Source: Owenia fusiformis (lineage: Eukaryota > Annelida > Polychaeta > Sabellida > Oweniidae). Taken from it: a DNA stretch of 64,000 nucleotides. The stretch spans positions 22,890,455-22,954,454 of the forward strand of contig CAIIXF020000002.1 of NCBI GenBank assembly GCA_903813345.2, read 5' to 3'. The notes beneath the pieces were generated by a model, which was given only the letters and a program-made list of their open reading frames with translations, was not told the origin of the DNA and ran no database searches. The position numbers and the translations under genes are program-made. Position 1 is the first letter of the stretch. Every line of letters starts with the position of its first letter. Below, piece by piece: positions 1-64,000 of this stretch.

Positions 1-180
1 AATTCCAAAAGATATAAAACATTCATAGTATCTGAAATGATTTAAATATGATAAAATGTTATTTTTATGTCTCCCAAAGAGAGATATAAAATATTTATAA
101 TATCTGAAATTACTTAAATATGATTATCATAAAATGTTGTAACATACATATGATATAATAAGGATATATGTTGTTTTCAG
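1..180 (+). other. End of an intron that starts upstream
   Basis: AT-rich sequence with no open frame of note, ending in TTGTTTTCAG at 171-180, a good polypyrimidine tract and acceptor for the first exon seen. It shows that the gene began upstream of the window. Confidence 0.5.
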
Positions 181-256
181 AGGAGATCCTGACCAGAGTA
201 AATTCCCCACATTTCTGGCTTTAAACTCTCTAAGCAGATGGAACTCAAAGTTTCAG
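181..256 (+). CDS. Exon 1, unassigned N-terminal region
   Basis: It starts with one base completing a codon from upstream, then encodes GDPDQSKFPTFLALNSLSRW and a few more residues, ending in phase 0 before GTATAA. No known domain is recognised. It reads directly into exon 2. Confidence 0.7.
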
Positions 257-319
257 GTATAATTTATCGGTTCCTTTAATTTTTCACATCTGTGTGACTT
301 TGTCTTCATTGTTTGATTT

Positions 320-865
320 GGAGACAATTCTAGCGTATATCTGATCTAATGTATATCTGATTAAACAAATAATTGATCCAGTGTTTATCTGATGTAGTGT
401 ACATCTGATCAAGTGTTTATCTGATCTATCGTAAATCTGATCTAGCATATATCTGATTAAACGTATAATTGATCCAGTGTTTATCTGATGTAGTGTACAT
501 CTGATCAAGTGTTTATCTGATCTATCGTAAATCTGATCTAATGTATATCTGATTAAACGTATAATTGATCCAGTGTTTATCTGATGTAGTGTACATCTGA
601 TCAAGTGTTTATCTGATCTATCGTAAATCTGATGTAGCGTATATCTGATCTAACGTATAATTGATCAAGTGTTTATCTGATCTAGAGTATATCTGATCAA
701 GTGTTTATTCGATCTGGCGTATATCTGATCTAGCGTATATCTGATCTAACGTATAATTGATCAAGTGTTTATTCGATCTGGCGTATATCTGATCTAGTGT
801 TTATCTGATCTGACGTATATCTGATCAAGTGTTTATCTGATCTGGCGTATATCTGTAGATTTAAA
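320..865. repeat. Tandem repeat of an 18-20 bp TATCTGATC unit with a 108-bp higher-order period
   Basis: About 28 copies of variants of TCTGATCTAGCGTATA fill most of the intron 257-996. In the first half, six variants are ordered into a 108-bp block repeated about three times, which shows as a 36-residue period in the minus-strand translation. It is intronic minisatellite and not coding. Confidence 0.85.
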
Positions 866-996
866 TTTCCTCTTTTGAATATTCACAATGTAATTTGGGT
901 GATATTTCTATATTTTTCATAAAAAAATTATTAGCCCAGGAGACTGTTCTCCAAACAGAGACTTGTCCTTTCAATTAATCTAATGCTGTTATACAG

Positions 997-1157
997 GTGG
1001 ACTTAGGTAAGCTGATCATACCTCGTGATCCTGATGGCAGTGATGCTCAGATTCTCTTTGAAACCATTGGTATAGGATTAGCCCATGCTCACCACCCACT
1101 AAACTGCCAACCCTCTACATCTGGTCCTGGGTCGTTATTCGTAGAGATCAGGAACGG
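997..1157 (+). CDS. Exon 2, unassigned N-terminal region
   Basis: Acceptor TATACAG, donor GGTAAGT. It opens in phase 0 with VDLGKLIIPRDPDG and ends in phase 2 (..FVEIRNG). The segment is globular-looking, with no family recognised. Confidence 0.75.
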
Positions 1158-1330
1158 GTAAGTTTAATATGGCTTTGTTTACCAAAAAATGACTCTATAA
1201 AGGATTATTTCAGGGAACAGAAGTAGTAGATTGTAACCCAATGAACTACTATTTTCAGGGTGGTTTTGGTAAGGGGTTCAAGTGAGTTTAAAACTATGAG
1301 TTACATGTTTGCTTTATTACGAAGCATTTT

Positions 1331-1455
1331 AACAAAAGCTTAGTCTTGCTCAAAGACTGTATCCCCCCCCCCGTTACCTTCACTGCAATATACAGAGAGA
1401 AGGATAAGGGGGGGGAGTACAGGGTCTTTTAAGCAAGACTAACAAAAGCTTTGCA
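1331..1455. repeat. Imperfect hairpin around C and G runs
   Basis: The stretch around AAAGCTTAGTCTTGCT and a C-run reappears inverted as a G-run followed by AAGCAAGACTAACAAAAGC. The whole forms an imperfect stem of about 45 bp, typical of a short non-autonomous inverted-repeat element in the intron 1158-1584. Confidence 0.6.
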
Positions 1456-1584
1456 ACAAAGAATTTTTGAGGTATTGTACTTGCTATGTTATAAAACCTT
1501 TTGTGAAATGCTTCAAATGAACCATGAATTTAACACTCAGTTGATTAACACTAGTACCAATCACTTTTTCTTGTGACAATTCAG

Positions 1585-1732
1585 GCAATCAGGATTGATA
1601 CTTATGTCAGTATCGTGTCACAAAAGTCTACGCCAGCAAGTAGAATTTGAGGAAGAAAACATATACAAGGCATCAACTCCTGACGATATTAACAATAAAA
1701 TATTGAAGATTCAACTAGATTTACATGAGGAG
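1585..1732 (+). CDS. Exon 3, unassigned N-terminal region
   Basis: Acceptor ATTCAG, donor GTAAGT. The first base completes the glycine codon left by exon 2; the exon then encodes QSGLILMSVSCHKSLRQQVE and a charged stretch and ends in phase 0 (..DLHEE). Confidence 0.8.
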
Positions 1733-2478
1733 GTAAGTGAGTTGTTTCTTCACTCTGAATTGGGTACATTTGAAGTGTTTTGGGACTTAACCTTAAGTTG
1801 ACCCGATAGTGTTATATTTAATACAATATACCCTATGTAAGTATAAGTTTAATATCTAATATTTATTGAATAGTTGTTTGCACGATCGTTATACCATGTC
1901 ATTTTTGATAATATGGCAATTGTTTACATTTGTTATTTTACATTTTTTTCTATTTTTTTTAAAAATCTAATTTAATTTTGATATAATTTTTTCTATAATT
2001 CAAAAAGTTTAGTAGCAATTTTAGATGTGAATATTTATATGAATATATGAATGAATTTATATGAATAACAAGCTTGCTTTGCTAATTTACAGGTAGTTGC
2101 CATTTTGAAATGACTATTTTTATTTGTGTTTCATTTGTTACAGCTTTTGCAATAACATGGAACGTAGTGGAGCAATTAAGATGATATTTAATATGAAAAT
2201 ACTTTTACTCATGATTTACTGTCTCTGAAAAGGCCAGGAGCTGGGATTTTAATTTTCTGTTCCAGAATTTATCACGGCATGGCCACTTTGTTATCAGGGC
2301 ATCGCCAAACTACAGTTAAATTAATCTACAGAGATATTGTGATGTGATGGTTGCGATGTTATAGATTTCTTTTCTTAAAGTATATTTCAATGAAATGAAG
2401 AACTTCCTCCATATTTGGTTTGTATGAAATAATGTATAGGAACTTAATTGTTTTTTTCTTTTTTTTGTCTGTTTTCAG

Positions 2479-2553
2479 TTGGAAATGTCTATAGAGGGAA
2501 TTCCTTTGCCAAACCAGCTTATCCCTTTCTCTGTGTATCTCGATGATGATAAG
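2479..2553 (+). CDS. Exon 4, unassigned N-terminal region
   Basis: 75 bases, 25 codons, phase 0 at both ends. Acceptor CTGTTTTCAG, donor GTCAGT. Encodes LEMSIEGIPLPNQLIPFSVY then LDDDK. No family recognised. Confidence 0.75.
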
Positions 2554-2879
2554 GTCAGTGCTGTTAATTATCACAACAAAGAAATTTGGTAGGGATATAG
2601 TCAAACCCTTCGTTTTTGTAGATTATCATTTTTTATATATTGTTTAATTTGAAGACACCTTTTAGTTTTTGAAAATTTTGATCAAGAATTTTGAAGCCAA
2701 TTTTTGACAGTGTTTTTTATTATTATTATTCGTACTTAAGTATTAAACTCATTTAACGTGCAGTATAGTTGTTTTAATCAGCAAGCATTCTTCAGTTTTC
2801 AGTAATAAACATATAAACTGATGCCACCCACTTAATAACAATTATTTTCTGATTTCTCTTTATTGGGTGGAATCAATGC

Positions 2880-3407
2880 CAATAGACTAATACACGTTAG
2901 ACGAAAACATGGTCATTAACATAAATATCTCCCGCAATGCATCATTTCAAGTGGGATAAATGGTCCTTTAATTTAACCAAATTCTCCCAACCTTAAAACC
3001 ATGTTTTTGCATATTGTTGGGACGATAAAGTTAATACTAACATCAAACATGAAATCAAGCCCACGTTATATACACGATAACTTGCATCTTGTTTCATATC
3101 GAGTCATGGCTTCCGGGAAAAAAGTCGGTGATGTCACGGTAAAACATTTCATGATTGTCATCAGTTTCGAAAATATTCGTGAAAACGCTTTGCAGATTGT
3201 CATAAAGACATATATTTTTATCGATTCTGCAAATATACGTAAAGAAGAATGTCAAATAAAGCTGAAATGATGTGTTCATAATTGGACCCTGTATATTTCA
3301 ATGGGAAAAAAACTCTAATGTTAAAATGTGGAACCGGAATTTGAGCTCTGCAACACGGGAGGTAAGAATATTGTTCTTATTCTGAACTATCGTGTATTAG
3401 TCTATTG
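2880..3407. mobile_element. Short inverted-repeat element (MITE-like), 17-bp termini
   Basis: CAATAGACTAATACACG at 2880-2896 is exactly the reverse complement of 3391-3407. The 0.53-kb interior has no convincing gene; the two ORFs around 3001-3279 overlap on opposite strands and resemble nothing known. It lies in the intron 2554-4175. Confidence 0.7.
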
Positions 3408-3730
3408 ATTTAGATAAGGGACCAATGCACTTGATCAGTGTCCTGGGAGAGCTATCTATAGATACCCCTCCTCTTGTTAACTACATATGAGGAAACATTC
3501 TCTCAGCATTTTGAGAGTTTTTCTTCACAATAGTTTTCAAAGTTTTACAAATTTTAGCAAACTATGTCGCACATGCATTTCTCATTAATGGAATTTCTTT
3601 TTTCATTTTAGAAACCACTGGAGAAATGTCCAAAGATTTGTGATGAAAATTCTTGGCGATTTAATAATTGATATTGGCAGAGCTTAACTATAAAAGATTT
3701 ACTGTTATTTTGATGTTTTTGTTAATTTTA

Positions 3731-4175
3731 TATTTTCAGTTTGTTTTCAACGTGCATGGTTTTACAGTAATTTCATATTTTCAGCTTGTTAGCAACATGC
3801 ATGGTTTTACTGTAATTTCATATTTTCAGCTTGTTAGCAACATGCATGGTTCTACTGTAATTTCATATTTTCAGCTTGTTAGCAACATGCATGGTTTTAC
3901 TGTAATTTCATATTTTCAGCTTGTTAGCAACATGGATGGTTTTACTGTAATTTCATATTTTCAGCTTGTTAGCAACATGCATGGTTTAACTGTAATTTCA
4001 TATTTTCAGCTTGTTAGCAACATGCATGGTTTTACTGTAATTTCATATTTTCAGCTTGTTAGCAACTATAATTTCATATTTTCAGCTTGTTAGCATCATG
4101 CATGGTTTTACTGTAATTTTATATTTTCAGCTTGTTAGCAACATGCATGGTTTTACTGTTATTTCATATTTTCAG
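3731..4175 (+). repeat. Tandem array of a 45-bp unit carrying a 3' splice site, ending at the exon 5 acceptor
   Basis: Each 45-bp unit contains TTTCATATTTTCAG followed by a copy of the first bases of exon 5. AG ends fall at 3739, 3784, 3829, 3874, 3919, 3964, 4009, 4054, 4085, 4130 and 4175. One unit, between 4054 and 4085, is shortened to 31 bp and shifts frame. The two copies closest to the exon are in its reading frame; acceptors at or before 4054 would lead to a stop at 4093. Confidence 0.9.
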
Positions 4176-4337
4176 GTTGTTAGCAGCACACATTACTATG
4201 TTGGAGGAGGGCTCCACCCGCTAGTTGTATTTAAATACAATTCAATGTGTTACTACACTCAATATAAAGGGAGACGTCCAAAGTTGAAGATTCTCAACTA
4301 CAGAGATCATGAGATACAGGCTGATTCTACTCAACAG
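4176..4337 (+). CDS. Exon 5, unassigned N-terminal region
   Basis: 54 codons, phase 0 at both ends, donor GTAGTT. It starts VVSSTHYYVGGGLHPLVVFK and continues with a Tyr- and Arg-rich segment. If the acceptor at 4130 or 4085 is used instead, 15 or 30 residues related to LVSNMHGFTVISYFQ are added in frame. Confidence 0.75.
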
Positions 4338-4489
4338 GTAGTTATTATGACAATTGTGTAACATATGATTTTTGAGACTGAATGTTTCAGAGATACAGGG
4401 AAATGTACACATGAATTATTTATATTAGCTATATAAAACATAGAGTTAAGTCTAATATGGCTGTGAAAAATGGACAACCATTGTACTGG

Positions 4490-4815
4490 TCAAATTTTTG
4501 TACAGGGGAGTGCCGCTGAGACTCAAAATATCCACCCACATCTAGGGATTTTTTTCTCTAAAATGGATCCACATCTTGGGTTTTCTTTCAAAAATAGACC
4601 CACTTCAAGGTAATTTTTTTCAAAATCAGTACCCAGTTCTAGGATTTTTCAAAAAGTAGACCCAGTTCTAGGGATTTTTTCATCAAAATGGGACCCATAT
4701 CTAGTTTTTTTTCTTCAAAATGGGACCCACATCTAGGGATTTTTTGGGGAAAAAGTGACCCACTTTAGTGGCACGTCCCCATATAGCCAATATATGGGAG
4801 TCCCCCCTCCGGGAT
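4490..4815. repeat. Dispersed element with internal short repeats (GGGACCCACATCTAGGG)
   Basis: A block bounded by TTGTACTGG on one side and CCAATGTACCG on the other holds five or six degenerate copies of a roughly 45-bp motif like AAAATGGGACCCACATCTAG. It appears non-coding and inserted in the intron 4338-4899. Confidence 0.5.
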
Positions 4816-4899
4816 TAAGCCAATGTACCGTAATTTCATGACATGTAAATGCATTTGTAATTTGCACGCTATAATTCTCATCCATTCTATGATTTGTAG

Positions 4900-5240
4900 A
4901 GCACAGAAGTAGGCAGTCCATTTATTTTGGTTGGTCACTCAGACAAACCTAAGCTGGATAAGAATAGTACAGAGAACAGAAATGCAAATGAAGAAAATAA
5001 ACATCCAGATGATGAAAAGAAAGACACGGATGAAGAAGAGAAAGATAAAGATGAAAAACAGAAAGACATAAATGGCGCAGAGAATACAGACTCAAATGAA
5101 GAAAATGAACAATCAGATGATGAAGAGGAAGACACGGATGAAGAAAAGGAAGACGTAAATGATATTATGAGTGATCTTGGGGTCCGATTAGATTTCCAGG
5201 AGATGATAACTGAGTTAGAGAATACATTGACTACGATCAG
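4900..5240 (+). CDS. Exon 6, acidic Glu/Asp/Lys-rich linker
   Basis: 113 codons plus two bases. It opens with STEVGSPFILVGHSDKPK, which faintly recalls the hydrophobic-VGTHxD stretch at the end of ROC domains, then runs into a highly charged, probably disordered linker built of two related blocks about 108 bp apart (around NEENKHPDDE and NEENEQSDDE). It ends with an amphipathic helix and donor GTTAGT. Confidence 0.8.
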
Positions 5241-5269
5241 GTTAGTTTTGGCAATGTTAATATCATAAT

Positions 5270-5560
5270 ATCATATCAAACCGCATATCATATCATACCA
5301 TACAGACTAAATCATATATTATGATATAATATGTGTTTTCTGTTCAATTGTTGATTGTAATCATGAGATAAACCCAATATCAGATCATTTTTAATGATGT
5401 CATTTTATTGTCTTGTAAGATATCAACTCACTTGTGTCGATATTTGATATCAACTTGTTGATAAAAATATCATTCAAAATGATCTGAGAATCTATGTGTA
5501 TCATATCATACCATATATCATATCTTATAATATCAAAGCTGATCAAAAGCTAGGGAGTCT
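5270..5560. repeat. AT-rich inverted-repeat element (ATCATATCATA, ATCAGATCATTT)
   Basis: ATCATATCATACC-like ends face each other around a core in which AATATCAGATCATTTTT reappears inverted as AAAATGATCTGAGA. The same ATATCAGATGATTTGATC palindromic core recurs at about 11590-11690, so this is a dispersed family. Confidence 0.5.
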
Positions 5561-5872
5561 TCTGAGTTGTTTATTATTGCCATAGTGATATGAGGTATCG
5601 AATGAGTCGAAGACTCAGAATGAGAAGAGCATGAAGAATCTGAAAGAGATTAAAGAAAGAATTAAACTCTCAATGTCTGCTAGGATGGTTTTGTATGGAT
5701 CAAGAGTGAGAACATGTCAAAAAATCCAGACAACACTGTCAAGCAAAAGACTGGTGGTCTTTTCTCCCATTTGATATACACAAGCTATCAAAAAGACCCT
5801 TGGTGTGAATGAAGCAAATTAAGTTACATGGAAAGATAGGGTTAAATTATCCTATAGATGACGCTACAGTTA

Positions 5873-6066
5873 CAGGCCCGTAGCCAGTATTTGCCAAGGG
5901 GGGTTCACTTTTTGGAAAATTCCAGGGGGGTTCACTTTTGACAATTTTGTTCCAAAAATGGCCAAAATCACTCAAAACGTGCTCAGAATGGTGAAAAACT
6001 GCATGATTTTGAAAGAATTTTTGGCCAGGGGGAACCCATCGAACCCCCCCCCTGGCTACGGGCCTG
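5873..6066. mobile_element. MITE with 15-bp perfect termini CAGGCCCGTAGCCAG
   Basis: The left end CAGGCCCGTAGCCAG is matched exactly by CTGGCTACGGGCCTG at 6052-6066. The 194-bp interior contains G-run blocks followed by GTTCACTTTT. Related copies are at 29493-29624, about 51748-51898, and in fragments near 53614-54060 and 54947. Confidence 0.8.
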
Positions 6067-6404
6067 AGCTATACCAGTCTGTCTAATCTGAGCACCAGTG
6101 GAACCAGCCAAATATTTTTGATTTAACAGTTGTTCACATTATAAGGTTTCCAGTTCATGAGTCAACAGAAATTAATAAAATAGTGACCCAAAAAGTGGTA
6201 ACATTGAGAGCTGCCCAGATTAGATCATCGTGGTAATCCAAGCCCTCTCCATCTCTATCCTTCTGATGCAACAGAGAGAGATGCTATGAGTATCAGAATG
6301 ATATTAGATCATTTGTTCAGATACAGTATACAGGTTTTACTGAAAATGCGGGTTGGTGTCATTGCACACCTGATTGACACCTATATTTTATTATTTGATT
6401 GTAG

Positions 6405-6540
6405 AGGGAAGACTTCGGTGACATTTAAAGAGCAACGTTACTTTACACAGACATATGAAGCCATGCAAAGACTGATCCAGCTCCAGGATAATCTTAAATC
6501 TAGGATTACCACACATATTGTGCATCAACATGATGAAAAG
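6405..6540 (+). CDS. Exon 7, helical linker
   Basis: The first base completes an Arg codon from exon 6. Encodes GKTSVTFKEQRYFTQTYEAM and a Gln/Leu-rich helix, ending in phase 0 with donor GTAAAC. The GKTS here is not preceded by the rest of a P-loop. Confidence 0.75.
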
Positions 6541-7030
6541 GTAAACATGCTTTTTGCTTTCATAACAAAAAAGGTCTTATGGTTATGAATGGAACAAATC
6601 ATGATTTTTATCTGATGGATCCGTTAGACATTTAAAACATTTTTAACAACCTGCATGAAGTTCTATCTAGAGCTGTTTTGTGCGAGAAATATAATTTTAT
6701 ACCCCCACCCCATGTTTTTAGGGGATGAACTTTATAAAAAAAAATGATAATGAAATAATTATCGTTAATTACAGTGTTAGTGTTGTATGAGTACATTTAT
6801 ATATTTTTTAGCTTTTATATTTTTAATGACTTACATTTGGTTATCATCAGCAGTTGGTAATTGGTATTGACATTCAATTTCTGTAACAAATTGATACATA
6901 CACTTTAGTGACACACAACTATTTACACAATTTCCTTTTTAATATTGGGTATGAATATTACTTAATACCCAACATGGCTAAGGTTATTTATGCTACTTGT
7001 TTCTACTGATAATATAAAATTGTGTTTGCC

Positions 7031-7475
7031 TGTGGGAGTCGTTCACATTCAAATTCAAACTAAATAATTAAATTAAACATAGAAAAAGCTTAACAGCCCT
7101 TGAATTAGCTGGTCGTAATGCATATTATGCTAATCAGCTGTCTAATTAGCTTGAATTACTGATTAATTTGGCTAAGGGCTAATTAGCTGCTACACCATCA
7201 AAGATCTAATTATGATCCAAACCTAAGGCGCAAATTGTGCTTACCTGACTTGTAGGTGCTAAGGATGGGGTTGGTGGGATGGCCTCAAAAAACCAGAAAA
7301 CAGCCTACTTCCTGAAGATTCTGTTAGATAATGGAGATGCAAAAACTCAGTGGTGTTGAGTTGGGTTGTCATAAAGAGAGGCTCAACATCCGGGTTCTTA
7401 TTCCAACTTTGTGCAAATTCCCCATACTTACCCCAGAATAGTTCAACACCTAATAACAAGAGACCGACTCCCACA
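7031..7475. mobile_element. Possible short inverted-repeat element, 11-bp termini
   Basis: TGTGGGAGTCG at 7031-7041 is the reverse complement of CGACTCCCACA at 7465-7475. The interior is AT-rich with repeated CTAATTAGCT motifs. The rest of the intron 6541-7712 shows nothing I can name. Confidence 0.45.
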
Positions 7476-7712
7476 AGTCATAAATGCAATTATTTGCAAT
7501 AATTGTTATAAAATATCATGAATAAAAATTAACTCTGATTAGAAAGCACATTCACACGTTTGAAAATATCAGAATCACCTAAATGAACCCCAATAAACAA
7601 TAACCACCCCCCAAACAACATTAATAAAAATCTCAAAATATCATGGTGTAATATAGATTCTCCTTTAACTATTTCAACAGAGTAAGCCACATTCAGTTTT
7701 CCTATATTCCAG

Positions 7713-7922
7713 GACTATAAAGCTCTTTCAAAACTTGTGCGTAGGTTAGAAAAGAGTCACTTGGAGGATATACAGTACCTTTACCAATTCACCCCTGATG
7801 TTGCATCACAAATTACAGATATACTCAACTTGGAAAGGAAAGTTGTCAGTTTTGATGAGGTGGCGGCAAAATTCAAGAGCAAACAACTTTGTATGGTGTG
7901 CCTCAAACACATGGAGCAGTGG
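7713..7922 (+). CDS. Exon 8, start of first COR-like region
   Basis: 70 codons, phase 0 at both ends, acceptor TATTCCAG, donor GTATGT. Starts DYKALSKLVRRLEKSHLEDI; the end (KQLCMVCLKHMEQW) leads into exon 9 as the winged-helix-like part of a COR domain does. The COR assignment rests on pattern and order, and no search was run. Confidence 0.75.
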
Positions 7923-8510
7923 GTATGTCTTGATATTTCTGTCATGAAAGTCTATCGGGATGTTATTAATGTGATGTAAACAGTTAAATGGACATACAAC
8001 TTCATCATAGATCTCCAGATCAGACGTCTGAATGTTTCAAAACTGACAAGCTGCTGTACAGATGGATAGATAGGGTGACCCAAAAAATGCAACCCTCCAT
8101 TTCTCCTATATTTTTCTTAAATGGAGGTAAATTGCTCTGAGATTTGGCACTCAAGGACTTCATTCAATGCGGGATCCTCTGGCAAAGTTTTAATAATCAT
8201 AGTCTTATATTGATAGAGTTATGGTTGTTTCAAAATATGCTCCAGATGCTGTAGATGGCAGGACTTATCAAATGTATGCATTTAGATTAATTCAATTCAA
8301 CCCCATGGAAACAACAAGATGATCTCCTTGAGATGCATATTTAAATAAAAAATCTCTAACAATCTCATTAAAAACAAGTCTTCGGGGGATTTGAGCAAAT
8401 TCTCTATTAGAATATGAATATTCCACGAATCACAATATACCAAGCATGTGACTGAATTTGGACCAGACTTTGGTTTTCAGAAATCATCTTGTTTTTATTT
8501 TGCATTGTAG

Positions 8511-8717
8511 GGCTGTATACAAATTTTGGACTTCATTCCACAGCAATTAATCGTATTAGATATTGGTTGGTTCATGAGAACATTAGACTTGATAAGAAGT
8601 GAATGTAACAAGAGCATCCCATTGGACAAAGTCCTAGCAGTTGAGGAAGGGACCAAAGTAGTAGATATGGAAGGAGTGAAAACCATTCTGAGCAAACAGA
8701 CCTCCAGTGAAGTAGAG
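8511..8717 (+). CDS. Exon 9, first COR-like region
   Basis: 69 codons, phase 0 at both ends. GCIQILDFIPQQLIVLDIGW follows the COR pattern of hydrophobic strand, then I/V-x-x-P-x-x-L..D..W. Compare exon 41 of the second module (LQYFDNEFLKDHIVINPQW). Confidence 0.75.
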
Positions 8718-8950
8718 GTATATTGTAAAATTCTTGCAATTTCTTCTAAGAACTAATCCTTTCAACACAGCTCTATCCCTCCTACATGTATACCTTTTAC
8801 CACTAGATCACTCATTCCACCCATCCTATTTACTTGTACATCAGGCCACCTATTACTACTTTACCCATCAACTTAATGAAAGTGATCATGGGATCTCCCA
8901 TGATTATTCTTTTACCAGATGCTTTAAATCCCAATTTACTTATTCTGTTG

Positions 8951-9142
8951 AAAACCCAGGCACCCAAACAGATTGTCGTTTTCACAAAGAGAAAACCCAA
9001 ATTCCACTATACCAAAAAAAAATTTTTTCAATTTTTTTTCACTATTAAAAAGAGTTTTCCTTGGTACACAGAGAATGGGGATGGGATTGATCTTCTTTTT
9101 GGTCAATTCTACTATCTGTTCCGGTGCCTGTGTTTTTAACAG
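8951..9142. mobile_element. MITE with imperfect inverted ends of about 45 bp
   Basis: AAACCCAGGCACCCAAACAG near the left end and its imperfect reverse complement near 9110-9142 (CTGTTCCGGTGCCTGTG) bracket a core with a long A/T run. The overlapping ORFs here on both strands are by-products of the repeat. Confidence 0.6.
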
Positions 9143-9231
9143 TGTTGAAGTTAATGTTAAACACATGAGACATTAAGAATTGGTTTACTGCTTTTTACTC
9201 AACAGTTATTATCTGTTCTGTTTTTAAACAG

Positions 9232-9366
9232 ATTGAGCTTCTTCTAAAGGCTGTATGGCAATTACCTGGTATGACACGTGTATCAAGTGTCCGAGAGAGT
9301 GTCATGGATGAGACACACTGTATTGTGTCATCAGAGAATCTTGCTGACAAACCTCCCTGTCCATTG
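9232..9366 (+). CDS. Exon 10, first COR-like region
   Basis: 45 codons, phase 0 at both ends, donor GTAAGA. Encodes IELLLKAVWQLPGMTRVSSV followed by a polar stretch ending KPPCPL. It lies between two COR-like exons. Confidence 0.75.
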
Positions 9367-9639
9367 GTAAGATATAAGAATTGGGGTCATTCAAAATTAG
9401 AGATTTGATAGATTTTTCCTGTGAATATTGTGGATTATTCTGACATAATGCTCAGATTTTGCCACAAAGAATATTGCTTACATTAAATCCTCTACAAGAG
9501 AATTTAGACTTAATGTATAACAAATTATTGCAATTCACTTTCAAGGTTTAAAAGATGAAAAAGAATTTTAAACTAAATGGAGTTAGTCTCATCCAAAATG
9601 GTAGACAAAATGTGATCAATATTGATAGAATAAATATTC

Positions 9640-10020
9640 CATAATACTATTGTTTTCCCTGGGAAATAAAATCATATTATCCCTCTTAAAATCATATATA
9701 CTCGAAAAATCATATTGTCCCTGGAAAAAAAATCATATCGAAAAATCATATTGTCCCTGGAAAAAAATCATATATACGTGAAAAATCATATTGTCCCTAT
9801 TTTTTCAAAAAATGTCATTTTTTCAAAAAATCAGTTTTTCCAATTTTTCATTTTTTTTCAAAAAAATTGATTTTTCCAATTTTCAAAAAAGTTAATATTT
9901 TTTCTGAAATTTTCATTTTTTCAAAAAATTGCAATTTTTCAAAGATTTTCATTTTTCAAAAATTTTCATTTTTTTCAAAAGTTTTAATTTTTTCAATTTT
10001 TTATGTTTTTCCTTGAATTC
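9640..10020. repeat. Low-complexity T-rich tract with AATCATATTGTCCC repeats
   Basis: Three or four copies of AAAAATCATATTGTCCCTGG are followed by about 250 bases of degenerate TTTTCAATTTTTCAAAAA sequence. It appears non-coding, in the intron 9367-10635. Confidence 0.7.
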
Positions 10021-10046
10021 TCAAACATTAAATTATGGAATAAAAA

Positions 10047-10206
10047 GGTTATTTCATGCTTGATTTTCAATATGAATTTTATTCCACGGGAAATATGACA
10101 TTGACCTCAGTAAATATTATATTGACACTCACTCGCTACGCTCATTCGGTCAATATCATATTACCCTGGAATAAAATTCATATTGAAAATCAAGCATGAA
10201 ATAACC
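10047..10206. repeat. Perfect 40-bp inverted repeat with 80-bp spacer
   Basis: Bases 10047-10086 are the exact reverse complement of 10167-10206. The spacer contains CACTCACTCGCTACGCTCAT. The arms show no mismatch, which suggests a recent or homogenised hairpin element. The reading CGCTACGCTCATTCGG in the loop is typical of dispersed hairpin elements. Confidence 0.85.
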
Positions 10207-10635
10207 TATATTTATTATAATATAATTTAATCAGTTATATAATCAAATTAAAATCTGGATTCTAATTGCATCACCATTGAAGATGATAAATTTTAAATTG
10301 TATGAACTAAAAAAAAATTACTCAAGCGAAGAAGCTAAACCAGTTAGAGAATGAAGCTTTCTGAATGTGAAATACAATGTATAATCTCCAATGAGTTAGC
10401 TTCATCAATACAATACAGTGAATATCAAGTTTAAGTTAGTCTCATCATCCATTTGTGTTAGCCTCGCATTAACTGGAGACATTTTCTTCAACTTTTTCAG
10501 ATTTTTAATTTTAAGATTATGAAATTGCTGTTTTTTCGACCACAAAGTGAATTTTGTTTTGGTTGTGAATTTGTAAGATTACTTTAATACTGTTAGTTGG
10601 TTTGAAATTATGAAACATTTTGAATATTATTTCAG

Positions 10636-10840
10636 ACGATGTACTGCCCAGAAGCATCAGATGGGCTTTTGAAGAGAAATATGACACTGGCATTCCCATT
10701 TATTACCCAGAAGGCTTTGCACAGTATTGTCGCAAAATGGCTATTAAAAATAGGCAACATTGAAATGATATGGTCTGGTGGAATTGTGTTATGTCATGAA
10801 GCTGTTGAGATTGTGGTGACATCTACAGAGAGAAAACAAG
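10636..10840 (+). CDS. Exon 11, C-terminal part of first COR-like region
   Basis: Acceptor ATTTCAG, donor GTATGA. TMYCPEASDGLLKRNMTLAF is followed by a PFITQKALHSIVAKW..IEMIWSGGIVL pattern that is typical of the second half of COR (Leu..P.G....+..R.. then W..G.vL). Ends in phase 1, completed by exon 12 more than 11 kb away. Confidence 0.78.
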
Positions 10841-11059
10841 GTATGATCCTTAGACTTATTTGTATTACATCTAGGTATGATTTTGCATTTCCAATGCTTG
10901 ATCATCTCGCATCGGTTTTCACTGCATTCATCGTGACCTAAGGAAGCCAAGTGAACAAAGATGATGCTTGATATTAATCGAGTTAAATTTTTTTTTTTGA
11001 TGTCACTTATCAACCAACTTAAGAATTAGATATTAAAATTCCCGTCATGCCGAATGTAC

Positions 11060-11430
11060 AAGTACAGAAAAACCTGTCTTATCCAAATATTTGGGACCTA
11101 CCAAAAGTGTTCCAATTAGATGTTCACATTTTAAGGTTTTTCTAATATGGTAGTCAATGGAAGATTGAAAATTGGGATAGAGAAAGTGCTCACATTTAGA
11201 GGTATTTGGATAAGAGCGGTGTTCAGATATACAAGTTTCACTGTGGGTAATTATTCAGATGGTCTCAAGTTGATCATATTACAGTGAAACCTGTATATCC
11301 AACACCTCTCAAAATGAACACTTTTTTCCTATCCCAATTATGTTATCTCTCATTGACTCAGATATTTCAGAAACCTTGAAATGCAAACACCTATTAATCC
11401 GAAAACTTTTGACAAGTCACAATCGTTACT
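11060..11430. repeat. Two facing copies of the CAGTGAAACCTGT element
   Basis: Copy one runs from about 11067 to 11245 and copy two from about 11278 to 11425. They have AAACCTGT near the ends and the internal words GTGTTC and GGGATAG, reversed relative to each other. Other members are listed at 23765, 29632, 37597, 38700, 44388 and 47452. Confidence 0.55.
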
Positions 11431-11689
11431 GTACTATAATTTATTCAATACTAATGATATAAAGATGTCATCAGCAAATGCCATGTGACTTAACAGAAAG
11501 TGAAAATAAAGTGCAATTATTTAATTTTACATGTATTATCATGATTGAATCAATCTGAATATGTACATGTAGATGTTAAACTGAAAATACAGAATATCAG
11601 ATGATTTGATCAGTGATATCATTTTTATCGATGAGTTGATGTCTACGAGGCAATAAAATGATATCAGTAGAAGTGATCTGATATTCTGT

Positions 11690-12390
11690 TTATCCCATGA
11701 TTGTAATCAAAGATTAAAAATAAATTAAAAAATTCAAATTTGTTTATCAGCCGCATATGAAGCTGATAAATGATTTTCTGGAAAATATCACACTGATCTC
11801 CAGAAATATCAGCAGGTGTTATTGTACAGAAAACACAATAATCATGGGATAAATAGAGATTATCCTATATGAGGTTCAGGATATTGGGATTATCCCGAGG
11901 CCAATATAATATATCTGCCCGAGGGCCGTAGGTCCCAAGGGTAGATATATTATATTGGCCAAGGGATAATCCCAATATCCTGAACCGACTATAGGATGAT
12001 CTGTTTATCCCATACCAATCACATTGTTCAATTGGCCAAAGTTCAGAAACTTTGCAACCAACCGTGGAATTATTTTAAAATATTCATGTCCAGTTTTGTA
12101 TTCTTGTCCGTAGCCGGATTTTCCTGTTCAAATCATGGATTATTAACGAGGCATACTGCTCCTTTCCTTCTTTAAAGCATCAAACAGATCGCGATTGTCT
12201 GCGTTTTTCTCCATTGTCGTTTACAGTATGCGAACGTTACAAAAAAGAACCAATACGGAAACAGCGATTATGACGTAGCGGGCAGATATATCTGCCCGCT
12301 CGGAGCGGGACGTAAAGTTATATCTGCCCGCTGATGAAAATATAAGTTTTTACAAACCGGCTTTATGTACCCGTAACACATCCAAGTATG
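11690..12390. mobile_element. Hairpin element with TTTATCCCAT termini
   Basis: TTTATCCCATGATT at the left and ATGGGATAAA at the right end bracket nested imperfect palindromes. The block GATTATCCC..GGCCAATATAATATATCTGCC reappears inverted at 11944-12010, and GCGGGCAGATATATCTGCCCGC at 12278-12299 is a 22-bp palindrome. No coding potential is seen. Confidence 0.55.
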
Positions 12391-12734
12391 GGATAAAAAA
12401 GGTTATGTTCTGGGGGTTTTAGGATATGGGGTTTATCCAGAGGGAGATATACATATGCAATATGCATATCTCCCGAGGGATACATAACTTCTATATACTT
12501 ATAGAGTTTTTTTTAACAATTTTTTCTCAACTTTTTTTCAAAAATATTTTCAATTTTTTTTCAAGCTAATTGTTTTTCAAAATTTCTTTTTCAATTTTTT
12601 TCTCGAAGTGGGATGATATGCCCGGGAGTGAGAGATATGGCTGGAGTTATGGGGATTCCAGATATGGAAACCTCCAAATCAGGATACAAGATATATCTTA
12701 CCAACTTATCTCCCTAAAACTGTACTCAGGCATA

Positions 12735-13020
12735 GGATAAATGAAGATATTAAATTGAACATGCAGATAATAAAGTAAATGTATAGATGTAAAAGTGAAC
12801 ATGTAGATATAAACTCAACTTGTAGATATTAAGCTGAACATGTAGATAGAAACTTATCTTGTTCATATATACTAATCTGAACATGTTGATATTAAATTGA
12901 ACATGTTGACATAAAGCGAAGATGAAGTTACAAAACTGAACATATTAGATATTATACTTAACATGTTCATATAAAGCTGAACATATAGATATAAAACTAA
13001 GCATGCTGATATTTAAGCAA
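12735..13020. repeat. Tandem repeat, about 20-bp unit GAACATGTAGATATAAA
   Basis: About a dozen degenerate copies of CTGAACATGTAGATATAAA in a row. It is an intronic minisatellite. Confidence 0.8.
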
Positions 13021-13855
13021 CAAGAAGGGATAGGGACAAAAAATGTCACAATTTTACAAAAATATTCTTTCCTTATCATATGCCATGCCTGTTTTCTAAA
13101 ATGTCCATAAATTCTGACTTTTTAATGGGATAATCCTCTGTATTTTGAGGTTATCTGGCAAAGAAATTGAAAAAGGGGAAAATGATTCTCAATCAAAATT
13201 ATGCCACTGTTTAAGTTAAATGAATTTGGACTTTTATTCAGTAACTTAAATATTTGGTCTGCAATATCTTAACTTTTTCAGAAAATGAAATCAGGATGGC
13301 AAGGAAACATTGGCTTTGTTTTTTGAAAGATTTCTTCTAGCATTTTATTCCCCCTATCCCTTCTAATTCCTTTAAACTAAACCTATGCAATATTACACTG
13401 AATATGGCAATATTCAATCTCATAAGTATAGGTCTCGAATAACAATGAACATTTATATATAATATTTTACTAAAAATTATGAGATATACAGAGTGTGCCA
13501 AAGAAATTTGCAACTTTTTTAAAAGGTTAGAAAAGTATCATCACAGTAAGGTACTGGCATAAAAATTTATTTACAGAAACTCAAGGAGAGGCATATTTCA
13601 CCATTCAAATACTTAGTTTATACTGATTGCAATTGTTTTCATCAGATCTTTGAACATGAATGGTAAATTTTTCTTTTGTCAGAGATTTAGTTTTTCTAGA
13701 AAATGTGACTTTCTATGATTTTATGTGATCAACAATAACACATTCTTTATGTTCACTAAATCTGCTATAATCGTTGATGACTGTTTAACCAATGTCTAGT
13801 CCAGGATTATATCAGTATCTGTTATACGCTGTACTGTATATATTAATTATTCATT

Positions 13856-15166
13856 ATCCCATTGAACGAAGTTTGGAGGGATATAGGGAACGCCTCCGTC
13901 CGTGCGTACGTACGTACGTACGTCCGTCCGTCTGTCCGGGCAATAACTCAAATACCGTTGGCCCGATTTTGTTCATATTTTTTACACATATACCTTATGG
14001 GGGTAGAAGTTCAGCTCGAAAGCTGATTTTCAAAATGGCCGCTCATTTCAAAATGGCGGCCATTTTAGTGCCGATTTTACAGTAATTTAGGTGCAATATG
14101 TAAAACTGTTATAGCAATATGTTTTAAATGTAAAAAAATTATAAAGGACATTAATAATGCTACAAATGTAGATATTAAAGAAGCACATGGCAGCCATCTT
14201 GAAAAATGGTGGCCTTTACTCGTCATTTTACGATTTTTGCTATAACTCAAAAAAAAGTGGAGTGATTTTGTTCATGTTTGGTATGTGAATACTATAAGCA
14301 TCGTACACTGTCTTAAGACACTTTTGGTAGAAGGCGGCCATTTTGAAAAATGGTCGCCATTTTAACGTATTTTACTATAACTGGAAAAGTAGTGGAGCAG
14401 TTTTTTCATATTTGGTATGTGAATACTATAAGCATGGCACACTGTCTATTTCTAATGACACTTTTGGTAGAAGGTGGCCATTTTGAAAAATGGCCGCCAT
14501 TTTAACGTATTTTACTATAACTCAAAAAGTAAATGGACGCTATTCTAACATGTTTTACTATAACTCGAAAAGTAGTTGAGCGATTTTGTTCATATTTGGT
14601 ATGTAAATACTATAAGCATGGCACACTGTCCTATGACACTTTTGGTAGAAGGCGGCCATTTTGAAAAACATTTTGAAAAATGACCGCCATTTTTAACGTA
14701 TTTTACTATTATTATCGAAAAGTGGAGCAATTTTGTTCATATTTGGTATGTGAATACTATAAGCATGGCACACTGTCTATTTCTAATGACACTTTTGGTA
14801 GAAGGTGGCCATTTTGAAAAATGGCCGCCATTTTAACGTATTTTACTATAACTCAAAAAGTAGTGGAGCGATTTTGTTCATATTTGATATGTGAATACTT
14901 TAAGAATGGCACATTTTCTAATAAAACTTTGGGGAGTAGTTGGCCATTTTGAAAAATGGCCACCATTTTTATGTGTGTTATTTTACAAGTACGTGTGCGA
15001 TTTTTCAAAAATTTTAGAGGTGGCTACTGAAAAGCATATTATTTCTTCTGATGACAATTTGGCTAGTGAGCAACCATTTTGAAAATGGTGGCCTTTCTTA
15101 TGTGTGTTGTTTTATGATATTTGCTATTCGTTTGTAAAAATGCCAGCCATTTCTGTTCGATGGGAT
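13856..15166. mobile_element. Inverted-repeat element with ATCCCATYGAAC termini, nested in the mariner element
   Basis: ATCCCATTGAACGAAG at the left faces GTTCGATGGGAT at the right. After the left end comes a CGTACGTACGTCCGTCCG tract and the word CAATAACTCAAATAC. The interior has five or six copies of a roughly 140-bp unit with AAAATGGCCGCCATTTT palindromes. A second, shorter copy with the same ends is at 55391-56114. Confidence 0.7.
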
Positions 15167-15471
15167 TCGCTACGCTTTGGCGTTGCCGTTGTTCTGGTTA
15201 AACAAACACTATGCATCCGCCTTTCACTTTCATTATCGCACAGAGATGAGGGTAGAACTGGTCTATGGTGGGATCCAGTGATTCTTGTGGTAGTTCTCTC
15301 CACTTCTCCTGCAGAACTTCTATTTAGTTGATAAATATTTTGTGGGTGATTATCATTAACTGCAATAAGCTGCTCCAGGTGTCCCCATGTGTGATAGTCA
15401 CAGAAGTTGACATCTGATGTATTGGTTGGGCATTCTTCAGGAGTAATGTTTTCAAAAGGGACATCTGTCAA
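15124..15471 (-). pseudogene. Decayed mariner-type transposase fragment
   Basis: In this frame TPEECPTNTSDVNFCDYHTW matches the pattern of the last catalytic block of mariner/IS630-type transposases, WPxNSPDLNPxDYxxWG. Several positions are mutated (W to C, S to T, L to V, P to F) and there is no usable start. Downstream residues drift out of the family pattern and the frame runs into the nested element. It is not expected to be active. Confidence 0.6.
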
Positions 15472-16681
15472 GAATGAGGGCTCTTTCAGCCCAATGTGAT
15501 TACAAATTCCAGCAGGATAGTATCCACACCATCAGGAAAAAGTCACTTTGGAATGTCTGGAGGAGAATACCCCTCGATTCATTAGTCCTGATGAATGGCA
15601 GCCCAATACACCAGTTATCAAAGATTGTAGCAGATTTAGTGAGCATAATAAATGTGTTATTGTTGATCACATAAAATCCTAAAAATTCACATTTTCTATT
15701 AAAATCTACAACCCATGAACAATTTACCATTGATATTCAAAGATCTTACAAAATTTGAAGTCAGTAGAAGCTTAAGTATTTGAACGTTAAAATATGCCTC
15801 TCCTTAAGTTTCTGTAAATTTTGTTTATGTCAATATCATAATGTTATGATACTTTTCTAGCCTTTTAAAAAGTTTTTGGCACACCCTGTATATAACATAC
15901 TGTACATCACATTTTACTATACTGCTAGATACCATTAGATATTGTCTTGGTATTCCTTATTAAATATACTGTACACATATAGGCAAAGTGATATCATATT
16001 TAGAAATCCATATACCCTTATCTCAAAGGATAGGTATCGATATGGCGAACTGAATTCAACAATGTTTTTCTCTTAAACCATCATTGAAAACATTCTGTAA
16101 AAAAACACGGTCCTTTGTGCAATTGTTTTTTGTTCCAATCTACCAACTCTTGAGAATGAAATAAAATGTCTTTCCGAACTTTGTTGGAATAAAATAGCAT
16201 ATACATTTTCTTAGACCTCTCAGTATTATAGTTATACAAAGGAAAATTTGGTTGATTTAACAAAAAGTATGCAAAAACTTAAAACAAAAACCCCCCAAAT
16301 AGATAAAGATTAAGATAAACCTTTTATTTCATTAACAAGATACTTTTTTAAAATCAACCAAACTTTCCTTTGTACAAGTACAATATTGAGAGACCTAAAC
16401 ACGTTGTGTTTATGTCGATTTGTTCCAATTAGGTTTGGATAGATGTTTCATTTCATTCAGAACATATGATACCAAGAACAAAAGTGAATTTCTATTTTAT
16501 TGAACAAATAATAATTTTGTTTTTGATGATATAACTATCATACTTGAAATAGTTAAGAGGAGCTATTCTAAATTGCTCTGCTGTGTTATCTAATACTCAT
16601 ATTATCCATTTGATGGTGTTGAACTGGCAACAAACTACATGTACTTATATCTAGAAAATCACTCTTTCTACCTGTCATATA

Positions 16682-17614
16682 CGAGGGTTGTCCCAGAAGT
16701 AATGCACTATATGCCCTTACTTTCTTTAATATTCTTCAAATCAGCTGAACTTTTGTGTATATAACAATTAAAGTTTCATCTATTATATCCTGAAGTTTCA
16801 GGATCCAACATTAATATTAAGTCTTAATATGGTTGCTATAACAACATGGGGGTAGGGGTGGGCAGGGCAGGTACCAATTTTCTAATTACGAAAAGATCTG
16901 AAGTGTTATTTTATTAATATTTCTTTCCTTTAAATGGTCAAAATGTTTTGGAAATTGTTAAATTTATTCAGCATGATGTTAACCAAGTACAAATAATGAC
17001 ATTTAGCACTGTGATGTCATAATACCACATTTCAATAGTCACGAATTCAAATACAGTCACAGTCAAGAAATTGCAAAAATGGCTGCAATTCTCACCTGAT
17101 AACAGAAGGCCTTGCGTTTGGTGGCCTTATTTCATACTTCACTTGAACTCACAGCCACGGAAAACAATGCTACCATGAAGAAAGAATATAAGGAGTATAT
17201 ACCAGATAATACTACAATTATAGGGTGGCAGAAGAGACTATTTTGAGAAAATGTGAAATGGGACACTGTGCAATATACATCCATTAAATCTAGGATGTGC
17301 TCAGAGTAATTTAGTACTTTAAAATGTATTTTTGAGCATACTTCTTATAGCTACACCAAATGGTATTTGTTGATTAATTATTTCATATTTTCACTTTTTT
17401 ATTCATTTTGACGTGACTGTATAACCTGCCCCACCCCTACCCAAACTCACCAACTTGATTTTATTATAACACCAATATAGTTTTATCAGTCAACATGAAA
17501 ATTTTTAGAGTAATCAAAATGTCTCTAAGGAACATTTACTGAAAATTTCCTGCAAAAATATCAAATATTGATAAAGTTAGAGCATATAGTGCATTACTTC
17601 TGGGACAACCCTCG
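16682..17614. mobile_element. Non-autonomous Tc1/mariner-type inverted-repeat element, 933 bp
   Basis: CGAGGGTTGTCCCAGAAG at the left end is the reverse complement of the right end CTTCTGGGACAACCCTCG, and the match continues for about 35 bp. Both ends abut TA. The GAGGGTxxTCCCAxAAGTAATG terminus is characteristic of mariner elements. The interior has no transposase frame. It lies just downstream of the nested minus-strand gene. Confidence 0.75.
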
Positions 17615-17755
17615 TATACATACGTTGATGCACAAGTGTTCATTATATTTTTTTCTCAACTTGAAAGTCTGAATCTCATAATGATTCAACAATTTCAATT
17701 TCTTATGTTGTAGAGCGGTAATGAACAGAGCGTTTTTCAATTCTATATGTTCATG

Positions 17756-17761
17756 TTTATT
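17756..17761 (-). terminator. Candidate AATAAA polyadenylation signal for the nested gene
   Basis: The plus strand reads TTTATT, that is AATAAA on the minus strand, 108 bases past the stop codon of the nested minus-strand gene. The distance is reasonable for a short 3' UTR; in AT-rich DNA it could be chance. Confidence 0.4.
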
Positions 17762-17868
17762 ATGGATGTAAAATTGTTTTCTTGCTGAATTAACCCAAAT
17801 TTTGCTGAAGATCTAGATCATATAGATAAAACATCTCTCATGGGAGTACTGATGATATGTTCACTTAA

Positions 17869-20559
17869 TCATATTGTTTCCAAGAGTTCCATGGTGTATT
17901 CAACATCTTCCTGTTTCCCCAGTGCTGTGTAGCAAGTGATCATTTTTAAGAGGAAGTTTTTATATCTCCAATGAATCTCCTCCTCTTCCTCACACAGAGA
18001 CTTGGCCTTTTCCAGGTAGCTCAGTGCAGCTTTATATTCTTCATCTTTTATGAGATCATCTGTGTAGTATTCATATATCTGAAGTGTGTCATTGATTATA
18101 TCTGAACTGGGTTCACACTGAGATTGAAGTTCCATATAGAGCTCACAGCACTCCTTGAGTTGTGTGTAGTCCTGCATTGTGTGTAGAATCTCAGCCTTCA
18201 TCATCATGTGCTTCAGGAGCTCAATGGTTGGAGACACCTTTAAAGCTTCATCTATAGATCTAAGTGCTGCTGAGTAGTCTTTCAGCTTCATATGACATTC
18301 AGCTTTGTAATTTAGATACTTTGCTTTTTCACTGGGTGGAGACACATTTAAAGCTTCCTCTATGGATCTTAGTGCTGCTGGGTAGTCTTCCAATTTCATG
18401 TGAATGTCAGCTTTGTTCTTTAAATACTTTGCTGTTTCACTTGGTTGAGACACATTTAAAGCTTCCTCTATGGATCTTAGTGCTGCTGGGTAGTCTCCCA
18501 GATCCCTGTGACATTTAGCCTTGTAATTTAAAAACTTTGCTTTTTCCCTGGGTGGAGACACCTTTACAGCTTCCTCTATGGATCTTAGTGCTGCTGGGTA
18601 GTCTTCCAGCTTCATATGAACATCAGCTATTTCATTTAAATGCTCTGCTTTTTCATTGCTGGTGAGATGTTGGTTTGACTGGAGCTCATACTGGAGAGAC
18701 TTCAGCCTAGAATAAGAAGATATGGTCTTAAACAAATAGACAAAATCAAATGAGTCCTCTCTGTTCATAACTACAATCTGTTGGTGCCATGATTCCTCTA
18801 CAGATCTCAGCACTACATCTTCCTCATCAATGACATCATCAGCCTGGAAGCTTGTTGAGTACTTTGCCACCAGGATGCAGAACTTACATTCACAGTACAT
18901 TGAACATTCTTGCATCAGTTGTTTAACATCACTAGGATTCATGCTGGTTGCATCTTTTAGTCTTGCAGGGACAGATAAGGAACAGCTAATGTACCTGAGG
19001 AAGTAATGCTGTAGTAAGTTGGTGAATGGAATAGGCATGACATTCCTAGAGGAAGCTGTTGAACCTGTCAGTAAATCATGTGTATATTCACTAGATGTAA
19101 AATGTGTGAATGTTTTAATGGCATCATGCTGCTGGTTCTTCACACAGTATGTGAATAGCCTGACACCAATAACAATATTGATCATCAGCAACAAGTGGGA
19201 ACAATTTTCCTTGCCAATGAATTTTTCTAAATCATCAATGATATCCCATGGAGATGTTTTATCAATCTGAAACAGATCTTTAAGATTATTGATCAGGATT
19301 GAAGGAAATCTGTAGTAATCTTGTTTGACATTAACATTTCCAGTTTCATAAAAATTGTCTATTTTCTCTCCAAATTTGTATTTATCACAATCTTTCTCCA
19401 TACATTCAATCCATGCTTTAAACATCTTGTCAGAATCTTGTTCTCTCACCCTAGATAGTTCATTTCTGAATTTCTGGAATAATTCCTCTTCCCCCATTAT
19501 GTTGGTTGCTGTAGAAACAATAGTTGCTAGGTGGTAGCCATTTTTCTCATCAGCTTCTGTTGTACTTAGCTCAGCCATGTATTTTGGTGTTCCAATTAAT
19601 TTAATTGGATCTTTCCTCTGAAGTGTCCCTTTCCGACCAGGTGGTGTTTTAGCTGCCCAGGGCATATTTCCATCCAACTTAAACCCACTGGGGGTAGTGT
19701 CATCATAGAAATTGTTAGATTCCTTCTGCTCGTAGAAGTTGTTTAAACTCTTAATTCCCACAGCAGGCAGAGGGGTCTCTCCCAAGTTAAGAACTTTCAG
19801 TTGAAAGTAGAAGTGAAGGTTGAGGAAATATTCATCATGCCTATCACTCTCTGTTAAGAACAGATACTCTAGATCAGAGTAGGGAGTGCTTTCACCTCTT
19901 GCAAGAGACCCCAGTCCTACCATAGTGAATTTACAGGGTGGAGGTCCACATACAGATATACATTGGCTCATTAACTCAGCACAAAAGTCTTTGATAAAGC
20001 TCGTGTTGTCCCCACATATAGATCTTATCATTTGGTTGAGGCATTCCTCATACTCTGGATTTGGTCCATTGTCTGCCTTTGGCCAGTTCATCATTAAATC
20101 TACCATGTCCTTCATCTTTACCTTAAGACTGAATCTGCAGGAATTCAATGCTTCATTGGGATTTCCCTGGACCTTTGTTTGTGACATATCTTTCTCAATA
20201 CCAGCAGATGCATCCTGGGCAGTTGGTAGCTTGCCAAGTATATTCTCTAGATACATCATCTCAACTTCATCACATAGCATTGGAATCTGCTGTTGGTATT
20301 GTTCAACATTTTGAACATTTTCTTTCACAGCCTTGAAGCATGCTATAGCTCCATTATACAGTGCCACAGCATTAACATAATGTTCTCTCTGCTTGGAGTC
20401 ATTAGAACATCTTCCCTTGTAAAGATCACCCAATTGAATCATTTTTACTCCTTCCTTTTCATAATCACGACTTTTCTCTTTTGTCAAATCACAAAGTTCT
20501 TTTCCAAGTTTGTCTTCATCAGACAGTTTGGTGTCAAGTATAGTTGAAGCCTCCGCCAT
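17869..20559 (-). CDS. GlnD/DUF294-like nucleotidyltransferase with C-terminal TPR repeats, nested intronless gene
   Basis: This is a single uninterrupted frame of 896 codons, or 910 if the upstream ATG at 20601 is used. I prefer the ATG at 20559: it sits in AAAATGGCGG (A at -3, G at +4), and a TTTTTTTCAAATCAG acceptor-like tract lies just upstream, so the first 14 codons of the longer frame may be intron. Residues 217-231 (short numbering) carry GSLARGESTPYSDLE, the GS...DxE nucleotidyltransferase-fold signature as in GlnD/DUF294 proteins. From about residue 640, four or five 34-residue TPRs share DYPAALRSIEEAL. The enzyme class (nucleotide transfer) follows from the motif; the substrate is unknown. 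It lies entirely within the plus-strand intron 10841-21877. The lack of introns suggests a retrocopy or a family that lost introns. Confidence 0.85.
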   Translation of the reverse strand: MAEASTILDTKLSDEDKLGKELCDLTKEKSRDYEKEGVKMIQLGDLYKGRCSNDSKQREHYVNAVALYNGAIACFKAVKENVQNVEQYQQQIPMLCDEVEMMYLENILGKLPTAQDASAGIEKDMSQTKVQGNPNEALNSCRFSLKVKMKDMVDLMMNWPKADNGPNPEYEECLNQMIRSICGDNTSFIKDFCAELMSQCISVCGPPPCKFTMVGLGSLARGESTPYSDLEYLFLTESDRHDEYFLNLHFYFQLKVLNLGETPLPAVGIKSLNNFYEQKESNNFYDDTTPSGFKLDGNMPWAAKTPPGRKGTLQRKDPIKLIGTPKYMAELSTTEADEKNGYHLATIVSTATNIMGEEELFQKFRNELSRVREQDSDKMFKAWIECMEKDCDKYKFGEKIDNFYETGNVNVKQDYYRFPSILINNLKDLFQIDKTSPWDIIDDLEKFIGKENCSHLLLMINIVIGVRLFTYCVKNQQHDAIKTFTHFTSSEYTHDLLTGSTASSRNVMPIPFTNLLQHYFLRYISCSLSVPARLKDATSMNPSDVKQLMQECSMYCECKFCILVAKYSTSFQADDVIDEEDVVLRSVEESWHQQIVVMNREDSFDFVYLFKTISSYSRLKSLQYELQSNQHLTSNEKAEHLNEIADVHMKLEDYPAALRSIEEAVKVSPPREKAKFLNYKAKCHRDLGDYPAALRSIEEALNVSQPSETAKYLKNKADIHMKLEDYPAALRSIEEALNVSPPSEKAKYLNYKAECHMKLKDYSAALRSIDEALKVSPTIELLKHMMMKAEILHTMQDYTQLKECCELYMELQSQCEPSSDIINDTLQIYEYYTDDLIKDEEYKAALSYLEKAKSLCEEEEEIHWRYKNFLLKMITCYTALGKQEDVEYTMELLETI

Positions 20560-20580
20560 TTTGGCTACTGCTACTTCCTG
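20540..20580 (-). promoter_or_regulatory. Start context of the nested gene: 3' splice-like tract and AAAATGGCGG
   Basis: Reading on the minus strand, a T-run then CAAATCAG (ending at 20578) is followed by a short leader and AAAATGGCGG at the proposed initiator. The ATGGCGG context resembles the YY1/TISU-type start element (SAASATGGCGGC) with mismatches. A 5' untranslated exon further upstream (above 20580) is plausible but not identified. Confidence 0.35.
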
Positions 20581-20601
20581 ATTTGAAAAAAATAAACCCA
20601 T

Positions 20602-21877
20602 TTATTCTCTCATGAAGTATTGATGTAGAAAACCTAAAATTCAGGTTCAAGATTTAACTACATGTAGAATATTTAATTACATTTAGTTTCTTACCCAGTT
20701 TGTTGTTTCTAAGCTGATGTTACTGCATTTTCGCTGCTCGAATTATATGATCTCATCTTGAAATTGCATTTTTAGATCGTTATTTTATTAGGTCATCTGA
20801 TAAAGGGACAGTTCATTTGATTTTGAAAAATACTATAACATATTTGCATAGATGATATTTGAATTAGCAGACAAACAAGCACTAATATGTTTGGGAGTTA
20901 TTAACAAAAACAATTAGTTTTTTCAACAATACATTTAATAACAAAACCAGATTACTAATTTTGATTCAAATACTCGTATATAATTATCATTGTATTGTAT
21001 ATAAATGTATATGTCATGCTAAAGTCAATGAAAATGTAGGGCTGGCAATTTTTAACAGAAAACATTTAGAAGTTAATACATCGAAATAAGCATAGAAACA
21101 AAAAGAAATTTAAGTCTCAGAAATATAAAATTTAAGAAGGGATAACAATTACTACTTACCAAATTAATATGTATTAGGTGTATATGGCACATCCATAGAG
21201 ATAAGATTTAGCTTTGGTAAAAGACATACGATTGGCTCAAGTTGACGAGTTGCAAGGTTCAAGTACAATAAAATGTTTTTTGAATAAAGCGTTGGTGATT
21301 GTCATGACATCTTTCTACATATAAAGTTGAAAATATTGTACAATATGTATTGTAAATTTAATATAAGTGAATAAAATAAAATAATTATCAAATATTAAAA
21401 GCCAATAAGATAGATGGAATATTGCTCTTCAAATGGCAAAATAATAAGTATAAGAATATGTTTTCTAATAGATAACTGTACTTAATTCTCATACCGTTGA
21501 AGTAATGTAATTTGTCAGCCTTAAGAGAAGTTCCCCTACTCAAGAAAGAAATCGAGAAACATGAATTAAGTAAGGCATAGAGGATCATTGTTTTTACCAT
21601 TTTCTATGAAACAGAATGAATGACCAATTAAAAAACTATTGGATGTCATCTTTATCAATTTGTGGAATGTTGTTACCTAAATGACTGCTAGATGAACAAT
21701 GTTTTCCTCTTGAGGCTTTTTACATCCAGAATGTCAAATTCTACTGTAGTAAAACTCACAAATCATTTGTTTTTCCCTTTCACAGGAATACTCAGTTCTT
21801 TGCAAATATTAGGCCAATGAGGCAAAACATTTAAAAGTGATACATGTTTAAAACAATAATTATGTGACATTTTCAAG
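20602..21877. other. Upstream of nested gene / end of giant intron, no further gene seen
   Basis: AT-rich sequence with no exon of either gene recognised. It should hold the promoter of the nested minus-strand gene and the branch point for exon 12. The short ORF at 21388-21600 has no family resemblance. Confidence 0.4.
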
Positions 21878-22051
21878 GTGGAGCTGAGCTGAAGGTGTTG
21901 TTCCAAATCATGGACATCTCTCCTTCAATGTCCATACAATCAAGTCAGCATTTACATAAGGTCATGTCTTTGGTAAGGAATCTACTGGAGTTCAGATTTC
22001 TGAGCGAAAAGATTGTCTACATTGACACTAACGCAGAAGGCTCTGGAGAAG
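21878..22051 (+). CDS. Exon 12, end of first COR-like region
   Basis: Acceptor TTTTCAAG, donor GTAGGA. Two bases complete a Gly with exon 11. Encodes GAELKVLFQIMDISPSMSIQ and the helix HLHKVMSLVRNLLEF, matching the final beta-strand and helix pattern of COR. Ends in phase 1. Confidence 0.78.
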
Positions 22052-22403
22052 GTAGGAATTTTGATCTACTGGTGATATACTGCAATATTTTAAAATAAGT
22101 CACCTGTAATTAATTCAACATTTCATATGGATTTACAGTTGGACCAAAAAGGACAACATCAAAATAAGGCTAATGCACATATAGTTGATGTTTTTATTTA
22201 TCAATTTCTTAGAAATTAAATTGTCTCCTTTTATAAGCTTCTTAATCATATATATGTACAACAGATTGAATGAGATGATTTTTCAAAATATGCATATTTC
22301 TGAACTCAACCTGTACTTTTACTCATAATATGACTCCACTTTAAGAATTAGACTTACATAAATTTTAACGAGTTCATCTGCATGTGTTCTATTTGAACCT
22401 TAG

Positions 22404-22636
22404 TTCTAGACACTGCACCTTTGAAAGTCATCTCCATTGGCCACAAACATAGCTTCACACAAGAAAATGAACATTCTCCAACCATTTGTCTATCATGTCA
22501 CAACTGTGCGGAGAATGGAGCAGGATGTAGATACCAAGGCATTATGGGAATGGATCCATATCGTTGTGAATGTGGAACAGATGTAACTACATGCAGTGAA
22601 TGTGGAATGTGCTTGGCATGTGTACAGCTGTTATGG
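22404..22636 (+). CDS. Exon 13, Cys-rich (zinc-ribbon-like) segment after COR
   Basis: Two bases complete a Val codon. It carries CLSCHNCAENGAGC and then CECGTDVTTCSECGMCLAC: about eleven cysteines in CxxC or CxC spacing, expected to bind zinc. A shorter Cys pair, PCPDC, occupies the same place after the second COR (exon 45). Phase 0 at the end, donor GTAGGT. Confidence 0.8.
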
Positions 22637-23175
22637 GTAGGTCATATTCTATTTAATCAGCATTTTATAACAAAGATATTTGTTTGTTATCGCACTAACA
22701 TGTTACCCATTCATTGGTATGAGATTGGCATTGTGACATTGGCATTATTGTGGTGACTTGTGGTGGTGACATATTGTTATAGTCTCCATATATGTCGTGA
22801 CAGTGTTTTGCAACTGGCAGTTGGTGTTCGGCATCTGAAACAAATGGCAGGTAGTGACATTTTGCTTGTTCATACCTTGCACTTTATATTTCCATCTTAA
22901 TGCCTACTGTTCAGTACCAATTAAAAGAGCCTCCTTTTGAAAAATCAGTATTTCTTACACTCCATCTTCAAAATTTCCCTCATACTGAACACTCGTCCTA
23001 TTTGGTCTATTCACGCATCACATTGTGGATGATATCTGATGTTACAAAAAGAAAAACATAACAACAGAGAATAATGAAACAAATATTCCATTCTATTTAT
23101 AATTGTTTGTGATATAACATCTGTTGTTGACCTTATTGAATTGAACTTTGTCATATAAAATATCAATCATTTCAG

Positions 23176-23312
23176 GGCATTCAAACATGGATGTCACCTA
23201 GCAACGCTCCCAAGACAATTGACAACAATGTTCCCATAGAGATAGGAACCTCAGATGAAGTCAATGTCACAATTACTGGAATATCCCCTGTTGCTGTTGC
23301 TCTGCTGAACAA
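23176..23312 (+). CDS. Exon 14, beta-rich region
   Basis: Acceptor ATTTCAG, donor GTAAGA. GIQTWMSPSNAPKTIDNNVP is followed by alternating hydrophobic residues. Ends in phase 2. No family assigned. Confidence 0.75.
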
Positions 23313-23764
23313 GTAAGATTTACTCAAAGTTATTTTTATAGCATAATTCCTATATATCAATGTACACTCCCCTCCATAAAAAATTGAGAAAATTTGGAGG
23401 TATTGGAAAGTCAAGTTACGTTTCCATCAATATTATAAGTTATTTCATCGCCGGTTAAGTAAATAAAAATTCAAACGTAAAGAGGCTTTAACACATAGTT
23501 CAATGGGGAAAAAAGGTTGCCAAACTTATGGAGGGGAGTGTACTCATATTTTACTCATATTCATCAGCATTTACAAAAGAATTATAAATGGAAGCCCATT
23601 AAAATCTGTAGTGCCAAGTTGTGTTTGAAATTCTGTTCATAAAAAGATGGCAGCACAATCAGTATGTTTACCAGCAAGTCTGCCATCTTTATATCAGCTT
23701 TAAACCAGGATCCTTCTTTGCAAATAGTCAGGAGTTTGCCAAGAGACAAAATCATGGAGCACAT

Positions 23765-23945
23765 TGAAACCTGTAGAGTGGAACATCTCTAGTAGTGGAA
23801 CACTTCTGTTAGTAGAACACTTTTCAGAGTCCCAATGTTAAATGAACCTCTATAAGTGGAACACCTCCCAAGTGAAATGCTAATTAGAGGTACCAAAGGT
23901 GTTCCACTTGGACAGGTTTTACTGTATATCCACACCTATTGTCGG
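23765..23945. repeat. CAGTAAAACCTGT-type inverted element followed by a G-run
   Basis: GAAACCTGTAGAGTGGAACA at the left is matched in reverse by GTTCCACTTGGACAGGTTTT at the right. Several internal GTGGAACAC words are present. A run of about 17 G at 23942 onward directly follows. Confidence 0.65.
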
Positions 23946-24051
23946 GGGGGGGGGGGGGGTCCAGGGGGTATAAGTGACCCCTCTGGCCAGAAATCCTTTC
24001 AAAAGCATGCGCCTTTATTATTATTTATTAATATCTTTTATTTATTTACAG

Positions 24052-24217
24052 AACATCAGATGTGAGGTTACATCTACTACCAGGTCCTCCATGTATGTTC
24101 CCTAGTCATAGGTGGAGGGATGCCAGAATGCCTTTAATGGCATATTCTCCCTCAAGGCTTAGTCTGACACAGGGAGATGTATGCACAGTCAGACTTCTCT
24201 CAAAGCCAACAATCTCA
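24052..24217 (+). CDS. Exon 15, beta-rich region
   Basis: One base completes a Lys. Encodes TSDVRLHLLPGPPCMFPSHR and ends TVRLLSKPTIS, phase 0, donor GTAAGT. Confidence 0.75.
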
Positions 24218-24577
24218 GTAAGTTATCTCAATGTGACTGTTTCTTGAAGGGTCTTCTAAATTCCTACCATGTTCTTTGAACATTGAAATGTGAACATCTA
24301 GCTGAAGCTCATCTGGAAGGTCCCAGTTAGTGACATTTGAATAAGACAGTTTTCACTGAATGTAATCTTGAATTATAAAACTGAGATATTTTTAAAGAGA
24401 GTGACCTAAAAGGGATTCATTACAACATAATCAAGGGATCAAGTGATCCTGAATATTCAGCATGAATCTATCAAATGCCTTAATTGTTGAGTTAAACCAT
24501 AAATGATAAACAGAATCTGAAGTTCCTTAAGTGCAGCTTATACATTGTCTTATGAATTTTCACATTTTATTTTACAG

Positions 24578-24672
24578 GGGAAGAAATATGACTGGCAGAG
24601 TAAAGTTAAAGAGTCTGCGTTCACAGTGTTCAATGACTTACTATACTGGGCACCAAGTCAGTTAATAACAAG
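24578..24672 (+). CDS. Exon 16
   Basis: Acceptor TTTTACAG, donor GTATGT. Encodes GKKYDWQSKVKESAFTVFND and ends ..SQLITR, phase 2. No family recognised. Confidence 0.75.
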
Positions 24673-25145
24673 GTATGTATCCTTTAAAGTTATGAATGCA
24701 AATCATGATTAGGATCAAACTCTGTGTTACCATTTCCCATGTCCACTTTAACACTGCTGGGTAATAAATAGATACGCTGATTACAGAAATGGATTGTTTC
24801 GGTAACAAAATGTCAGAACCTCGAAGGAACAATTTTTCTTTTTTCCTTATTTTCCGCGTTGTTGGCAAAATTCCCACTACATTTTTATCACAAACGTATG
24901 TTAGTTTCAAATGTCTAAGAAAATATACATAAACAAATAGTTCAGAAGACAACAGAATTGTCGATTTAATACATGTACCTCACTTTTATTATGTAAACGG
25001 AACTTCAAAAACGGCCAATATCTGCACTTCTAGCCCATTCCATTTACATAACATTCAAACAGAATTACTGCATTGGCTCTTTTTATGAATATTCCTTTTA
25101 CTACCCTTAGCCTACATATGTATGTTTAAATGCTCAATCATACTT

Positions 25146-25182
25146 GATATGGCTGGTTTATGTGTAGGAGCCACAGAGATAA
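25146..25182 (+). repeat. Partial copy of exon 17, 96 bp upstream of the original
   Basis: 37 bases match exon 17 positions 25242-25278 with a single mismatch (GATATGGCTGGTTTATGTGT and onward). It has no donor or acceptor of its own and is followed by TGA-containing sequence. Confidence 0.8.
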
Positions 25183-25219
25183 TGAATGTTATAAATTACA
25201 CCAAATGAATGTGTTTCAG

Positions 25220-25305
25220 GAAAGGGGGGTCAACTGTTCTAGATATGGCTGGTTTATGTGTAGGCGCCACAGAGATAACCTCTGAAAGAAACTCTTTCAC
25301 ATTAG
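25220..25305 (+). CDS. Exon 17, start of possible SPRY-like region
   Basis: One base completes an Arg. Encodes KGGSTVLDMAGLCVGATEIT and ends in phase 1, donor GTAGGT. Together with exons 18-20 the pattern of short strands, GYIGV, and a final LYPAF recalls SPRY domains; this is tentative. Confidence 0.72.
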
Positions 25306-25701
25306 GTAGGTACATATGTAACTCAACACTTGGTCATCTTGATTTGTTCCAAGCTTTATATACGAGTATAAGAAAGTTAATATTAATGTTAAAAGGGAAC
25401 CATGCCTAACTCTGATCCCACATCATTTTTAGAATCTTAACAGCCTACAATGAAACTCAAGCAAGGATGAAATTTCTTGCCTATCATAAGTACATGTACC
25501 ATGATTAGTGCAAATAATAAGAGGCGAATGCACCCCTTATCATTAATTATCACTTATCATATATGGTATATCAATAATTTCCAAATTGTTAAGGGATTTC
25601 TGTACTTTTTAAGATAATATAATTTGTTTCTTAAGATCATAATTTTGGTGACTTTGGATCAAAGCAAGGCCCTTTAAACTCATAATTTAATATTTTTGCA
25701 G

Positions 25702-25822
25702 AATTTCTTAATGTGAATTTGGATCACATGGGATATATTGGTGTGTGTACACAACCAGGCGCTGGTTCAACCTCACGTGATGACTACTCTACAATGTTCT
25801 GTATTGGATCAACAAAGACATG
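25702..25822 (+). CDS. Exon 18, possible SPRY-like region
   Basis: Acceptor TTTTTGCAG, donor GTAAGT. EFLNVNLDHMGYIGVCTQPG is followed by a Ser/Thr-rich loop and MFCIGSTKTW. GYIGV matches the h-x-IGV strand common in SPRY folds. Phase 2 at the end. Confidence 0.75.
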
Positions 25823-26221
25823 GTAAGTTATCGTGGTGAAAAAATTTTAACCTCAGATTACAAATAGAGTTTTTAAGTCTCCCCTGGAGAGGTTGATAAT
25901 TGTATAAGTAGAACAGAAAGTAACGTAAAAGGCTTATTCAATCCAATAGATTATTTCAACTCTCATATTCATCAAATTTTAACAACGTTTCCTTCTGATT
26001 CATTATAATGACATCATGCTGTGACACATCCAAAGTCCATTGACTGACAATACATTTCAATAATTGTTTCTTGCAATTGCTTTAACATGCTTATTCTTTG
26101 AAATAAAAAAAAGAATTATATAAAAAAAGATGGTAAACTGTTCACCATATTGAGTAACACTTGACCAATCAGAACCAAGTATTGCAATGAAGGGATTGAT
26201 AGTGAATTATATTTGTTGCAG

Positions 26222-26360
26222 GGCCAATACATCAACTCTTTACTCCATTAATCGTCATGTCGTGCCTATAAGTGAAATACAAGATGGCTGCCTCACTTGT
26301 AAAGTGGAATTTACGAGCAATAAGGAGAGACTGGTTACTCTCATTTCAAGGGATGGCAAG
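26222..26360 (+). CDS. Exon 19, possible SPRY-like region
   Basis: Starts by completing Trp; encodes ANTSTLYSINRHVVPISEIQ and ends LVTLISRDGK in phase 0 at donor GTAAGG. The next in-array donor at 26397 would extend the exon by 12 codons in frame (VRVGFPHSKDNK). Confidence 0.75.
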
Positions 26361-26640
26361 GTAAGGGTCGGTTTCCCTCATTCAAAAGATAACAAGGTAC
26401 TGTAAGAGACATCAAAAGATAACAAGATAAGCAAGAGGCTGGTTCTTCTCACTCAAAAGATAATAATGTAAGAGACATCAAAAGATAACAAGGTAAAGGA
26501 GAGACTGGTTTCTCTCATTCAAAAGATAACAAGGTAATAAAGGAAGAAATGGTTTCTCTCAGTTGAAAAGGGCCTCAAAAGATAACAAGGTATGGAAGAA
26601 GATGGATTCTTCCATTCAAAAGATAACAACCAGGTAAGGG
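26361..26640 (+). repeat. Tandem array of exon 19's 3' end plus donor site
   Basis: Degenerate copies of GAGAGACTGGTTTCTCTCAT and AAAAGATAACAAGGTAA, both derived from the last 40 bases of exon 19 with its donor. AAG/GTA-type donors fall at 26361 (exon 19), 26397, 26468, 26493, 26534, 26590 and 26634. Confidence 0.8.
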
Positions 26641-26691
26641 AGGGGCAGGCTTCTGGGGTAATGAGTGAGTGAGAAATTCAGTAAAATTTGT

Positions 26692-26793
26692 TTGAATTTA
26701 AGACATTCACAGCGACAAAATGAAGAACCCTTCTACCCAGCATTCATTGTGGCACTCAACCAATTAGCTGTCCTATTTTTATCAGGTGTATGT
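26692..26793 (+). pseudogene. Decayed partial copy of exon 20 in its own upstream intron
   Basis: ACATTCACAGCGACAAAATG and about 80 further bases match exon 20 at a constant offset of 168 bp, apart from substitutions and one inserted A that breaks the frame. The acceptor AG is lost. Confidence 0.8.
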
Positions 26794-26861
26794 TTAATTT
26801 CTTTCTCTGTTGTATTGCTCCAGTTACTGAAATACAATGATCAGTTATTTATTTACTTTAG

Positions 26862-27055
26862 GAGTTAAAGACATTCACAGTGACAAATGAAGAACCCCTT
26901 TACCCAGCATTCATAGTGCCACTTGACCAATCAGCTGTTCTATTGGATAGTGATGTATGGGTGAGAGAAAAGAACAGCTTACCTGTATTTAAACCCAGTA
27001 ACCCAGAAGACCATGATAATGAGGACAAACTTGTGAAACCAGGCTTTGAACTAAG
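26862..27055 (+). CDS. Exon 20, end of possible SPRY-like region
   Basis: Acceptor TTACTTTAG, donor GTACAT. ELKTFTVTNEEPLYPAFIVP resembles the closing LYP-hydrophobic strand of SPRY domains, followed by a polar linker rich in Asp/Glu. Ends in phase 2. Confidence 0.78.
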
Positions 27056-27504
27056 GTACATACTCATATGTTTAAATAAATGGCAACAAAGAATATTCAA
27101 CAGAATTTAATATTTACAATATGTGAGGTTTGTTTTAAGGTAAATGTAGTAATTAGTTTAAATTGATTATAACACACATTTCAACCCATAATTGTTGTAA
27201 ATTGCTGAATTAATCTTGTCAGTAAAAATTTCTGTCACACATTTCCTGGTTTCTCCAGTTATTCAAGCGTTTTAAAAATGCAGGGTGGCCCATTAATAAA
27301 AGTAGGTTTTAGGTTTAAAGAAAGATATTATTATTAAATAATTGTAAACCTACTTTTTGGCCACCCAGTATAAATCTATTTTAAGTGTGTGAGGCGGTCA
27401 CATCTTATTATACATCTATTCTGTAAAAAGCATACAAAACTTTTATTTTTTATTTTTTTATTTATTTATTCTCACATGTTATTGTTTTCTATTGTTCCCT
27501 TTAG

Positions 27505-27610
27505 TCCAAAGTCTGTGCTATTGTTTGATGACATCACAAGTAATGGGACTAATACAGAAGCATACATCAAGATTGTCAACACGTCACTCAATAAAGTACT
27601 AGCCTTCAAG
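27505..27610 (+). CDS. Exon 21, MSP domain part 1
   Basis: Starts by completing Ser: PKSVLLFDDITSNGTNTEAY, then IKIVNTSLNKVLAFK, which is the hallmark N-terminal half of the major-sperm-protein fold (ik-hxN.s...haFK). Phase 0 at the donor GTAAGT. MSP domains bind FFAT-type peptides or other partners. Confidence 0.82.
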
Positions 27611-27838
27611 GTAAGTATGTAACCATTGTGGTAAATGGTGATCTCGTTTAATTAATGGATTGATTTAGGGTATGTGAAAAGGACTTTGTAGCTTCAGCTA
27701 AAATTTATTTCATAGTTGTAACACTATATTTTTAAATACTTCTTTATTGGTATTCCTTACAAAGGTTAAATTGATAAATAAAATAGACATAAAGGATGGA
27801 GATAAAAAAATGGAAATTGAATTGTTCTACTTTTATAG

Positions 27839-27962
27839 TTTCAAACCACAATGCCCAAGATCAACCTTATTAGGCCAAATGCTGGGTATCTCGCTGTTGG
27901 AGAGATCAAGATGATTGCAATAAAAACAAGAACAGATTCCAAAGAAGAGTTGAATGATATGA
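27839..27962 (+). CDS. Exon 22, MSP domain part 2
   Basis: FQTTMPKINLIRPNAGYLAV follows the MSP consensus KTTxPxxYxVRPNxGxhxPG closely, then the strand IKMIAIKTRTDS. Phase 1 at the donor GTAAGT. Confidence 0.85.
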
Positions 27963-28296
27963 GTAAGTCTATGAACATGCAATCACTTAAAGGCCCCATG
28001 CAAAGTTTGAAAAATATTATTACACATATGCAAATACTGAACTATGGCGAAACTTCAGACACTGGTCTGGCAGGATAAAGTTTAGTGATAAGGGAGCTAT
28101 AGTAAAGTTGTTCCGATCAGAATTTAATATTACTGCTACAGTCACTAAAGATTCTCTTAAAATATTGAATGTACTTACTTGGGCAATCATTCAGCTCTGT
28201 AATTATTAATTTCTGCTTATTCAGTATTTATGTACAACTTTCCCATGAACAGTATTTTGTGAAATATTTTGTCTATTTACTTTGTTTTTATTTTAG

Positions 28297-28390
28297 TTAC
28301 TCAGATTAAAGTCCGAGTCATGCTTCAGTTTGTTGACTCCAAGGACAGTGTGGCAGATTGGAGTAACACACGAGAAATAGACAAAAACAC
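28297..28390 (+). CDS. Exon 23, MSP domain part 3
   Basis: ITQIKVRVMLQFVDSKDSVA, DWSNTREIDKNT: the expected closing KF-x-hQ strand of MSP. Ends in phase 2, donor GTAAGT. Confidence 0.8.
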
Positions 28391-28394
28391 GTAA

Positions 28395-28466
28395 GTGCTG
28401 GGAACCATCAAAAGATGGATATTTTTGCATTCCCCAAAAAGATGGATATTTTCGCATTCCCCAAAT
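28395..28466. repeat. Short direct duplication AAAAGATGGATATTTT
   Basis: AAAAGATGGATATTTTTGCA TTCCCC is present twice in a row with one difference, just inside the intron after exon 23. Confidence 0.7.
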
Positions 28467-28815
28467 GCAGGGTTTCAGATATGATAAACAAGGAACAAAG
28501 TTGGTGATGTCTAGAGTCCTGTATTTGGAGATTGATATTCTAGATACCCTATGTATCCTGATCAAGATATGGGGAATGAATGGGGGATTTTGTTACAAGG
28601 GGAGATGAGGTATGGCAAGGAAGTGTAGTTGGGACATTTTTTAAATCACCACAACCACGTGACATATTGTCAAACTTTTTTTTTCGAATTTGTTTGGCAT
28701 TTGGTGGTTGGTTTTAGGCATTTGGCAACTGTAACAATGGCAGGTGGTGACATTTGCATGTTAAAAAGTGTATGAGTTTAGTTTCTCATTTCTCTCTTTA
28801 TGTTTTATTAATCAG

Positions 28816-28906
28816 CTGGAAGTGCCGCTTGGATAAAAGGAACAAAGATGTTGTTTTCCCAGAAGTTAAGCTACTGAAGAAAGGTTCAAAGACTATGAAG
28901 AAACAG
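28816..28906 (+). CDS. Exon 24, basic segment after MSP
   Basis: Completes Thr, then WKCRLDKRNKDVVFPEVKLL and KKGSKTMKKQ; phase 0, donor GTGGGT. Unassigned. Confidence 0.72.
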
Positions 28907-29338
28907 GTGGGTACTGAACATGGGTTTTCTCTTGAAAGCCCATGATACTGACTAAATAGTAAATATGCATTGTGTTCAACACAGGGAGTAAGTTACGCCT
29001 CCCTCTTTATGTTCCATATACAATGTTCAATAAGTCAAAACATTCTAAAACATTACTTTTCATTTTCGTAAGTGTTCATTTCAAGATCTTTCTTGGAAAA
29101 TACTACTTCTTTACCATGATTGTATCTTAAATTCATAGGGATATAGAGAAACTATATTGTCACCATGCTGATGGCCATTGGGCAGATAGTACAAGAAATC
29201 TTACCATTATGCTATTAAGAAAAAATGTTCATTCATTTAACTTAAACAGATGCAAAAGCATAGAGTGCCAAGATGTGGTTAGATTTGAGGCATTTAAGGT
29301 TCTTTATCAATCAATATACAGTTTATTGTTTATTTTAG

Positions 29339-29473
29339 GGTTTCTGCTGTGTTGAAGTGTTGAAAAACCAAGAGAGTGTGGGACAATACCTTATACCAGA
29401 AGCTGAGTATGTAGTTGCTGTCTCCTCTGAAGACAAGGAATCAAACACAGTTGTGTCATCCCCAAAACAAGTG
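29339..29473 (+). CDS. Exon 25
   Basis: 45 codons, phase 0 at both ends, acceptor TATTTTAG. GFCCVEVLKNQESVGQYLIP and a Ser-rich strand. Unassigned. Confidence 0.72.
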
Positions 29474-29492
29474 GTAATGACATTGTATTAAT

Positions 29493-29624
29493 CAGGCACA
29501 GAGCCAAGGGGGGCAAAAATTCTTTCAAAATCATGCAGTTTTCCATCATTATGAGCACTTTTTAAGTGATTTTGCCATTTTTGGAAAAGTGAATCCCCCA
29601 TGGCAAAAACTGGCTACGGGCCTG
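29493..29624. mobile_element. MITE, second copy of the CTGGCTACGGGCCTG family
   Basis: CAGGCACAGAGCCA on the left and CTGGCTACGGGCCTG on the right, with the internal G-run and GCATGATTTTGAAAGAAT-like core in reverse orientation compared with 5873-6066. The left end has diverged. Confidence 0.7.
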
Positions 29625-29631
29625 TTAATGA

Positions 29632-29815
29632 CAGTAAAATCTGTATATAATGAACACTTATCGAGCCACAAAAGTGTTCCCTGTAGGTAGGTGTTCACTA
29701 CAGAGAGGGGATTTTATACAGAGGCAATAGTGTGTCTTGCTTCGCAAGAATGTTTATTAAACACAGGTGTTCACTAGAGAGAGCTGTTTACTAAGACATG
29801 TTTTACTGTATTACT
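29632..29815. repeat. CAGTAAAACCTGT-type inverted element
   Basis: GACAGTAAAATCTGTATATA at the left faces ACATGTTTTACTGTATTA at the right; internal GTGTTCACTA words. Same family as at 23765 and 37597. Confidence 0.65.
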
Positions 29816-30091
29816 TAAAATAGAAAAGTATTGTGTCTTGAGAAAGATGAAAAAATACTTTCAATCAATGCACCATGTATGATAAAAATAAACTTCAGAA
29901 ATTGCTACTTAAAGAGAGGAAATAAATAACAATAGATTAAAGAAATAAAAGATAATATGTTGCAAGAAATATTTTAAGCTGAAAAATTAGCCATTTTATT
30001 TTAGAAAGACTATCCAGAGATATTATGAAGTGGCTGTCTGGGGTACTAATGTAAGGTTTTCAAATACATAATAAAAATGCATATCTTTTAG

Positions 30092-30152
30092 GGAGATCCC
30101 TCTGAGGATAGTCTGGGTACAGTGGAGAGGAAAGAGTTAACCTGTAAACCAA
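30092..30152 (+). CDS. Exon 26
   Basis: 20 codons plus one base, acceptor TCTTTTAG, donor GTAAGT. GDPSEDSLGTVERKELTCKP. Unassigned linker. Confidence 0.7.
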
Positions 30153-30529
30153 GTAAGTTCACTTAATGCCATTTCAAGTACAACTACAAGCACATTCCAC
30201 AAGTTTTGGTACGAGTAGTGGGCCACTCTGCAAAGCAAACAAAAATTACTCGCCCAAATTATACATTCATATTTATGTTTTTAAAATGATATGAACAGAA
30301 TAAAATATGAAAAAGTAATGTTTATTTATGTTAAGATGATAATCCTAAAATTCAGGAATGCACAAATTGACCTTAATTGATTGATTGATATTAATTACCA
30401 GTGAAATCTCAACATTTTAACTTAATAATGTAGAATATGATATTTTTTCAAAATGTGGTCATATATTTTAGTACACCCTGTATATTAGATACAACATATC
30501 GTTATGTCACATGCGCATATGTTTTGTAG

Positions 30530-30721
30530 ATATGACTAAGATGCATAGAGACTCTCTAGAAGGGAACTTAAATCTGAACATTATGGGACCAACTCTTGCT
30601 GAAACAGAGGCACTACTTTATACAATCTTGCCCAGGGATCTTGATGACTCATTTCTTCAATATCCTTCCACTGCAAAAATAGTCCAGTCAGAAAAGGCTG
30701 TACATGTTTTATGCTCATCAG
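30530..30721 (+). CDS. Exon 27, with read-through stop at 30783 if not spliced
   Basis: Two bases complete Asn; MTKMHRDSLEGNLNLNIMGP and onward to AVHVLCSSG. Donor GTATTC is weak. If it is ignored, the frame stays open for 20 more codons and stops at 30781-30783, giving a natural truncated protein. When spliced it joins exon 28 in phase. Confidence 0.68.
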
Positions 30722-31060
30722 GTATTCAAAGAATACTGATCTCACCAAATTCAAATGTGTCATTAGAATTAGAATATACTTAAGATTATTTGAATATATA
30801 TATTTTGTATATTTTTTTTTGCAATTATTATCCACTTTATTTTGTGTTTGGACTTCAAACAGATGTCGTTTGTTTAACCATTAAAACTTTTTAGAACTCC
30901 TCTCAAATAATTGCAAGTCTAAGAAACCCTAAAATAATCCTATTTAAGGGTAGGCCAAAGCTTAATTTCCAAAGTTGGTAAATTTAGATATTTTATCTAC
31001 AGTCTTTCAGGTGTTTTAAACAAATAGAGAAACCCTCTTAACATACGTCCCTTCATGTAG

Positions 31061-31221
31061 TTTGGTATATGATTACAGTATCTGGGAACAGACATGAGGA
31101 GACATCTGATGAGCCTGTTCACTTCATTGATGTTAAGGGATTATTGCCTGATACACCACCTGACACTATCTCCAGTGGGTTGGTGCATGCATATATCTAT
31201 GCTGTTATAGCTTCTAAGAAG
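31061..31221 (+). CDS. Exon 28
   Basis: Completes Val after exon 27 and encodes VWYMITVSGNRHEETSDEPV up to AYIYAVIASKK, phase 0, donor GTAAGA. A second acceptor (TTACAG, ending 31078) would drop six codons in frame. Unassigned. Confidence 0.68.
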
Positions 31222-31499
31222 GTAAGAAGTTTAATTTGTGAGGTTAAGGGTCCACCCAGCCTCATCTTTAAAGGGCAGCATGGATTCTTTATATCAATAC
31301 TAGCAGAGGGAAACTGATATGGCAGTGCTGACTGAACTTATATTTAAGATTCTTCCCTTTCCATTAAATACTGTTGGAGAGTGAATAGTGTTGTTTTGTA
31401 TATATTTTGATATACTGCAATACATGTACAGAGTAGTTAAAATGTATCCTTGTTTGTAAATAATTGATAAACATGTACAATGTACTGTTCCTTCATAGA

Positions 31500-32190
31500 C
31501 ATATGACATACCCTCTCCTTGTGACACCACCTCCTTATGACACCCCCTCTCCTAGTGACACCACCTCTCCTTGTGACCCCATCTCTCCTTGTGACACCAC
31601 CTTTCTTTGTTTCACCAAGTCTCCTTGTGCCATCACCTCTCCTAATGACATCCACGCTCCTTGTGACTCTCTCCCCTTTGACACCACCTCTTGTGACACC
31701 TCCTGTCATTGTGTCACCCCCTCTCCTTGTGACACCATCTCTCCTTGTAACACCACATCTCCTAATGACATCCCCTCTCCTTGTGACAGACTCTCTCCCC
31801 TTTGACACCACCTCTTCTTGTGACACCTCCTGTCATTGTGTCACCCCCTCTCCTTGTGACACCATCTCTCTTTGTGACACCACCTCTCTTTGTGTCACCC
31901 CTTGTCCTTATGACACTACCCTCTCCCCTGTGATACCACCTCTCCTTGTGACACCCCCTCTCTTTTTGACACTCCTATTATTGTACCCCTCTCCCTTTGT
32001 GACACACCATACTCTATGATACCCCCTCTCCCCCGTGGCTTCTTCTCCCCGGTGACACTCCCATTATAGAGTTTATGGTGCCCCTCTCCCTTCATGACAC
32101 ACCATACTCTGTGATACCCCCTCTCCCCTGTGGCATCCTCTCCTATTGTGGCACCTCCAATCTCTATGACAACCCTTCTCCTCGTCACCT
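31500..32190. repeat. Minisatellite CTCCTTGTGACACCAC in the intron before exon 29
   Basis: About 40 degenerate copies of a 15-18 bp unit, CTCCTTGTGACACCACC. The long ORFs read through it on both strands are repeats of the unit. An unseen small exon could be hidden in or beside it, as the phase across this intron does not match. Confidence 0.85.
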
Positions 32191-32236
32191 TGTGATAAAA
32201 TGCCCATATGTTCCTAATTTCTCAATACAAACCTAG

Positions 32237-32288
32237 CCTTCGTTCAGTGCAATCTGTGCCTCCTGTGCCTGTACGAGAGGTAGTGAAG
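32237..32288 (+). CDS. Exon 29, small exon with unresolved phase
   Basis: Acceptor ACCTAG, donor GTATGC, 52 bases. Read to fit the exons that follow, it encodes RSVQSVPPVPVREVVK and needs two bases from a preceding exon, but exon 28 ends in phase 0. Read in phase 0 it gives PSFSAICASCACTRGSE and leads through exon 30 to a stop at the start of exon 31. A missing microexon, another donor, or a gene boundary would each explain this. Confidence 0.5.
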
Positions 32289-32405
32289 GTATGCAACGAA
32301 CTAAATGACTTTTGAGAATGTTCCCAATATACAGTATGTGATAAAATGCCCATATGTGCCTAATTACTTAACCAATATACATGTACATGTACTTCTATTT
32401 TACAG

Positions 32406-32465
32406 ATAATCCTCCCATCTATAGAGAACTTATTACCATTGTGCAAGAAACTCCCAAGACATGTT
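32406..32465 (+). CDS. Exon 30, amphipathic helix before LRRs
   Basis: 20 codons, phase 0 at both ends: IILPSIENLLPLCKKLPRHV. Acceptor ATTTTACAG, donor GTAAGT. The alternate frame (NPPIYRELITIVQETPKTC) is also open, so this exon is readable in two frames. Confidence 0.6.
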
Positions 32466-32773
32466 GTAAGTATGCACTAAATATACAAATACGAAAGTTG
32501 TATGCACAATAATGAATTGCCTCTTCCCAAGTCATTTATATTCTAATAATGTATTGATTAAATAAATAATTCAATTCTTAGTTTCCTTTTAAAAGGAGTA
32601 CAGTGTAAACATATTTTCATAAATCAATCTAAAATTCAGCAGAATATATAAAAACAGGCAATGCTATCTTTTAGGAATTAGAAAGATAAGATAAAAGCTG
32701 AGAGTAAGTTATTTTGTTCTCATCATTATATGTCACACACATTTCTTAAAAAAATGAAAACCTTCGTTTGTAG

Positions 32774-33527
32774 ATCCAACATCAAATGGCAAAGATTATT
32801 GATACACTCCACTGGCTTCATGTGTTAGAATTGGACCAGAAAACACTTGACCGCAATGACCTCTTTTCACAGGATATGGAACCATATATCGCATATTATA
32901 AACAGCATCTACAAAGCCACGTGAAAAATTCTAGCATCAAATCCATCTTGTGTGAAGATTCTGACTCTACGAATTTTGGGATGTGTCAAACGCACGTTCA
33001 ATATGCATATCACAATGGCTGGACCATGGATGATATTGATGACAGCACAAAGATGGATTTTGAGACAAATCTGACATATTCGGGCTTGATTGAACATCTT
33101 AATTGTGTGGCTGGTTTCATGCCAAAACTCCCTATGAATCTATTCAGTTTATTTTGCAATATTTCTTCGATGAATCTGCACGATTCCGGGAATTTGACTG
33201 AACTTCCTGATGACATCACCAACTGTCAAAATCTCTGTGAGTTCAACATTGAAAATAGCGCCATTAAAGTTTTGCCTGAAGGTTTAACAAAATGCCGAAA
33301 AATCACGAGGATAAACTGCATGAATTGCGACATCACAGAGCTGCCTGATTGGACAAACGATAACAAAGTGAAGGAGATGAATCTGAACCACTCCCTGCTA
33401 ACGTGCATCCCAAAGACAATCCAGAACCTTACAAGCCTGGTGAAGTTGACATTGAATGGGACAGCAGTAATGCGTCTCCCAACAGAGTTCAGTATGTTAC
33501 AGAGTTTAGAACACTTAGAGATATCAG
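32774..33527 (+). CDS. Exon 31, leucine-rich repeats
   Basis: The largest exon, 251 codons plus one base. It begins IQHQMAKIIDTLHWLHVLEL; the ATG at 32786 is the first in-frame Met and could be an initiator if a second gene starts here, though C at -3 makes it weak. From about residue 115 it has LRRs with the LTELPDDITN, IKVLPEGLTK, ITELPDWTND and LVKLTLNGTAVMRLP patterns, about 23 residues apart. Ends in phase 1. Confidence 0.85.
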
Positions 33528-33904
33528 GTAAAGAAAAATGTTATGGGATTTAAAAGATAAAATTGAAAACACCATTGGATATTTCATTCATACTGAAATG
33601 TTACTCAAAAATGTTTTCAATATTTGTGACTTTTCAGATTCGAGTAAGTTGTAAGATTTAATGAGAACAGACAAAATACTGTAATTAGGTGATTCCTATA
33701 TACTGATGAATTCATGAAATACTACATAAAGATAGCATCTGATATATGTTGACAATTGGGATGGGGCCCTTGAACACTCTGAAATTTTAAATCAAATCAT
33801 ATTTCTCTATTTCAAGGCAATTGGTATTTGTGAGTTTAATATGTAAAAATTCCTCGTTTATTTTTGGTTTTTATTAATATATTATTGCTTATTATTGTTT
33901 TTAG

Positions 33905-34011
33905 GTATTGCTTGGAAGTCATACCACACCACATATGAAAATACACTTAGTAGAGATGGATATATGGAATTCTGTAGGGCACATCGTATCAATCACTATC
34001 TCTCTGACCAG
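33905..34011 (+). CDS. Exon 32, between LRR and EF-hand
   Basis: Completes Gly, then IAWKSYHTTYENTLSRDGYM, EFCRAHRINHYLSDQ; phase 0, donor GTAGCT. Probably the first, degenerate half of an EF-hand pair (SRDGYMEF resembles the second half of a loop). Confidence 0.75.
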
Positions 34012-34505
34012 GTAGCTAATTTACTATATGAGCCTGGCCATAGGAAAACCGGTCTTATCACAAAAATTGAAATTGTGCTACACAGCCAAAAATGTGCCCA
34101 AGATTTGGAGGAAAATGTGCTAAATTCAAATCCGACTTATTGGTTTATATATGCAAGGAAAAATTTTTAAGACACAAGGCATGGCTCATTTGAAAGGTCT
34201 CTTTGTGCTTTTTTTAAGATAAACAAAAAATCAGAATATTGAAAAAATCTGTGATAAGACCCCTTTTCCTGTGGCATGGCTCATATATGACATCATATTT
34301 ATTATATTATTTTGATTTTGTCATCAGATTTATTTTGCCGCTGGTGCTGCTACATTAGTTGAAAATTATTCATTTTATCTTCGAACAAATGAGTTGTTCT
34401 CTTGTCTGCATGTACATGTAAGTTGTATATGCCATTGTTGTACATGGAGATGAGTGGACAAGCACAAAGTACAAATATCACAAATAGCACAATGTGTCTT
34501 TTTAG

Positions 34506-34540
34506 TTTTTGGAGATTCTTGATCTGTTCCTGTGTTTCAG
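34506..34540 (+). repeat. Degenerate copy of the start of exon 33 just before its acceptor
   Basis: TTTTGGAGATTCTTGATCTGTTCC is a near copy of the acceptor end and first bases of exon 33 (TTCAGGAGCTTCTTGATTTG), but its AG is missing. Confidence 0.6.
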
Positions 34541-34664
34541 GAGCTTCTTGATTTGTTCCAAGAATGTGACATCAACCACAATGGTGAACTGGACACCAAG
34601 GAACTGGCTGGCCTCAATGCGAGAATATTCTATGCCTCGCCACGTGTGGGTTTGGACTATAAAG
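34541..34664 (+). CDS. Exon 33, EF-hand calcium-binding loop
   Basis: ELLDLFQECDINHNGELDTK then ELAGLN: loop DINHNGELDTKE has D1, N3, N5, G6, L8, D9 and E12, all as in a canonical EF-hand, with the flanking helices. It should bind Ca2+. Ends in phase 1, donor GTAATA. Confidence 0.85.
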
Positions 34665-34679
34665 GTAATAATGTTTATT

Positions 34680-34795
34680 TGTATAAAAATCCCCCTTGTG
34701 TGAAAGTATATCCCCTTGTGTGAAAATATACCCCGCTGTGTGGAAATATCTTATATTATGTAAAAATACCCCTCATCATGTGACAATATCCAATG
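34680..34795. repeat. Short tandem repeat CCCCTTGTGTGAAAATATA
   Basis: Four to five degenerate copies of a 24-bp unit just downstream of the donor of exon 33. Confidence 0.65.
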
Positions 34796-35184
34796 GGATA
34801 TTTTAATATGTAACTAACCGTACATTATAAAATATAAACACCAATGAGTGTAAAGATTAAGAAAACAGAAAGAAAAGGAACATTCAAGGGTTGTTCAATT
34901 AATACTGATACAAGTGATCTCATTTCCTGGCTTGTGAGGGAATAAAGATGAAATTGTCAAAGACTTACATATTGGTTTCATTCTTTGATATTGTCTTACA
35001 AAAAAGTTCCTTGCAAATAAAAAATAAGACCATTTGTTTCAGTATTTATTAAATGACCCTCGTATTGTAACTCATTGCTCATTACTCATTGGGATCTAAA
35101 AAATATTCAACAAATACTGTTTACCTGTAATATAGACACACATGTAAAGACAAAGAGAATGAATCATGATTGTTTTCTTTTCAG

Positions 35185-35382
35185 ACGGTGATAAGTACGG
35201 GGGCATTCCAGCTTGTATCTTCACCCTAAGATCTCTGAAACTTTTAAAGTTAGAATACCAGGCTATAAGGTTCATCCCTAAGGAAATAGAGTACTTGACA
35301 AAGTTAGAGCACCTCTGGCTGAACAGTAATCCACTATTAGAGTCCCTACCTGGGGAGATGGGGATACTCCGAAAAATCAAAC
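35185..35382 (+). CDS. Exon 34, leucine-rich repeats before ROC
   Basis: DGDKYGGIPACIFTLRSLKL followed by two full LRRs (IRFIPKEIEYLTKLEHLWLN, then LESLPGEMGILRKIK). Ends in phase 1, donor GTAAGT. Confidence 0.85.
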
Positions 35383-35598
35383 GTAAGTTCACTGGGTGAA
35401 TTATAACTTGGGGTTAATTGTGATTTGTGATAAAGGGATCCTCAATAAAATCAAATGTTATTACAAGTACAATTAGAATTTAAAGCTTGTATTCTCATTA
35501 AACTGAATCCAGGAGAGGTGTTTGTTCAGAAAGTGAGCCTTATTCAAATTACTCTTTATTAAAGGGTGGAATTCATTGTATGTTGATATTTATGTTAG

Positions 35599-35764
35599 GT
35601 ATTGGTATAAACTACTGCCCATCATTGCGTACACCTCCCAATGAGATTGTAAGCCAGGGAGATGAAGCGGTTATAGCGTACTTGAAGAGATTGGCAGGTG
35701 GATTCTCTGAATGTCACAGGACCAAACTTATGTTAGTTGGACTTGGAGGTGCAGGGAAAACAAG
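35599..35764 (+). CDS. Exon 35, start of ROC GTPase domain with P-loop
   Basis: After completing Arg, the exon encodes TPPNEIVSQGDEAVIAYLKR and RTKLMLVGLGGAGKT. GLGGAGKT is the Walker A/G1 motif of a ROC domain, and the preceding PPxEIVxxGxxAhhxYL linker is typical of ROCO proteins. Ends in phase 2 in the codon after GKT. Confidence 0.9.
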
Positions 35765-35969
35765 GTAAGAGAAGACTTTTATTTGAAATATGGAGCAAAA
35801 CATTTCGTGACATCATGCCTTATACAAAACAGCACTGTATTGATAATCTGATGACATATTGTCAACTTTTTTGTAGACAGTGTTTGATTTTTGTTGTTGG
35901 TGTTTGTAACAAATGAGAGGTGGTGACATTTTGGATGTTAATGACATGTCTTGTACATTGCATGCGCCG

Positions 35970-36169
35970 ATATTTTATAATGTTAATTCCTTGTCATGGT
36001 TTTCTAGTATATTGCTTGCTCTGATATTTTGTCATATTAATTCCTTGTCATGGTTTTCTAGCATATTGCTTGCGCTGATATTTTGTCATATTAATACCTT
36101 GTCATGGTTTTCTAGCATATTGCTTGCGCTGATATTTTGTCATATTAATTCCTTGTCATGGTTTTCTAG
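35970..36169 (+). repeat. 54-bp tandem array of the exon 36 acceptor, open in the exon's frame
   Basis: Four units end in TTGTCATGGTTTTCTAG with AG ending at 36007, 36061, 36115 and 36169, exactly 54 apart. Each AG is followed by a copy of the start of exon 36 (TATATTGCTTGCTCTGAT). The whole stretch 36008-36169 is open in the frame of exon 36. Confidence 0.9.
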
Positions 36170-36341
36170 TATATTGCGTGCTCTGATGAGTAAAACCCAC
36201 AAGACGGAGGCCTTAACAAGTGAGCAGATCACAGATGGAATAGACATACAGACCTGGACAGTGAAGGGACATAGCAAAGAAGCAATAACATTCAACACTT
36301 GGGACTTTGCTGGGCAGACAGTTTATTACAACACACATCAA
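36170..36341 (+). CDS. Exon 36, ROC domain, G2-G3 region
   Basis: Completes Ser after GKT: ILRALMSKTHKTEA, then TDGIDIQTW and NTWDFAGQTVYYNTHQ. WDFAGQ is the G3 (DxxG) motif and TDGI the switch I segment. Phase 0, donor GTGAGT. Use of upstream acceptors would insert 18, 36 or 54 residues. Confidence 0.9.
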
Positions 36342-36752
36342 GTGAGTCTCGATTTAGAAGTAACATTTATGATCATAAAGATTGAATTGATTGATTGCGC
36401 CAACTACCATTGGACTATGTAACATTTATGATGAAACATATTGAATTTACATAATGTTACAAGTACAGAATTTTAAAACTTTTTATTGTAATTCTTACAT
36501 TATCTCTCTAGAGCTGGTAACAGCTTTGTGTCAATTGTGACATGTCAAGGCTGTCTGTACTCGTGGACTATGTTATCATTTGGATGAGGATTTCCCATAT
36601 AACAATTTTGAGGTACAAGTATATTGATCGATGACAAATTTGCCTTGGGCTGACACTGACTCTGACACATTGCATCATACCAAACATAAAATATCAAATA
36701 TGAAAATAACTGTATGTAAGACCAGTTCACATGCATGATGTTTTTATTTCAG

Positions 36753-36899
36753 TTTTTCTTATCCAATCGTGCTGTGTACTTGTTGCTATGGACAACCAGA
36801 CTTGGTTACGAGCATGCAGGTTTAGACTTCTGGCTGAGTTCTATTGCATGTCACGCTCCCAATGCCCCAATATTTGTAGTAGGAACCCATTGTGATCAG
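36753..36899 (+). CDS. Exon 37, ROC domain, G4 region
   Basis: 49 codons, phase 0 at both ends. FFLSNRAVYLLLWTTRLGYE and IFVVGTHCDQ; THCD is the ROC G4 motif (THxD). Donor GTAAGA. Confidence 0.9.
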
Positions 36900-36933
36900 G
36901 TAAGATGATAAATATATCACTGTTGGTATGTTT

Positions 36934-36985
36934 GGTACCTGGTTGCCATTGACAACCAGACTTGGTTAGGAGCATGCAGGTGTAG
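36934..36985 (+). repeat. Partial copy of exon 37 in the downstream intron
   Basis: TTGACAACCAGACTTGGTTA and flanks match the middle of exon 37 with several changes over about 50 bases. Confidence 0.75.
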
Positions 36986-37289
36986 TCTGTTGCATTAAGC
37001 GTTCTACCTAGAAATCTTTTACTTTATATTGCTTAGTACTACATTCATGATTTCTCTAATTCATCTATCATTTTATGTGGCATATTGAATTATTGTTGGA
37101 GCATTTTGGTGGAAATTTTTTATGAGAGAATACAATATATCATATAAAAATATCAATATGAGATTGAACTGCTTTGCCTTTTAGTCTTGAATCCAGCCGC
37201 TGCCTTGCCCCCCCTCTTTTAAGACAAGATTAAAGATAATATGTGGCATTTAATCTATGAGATATGTTGAAACTGTGCTTCTATTGTAG

Positions 37290-37379
37290 GTGTCCAAGTA
37301 TGAGATCCCTGTGCAGAAGTTACAGAAGAGATACCCACAGATCCTAGGCTTTCACTTTGTCAGCTCTATTGTTGGCACA
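37290..37379 (+). CDS. Exon 38, end of ROC / linker to COR
   Basis: 30 codons, phase 0 at both ends: VSKYEIPVQKLQKRYPQILG then FHFVSSIVGT. FVSS is in the place of the ROC G5-type strand. Confidence 0.85.
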
Positions 37380-37596
37380 GTAAGTTGAGAGTTCCCTGAT
37401 TTTACCATGATAATAGGGAAAAATATGATATAATGGGATGCATATTTCATGTGATTGCTCCTAGTTTGAATATCGTTTGAAAATAATGTTTGGATCAGAT
37501 TTTTTTAAACTGGATTTTTATTCTTGGTTACATATTATTTTCATCAGGCTAAAATGTTAGTCCTCTGAGATATCTAAAACATTAAAGTTACACAGA

Positions 37597-37772
37597 AAAC
37601 CCTGTTTAATCCATGGGACTAGTCAAAAAGATTCAGATTTGCAAGTGTTTTGAACTGTACTTGATTGTAGTAGACCAACTTATAACAACAGTACATGAGG
37701 GAAAAGATACCACATATATTTTTAGGGGTGTTCATATTTGAGAGGTGTTCACATATACAGGTTTTACTGTAC
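37597..37772. mobile_element. CAGTAAAACCTGT-type element carrying a captured copy of exon 39
   Basis: ACAGAAAACCCTGTTTAATC at the left and ACAGGTTTTACTGTA at the right are the family termini. Between them, 37659-37722 is a partial copy of exon 39 with its acceptor (CTTGATTGTAG, then CAACAGTACATGAGGGAAAA). The right terminus abuts the real acceptor of exon 39. Confidence 0.7.
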
Positions 37773-37782
37773 TTGATTGTAG

Positions 37783-37889
37783 GGAATAGCTGAGCTGGAA
37801 AGAGATCTGGTGCAGACCACCCTACAGCAACAGTACATGGGGGAAAAGATACCACAAGTTTACCTGAATCTAGAGGACAAGATACTCTC
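37783..37889 (+). CDS. Exon 39, COR linker
   Basis: Encodes GIAELERDLVQTTLQQQYMG, EKIPQVYLNLEDKILS; acceptor TTGATTGTAG, donor GTAAGT, phase 2. It is the helical start of the COR domain. Confidence 0.85.
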
Positions 37890-38699
37890 GTAAGTAAACA
37901 GATAAATACTGTATAACATGAAATATTGCCGTGGATATAAAGTTGCCGATTGCCGAATGTAAAACAGAAACGGCAACATAAAATTCGGAAATATAAGTAA
38001 TTGAAGATCGATCTTTGTGGGCAATAATATGGTAGTTGTCAAACGTGTGTCAACTTACTGTAATAGCTAGGGTAATTTTCTAACGAGTATCAACTTACTA
38101 TACTTTAATCATAAATAAAATACGATAAAATCGAAGCTTCCTCAGCATAAAATTACAATAAAAAGTCATGTCAAAAAGTTATATTTAAGAAGATCTAATT
38201 GTATCCAAGTGCTTTGGAAATCCCAGTATTAAAAGTTTTTAATCCCGATAATAAAAGTTTTTAATCCTGTTATTATTGTCCTGAGTCTACCGAATGCGGG
38301 TAATCACTCAAATTGTCACTCATAATGTCAGGTTTTCTGAGTAAGTAAAATGAACGTGATTAAAATAGAGGTGTCAGCTTAGCAATATTTTATTTGGCTT
38401 TACATCTAGGGGTGTCAGATCGGCAAACTTTTATTCGGCAATAACAATTTTAATCCAATTCGGAAAATAAAGCACCCAGATTTAATACATGTTATACAGT
38501 ACTCTTATAGAAGAATAAAGATACTGTGCACATGATATCACTTGTAGTGCACATCCTCTTAATTCTCTACTTGAATTTGTACATTATAGTCATAAAAACA
38601 AAAAATTATATTTTAACTTGTACATAAACCCTAATTTATCATGACGTAATTGAACCAACTGAATTAACTATGGGGAGGGGATTAAAATTCACAAATGTG

Positions 38700-38905
38700 G
38701 TGCAGTGTCATATTTATCTATGTAAACCCCATTATAAGTGGATTGAAACACCCTCGGTTCTGCTCAAAAGTGTTTCAATTAGAATGTGTTTCAATTACAG
38801 AGGTTTAATTTACATTAAGTCAATGTGTCACAGGACTGTGAAAAGTGTTCCACTTACAAAGGTGTTCTTATAGAAGTGTTCCACATGACAGGTTTTCTTG
38901 TATGT
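38700..38905. repeat. CAGTAAAACCTGT-type element, GTTCCACTT-rich
   Basis: ATTATAAGTGGATTGAAACA and the facing GTGTTCCACATGACAGGTTT bracket repeated GTGTTTCAATTA words, ending just before exon 40's acceptor. Confidence 0.5.
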
Positions 38906-38932
38906 ATTTATATGCACGTACTATATTTGCAG

Positions 38933-39014
38933 AAAAAGGAAAACAGAGAGTGTTATAAGCTGGGACCAAATCAAGCAATATGCTATAGATGTGGGCATCT
39001 TTGATGACAATGAT
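38933..39014 (+). CDS. Exon 40, COR domain
   Basis: Completes Ser; KRKTESVISWDQIKQYAIDV, GIFDDND; phase 0, donor GTAAGT. Matches the L..F..hA...GI stretch at the start of the COR winged helix. Confidence 0.85.
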
Positions 39015-39481
39015 GTAAGTGGCCCAATAGAGTTTGAGATATTCAGTTTTCTACCTCATACAGTTGCTTAGCTTATTGCATATTTTTTAAGCAATGTCTG
39101 AATCCAGTTTAGTGACCACTGTTTTAGATTAAAGGTACAATTCTCTAAGAAATTGATTTTGAAGGTTAAGTATTTGATAAACTTTTGAAAAATGGTAAAT
39201 GGATATCCCAGTTATCTTTTTCAATTAATATAGTAATAAAATCAAGATTGCAAGGGTAACAATACTTTTGTCAATTTTTTGGAGAGATGGTTAAAATATT
39301 CAACACTATATTTTGTCAATCCAATATTTTAAATGTGACTATATTTTATTATGGCTTTTTCCATCATCATCTTTTAAGTTCCTACCATGATCAAAGTTAA
39401 GATACTTGTCCTCTATAAATTAAAACAAAAAATTTACCAAATACTAATATTAAATGTGTTTCAATAATCAATTTATTCCAG

Positions 39482-39628
39482 ATCAAACAGGCTGTACAGT
39501 TCTTGAATGATCTTGGAACTTTACAGTATTTTGACAATGAGTTTCTTAAAGACCACATAGTAATTAATCCACAATGGATTGTTGATGTCATGGCTAGTGT
39601 AGTCTCAGTTAAAGATTCTCCTATACAG
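39482..39628 (+). CDS. Exon 41, COR domain
   Basis: 49 codons, phase 0 at both ends. IKQAVQFLNDLGTLQYFDNE then LKDHIVINPQWIVDVMASVV: the classic COR signature L..LG.hhYF......hhh.P.Wh.d.. Confidence 0.92.
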
Positions 39629-39654
39629 GTAAGAATAGCTTTCCAATGGTAGAA

Positions 39655-39790
39655 TGTATATAAAGACCACATAATAATCAATATACAATGGATCATTGAT
39701 ATCACGGCTAGCTAAATCTCATTGAAAGATTCTCCTCATATATGGATAAGAATAGCTTTCTGATGGTAGAATGTACATAAAGATCACATA
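39655..39790 (+). repeat. Decayed tandem copies of exon 41's 3' half plus donor
   Basis: AAAGACCACATAATAATCAA through AAGAATAGCTTTCTGATGG repeats exon 41's second half and the start of its intron, with a stop-bearing change; a third short copy starts near 39777. Confidence 0.8.
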
Positions 39791-39889
39791 GTGATTGACG
39801 AGAAAAAATACAGTACATGTAGTTTTCATGATTTTCAAGTAAAAAAAACAATAACATTCTAATTAGGTTGTTTTTATCCCTATGTATAG

Positions 39890-40054
39890 GATGGTCGACT
39901 GCAGCATTCTGAGATTGGAAAAGTGTGGAAGAAATATCCAGCCAAGCTACATGATTGGTTGCTTAGACTGACAGAAGAGTTTGACTTGACGTTTCCCCTC
40001 CCTGACATTCCTGTTAATCTTGTACCCTGCCTCCTTCCAGACAAAGAACCAGAG
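39890..40054 (+). CDS. Exon 42, COR domain
   Basis: 55 codons, phase 0 at both ends: DGRLQHSEIGKVWKKYPAKL, then LTEEFDLTFPLPD and VNLVPCLLPDKEPE. H/L.P.hLh.hh..FdL.h and lVPclLp are COR hallmarks. Confidence 0.92.
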
Positions 40055-40478
40055 GTGAGATTTTAATGATAGAACCCATAGCAAGAGTATGACTTTGTCT
40101 ACACTCTTTGAAATTGATATGATTCTGAATTCTTGCCTATATCCAATCAGAATAGAGTATAGTCAGACAGACATTACATGTACATTTTCTCCAGGCAAGG
40201 TTTAATACTCATTTCACGTTTACAGTTTATTTACATTATTTTACATTTCAAATGGGGACTTAGGGCATGGAGTGGACACTGTTTTTGGCCAACATTTGGG
40301 ATATCACACGAATATTTTTTGATGTATGTAAATTATTGGTTTTCATATGTATATGGATAAAGGAAACACATAGACCTTATATCATGTTGATCCAGGATTA
40401 TAAGGTTAACTGTATTAAAGGAATACTCCTTTCTACTATTTACACCTTGCTAAGTTATTTATATTGTATAAATTGCAG

Positions 40479-40577
40479 GATGTTTGGCCAGCCATCAGTA
40501 CACAGGAAGGGGTCCGTGAAACTAAGGCTGTCTACAGCTTTGTGTACCTTCCAGTAGGGCTGTTTAACAGGGCACAG
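40479..40577 (+). CDS. Exon 43, COR domain
   Basis: 33 codons, phase 0 at both ends: DVWPAISTQEGVRETKAVYS, then FVYLPVGLFNRAQ (COR F.+lP.Glf.R). Confidence 0.9.
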
Positions 40578-40759
40578 GTAAGAAGGTCAAGGGTCATGGT
40601 CAAGGATCATGTGACTGTATTTAGCCCACTTGATTCACTAAATCTGGTCACATGACCCTAGGTTTACATTTAAGATTTTGTGGTGCAAATATAAATATAA
40701 TGACACACGGTTAAAAGTATTGCAAATACACAACATGATAGTTTTTAGAGAAAAAAAAA

Positions 40760-41095
40760 ATCGGAACGGTTCAGTTCGGAACATTTTGCTTCGGAACGGA
40801 ACAATTTCGGAACGGTTCGGAACAGAATGACTGCGTGTATAAGATTAAAATAAGTTGATCATCTAGGTCTATTTGGTAGCGAAAAGCTCTTCAAAATTCT
40901 TCAATGAGAAGGAGTGAATAGAATGAACCTCTTTTGGTGCAAAATATTGAAAGAAAAATGCTGTTTTGTGGCGATTTAAGGGCCAAAAGTTGTGAAAGGG
41001 TAAAATGTTCTTGTTCCGGAACCGAACCGAAATTCTTAATTTGTGTTCCGTGTTCCGTTCCGAGGGCATAATTCCGCGGATCGGAACAAAATCGG
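40760..41095. repeat. Hairpin-like element rich in CGGAACGG
   Basis: CGGAACGGTTC words at 40760-40825 reappear inverted as GAACCG/TTCCGTTCCG at 41015-41090. The overlapping minus-strand ORFs here are by-products. Confidence 0.5.
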
Positions 41096-41396
41096 GTATC
41101 CGTGACACCTCTAATAGTTTTCACAATATCCAGAAAACTCATGATGTATTTAACTCTATTTAACTCTCTTAACTTACATCCTATTAATTTGATTCAAAAT
41201 GCAACTCAATGGGAGGAACACCTTCAGAAGTGGAACACTATTTTATCAGTGTTCAAGAACACTATTTTATCAGTGTTCAAGAATTCAGAAATCCTTTCTG
41301 AGGTAGCATAGCATTGAAGCAAACATGTGTTTCTTATATCATGGATCTACTGTCATACTGTATAGATCCATAACATATTAGACTTTTATGTTCCAG

Positions 41397-41491
41397 GTGC
41401 GACTCTTCCAGTTCTCGGACAGTAAAGCAATATGGAAACAAGGATCCCTTCTCAAGAAGAATGACCATCTAGCCTTGATTCAACAACAGAG
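41397..41491 (+). CDS. Exon 44, COR domain
   Basis: VRLFQFSDSKAIWKQGSLLK, then KNDHLALIQQQ; phase 2, donor GTGAGT. The W+.G..L strand pair is the late COR pattern. Confidence 0.88.
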
Positions 41492-41805
41492 GTGAGTCAG
41501 TAGTACATATAGCCATTGTGGTGTCTGCAAAAAGAATGTGAAATAGTCAAAGTGTAAAGCCTTGATTCAACAACAGAGGTAAGTCAGTAGTACATATAGC
41601 CATTGTGGTGTCTGCAAAAAGAATGTGAAATAGTCAAAGTGTAAAGCCTTGATTCAACAACAGAGGTAAGTCAGTAGTACATATAGCCATTGTGGTGTCT
41701 GCAAAAAGAATGTGAAATAGTCAAAGTGTAAAGCCTTGATTCAACAACAGAGGTAAGTCAGTAGTACATATAGCCATTGTGGTGTCTGCAAAAAAAAATG
41801 AAATA
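41472..41805 (+). repeat. 87-bp tandem array of exon 44's 3' end and donor, four copies
   Basis: GCCTTGATTCAACAACAGAG starts at 41472 (in the exon), 41559, 41646 and 41733. Donors follow at 41492 (GTGAGT), 41579, 41666 and 41753 (all GTAAGT). The copies are almost identical, so the duplication is young. Confidence 0.92.
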
Positions 41806-42055
41806 GTCCCAGTGTATAAAGCTCACATGCTTCGAATCCACTGTGGTCACCAAATGCATGTCATCTCAATGTCACATATCATGATATATCAGGCAATATT
41901 CAGGAGTCATGCTTATGAAATTAGACAACCAGTGAATATTAAAAGAATATTGGTCTGTTTTTAAAAAAAGTCAGGTTTGGCCAAATTATCAGCAGCTAAG
42001 AACCAATCAAATTTAAGTATTTAGACAAGGTGCATGATATTTTGCATTGTTCCAG

Positions 42056-42206
42056 TGAGCAAAACTTGATAGTGAAAGTTCAGGGCCAGAGACCAGAAAA
42101 TATCCTACTGCTGATTCATGAAGTTTTTGAGACTCTAATACAAGAGGCCTACAGGGGTGTGCATTACGACTTCTTATTGCCATGTCCTGATTGTCTGAAT
42201 AAAGCA
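42056..42206 (+). CDS. Exon 45, COR end and Cys pair
   Basis: Completes Ser: EQNLIVKVQGQRPENILLLI, a helix, then DFLLPCPDCLNKA; phase 0, donor GTGAGT. CPDC begins a Cys-containing segment like that of exon 13. Confidence 0.88.
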
Positions 42207-42560
42207 GTGAGTATTATCTGATTTGAACATCTTTTTTACCACAATGCAACAATATTTGGGGAAATACTATGCAGTACAATAGCAAACATTAAAACTCAAC
42301 ACATCTTAAATCAAACATCATTTAAGGTTGTCCATTAATTCTAAAAAACTAAAGTATGTCATATTTTAGTCAAGTAATTTGGACAAGGAGTTTGGTTTTG
42401 GAAATTGTAAAAAGAATTCTCAAAGTTAATTTCTGAAACTATTTGTACAAATTAAAGAATATCATAGTTTACAAAGGTCATTCCAACTTCTGTTATTAAG
42501 CTACAATAATGAATTTCATGAAGAAATAGATCCATTTTATGCCATATTCTTTTATTCTAG

Positions 42561-42678
42561 GGTACTTTAGACCCATGTTTGTTCCAATGTACGCTTATAC
42601 GACATGCAGTAGACATGAAGGCCCCTTACCTACAGTGCAATAAATACTTCCATGCTGTTCCTATGGCAGAAATGCAAG
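42561..42678 (+). CDS. Exon 46, Cys-containing segment after COR
   Basis: GTLDPCLFQCTLIRHAVDMK, then YLQCNKYFHAVPMAEM; phase 1, donor GTAACG. Cysteines in CLFQC and LQC with a nearby His could complete a zinc site with exon 45. Confidence 0.85.
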
Positions 42679-43018
42679 GTAACGATTACTAGCTTTTAAA
42701 ATATGTATCAGCTAACTTTAATGTAGGTGTTCCATTTACTGACAGTCGTAAGTGGATCGCACAACAGGAGCTTTTTGAGGTGACCAACTTTCAGAAGTTA
42801 ATTTAACATGATTAGTAGATTGGTCCTGATATTTTGAAAATTAACACTTATGGAGATGATCAACTTTCAAAAGTTCATTTTTCTCAAATTAATTGATTTT
42901 GAAAATATTCTACTTATGAAGGTATTCCATTTTACTTGTATAAAGCAAGCGCTCTTGAGTGGTACAAAATAATTTTACACTAATCACGAGTACTACAATA
43001 CAATGTTGTGTATTGCAG

Positions 43019-43217
43019 CAATGCTACCCCCAGACCCCACCACTGACCTTGACCTACATCTCCAGAAAAGTTTCGATGCTCTAGAAGAACTCCATAGTAC
43101 CCTTACAACAGATATCTTTGTAAGTTTCTGTGTAAAGGACACTCCTAGGATGTCAGAGACAGACGTAGTGGACCACATGCAAGTTGTACAGGATCTCTCA
43201 GAAGATGATTATACATT
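43019..43217 (+). CDS. Exon 47, start of degenerate TIR domain (TIR-1)
   Basis: Two bases complete Ala; MLPPDPTTDLDLHLQKSFDA, then DIFVSFCVKD (TIR box 1 pattern) to LSEDDYTLW. GTAAGT at 43120 lies inside the exon and is not used in this model, since the frame continues as TIR sequence up to donor GTGAGT at 43218. Confidence 0.82.
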
Positions 43218-43805
43218 GTGAGTTTCCTTTTTATGTCATCACATAGACAAGGTGACATGAGTTTCCTTTTTATGTCATCACATAGACAAGGTGACTTGAG
43301 TTTCCTTTTTATGTCATCACATAGACAAGGTAACATGAGTTTCCTTTTTATGTCATCACATAGACAAGGTGACATGAGTATCCTTTTTATGTCATAACAT
43401 AGACAAGGTGACATGAGTTTCCTTTTTATGTTATCACGTAGACAAGGTGACATGAGTTTCCTTTTTATGTTATCACGTAGACAAGGTGACATGAGTTTCC
43501 TTTTTATGTTATCACGTAGACAAGGTGACATGAGTTTCCTTTTTATGTCATCACATAGACAAGGTAACATGAGTTTCCTTTTTATGTCATCACATAGACA
43601 AGGTGACATGAGTATCCTTTTTATGTCATAACATAGACAAGGTGACATGAGTTTCCTTTTTATGTTATCACGTAGACAAGGTGACATGAGTTTCCTTTTT
43701 ATGTTATCACGTAGACAAGGTGACATGAGTTTCCTTTTTATGTTATCACGTAGACAAGGTGACATGAGTTTCCTTTTTATGTTATCACGTAGACATGGTG
43801 ACATT
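43218..43805 (+). repeat. 39-bp minisatellite starting at exon 47's donor, about 15 copies
   Basis: The unit GTTTCCTTTTTATGTCATCA with GACAAGGTGACATGA repeats every 39 bases and begins with the donor itself (TTGTGAGTTTCC). In later copies GTGAGT has become ATGAGT. The long ORFs read here on both strands are the repeat. Confidence 0.92.
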
Positions 43806-44246
43806 GTAACAGCCAGAGTTCAAAAAGGTACACTGTTGTCATCAGATTGGTGAGCAGAGGATTGGTAGCTGCAAATGAATTTTCTTATATGCTCATTTAC
43901 AAACAAGGTATGATATAGTTAATCCTGTACCTTGATGTGACTAGCATTTAGCATAGGCAATCTGTGGTTGACATTTGTAACAATTGTCACACATTTGTAA
44001 CCATTTTGTAACTTGCCAGATGGTAACATTTTGTCATATATATGCCTTGTTTTTACACTTTTGTAGTTAACAAACACCGTTATAAATATATTGATAGTGT
44101 AGGTCTAAGGAAGTCAAAACCCAGGTATGAGATAGTAGTAAATACAATATTACTCTATATTTATTAACAATAAACAGTAATTTGTAATAACTAGCCAGAA
44201 GATCAGAATCAAAGTGAGGGATAATACTCAACACATATATTTGCAG

Positions 44247-44313
44247 GTGGTATGATGAGGACAATACAGAGACTAACTTCAGCAAAGTAGCCCTAGCTCT
44301 GCAAGATTCAAAG
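44247..44313 (+). CDS. Exon 48, TIR-1
   Basis: Completes Leu; WYDEDNTETNFSKVALALQD SK. LWYDE matches the TIR box 2 region (hhhD). Phase 0, donor GTCTGT (weak). Confidence 0.78.
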
Positions 44314-44387
44314 GTCTGTTGTACTACTATCATATTACTCAGTCTAACACAAAGCCGAGGGAATAGATTAAATTGAGTTCATGTACA

Positions 44388-45500
44388 GTAGAACCTGTGT
44401 AAGTGGAACGCCTTCCGTTCTGCCAAAAAGCGTTCCACTTAGGAGGTGTTCCACTTACGGAGGTTTTGGAATCGCGGGGAAATAAATAACATACAAGATC
44501 AAATATAGGGTTGATATGTTTTATTGGAAATCTGATTCTCCGTTCATTGCAGGGCAGCTATATACCATTAATTATCCATTTGTTTTACTCAAAAAGGTAT
44601 CTGACATTCTTAATCCTCCTCATTCTTCCAAAAGGTTTTCTGACATTCTTAATCCTCCTCATTCTGCCAAAATGTTTTCTGAGATTCTTAATCCTCCTCA
44701 GTCTGCCAGTCTTGGGCAAAAAGATTTGTCAATTAAGTTTTAAAGACTTGTTCCTACTGCTAATAATTCAATTGTTTTTAACTGACATTCTTAATCTAAC
44801 TTATCAAGTTTGAAAAAAACAGCAAGGGGTATTAATTAGTGATAGCATCACATGTCCATCTCTACAGGAGGTTAATCTAATTTGCTGAATGATAATCTTA
44901 TAAATCCTAATTTGCTAATTATCAAATTAATTAGTGGTAGCATCACATGTTTATCTCTACAGGAGGTTAATCCTATTTGCTGAATGGTAATCCATTAAAA
45001 AACCTTATTTGGCAATTATCAGTTATTACCTGTTTTCATACCCAGATATCACTGTAGGAGGTTAATTCTGTTTACATACAGTATCAATATTGAAATTTAT
45101 GGAAAATGACTGTTCCACTTAGCAGGTTAATTTTTCAATATGGAGTGTTCACCGTTCAAGTTTGGAGGTGTTCCACTTACAGAGGTTCAATTAACATTAA
45201 GTCAATGGGTTTTTAAAACGGGACTTTGAAAAAGCGTTCCACTTGTGAGGTGTTCCACTTACGGAGATGTTCCACTTAGCAGGTTGTACATGTTTTTCTG
45301 GTGCTGGTCATAAGACTGCATATTTCATTTGGACTTATTGTATAAATAAATACACGGAGACGAGTTTGAAGTAATGGAATCAATCTTTAGGCAGCAAAAG
45401 AGAAAGAATTTAAAGTTAAATATGTGTAAGTGGAACACCCCTGGGACCTCAAAAAAGTGTTCCACTTAGGAGGTGTTCCACTTACAGAGTTTCATCGACA
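44388..45500. repeat. Composite of GTTCCACTT elements and short tandem repeats
   Basis: ACAGTAGAACCTGTGTAAGT at 44388 and AGCGTTCCACTT words at 44430, 45230 and 45470 mark inverted elements. Between them lie three copies of TCTGACATTCTTAATCCTCC (about 44600-44720) and a duplicated GTGATAGCATCACATG block (about 44840 and 44935). No exon was found in the intron 44314-45602. Confidence 0.6.
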
Positions 45501-45602
45501 TAAAGTCAGTGGATTACTGGATGTTACTGATTTAACTGTACCTAATAATACACCCATGATATTGCTTGGGTTTGTTCAACTTAAGTGTACCTGTTTTTGT
45601 AG

Positions 45603-45767
45603 ATGATGCTTATTTTTATGTCTTCTGACTATGAAAAAGATGAGAAATGCTTCAAGACATTTCACTATGGGACACAGACTTTGCAGAAACCATTTATCTT
45701 GGTGGTGGTAGGGCAAAGTATGGAATGGCAGAAAACACATCTTGGCATGCTCATTGGACCACAGGAG
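45603..45767 (+). CDS. Exon 49, TIR-1, catalytic glutamate replaced
   Basis: 55 codons, phase 0 at both ends. MMLIFMSSDYEKDEKCFKTF HYG aligns with exon 52 ACISKEYANSKNCMRELHFA: the Glu of CMREL, which is the catalytic position in TIR NAD hydrolases, is Thr here. Followed by FILVVVGQSMEW and IGPQE. Confidence 0.85.
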
Positions 45768-46147
45768 GTAAGTCGCTACCATGATTCAATTTGCTTATAT
45801 AGTATATGTAAGTCTACAAATAGAATAAGGCTTTATATTGATGAAAGTTCTCGAATTGAAAATATTGAGCCCAAACACCCTAATATCGTTCAAATTATTC
45901 AAAGGAAAATATATATATAGCCTGAAAATTCATAATGTAGCAGATTTCTTTTATTTTGCTGTACATAATAGCTGGAATCAATGATTCATCATATGATTTA
46001 CTCATCCTAGATTATAGTGAAATTAGTGAATACCATGAAATTCTTAATTCTTTCAAAGGAACAGTTCCTCTATCTTTCAAGTTGATGATGTTCTTTGAAA
46101 AAGTGTTGAATACCTTTTTATTTGAAATTTTTATAGAGTGTCATTAA

Positions 46148-46560
46148 GTATCCAATTATTGTATGTTCCACTTGAACTCATTGAGTATCCAATAATTGTA
46201 TGTTCCACTTGAACTCATTGCTGAGTATCCAATAATTGTATGTTCCACTTGAACTCATTGCTGAGTAAATAATTATTGTATGTTCCACTTGAACTCATTG
46301 AGTATCCAATTATTGTATGTTCCACTTGAACTCATTGAGTATCCAATAATTGTATGTTCCACTTGAACTCATTGCTTAGTATCCAATAATTGTATGTTCC
46401 ACTTGAACTCATTGCTGAGTAAATAATTATTGTATGTTCCACTTGAACTCATTGAGTATCCAATAATTGTATGTTCCACTTGAACTCATTGCTGAGTATC
46501 CAATAATTGTATGTTCCACTTGAACTCATTGCTGAGTATCCAATTATTGTTCCACTAGAA
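46148..46560. repeat. Minisatellite GTATGTTCCACTTGAACTCA, 40-43 bp period
   Basis: About nine copies of GAGTATCCAATAATTGTATG / TTCCACTTGAACTCATTGCT with small length differences fill the intron before exon 50. Confidence 0.9.
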
Positions 46561-46639
46561 CTTGAACCTTTCAAAAAGTGGTTATGTCCAGCCATTAGTA
46601 AAAAATATTGTGACTTACAACTTTTTTCCGACTTTACAG

Positions 46640-46732
46640 GTGTTTGTGAATATGAGGCAGAAAGAGCGCTACCCACATAAGATTGAGGAATTAAAAACAA
46701 TGGTCGCTGACAAACTTGGTTCCATTGACAAG
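46640..46732 (+). CDS. Exon 50, end of TIR-1
   Basis: 31 codons, phase 0 at both ends: VFVNMRQKERYPHKIEELKT MVADKLGSIDK, a helix linking the two TIR units. Donor GTATGC. Confidence 0.8.
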
Positions 46733-46799
46733 GTATGCCTTGTCTATAAATCATCCAGTGCCTTAAGAGAACATATTGGCCGTATTAAACTTTTAGAGG

Positions 46800-47195
46800 T
46801 GTTTCTTTTATACAATACAATTATTATACAATGTGCAATACAATACAATTACAATATAATGTACAATACAATTACCACACAGTATACAATGCAATTGCAA
46901 TAACAATACGATGTACAATACAATACAATCACTATACAATGTACACTACAAATCCTATCAGTATACAACACACAATACAACTAATATACATTTTACAATA
47001 CAATTACTATACAGTATACAATGTACAATACAATTACTATACAGTATACAATGCAGTTGCAATAACTATATGATGTACAATACAATACAACCACTATACA
47101 ATGTACACTACAAATCCTATCAGTATACAACATACAATACAACTAATTTACTATTTACAATATAATTACTATACAATTTACAATGTACATAAATA
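46800..47195. repeat. TACAATACAATTACTATAC tandem repeat
   Basis: Short AATACAATTACTATACA words with a duplicated block of about 180 bp (around 46905 and 47085). Intronic. Confidence 0.8.
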
Positions 47196-47233
47196 TTATG
47201 GGATAAACATGTAATGGTTTGAATATATCCTAG

Positions 47234-47416
47234 GAGGAGAATGACAATGATGGCCAGTTGGTGTTCATAAGCTATTGTTGGTCAAACTCCCATGATGCAA
47301 TACGACGTGGAAGCAAGAAAATCCAGGGGGCGCTAGGAGCATTTGACCCCCGTGAGATCAAGAATAAGCTGGAGGAGAACGGGATCAAATGTTGGATTGA
47401 CATAGAGAATATTAAG
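47234..47416 (+). CDS. Exon 51, canonical TIR domain (TIR-2), boxes 1-2
   Basis: 61 codons, phase 0 at both ends. EENDNDGQLVFISYCWSNSH DA: VFISYCWSN is TIR box 1, DPREIKNKLEENGIKCWIDI the helix A to strand B (BB) stretch. Acceptor ATCCTAG, donor GTGATT. Confidence 0.92.
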
Positions 47417-47451
47417 GTGATTTAATTTAACTTATGTTGCCTTATGAACCT

Positions 47452-47632
47452 TTACAGTAAAACTTGACTTGTCACTGGCTGGGACTGGTCAAAATTGTTC
47501 AGATTGGCAAGTGTTTACATTTCGAGGTTCTTTAACATGAAAATTTGCGGGACATTTCATATAAAAATATGACTGACATTCGAAGGTGTTCGGACTAAAA
47601 TGTATATGGATACACAGGCTCCACTCTATTAG
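47452..47632. repeat. CAGTAAAACCTGT-type element
   Basis: TACAGTAAAACTTGACTTGT and GGATACACAGGCTCCACT with internal GTGTTCGGACTAA; a diverged family member. Confidence 0.5.
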
Positions 47633-47807
47633 CTATTTTAAAATAAAATTATAAAGAACTATTATTAACTATGTATAACTACATGAGACAGTTCAATGTT
47701 ATCAAATTTTGAAGAATCCTTTTTGAAGAATATTCCAAATTGCCATGTTGAAGCTGTAAATAAAATGTAAGAAGAATACCTTAGACAGTCTTGATTCCAA
47801 ATTTCAG

Positions 47808-47990
47808 AAAGGATTATTTGAAGATATAATCGGTGGAATAAAGAAAGCAGATGTGGTGCTAGCGTGTATATCTAAGGAGTATGCTAACTCAAAGAACTGC
47901 ATGAGGGAACTTCACTTTGCTGCCAACACCATGAACAAGCCAGTTGTGTTTGCTGTGGTGGGCACTGGGGATGAATGGGAACGTTCTGAG
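47808..47990 (+). CDS. Exon 52, TIR-2 with putative catalytic Glu
   Basis: 61 codons, phase 0 at both ends. KGLFEDIIGGIKKADVVLAC then ISKEYANSKNCMRELHFA: S..Y..S.NC..E is the core of catalytic TIRs, where the Glu corresponds to the NADase residue of SARM1-type and bacterial TIRs. FAVVGTGDEWERSE closes the fold. Activity is inferred from family. Confidence 0.92.
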
Positions 47991-48225
47991 GTGAGACATT
48001 AACAATCTGTAGTATTCTAGACAAACATATAAATCTAATGCATTCTAAGCCAATTGTGTTTGCTGTGGTGGGCACTGGAGATGAATGGGAACGTTCTGAG
48101 GTGAGACATTAACAATCTGTAGTATTCTAGACAAACATATAAATCTAATGCATTCTAAGCCAGTTGTGTTTGCTGTGGTGGGCACTGGAGATGAATGGGA
48201 ACGTTCTGAGGTGAGACATTAACAA
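47940..48225 (+). repeat. 110-bp tandem array of exon 52's 3' end and donor, three copies
   Basis: CCAGTTGTGTTTGCTGTGG starts at 47940 (exonic), 48050 and 48160 with a period of exactly 110. Donors GTGAGA follow at 47991, 48101 and 48211. The copies are nearly identical; 110 is not a multiple of three and the intervening DNA has stops. Confidence 0.92.
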
Positions 48226-48437
48226 TCTCAGGGCATTGGAGGGAATTATTGATAAATCATGAGCATATTAGACGGACTGAATTCTAGCCATGTTCAATAT
48301 ATGAAATTTGACCCACTGGAAATGCCTACATAGTAATGAGCAAATAGTCACAATGGTTCAACAAGTAATGGACAAGTATACAAGAACAAAATATTCTTCG
48401 TACATTGAATTAATTATATTTTCCTTTTATTTTACAG

Positions 48438-48635
48438 ATCAATTTTGTATTTGGAACAGATAAGCCTCCAAAGATCAACTTTCAAGAGGAATGGTCTGAC
48501 AAACTGATCCCAAGATTGGTTGCTAAGCTACAAGAGAAACTGGCCAATCAGAAAGAGAAAAAGGAACATGAGCAAATGAAATCATCAACAAAAGATAAAC
48601 ATAAAACCAGCAAGAATGAGAAGGTTTCACTCTAT
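48438..48635 (+). CDS. Exon 53, TIR-2 end and basic coiled-coil tail
   Basis: 66 codons, phase 0 at both ends. INFVFGTDKPPKINFQEEWS DKLI then a Lys/Glu-rich helix. I chose the donor GTGAGT at 48636 over GTTTCA at 48624; both keep phase. Confidence 0.82.
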
Positions 48636-49049
48636 GTGAGTTGCTCTGAATTTTTTAGATTTAGGAGAAATTATGGAATTTCAACACGATATAGTAAAAT
48701 AAAATATTCACAATACTGTTGCGTGGGAAGCAAAATTTTGCTTCAAAAAAGGGCTTTTGGGTTTCACGTTGGTGTACATCATCAACTATTCTCGAATGTT
48801 AGGTTCAACATCATACTCTGAGGCATCATCATTATCAGTAGTGTTGAAGTAAAGAATCGTTTGTGCCTTTTCTCAAATTTCTCTATCTTTCTTATATCAT
48901 AACAATGTCAATATCAAAACAAGGTCAACCCCAATGTGTTGCCCAATTTTGATAAGAAGAGAAATCTCCAAAGGGATCTGTTTTTTGGAACCATGTGGGT
49001 TCTTATAACTAGTAAACTGTGTCATACTCATTTTCACACTGTGTTGCAG

Positions 49050-49176
49050 GAGGAGTATGAATTAGCTCAGCGTAAGTTTCTGCGTCAGATTATTGCATAT
49101 TCCAGGACTATGGGAAACTCCAGTTATCCACGTTTACATGTCCTTGACTTCAATAGACCAGATATCAAGAAAACTG
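49050..49176 (+). CDS. Exon 54, C-terminal region
   Basis: EEYELAQRKFLRQIIAYSRT and YPRLHVLDFNRPDIKKT; phase 1, donor GTAAGC. Unassigned; the next exon is 11.4 kb downstream. Confidence 0.8.
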
Positions 49177-51519
49177 GTAAGCATATCATGGTGTTTCATT
49201 AAGTTATATTACTGGATGAGCGTGGTGTAAAAGTGGTTTTGAAAAATAGCAAATTTCTCTTTATGTAGGTAATTTGTGGTTTATGATTCTACATTGATTC
49301 TGAAAATACTAGTGTCTAGTTTTTCAGCGTTTTGGAAATATTCAGATTTATACCCCCCTTGTTTGATTTTGAGGGGGGTACTAGGAAGGCCATGTAAAAT
49401 TCCTAGAATTTACAACCAATCATTTTGATATTTACAGGTAATCATGTACTTATCATGTCCTACAAAAGTAATAAGTTTCATCAAAGTTAGTCAACAGGCG
49501 GAGATCATATGTCAAAAAGTACACAATTTCGTCAAAATGTAAGACACCCCATGAGACAAAACACATATTATTTTAACGAAATTGGAAAGAAACACCATAA
49601 AAACATTTTAGAAAACTTATTCAGAGTATGTTTGATAATATTAAATCAAGTGCTGTTTTATCTTATCCACACAGTGAAATCTTTTGCTCATGATTATATG
49701 GCAATGCAAATTAATTTAGAAAGGGGACGTGGCACTTTTCCAAAGAATTCTTAACTTGTGTCCAAATTTTTGAAGAAAATAAATAACCAATTGTCCTGTT
49801 ATTTGCAGATATTATTCACATCATTATGTTTGACAATCATGGAAAGTTTCATCAGTGTTGGTTTACTGGTTACTATAGTATGCAGATTTATACCCCTTGG
49901 TATGATTTTTAATTGGGGTACAATGAAAGCCATCTATAATTCCTAGAATATACAGCTAATCATCTTGATATTTACAGGTAATCGTCTACATATCATGTCT
50001 TAAAACCATGACAATTTTCATCAATGTGTATCAATTGGTTGCTATGGAAACATAAATCATTTTTTCAAAAGTACACATTAAGGGAGGTACTATGAAAGCC
50101 ATATATAATTCCTAGAATATCTAACCAATCATCTTGTTATTGACAGGTAGTTTTCTACTCACCATGTTCTTCCACTGTGACAAAGTTCATAAATGCGGGG
50201 CAAATGGTTGCTATGGTAACAGAAATCATTTGTTAAAAAGTACACATTAGGGCGTACTATGAAAGCCATTTATAATTCCTTAAATATCAAAACAATCATT
50301 ATGATATTTACAGACAATCTACTACTTATCACACAACGAGAAACACTATATAATAAACTCCAATACGACGAGATAATATATTTGTTATCCAAATTGATTA
50401 ATAACTAATAAGATCAGATACTGTTAAATAATATTCTGCCCGGGATTTGTTATTGTCGTATACAAACGTGGTATCCGAACTGCTTACTTATAGTATCCGT
50501 TGCGACCATTAACAATATTGTAAATGTCTAATTAGCTAAGTAAATAAACATGTCGTCACAGTCGCTGTTGGCTATGGAGAGTTATTAATAATTATCGATC
50601 ATAAATGTTATCATACCTTTCTTGATTTAAATATCCAAATATTTACTATGTTTAAAAATGAAAATGTTTGATTTTTAAGTAACTGTTCGACCTTTTTTCT
50701 TATTATCAAGAACGCGCAAGCAAGTTCGGCAATCCTTGTACATTGTGTGCACAGTATGCGCATTTTAATCGTTGTATATTTTTCTATATACTATAATACT
50801 ATTCATTTTTTTGTACAATTGAACCGAACATACCAAAATCATCAGCTTTAAATAGATTATATGTTACGAAATTAGCCTTAAAATAATAAAATTCGTGCGT
50901 TTGTAAATGCTCTCAATAAAGAAATAGACCAAAATACGCAAGTTTACTTTGAAGTTTCTTTTATCGTCTTTTGTCATTAAACTTTGATGTTCTATCGATA
51001 AAATATGTGGAAATACCAGAAGAAGCATTGGAGTAGGAGAGTTTAACTAGAAGACAGCAACCCCTTGGAAAAGCATACTTCATAACCGTGTGCAATATAT
51101 GTATATTATAATATGTAACCTAAGATTCATTTTGGAAAACATTATAATATTATACTACAGAATAATTATACTTTTAATATTAGGAGGCTCTCATTTATTC
51201 TCGGACCAAAAGCGATTTTATACCCGAACATCTAATTCTCCAGCTGAATTTTTCAGGAATAAAAAAGTTCACAATGATCATGCTTTTAGTAAGATACATA
51301 CTGCTTATCCTCGGCCCGTTCACTAATTAACCGTTTGTCATCAAATGACTACAAGAATCTGTTACGTATCACAGCCAAGTCATTTTTATTTGAAATAAAG
51401 AAATTATTTATTTATTCTTCGATTTGAACGTGAAATATGTTTTAAAGTATGACGTAAAATTACAGAAATGCGCCCCTCCCCCCTCCCTTCCTGGCATGAA
51501 CTATTTACATTTTTAAACG

Positions 51520-53890
51520 GAAATAAATGCGTATTACGGGATTGTGACGTTTGATGACAGTGACTATTTCCCGTCACCTGCATTGTTTGCCTCATCATGG
51601 GAAAACGGGATTGAGTCTATATTGAACTAATTAATTAGAAATCGACAGATATTTTTGTCTACATGCTCATTTACCTCTAAGTGGTTAAAATATCAAAGAA
51701 CTAGGACGTCGGTTTTTAGATAGGCTGTAATCATAAATGTATTGACTGCAGGGCCTTACCCGGGGGGGGGGGGGGTCACCATTCTTAGCACTTTTCAAGT
51801 GATTGCGGGGCCAGATTTGTCAAATGTAAACCCCCTTGGAAAGTTTTGAAAAGTGACCACCCCCCCCCCCCATTGACAAAATGTGATTACGGTCCTGCAC
51901 GTTTTACAAAGCTTTTAAAAACAGGTCGTGTAGTATGTAGACACCCATTGTTTGATATTTATAGCAAAAACATTGACATTTGAAAGTTTGTGACGCTGCG
52001 TTATTTTGAATAAATCTTATATCTAAGAAGCCTATTGGTTGAAAAAAATACCTAGAAGACTTAACATATTTCCCAATGTCATGCACCTATTAATTTAGCA
52101 ATTAAATTATGATTATAAACTTTCTCTTGAAACAATAAATCTTCCAGATTTGTTGAATTTTTGGACAAAATCGGCTACCCCCTCCCCCTCCGTTCATTAC
52201 TTCCGATCATCGGGCGTGATGTTGATTTTTATAATATGTTATGTTATGTTATATTTATTTCCATATTATAATTCTTACAATTGAATAACAATATATCTCT
52301 CTAAAATTAAATTTGAAATAAACCGAAGAATAATCAGCAAGTCTGATTGAAAATACACATCCTGTAAAAGAGAGAAGAATTTAATCCGTCTGAATCTGAT
52401 TGCAAAATATAAATCTGTCTCATTAGGAAATTAATCCCTGCTATTTAACTTGCACATAATCTAAAAGCTAATAGTCAAGCTTATCACAATATAGTAGAAC
52501 ATCTTGGCTTCAGATATTATTTTCTCATGAATTTTAAAAATCGGCCGAGAACTGATTAAGTAACATTCCGCACACGCCGTCTGATTGCATATTTGAAACG
52601 GCAACATCCGATCTACTACAGTATGAATAATCCAATTGACTTTGATAGCATATATTTGTTTTCAGACATATTTTGTATTTGCGCCAGCTTCGTCCCCCCC
52701 CCCCCTTCACGTGATGCCTTTCAAATCAATTCATTTCACAAATGACATAGAACTGCAAACGCCTGTTGCGTTTATTCCAAATGCAACAAGGCTAGCAGTT
52801 GAATAATAAAACAAGACAAATCAAAATCATCCAACATACGTATCATGTATAGTTCCCCTTTTATAGGAGGCGTTATTAGGTAATTAGGTCACTATTATTA
52901 ATGAGGAAAATGTAGAACCAAATAAATGTTCATCTCAGCCTCAGTATTTGAGAGTTCATTTCATTTCACATCTGAGGATACATTTAGTTGTACACCATAC
53001 ACATGCCTTCTGTTCATGCCCCGGTTTTAATGAACGCACTTTTGAATCATTGTAACATGTTATGTTCTAAATGGATGCATCAAGATCTTGTGTTGCAAAT
53101 CTATAGGTAAATTTCACCAGCCTATGACTTTTAAATACATTCTTTATATGTACATGTACAGTAACTCCGGAAAATCTAGTATCATCAGTATTTTTTAACA
53201 AACTGGGACTTTTGATGTGAAAATCAATTATGATAGCAATATATGAGCAACGGTTTAGATTAAAACTGGGAAAAGCAGGCGGTCGCCGTCCGGGTCGCCG
53301 TATGCTTGACGCACGGCTAGTGTAACAATGTGAAGGGTAACAGCCCGCTTCCCCTATAACCTTGCCAATGTCCATATACGCTTCTGCTTTTTCAAATTTC
53401 GGATCACCTTTGGGATGGAGATAATATACATGTAGATTTGTTACTAGGGGGGGGGGGGGGGGGCACACAGAAACAGACATTCTGGAGAAATAAGGGATTA
53501 TCGGGGACTTATTTCCAAATCCACAGATTAGTGTCAAAAGCAGTTATTTACAAGGCTATGATTTTAAATGGATAATTGACTCTTAAAACATGGGTTAAAG
53601 GCTAGTCCAAGTGCAGACCCGTACCAAGCTTATGTCACGTTATGTGGGGGGGGGCTGAACCCTGACAAGGGGGTTCACATTTATGATTCAAGAAAGCAAC
53701 GTCCGAGTTATTTGATATTCCTAACCACTTAAAGAGGTGAATGAGCAAAACCTCCGTTGATTTTTAATTAATAAGTTCAATAGACTCAATCCCGTTTTCC
53801 CATGATGATGCAATCAATGCAGCTGACAGGAAACAGACACTGTGTCATCAAATGTCCCAATCCAGTAATACGCATTTATTTCCTCAAACT
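51520..53890. repeat. Inner inverted repeat pair within the 11-kb element
   Basis: 51530-51715 (CATCATGGGAAAACGGGATT and flanks) is present as a diverged reverse complement at about 53700-53875. A CAGGG/CCTGC G-run element sits at 51748-51898 beside the left arm. Another inverted pair is 52340-52367 versus 55345-55385 (CTTTTACAGGATGTGTATTT). Confidence 0.65.
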
Positions 53891-54059
53891 AAGATGAATA
53901 TAACAGTTTCTTAAGAACAAAAACCGTAATCAGTTTTTATCAAGGGGGCTACTTTTCAAGAATCCAAGGGGGTTCACTTTTGAAAACTTTGGTCCTAAAA
54001 ACCACTTGAAACTGCTCAAAATGGTGAAAAGTTTAAACTGTATGATTTTGGGAGATTTG

Positions 54060-54870
54060 TTGGTCGTTGAGGGGGTCGTTCGGGTGTACGCATCATTTCC
54101 GCGATCTGGGGGGGAGAAACCCCCCCAGATCCCCTTATACTCGCTCTGAAATTGGTCAGAATGCATCAAATAACGCAGATGCGAGTAGGTAGTTACCAGT
54201 TTTACCACCAGGTGGCTCGTTCGGGTCAGATAGCATGGCGGGTATAGTAGAAAGTTCCCTCTAACTTAAATCACATCTGTTTTAGTGGTTCAATTTTCAT
54301 ATAACCTTTATGTATCTAATAGTAATGCAAACTAAAAAATGTCCAGTAAAGGAAAATGTGATTTGTCGATTACAAAAAAAGATATTTCACTTTTTGTGAC
54401 TTTGTAACATGGGGTCTATGGGGATTCAACCCGAACTAGAAATCACATTTTCAAAATAAATAAAATTTTCAAAGTTGATAAACAATTTTCAAAACCATAT
54501 TTTTAGATGTACTTTTACATTTAGAATTCAAAAACGACATCACTTTGACTGAATTTTGAATATTTAGTGACGTAAATCTAGATTATTTCTACTCGCATCT
54601 AGTCTATTAAATTATATTAAATTTTCGAAATTTGCTAGGGGAGAACCCCCCAGTACTGGTCAGAATGCACCAAATGATGTTCAATTTTCGAAATTTTCTG
54701 GGGGGGGGAGAACTCAAACCCCCTATTCTCGCTCTGAAATTGGTCAGAATGCATCAAATTAAATGATGTTAAATTTTCGAAATTTGCCAGGGGAGAACCT
54801 CCCGGACCCCATTTCTCGCCCGAAACTGGTCAGAATGCACCAAAGACGTTCTTCCCCCAGACCGGGCCCC
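54060..54870. repeat. Tandem GGTCAGAATGCATCAAA repeats with G/C runs
   Basis: About four copies of a roughly 110-bp unit containing TTTTCGAAATTTGC, a G-run with GAGAAC, and TGGTCAGAATGCACCAAA. Overlapping ORFs on both strands are the repeat. Confidence 0.65.
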
Positions 54871-55390
54871 AGATCCCCCTTTCTCGCGCTTGTTCCCTGG
54901 GGGGGGGAGGGGGTACTGTCGGGGGTGGTTCGAGCCCCCCTTACAAAAGCTGGCTACGGGCATGGACGCATCCCCCATGGGAAATTCCCTGTGGGTGCCA
55001 ATGGGGTGCGCGTCCGAGGAGGGGCGTATATAGTCCACGAACATCCTAAAAATTCAGAAGTATGATAAATTCGATTTTTATCCTCCTCTCTTATCAGTTT
55101 TCTAATCCTAATTGATTAATTCGATTTTTGCTTTCCCCTCATCAGTTGTCTCCTTTATCTTTTTGTATTAATTATTTGTTTTCCCTAATAGTTATAAATA
55201 TAAAAGGAGTTCTAATTTTGGTATGTTTTGGGAATTTGGTTTTGATGTTAACATGCAAGGGAATTATCTCCCACTCCCCCTTCTATTTTGTAGACAATAT
55301 ACAAGTTAAATAGCAGCGATTTATTCCGTGTTTGAATTCACTTTTACAGGATGTGTATTTTCAATTAGACTTGCTGATTGTTCGATCATT

Positions 55391-56114
55391 ATCCCAACGA
55401 ACGAAGTTCGTTAGGGATATAGTGAAGCCCTCCGTCCGTCTGTCCGTCAGTCAGTCAGTCAGTCAGTCCGTCCGTCTGTCCGGAAGATAACTCAAATACT
55501 AGTTGACAAATTTTCTTCATATTTAGTGGAAAGATGTATATTGGTGAATAGTTTTATGCAAAAAAAATTTTTTTCAAGATGGCCGCCGCTTTAAAAATGA
55601 CGGGACTTTTTCGCAAAAATCATATATTTTTCATTCTAAACCAAAGTAATTAATATTATTGTTTGAAATTTTGGTAGTGTTTTCACAACACAAATATTCC
55701 GTGTTTTTCATCCTGACCCCCAGGGGCCATGTATGGGGGGACAGGAAAACAGAAATTTTCGCTAATTTTTAGATCCTTCTGAAGTATAGCTTTATTATAC
55801 TCAAATGAAAGGCAATTAAGAGTAGATTGCAAATATTGTATCTTTTTTCTGATTCGAGCCTCGTCAAATTCAAAATGGCCGTCTAATGTACGATTTCGCA
55901 ATAATTTTTCGATTTCTTCAAAGTATGGCTATATTATACTCAAATTGAAGGAATTTTGGAGTAGATCACAATTATGGTATTATTTTTCAGATTTGTACCT
56001 CAGAAAATTCAAAATGGCTGCTTTCGCAATTCTAAAATCTAATTTTTTCATTTCAACCAAAGTAATGAGTATAATTGATTGGAATTCGGTAATTGATATT
56101 TTGTTCGTTGGGAT
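55391..56114. mobile_element. Second copy of the ATCCCAACGAAC inverted-repeat element
   Basis: ATCCCAACGAACGAAG at the left faces GTTCGTTGGGAT at the right; the same CCGTCCGTCTGTCCG tract, ATAACTCAAATAC and CAAAATGGCCG words as 13856-15166, but 0.7 kb long and without the 140-bp tandem units. Confidence 0.72.
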
Positions 56115-56119
56115 TTGCT

Positions 56120-58080
56120 ACTCCGCGGAGTTGCCGTTATCTAGTTTAATTTATCTGAAGCCATTAGACAAAAAAAAAATGTTTCAATTTTTAGAATATT
56201 TTTTGGCTTATATCATTTAAATACACAATTTCTTAGTGAGTTAGATCCAATGGCTTCCCAAATCAGATTTCTATTTATCATTCCTCTCTTGAAACGGTCC
56301 GATTTAATTCAGTGTCGGGCCGAGGGCAAACCTTTGAATGATGAATATATGTAACCGTTGATATTTTGAACGTACATGTATCAAGTTTAGATTCAAGGTA
56401 CAAAATAACCAGTTAAGGTTTTTTCCAAGAGGTAGATAGGTTTGAGGGAAAAGAGTACTGTATATTCAAAATCCAGATCAAAACAACATTATATTGTTAT
56501 TTGTTGTCCAGTTCTACGTATTAATGCCGAATTATGCTGTTTGTTAGCAACATGATGTAGATTGATTTCTATATGGCAGGTTATTTTGATTTCAAAGGCC
56601 TATGGTAATATTGTTTTCATCAAATTATAGCTATTTATCAGAGATATCTAATATGCGGAATTAAAAATAGTACTTCATAAAACCTAACGCAACTCCATAG
56701 ACTGCAATCAAGGCCCGAAATCAAGATAAGTCCCTGTAATCTGTTATTAAAGTTCAATGCGTTTCTGAATCCCGCTATTTCATATCATAAAAAACTGCAC
56801 GTAATGTTGTTAGTCATTTAGGCCTATATTTCGTAATTTATTCTTTGAGGTCTATCCGTTACACTTAATTTCTCAGTTTCTAAACGTTTCATTCAATTTT
56901 GCTATAAAGGAGATTGAAGACTACAATTAAAGTGTATGTTTTACCAATCTTTTAACTTTTTTAAAAGTATTGGATTTTTGGGAGTAACGAGGTTCGGAGT
57001 AATAGCGTGTCGCTCCCCCTCCCGCCCCCACTCATTTTTATGTGTTAAACCTCATTTGATTTTCATTAATTATCGTTAAATCACACTCTTTAATACATAA
57101 ACAAATTCAAAATTATATATCTTGGAGAAATAAAATATATATTTCATAATGAAAATATTAATTTATGCAGTTGGTCAGTATTGAATATTAAGTTTCACAG
57201 TCTGAAACCTCAAGGGCGGGAAATTGGATTTAATAAAACGAAATATAAATACTTAGTCACATCATATCAGTGCAAACAATTAACCATATTTATTTTTCTA
57301 TGCGATATACACCTGATATTGATATCTTTCCTCTGACAATGTGTTATCTCATGGTCCGTTGACATTATCAAACTTGTGATTAACCAAAAGAGACCAAAAA
57401 AGATTGTAATACGCATCGGTAAGTCAACAAATCTAACCGTTAAATAAACAAACTTAGTTGTTCGTCTGCTGGTCAGAACTTGGTATCCGATTCGGATACC
57501 GACTTTCTGAGAATAATAATGATATGTAGGATCACCAGCCGTGATACTTTTCTTAAAACAGGCATCTAGTTAGAAAATTATTGCAATTTTGATTAATATC
57601 GTCATAGTATAATAACCCGCCTATGTTTATTCAAATATGCATTATTCATAAAATGTATAGACTAATATCATCTTTTCACTCTTGATTTGAATTGGTATCT
57701 TGTAACTTAAGTTGTCTTCATCTATATTATTGGATTAACATGAGCCTATGTAACCTAAACATATAAATACTAGTTGCCAGTCTACAAATTGAACATACAA
57801 AATGTAGCATATTCATTACACACTATATTAATAGAACAAGGTAATCATGTCATACCAATAGTTAGATGGTTAACTTATATTAACACAAAAGAATAATACA
57901 CGATAATAGAAAAAATAAACCTCGGTATTCGGGGCTAAAATCCAAGGATACCTGTACCATTACTCCAGTATACGCTGCAATACCATATCGGATACCTGTA
58001 CCATTACTCAATAATAACCACAACTACGACCATAATAACAAGGTCAATACCGAGTTTATTGCAAGTTATTTTATACGATT
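56120..58080. other. AT-rich interior of the 11-kb element, no gene seen
   Basis: No frame with family resemblance on either strand. Some GGTATCCGA/TCGGATACC words near 57480-57500 and 57950-58010 repeat and resemble 50470-50490. Confidence 0.4.
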
Positions 58081-60563
58081 TTGTCTTGTGTCATGTCCTA
58101 CCATGATGACAAGTTTCATCAATGTGGGTCAAATGTGGGTAGAAATCTATTTGTTAAAAAAGTACACATTTCGTAAAATTTTAAGACACACCCTAAGACA
58201 TTGAAAATCTTTATCAAATTGGGAGGAATTAGCATGAGAACATTTTAAAAAACCTATTTTGAGTATGACTGATAATATTTAATCAATGCATATTTCATCT
58301 GGGCCATTTGATGTATTGTATTTGCTTATGATAATAAAACTATGCAGAATGCGGCTGTCACATTATGCATAGGGGCATAGTAAATTATGAGCTGATCTCA
58401 CTTAGTCATCTTTTATATCATTTGCATCAAAATCCTCATTCATAGATCTTTCAATGTTTACTTCTGTCAAAGCATCCGTTGCAATCTTTATGTGACCATA
58501 TGTCTATGAGATCATCAGGTGAAATGGGTTGGTCTGGCCAATTTGGCTCTATTTTGCCATCAACAAGTTACCACGTCACTTGTAATAAACAAACTAAGAG
58601 ATATGTACAACTATTACACCCAATAAAAATACTGGAAATGCTTCTTAATGAATTCTAAAAACAATGAACAGTTGAAAAAACCCAGAAGACACAAAAAAAG
58701 TTGAGAACAACAGCATGTATTACTCTGAGTGTAAAACATGTCCGTTGATGACCAGTGATGGCAATAAAGCGTCCACTGTTGTGATTGATGAGATGTGATA
58801 AGTTTTATGAAATGTTTCCATGCTTATTTCTCCCAAAATGATGAACATGTTATGTGCTTATGTCAAAGGTTGCATGAGTCTTAGATTTTTACAAAAATGT
58901 GTACTATTTTAACAAATGATTTCTGTTACCATAGCAACCAAATTACCAACATTGAAGGCACTCGTTATACTGGTAGGACATGTAAACGGATGATTACCCG
59001 TAAATATCAAGATGATTGATTGAATATTCTAGGAATTATACATGGCTTTCATAGTACCCCCTTAATGTGCACTTTTTAACAAATTATTTCTGTTACCAGA
59101 GCAACCAATTGACCAACATTGATGGCACTTGTCATACTGGTAGGACATGATAAGCAGATGATTACCTGTAAATATCAAGATGATTGATTAAATATTCTGG
59201 GAATTATTATCATAGTACCCCCTTAATGTGCAATTTTTAAGAAATGATTTCTGTTACCATAGCAACCAATTGACCAACATTGATGGCACTTGTCATACTG
59301 GTAAGACATGATAAGCTGATGATTACCCATAAATATCAAGATGATTAATTGAATATTCTAGGAATTATATATAGTATCTCCTTAATGTGTATTTTTTAAT
59401 AAATTATATCTGTTGCCATAGCTACCAAGTGTTAAACATTAATGAAACTTGTCATAGTGGTAGTGCATTATAAGTAGATGATTACCTGTAAATATCAAGA
59501 TGAATGGCTGTATATTCTAGGAATTATAGATGGCCTTCATTGTACCCCACTTAAAATCATACCAATGGGGTATAAATCTGTTCACCATAGTAACCAGTAA
59601 TCCAACACTGATGAAATTGTCCATGATTGTCAAACATAATGATGTGAATAATATCTGTTAATTTCAGGACAAATGGTTACTTATTTTCTTCAAAAAGTCG
59701 AACACAAATAAAGAATTCTTTGGAAAAGTGCCACATCCCCTTTCTAAATTTACTTGCATTGCCATATAATCATCAGCAATAGATTCCACTGTGTGGATAA
59801 GATAAAACAGAAGTTGATTTAATATTATCAAATATACTTTGAATAAGTTTTCTAAAATGGTTTCATGGTGATTCCTTCCAATTTCATGAAAATACATGTA
59901 ATATGTGTTTTGTCTCATGGGGTATCTTACATTTTGACGAAAATTTGTACTTTTTAACATATGATCTCCATTTCCATAGCAACCAGTTGATCAACTTTAA
60001 TGAAACTTGTCATAATGGTAGGACATGATAAGTACATGATTACCTGGAAAAATCAAGATGATTGGCTCTATATTCTAGGAATGATATATGGCTTTCCAAG
60101 TACCCCCCTTAAAATTACACCAGGGGGGTATAAATCTGATTATTTCCAAAACGCTGAAAAACTAGACACCAATGATTTCAGAATCAATGTATAATAATAA
60201 ACCACAAATAACCTATATGAAGAGAAATTTGCTACTTTTCAAAACCACTTTTACACCACACTCATCCAGTATATATGAACTAAATGCATTTTCATATACA
60301 TTGTACATGTGTAAAATAGTTAATGAGTAATAATGCATTTATCATGAAATAAAAAAAAAAAAAAATAGTTTGTGAATTACGGAATAAATGATAATAGGCC
60401 ATCCAATTATGGTGAAATTTTTTTAATTCCATAACATTGTTCTTGTAGTAATAGTTCATTACTCAGTTTGCACATTTTTAGCAAAAAATTATTTTCTTGG
60501 TTGAAAGGGGTAGAGCATGATATGAATGGAACTATTTGTTGTTGATTTTACTTTTTGATGTAG

Positions 60564-60676
60564 ATGTATCTGAAAAAATAGAGGAAACAGATGAAGCAGA
60601 CGATAGCCCAAGGTCAAGGTCAACTTCAAGACAACAGTCCAGCAAGAGGCCAAAGTCATCTAGAGTTAAATCTGCT
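60564..60676 (+). CDS. Exon 55, Ser/Arg-rich linker
   Basis: Two bases complete Asp; VSEKIEETDEADDSPRSRST, then basic Ser/Lys-rich sequence; phase 0, donor GTAGGT. Low-complexity and probably disordered, with many possible phosphorylation sites. Confidence 0.75.
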
Positions 60677-60957
60677 GTAGGTGCCATTATTGCAATTATT
60701 TGTGTCTCACCATTATTTGAGTCTTGCCAATATTTGAGTCTCGCCAATATTTAGTATGGGTGTTTCAAACATATTTTAGTCTTGCCATAATTTGTGTCTT
60801 ACTATTATTTGAGTCTTGCCAATATTTTGCCATTGTTTGAGTCTTGCCATTGTTCAAGTCTTGATATTTTTTTGACTTTTCTTAAGTATAAAATATAAAT
60901 GAAAAATATGTTGAAGATTTAATGAATTCAGAAATAATCTTCAATCATAATTACAAG

Positions 60958-61074
60958 GTGAAGCGTCGTAACACAACAATGGGCTCTTTGATGTCACTGA
61001 AGTCTGCAAAAGATGACCAGAAGACTTGGTTGGATGAAGAGTTGTGTATAAGACTGTTATGTGAACATGAACAG
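60958..61074 (+). CDS. Exon 56, C-terminal region
   Basis: 39 codons, phase 0 at both ends: VKRRNTTMGSLMSLKSAKDD and WLDEELCIRLLCEHEQ. Acceptor TTACAAG has a weak polypyrimidine tract; donor GTGAAG. Confidence 0.68.
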
Positions 61075-61416
61075 GTGAAGGACTTTATATTCTTGAAAGA
61101 GCAAAATCAACATGACACCAACCAGTTGTGTTTTAGGGAGGGTTATAAATTTAATTATGTTTTAGGAGGAGTTTTTGTGATATTTTGTGTGTGGTTTTGA
61201 TCTTTGAAGAAGGCAGCCTTAAATTGATAATTAAAATTGAAATGGAGCCAAGGTTCAAGGTCGACCTGTATTGGCAGAACTCAGTCATATTTCACCTCTA
61301 AATATATTATACTGAAACTACCTGCAGTATATACACCTTTTTTATATTTTGCAAATCCTCTTCAGTCTACAACTACAGGATGAGTCATTGAATTAATCAC
61401 ATGTATATATTCCCAG

Positions 61417-61602
61417 GGATGGCATGTTACTGGTGACCCTATACCTGTACACTATGAGGATAAGAGCCACAGTAAACTGAGTATAGTCGAGAAGACAGGG
61501 GGATATCTGGCCAGAATGTATGCCCTGCTAGCACACAGTGGCGTTGATCTGACCTGCTTCTCAGGGGATATTGGCAAAGAGTTTCTTTCTGACATCGACG
61601 AG
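61417..61602 (+). CDS. Exon 57, C-terminal region
   Basis: 62 codons, phase 0 at both ends. GWHVTGDPIPVHYEDKSHSK then YLARMYALLAHSGVDLTCFS. Globular and well ordered by composition, family not recognised. Confidence 0.8.
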
Positions 61603-61872
61603 GTGAGAACAGGCCTATTGTAGGTCATTAATGCTGTTTTAAATGATATCTGGAAAAAAGGAGACTGAAAATATTTTGAATAATTTCTTTAACATTGATG
61701 ATTCTGTTTTACCTACTTCAATTTTGGCCTTTTTTCAAGTCACCCTTATATGTAATGTTTTTATCATGCCTTGGGGCAATATTTTTTTCCCAATATGTGT
61801 TTATTTGGTCTCAAAGATAATCTAGAAAATCATAAAAACTGCCGTTGCTATAGCAATATGTTTGTTTTATAG

Positions 61873-61979
61873 GCTGCCATAGAAACAGAGGAGATGGTGA
61901 ACATCTGCACTTCTTACTGTAACCTCCGTGCTCTCAGCATAGATATGGACCAGCATAGCATTAAGGCAAATATGCGCAG
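61873..61979 (+). CDS. Exon 58, last exon seen
   Basis: AAIETEEMVNICTSYCNLRA, SIDMDQHSIKANMR; ends in phase 2 at donor GTAAAC, so the gene continues beyond the window or past the Crypton insertion. No further exon found up to 64000. Confidence 0.75.
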
Positions 61980-62126
61980 GTAAACATAAAAAGACAAAAA
62001 ACAATTAATATTGTTAGTACCTCAGTTGAAATACTCGATTTTGATTGGTCAACGAGCGGTGAATAATTTTAACTGTACACCGCGCAATGCATTGCCGGTG
62101 AATAATATTCCGAGCATTCCACTAAA

Positions 62127-62417
62127 ATGACGTCATTATCAGACGATAAAATGGCCGCCGCTAGCATTAGCCGTTTCAAAAATGTTGAAGATGAGGATAT
62201 TATTAGTCTCTTAGAGAGTAAAGACAGTCAAAATACAAAGAAAAATCTAAAACTTTGTACAAAGCTTTTAGTGGACTTCGCCCAGGAGAGTAATTTGACT
62301 CCATTGAGTGAACTTACTGCCGATATACTGAAATACAACATGAACGTCTCGAGGGTCTGGATCCAACTTCAAGTCAACTTCAAGGGTCAGAAAAATCTAA
62401 GATATTCTTCGGACTAA
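62127..62417 (+). pseudogene. Crypton/DUF3504-type recombinase N-terminal fragment
   Basis: ATG in AAAATGACG; 96 codons. After MAAAS the reading RFKNVEDEDIISLLESKDSQ NTKK follows the RF..V.d.dI..LLe.K.S.NTKK pattern at the N terminus of Crypton-derived tyrosine-recombinase proteins (the KCTD1/ZMYM/QRICH1-related DUF3504 group). After about residue 72 (YNMN) the pattern is lost and the frame ends, with no catalytic Arg/His/Tyr region downstream. It is probably a truncated insertion in the last intron. Confidence 0.6.
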
Positions 62418-62940
62418 CAAAACAATTATAGACCTCTCCATTCGGTTTAATTTAATTAAAATTTAATTCGGTCAATAATTGTATATAGTATATGGTTTTG
62501 GTAATTTTTAGGTACATTATATCATGTACATATGAGTAAGTTTTAGATATTCTTCTACAATTTAGAAAAATATTTTTTTGGGTAAAATATCAAGATTTTG
62601 GAAAATCTGGGAAACAATTTCACGAAAATATTATAATGATATAATATTCGATACAGTACATCAGTATAGTGAATTTATTGCATCAATATTCGTAACTTTA
62701 ATATCTTCGGTTTTTACCCCACGGAGTAAGTTAAACCGAACATAAACAAAACCAGTTACAACAAATGGTACCTACTATCCCACATATAATTGACTGCCTT
62801 ACACAACAAATATGTAAAATGCTTCAAAACTGTATTCGACCCGATCAAATATAAATTTGATAAGTATTTTAAATATGTGCGATGCCTAGTACCATTCGTA
62901 TTGGGTAAACATATTAATTTGTGGTAAACATATTAATTTG

Positions 62941-63720
62941 TGGGGTAAGTCACGTGACTTACCGAATGCTTTTATATAAACCAATGTTCACTGTTTTGAT
63001 GTGGGGTAAGTCACGTGACTTCGACCATGTGACTTGCGCCATCTATATATTCAAAGAGCTCTTGTGTGATTCTCCAATCGCGAAAACGGATCGCTTGTAG
63101 CCTCATGCCTGTTGTAATGATCTAATAACTTCTCCATTCTGATACTCATAGCATCTTTCTGTTTCACCTGAAACATGCTCTGATACCTGTATTATGAGGC
63201 ATATTCTGTGATCTGAGCACATCAGATGGGAAGAGTTATAACTGTCAATAAGTATGATAGTTATCATGTAATCATTTACCTAATGTCAATACATTGCATA
63301 ATAGGCATTGTATTTAACAGCAGATATTAGCACAGGTACGTGTACACAAGTTTAATGACCCCAATTAAATGAAATATGAGCTGGGATGAAAGATCTCAAA
63401 AATCCTCAATTTTGGGCTCTCCTGGATCGCCAAATCAAGCTCATTATATCATGGCATCTCAGGGCTGAGAAGAAATGAGATGTCATGGTATATCATGATG
63501 TAACTTCTCAATTTCCTGAATTGTGAATATGAATCGTATTCAAATTCTTTTTCCTCGCTTGTTTCATCAATAATTTCTACGTCACTGGTCACGTGATTTA
63601 CCGAATGGTTTTATGCTACATGCAGCATGTGTCATTTATGTGGGGTAAGTCACGTGACTTACCCCACATAATTTTATGCGAAAGTACATGGTATTAATTA
63701 TGTGGGGTAAGTCACTATAT
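62941..63720. repeat. Four copies of TGGGGTAAGTCAC, two extended to GTCACGTGAC palindromes, one perfect over 34 bp
   Basis: TGGGGTAAGTCAC starts at 62941, 63002, 63641 and 63703. The block 63637-63670 is a perfect 34-bp palindrome centred on CACGTG. A related GGTCACGTGATTTACCGAAT is at 63587. CACGTG is an E-box core, but these look like element termini. Confidence 0.75.
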
Positions 63721-63959
63721 GTCCGTGCTATTTTGTACTCTATGATTGTTCGGTAAATGAACATATTGTTTGGTACTAAAGTGTATTTGTATTCGATGCG
63801 TGTTCTAAATATATGTGTCAACCGTCTTTCAACCGTGTGTGTACATGGACTTAAATATGTGATATTTTACCAAACACTGAATAACATAAACCGCATATAC
63901 AAGTGCATTTACCGCATATATACAGTACAGGTCTTGCCGAAGATCTTATAATTATGCAT

Positions 63960-64000
63960 CGCGGCGCAGAACTTCGGTGCATCCATCGGTGCATCGATGC
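63960..64000. other. Window end, CpG-rich short repeats
   Basis: GGTGCATC occurs three times near the end, in a locally CpG-richer context (CGCGGCGCAG). Too short to interpret. Confidence 0.3.

Follow-up and report, generated by a model that had tools for sequence, protein, structure and literature searches.

Tandem arrays that include splice junctions in an LRR-Roc-COR-TIR gene and in control dynein and myosin genes from one genome

In amphioxus, the repeat units of minisatellites called mirages cross exon-intron borders in the globin genes BflGb6 and BflGb9, in PGBD5 and in troponin C, and in the published accounts RT-PCR and Adh3 data suggest that splicing is not disturbed (PMC3087553; PMC3902484). 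As far as we found, the junction-spanning minisatellites in print come from a few amphioxus genes. In a potato RdRp gene, a tandem duplicate likewise crosses an intron-exon border, but there the duplicate made a new intron, whereas in the genome studied here array-free paralogues have the introns tested. Ordinary intronic minisatellites are also local, with high copy identity and variable period; the units described here differ in that they include exon bases and the splice site.

We analysed a 64,000-nucleotide stretch of DNA (the window), which contains a giant multi-exon gene with tandem arrays at its junctions, together with four paralogues and a set of dynein and myosin control genes. As in the amphioxus mirages, the repeat unit crosses the exon-intron border in arrays A, B, C, D, F and H of the window and in the control genes, though not in array E, and both 5' and 3' borders are affected (13 arrays span donors and 7 span acceptors among the 59 over all regions). 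The AG and GT signals are carried by many copies, unit lengths run from tens to about 160 bp, and the authentic junction is joined to the exon. The differences are that here all three gene families looked at (Roc-COR-TIR, dynein and myosin) have such arrays, that donors are ahead of acceptors, and that G+C is 33-38% (0.33-0.38 across the 20 control pieces), against the 41.3% given for B. belcheri in the account that also assigns 19 chromosomes to B. floridae (PMC12373286). The hosts in the accounts we found are cephalochordates, and the genome here appears to fit amphioxus poorly. The phenomenon is of a kind already known; since this genome seems unlike amphioxus, the present case would widen the known range, and it adds a donor bias.

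Junction arrays in the LRR-Roc-COR-TIR gene

The window was examined with a purpose-written gene model, which predicted 71 exons from 181 to 49977. Sixteen of these were removed by hand before counting, being doubtful, within arrays or opposite an antisense gene, and 55 were kept. One spliced piece matches the Pfam families Roc (81 bits), COR-A (109) and COR-B (92), the next piece matches TIR_2 (71 bits), and an EF-hand-like stretch scores below the curated Pfam cut-off. The gene encodes a ROCO protein (LRR-Roc-COR) with a TIR domain, all domains lying in one exon series. The exon order, identical in the paralogues, suggests that the Roc-COR and TIR pieces belong to a single transcript; the 5' part of the locus possibly represents more than one gene.

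Table 1 The gene and its junction arrays in the window (positions within the window; a slash marks the exon-intron border)
Feature	Position	Strand	Description
Giant multi-exon gene	997..49176	+	MSP domain, LRRs, EF-hand-like stretch, Roc, COR-A, COR-B, TIR; Pfam matches
Array A	3723..4185	+	45-bp unit with acceptor TTTTCAG; last copy adjoins exon 4176-4337
Array C	26323..26636 (end approximate)	+	Irregular copies of about 42-66 bp; end of exon 26222-26360 and donor AAG/GTAAGG
Array B	35949..36187	+	54-bp unit with acceptor TTTTCTAG; last copy adjoins exon 36170-36341
Array H	39547..39790	+	114 bp x 2.1; duplicates end of exon 39482-39628 with donor CAG/GTAAGA
Array D	41471..41816	+	87-bp unit x 4.0 (21 exon and 66 intron bases); donor AGAG/GTRAGT of exon 41397-41491
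Array E	43219..43804	+	39-bp unit x 15; abuts donor of exon 43019-43217
Array F	47937..48228	+	110-bp unit x 2.7 (54 exon and 56 intron bases); donor GAG/GTGAGA of TIR exon 47808-47990

A first-pass annotation of this DNA had reported six arrays (A-F) whose units contain the splice site and flanking exon bases. By TRF, copy-by-copy layout and the gene model, this description holds for A, B, C, D and F, and the periods given for A to F (45, 54, irregular, 87, 39 and 110 bp) were all recovered. Array E only abuts its donor: it supplies the intron side of GTGAGT, and in the copy layout its unit is free of exon bases, with an exon boundary that is consistent with two paralogues. In array C, a diverged copy of the unit forms the end of the exon, and TRF begins the array only at 26401. 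The last copy of array B, together with its exon, completes the Roc P-loop, GKT/SILRALMSK, and one truncated 31-bp copy shifts the frame within array A. A seventh junction array, H (114 bp), had been overlooked; its second copy is decayed.

Junction arrays in dynein and myosin genes

The controls were 20 pieces of the same genome (200 kb), comprising 15 dynein and 5 myosin genes picked without sight of their sequence. Twelve of their 62 arrays with a period of at least 15 bp span a predicted junction, in dynein and myosin genes alike. Tandem duplication of splice junctions is therefore not special to the LRR-Roc-COR-TIR gene: it is recurrent, as had been proposed, but junction-spanning arrays are a quirk of the genome, not of one gene, and the suggested link to immunity is not supported, given that dynein and myosin genes carry such arrays.

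At four control junctions, the protein spliced at the exon-proximal copy aligns to solved structures with no gap across the junction: L026 to cytoplasmic dynein 1, L029 to myosin VIIa, L031 to myosin Vc, and L020 to a 4730-residue chain labelled CFAP57, with axonemal dynein heavy chain 5 as the next-best match. At L026, which has a 30-bp array, our own gene model reads through several copies before the donor, and the alignment alone favours the first copy. Splicing probably uses the exon-proximal copy. The gene finder placed spurious exons inside junction arrays, a warning for annotation, as gene finders can call such exons within arrays of this type.

The spanning arrays were compared with a null model in which every array starts from a seed as long as its period, dropped uniformly over the gene. 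Wholly exonic arrays were excluded from the counts, and an automatic rule dropped exons wholly inside an array or shorter than 24 bp (control exons, 313 to 290; paralogue exons, 96 to 90). Spanning calls that we graded weak on our own reading (L018, L025 6019, L028, p1a_cor and p1b) were tallied both with and without. The window has 28 arrays with a period of at least 15 bp, 5 of which span a junction; the model expects 3.07 (P = 0.17). Array C is uncounted because TRF leaves out the copy in its exon. An earlier form of the test, with 30 window arrays, gave 2.0-3.5 expected, a range set by the period chosen, with P = 0.04-0.25 for reaching 5 spanning arrays and P = 0.01-0.11 for reaching 6 with array C. 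The paralogues gave 4 of 16 against 2.48 (P = 0.22). With periods of at least 25 bp, the controls reached 11 of 32 against 5.48 (P = 0.008; G+C-matched, 5.99, P = 0.018), and all regions together 20 of 59 against 10.95 (P = 0.002; G+C-matched, 12.0, P = 0.006); G+C accounts for little of the junction excess. Under a match cut-off of at least 90%, which had not been set in advance, with the same period limit, the counts were 4 of 8 against 0.95 in the window (P = 0.008) and 13 of 28 against 4.68 over all regions (P = 0.0002).

In a donor/acceptor split made post hoc (period at least 25 bp), the excess lies mainly at donors: 9 of the 32 control arrays span donors, against 2.95 expected (P = 0.001), and 2 span acceptors (200 kb); over all regions, acceptors are spanned by 7 of 59 arrays, against 5.97. 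Genome-wide, exact pairs of the donor word CAGGTAAGT start about 30-60 bp apart in 209 cases and 330-360 bp apart in 125, while the reversed word gives 97 and 63. The pairs listed, which are the first places only, come largely from a few large arrays; these counts are therefore not independent, and nothing is drawn from them.

Origin of the arrays

We consider the arrays to be minisatellites that arose when a segment straddling an exon-intron border was locally duplicated in tandem, the kind known as mirages in amphioxus (probability about 0.8). The duplicated segment would straddle the border by happenstance, and one intact junction would stay joined to the whole exon, through the first copy at a donor and the last copy at an acceptor. 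Surplus copies would then land in the intron and be spliced out, and would drift, expand and contract as ordinary intronic minisatellites do; array copy number is probably unstable, as that of amphioxus mirages is between haplotypes and in the soma. The basis for this reading is the anatomy of the units, the strict locality of the two units searched, the presence of such arrays in unrelated genes, the array-free paralogue junctions and the continuity of the proteins. In a search of 498 Mb, in which weak matches can escape, the units of arrays D and F each matched their own locus only. Insertion of dispersed mobile elements or satellites into the junctions is hardly credible: we found no support for it at the junction arrays, the array units hold the gene's own coding bases, and for the two window units searched, D and F, it is rejected on the own-locus matches.

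The first-pass annotation had also held that chance would rarely put the splice site inside the unit at so many junctions, a premise too strong for the window alone, where the excess is weak. Pure chance placement, in which minisatellites arise uniformly and the shortness of introns and number of exons produce the overlaps, explains much and agrees with the counts for the window, the paralogues and the acceptors; the excess in the controls, which persists after G+C matching, the donor count there and the high-identity set over all regions speak against it. The duplication of junctions beyond chance thus emerges over all regions against uniform seeding, and we regard chance placement as unlikely. 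It concerns where arrays arise and fits a mechanism of local duplication, so confidence in the one does not exclude confidence in the other.

Tandem duplication could instead create new introns, as in the Rogers model, proposed for amphioxus globin mirages and the potato RdRp gene, so that the arrays would mark introns being born. We checked 19 places in the four paralogues; the model has no boundary at 4 of them, and none of the 15 homologous junctions has an array within 30 bp. The introns at B, D, E, F and H are thus present in paralogues free of arrays. For dynein introns compared across at least four paralogues, the unshared ones make up 38 of the 104 that lack a spanning array and 1 of the 5 that have one, the numbers being small. 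A possible exception is a TIR intron of the chromosome-12 paralogue: each of its ends carries an array (73 bp x 4 and 110 bp x 4.2), and the window gene and the three other paralogues lack the intron. Besides the arrays of the window gene, one paralogue has two, at other junctions. Intron birth as a general link is therefore rejected on the array-free boundaries and the dynein comparison, and is highly improbable. The tested introns are present in array-free paralogues, so the arrays extend introns that were already there.

Still less probable is selection for the arrays as redundant splice sites through which an immune-type gene varies its product, as had been suggested. Array B is open in the frame of its exon through every copy and array A through three, the open reading frame 26154-26402 remains open past one further donor of array C, and in-frame use of extra copies at A, B and C may be possible. 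Use of an upstream acceptor at B, however, would split the Roc P-loop, inserting 18 residues per copy between its Thr and Ser (GKT/S). The reading frame closes 1, 3 and 7 codons past the authentic donors of D, F and H, which means that splicing from a later copy would cut the protein short; of the 13 donor arrays scored, 10 have a stop before the next donor copy. With the same kind of arrays in dynein and myosin genes and none at the homologous paralogue junctions, we rejected alternative copies as a source of product diversity, given the reading frames, the housekeeping genes and the paralogues. Counting against plain local duplication, the period is divisible by three in 4 of the 5 spanning arrays that TRF scored in the window, and in 10 of 20 over all regions.

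Variation among surplus copies was scored in 11 spanning arrays (9 donor, 2 acceptor), a subset of the whole, with only rough exon and intron classes at the acceptors. The exon-derived and intron-derived parts vary alike, which fits local duplication and tells against product diversification: variant cells numbered 50/1338 and 31/679, respectively, in the nine donor arrays (our own sum of rows), and 68/1730 and 32/796 on the exon and intron sides of all 11. Splice dinucleotides in surplus copies were changed in 1 of 102 cells over the 11 arrays, as selection for redundant sites might predict, against about 4% elsewhere (Poisson P = 0.09), and the donor GT in none of 80 cells in the nine donor arrays. 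The low rate of change is a hint of constraint on surplus copies, not proof.

Local duplication with uniform seeding leaves an approximately threefold donor excess unaccounted for, and this excess may reflect a mutational hot spot. Transcription reaches the correct donor before its copies, which may make donor copies easier to tolerate, whereas at acceptors a wrong copy comes first; tolerance alone would not raise donors over expectation. A tentative extension, possible but on the doubtful side, is that minisatellites in this genome preferentially arise or survive at donor splice sites, which arrays span about three times as often as under uniform seeding, and not at acceptors; the unchanged GT of the surplus donor copies would fit this. 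A process at the 5' splice site (co-transcriptional breakage, R-loops or weak selection for extra donors) would then generate or keep the arrays.

As the arrays occur in all three families examined, in an apparently unrelated genome, their rate becomes measurable, and the part of splice sites in the origin of minisatellites becomes testable with existing assemblies. If donors indeed favour the birth or survival of minisatellites, extrapolation from the control genes would imply thousands of arrays genome-wide, outside the cephalochordates.

Gene model and junction arrays of the window

The genome that holds the window comprises 498 Mb in 525 contigs, and a giant gene occupies the + strand of the window. 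A purpose-written exon-chain predictor, using codon usage and generic splice weight matrices, returned 71 exons from 181 to 49977, of which 55 were retained. The 3′ half of the gene encodes LRRs, an EF-hand-like stretch, and Roc, COR-A, COR-B and TIR domains. The exon boundaries of the Roc-COR-TIR part are supported by four paralogues elsewhere in the genome, since their exon order is identical. No paralogue was found for the 5′ part: its matches outside the window were short and all to a repeat-like piece near 6219, and two stretches upstream of the LRR-Roc-COR-TIR exons, searched genome-wide, matched no other place except this piece. The 5′ part may be a separate gene. The repeat-like piece has many genomic matches and looks like a dispersed repeat, and the exon start called there is therefore doubtful. 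An antisense reading frame within the middle of the gene model encodes four TPR units arranged in tandem (108-bp repeat), along with a DUF294-like nucleotidyltransferase stretch.

The first-pass annotation described six arrays (A to F) in this gene whose units contain the splice site and exon bases, which is correct for all but E. TRF and the copy layout place both within the unit at A (45 bp), B (54 bp), D (87 bp) and F (110 bp), and the following units of the irregular array C align to the end of exon 26222-26360 plus the donor. Array E (39 bp × 15) begins one base inside the intron, without exon bases, and thus abuts the junction. In a seventh array, H (114 bp), the end of exon 39482-39628 is copied with its donor, and the second copy is decayed. 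At B, the last acceptor gives GKT|SILRALMSK, the Roc P-loop, so the ancestral junction is most probably the exon-proximal copy. The 87-bp and 110-bp units matched only their own arrays in a genome search, which weak matches may escape.

Features located in the window, the paralogues and the control pieces
Region	Feature	Position	Strand
Window	Predicted piece LDHRGNPSPLHLYP..., repeat-like	6219-6300	+
Window	Unbroken 910-codon reading frame	17872-20601	-
Window	MSP (major sperm protein) domain, 5′ of the LRR-Roc-COR-TIR exons	27505-27962	+
L002, paralogue (reverse complement)	TIR intron, largely two arrays: donor 73 bp × 4, acceptor 110 bp × 4.2 (100% match)	1676-2642	
L008, paralogue (reverse complement)	102-bp minisatellite, ~32 copies	2315-5684	
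L021, dynein piece (reverse complement)	89-bp array × 14	7617-8869	
L015, control	Donor array 140 bp × 2		
L019, control	Acceptor array		
L020, control	Donor array 41 bp × 12		
L022, control	Donor array 58 bp × 8		
L026, control	Donor arrays 59 bp × 7 and 30 bp × 7		
L029, control	Donor array 34 bp × 4		
L031, control	Donor array 41 bp × 4		

Control genes and the chance expectation

As controls, we used 20 pieces of 10 kb each, picked before their sequence was seen: 15 of 18 dynein heavy-chain places (own count) and 5 of ~19 myosin-head places (likewise own count), whose candidates were scored in part only. Junction-spanning arrays were likewise present in these genes, indicating that they are not special to the window gene. 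At the 30-bp array of L026, several copies of which the predictor had read through, and at the arrays of L020, L029 and L031, splicing at the exon-proximal copy gives a protein that aligns gap-free across the junction to solved dynein or myosin chains; the remaining control exons are dynein-like by our own reading. The L021 array lies at the dynein junction homologous to the one carrying the donor-spanning array in L020; it starts 17 bp past the donor.

Since the surplus copy lands in the intron, a border-spanning tandem duplication is expected to be as harmless as an intronic one, and the fair null is therefore uniform seeding over the region. Accordingly, a seed with each array's own period was placed with equal probability anywhere in the region except where it would be purely exonic. 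The window, which cannot decide the question because it was selected for carrying the feature, had 5 of 28 arrays spanning a junction versus 3.07 expected at periods of at least 15 bp (P = 0.17), and 4 of 8 versus 0.95 at a match of at least 90% and periods of at least 25 bp (P = 0.008). In the controls, 12 of 62 arrays with periods of at least 15 bp were spanning versus 6.87 expected (P = 0.03), and 11 of 32 versus 5.48 at periods of at least 25 bp (P = 0.008). Pooling window, paralogues and controls at the latter periods gave 20/59 versus 10.95 (P = 0.002), or 13/28 versus 4.68 with a match of at least 90% (P = 0.0002); G+C matching shifted these little (12.0 expected, P = 0.006; 5.72 expected, P = 0.0007).

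When donors and acceptors were split post hoc, control donors showed 9 of 32 spanning versus 2.95 expected (P = 0.001; 8 without one weak call, P = 0.005) and control acceptors 2 of 32 versus 2.97. The corresponding all-region counts were 13/59 versus 5.95 for donors (P = 0.003) and 7/59 versus 5.97 for acceptors, and the excess is therefore mainly at donors. The assertion that chance would rarely place arrays in this way overstates the case in the window taken by itself; pooled over regions there is an excess above uniform seeding, mainly at donors. Per junction, by hand counts, the window gene, selected for the feature, has ~6/110 and the controls 9/580 (Fisher P = 0.02).

Paralogues and product diversity

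We examined 19 paralogue positions homologous to array junctions of the window gene; the models contain a boundary at 15 of them (B 4, H 2, D 4, E 2, F 3). None of these 15 had an array within 30 bp, showing that the window arrays are not conserved. The chromosome-12 paralogue (L002) has its own array pair, which flanks a TIR intron absent from the window gene and the three other paralogues. In another paralogue (L008), the minisatellite takes up a large part of the intron preceding the Roc exon and ends ~170 bp before the acceptor.

If the copies served product diversity, the alternatives would be expected to be translatable and retained. A stop occurs after 1, 3 and 7 codons at D, F and H, respectively, and precedes the next donor copy in 10 of the 13 scored donor arrays. 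Upstream, the reading frame is open for three copies at A and for all copies at B, and at C it stays open through one further donor, so that in-frame variants are possible there, judging from the sequence; those at B would split the Roc P-loop. Periods divisible by three (10/20 in all regions, 4/5 in the window) are overall not clearly above one third. Copy variation was compared in 11 arrays, nine of them donor, as differences from the array's own majority. In the surplus copies of the nine donor arrays, 50 of 1338 exon-derived and 31 of 679 intron-derived cells differ (row sums), as expected in the absence of coding constraint. Across all 11 arrays, however, 1 of 102 cells shows a change in the splice dinucleotide (P = 0.09), and none of the 80 donor cells does, a hint toward constraint. 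Taken together, the stops at D, F and H, the similar variation of exon-derived and intron-derived parts of surplus copies and the lack of arrays at the 15 paralogue junctions argue against the proposed selection for a diverse product.

Relation to known junction repeats

The amphioxus mirages, tandem repeats with a unit spanning the exon-intron border, are a precedent (PMC3902484). In a potato RdRp gene, an intron arose de novo from a duplication crossing the intron-exon border (PMC4974935). The accessible part of a paper on earthworm metallothionein refers to minisatellites in introns and does not describe junction-spanning ones. The literature searched, which did not extend to most subscription papers, contained no description of mirages occurring genome-wide outside the cephalochordates. 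The genome studied here seems unlike that of amphioxus in G+C and contig size: it has 33-38% G+C (20 pieces) versus 41.3% in B. belcheri, and a 62-Mb contig, whereas B. floridae has 19 chromosomes (both PMC12373286). The junction arrays are real, not particular to the window gene, and of a kind already known; the donor excess is the unexplained remainder and the part worth following.
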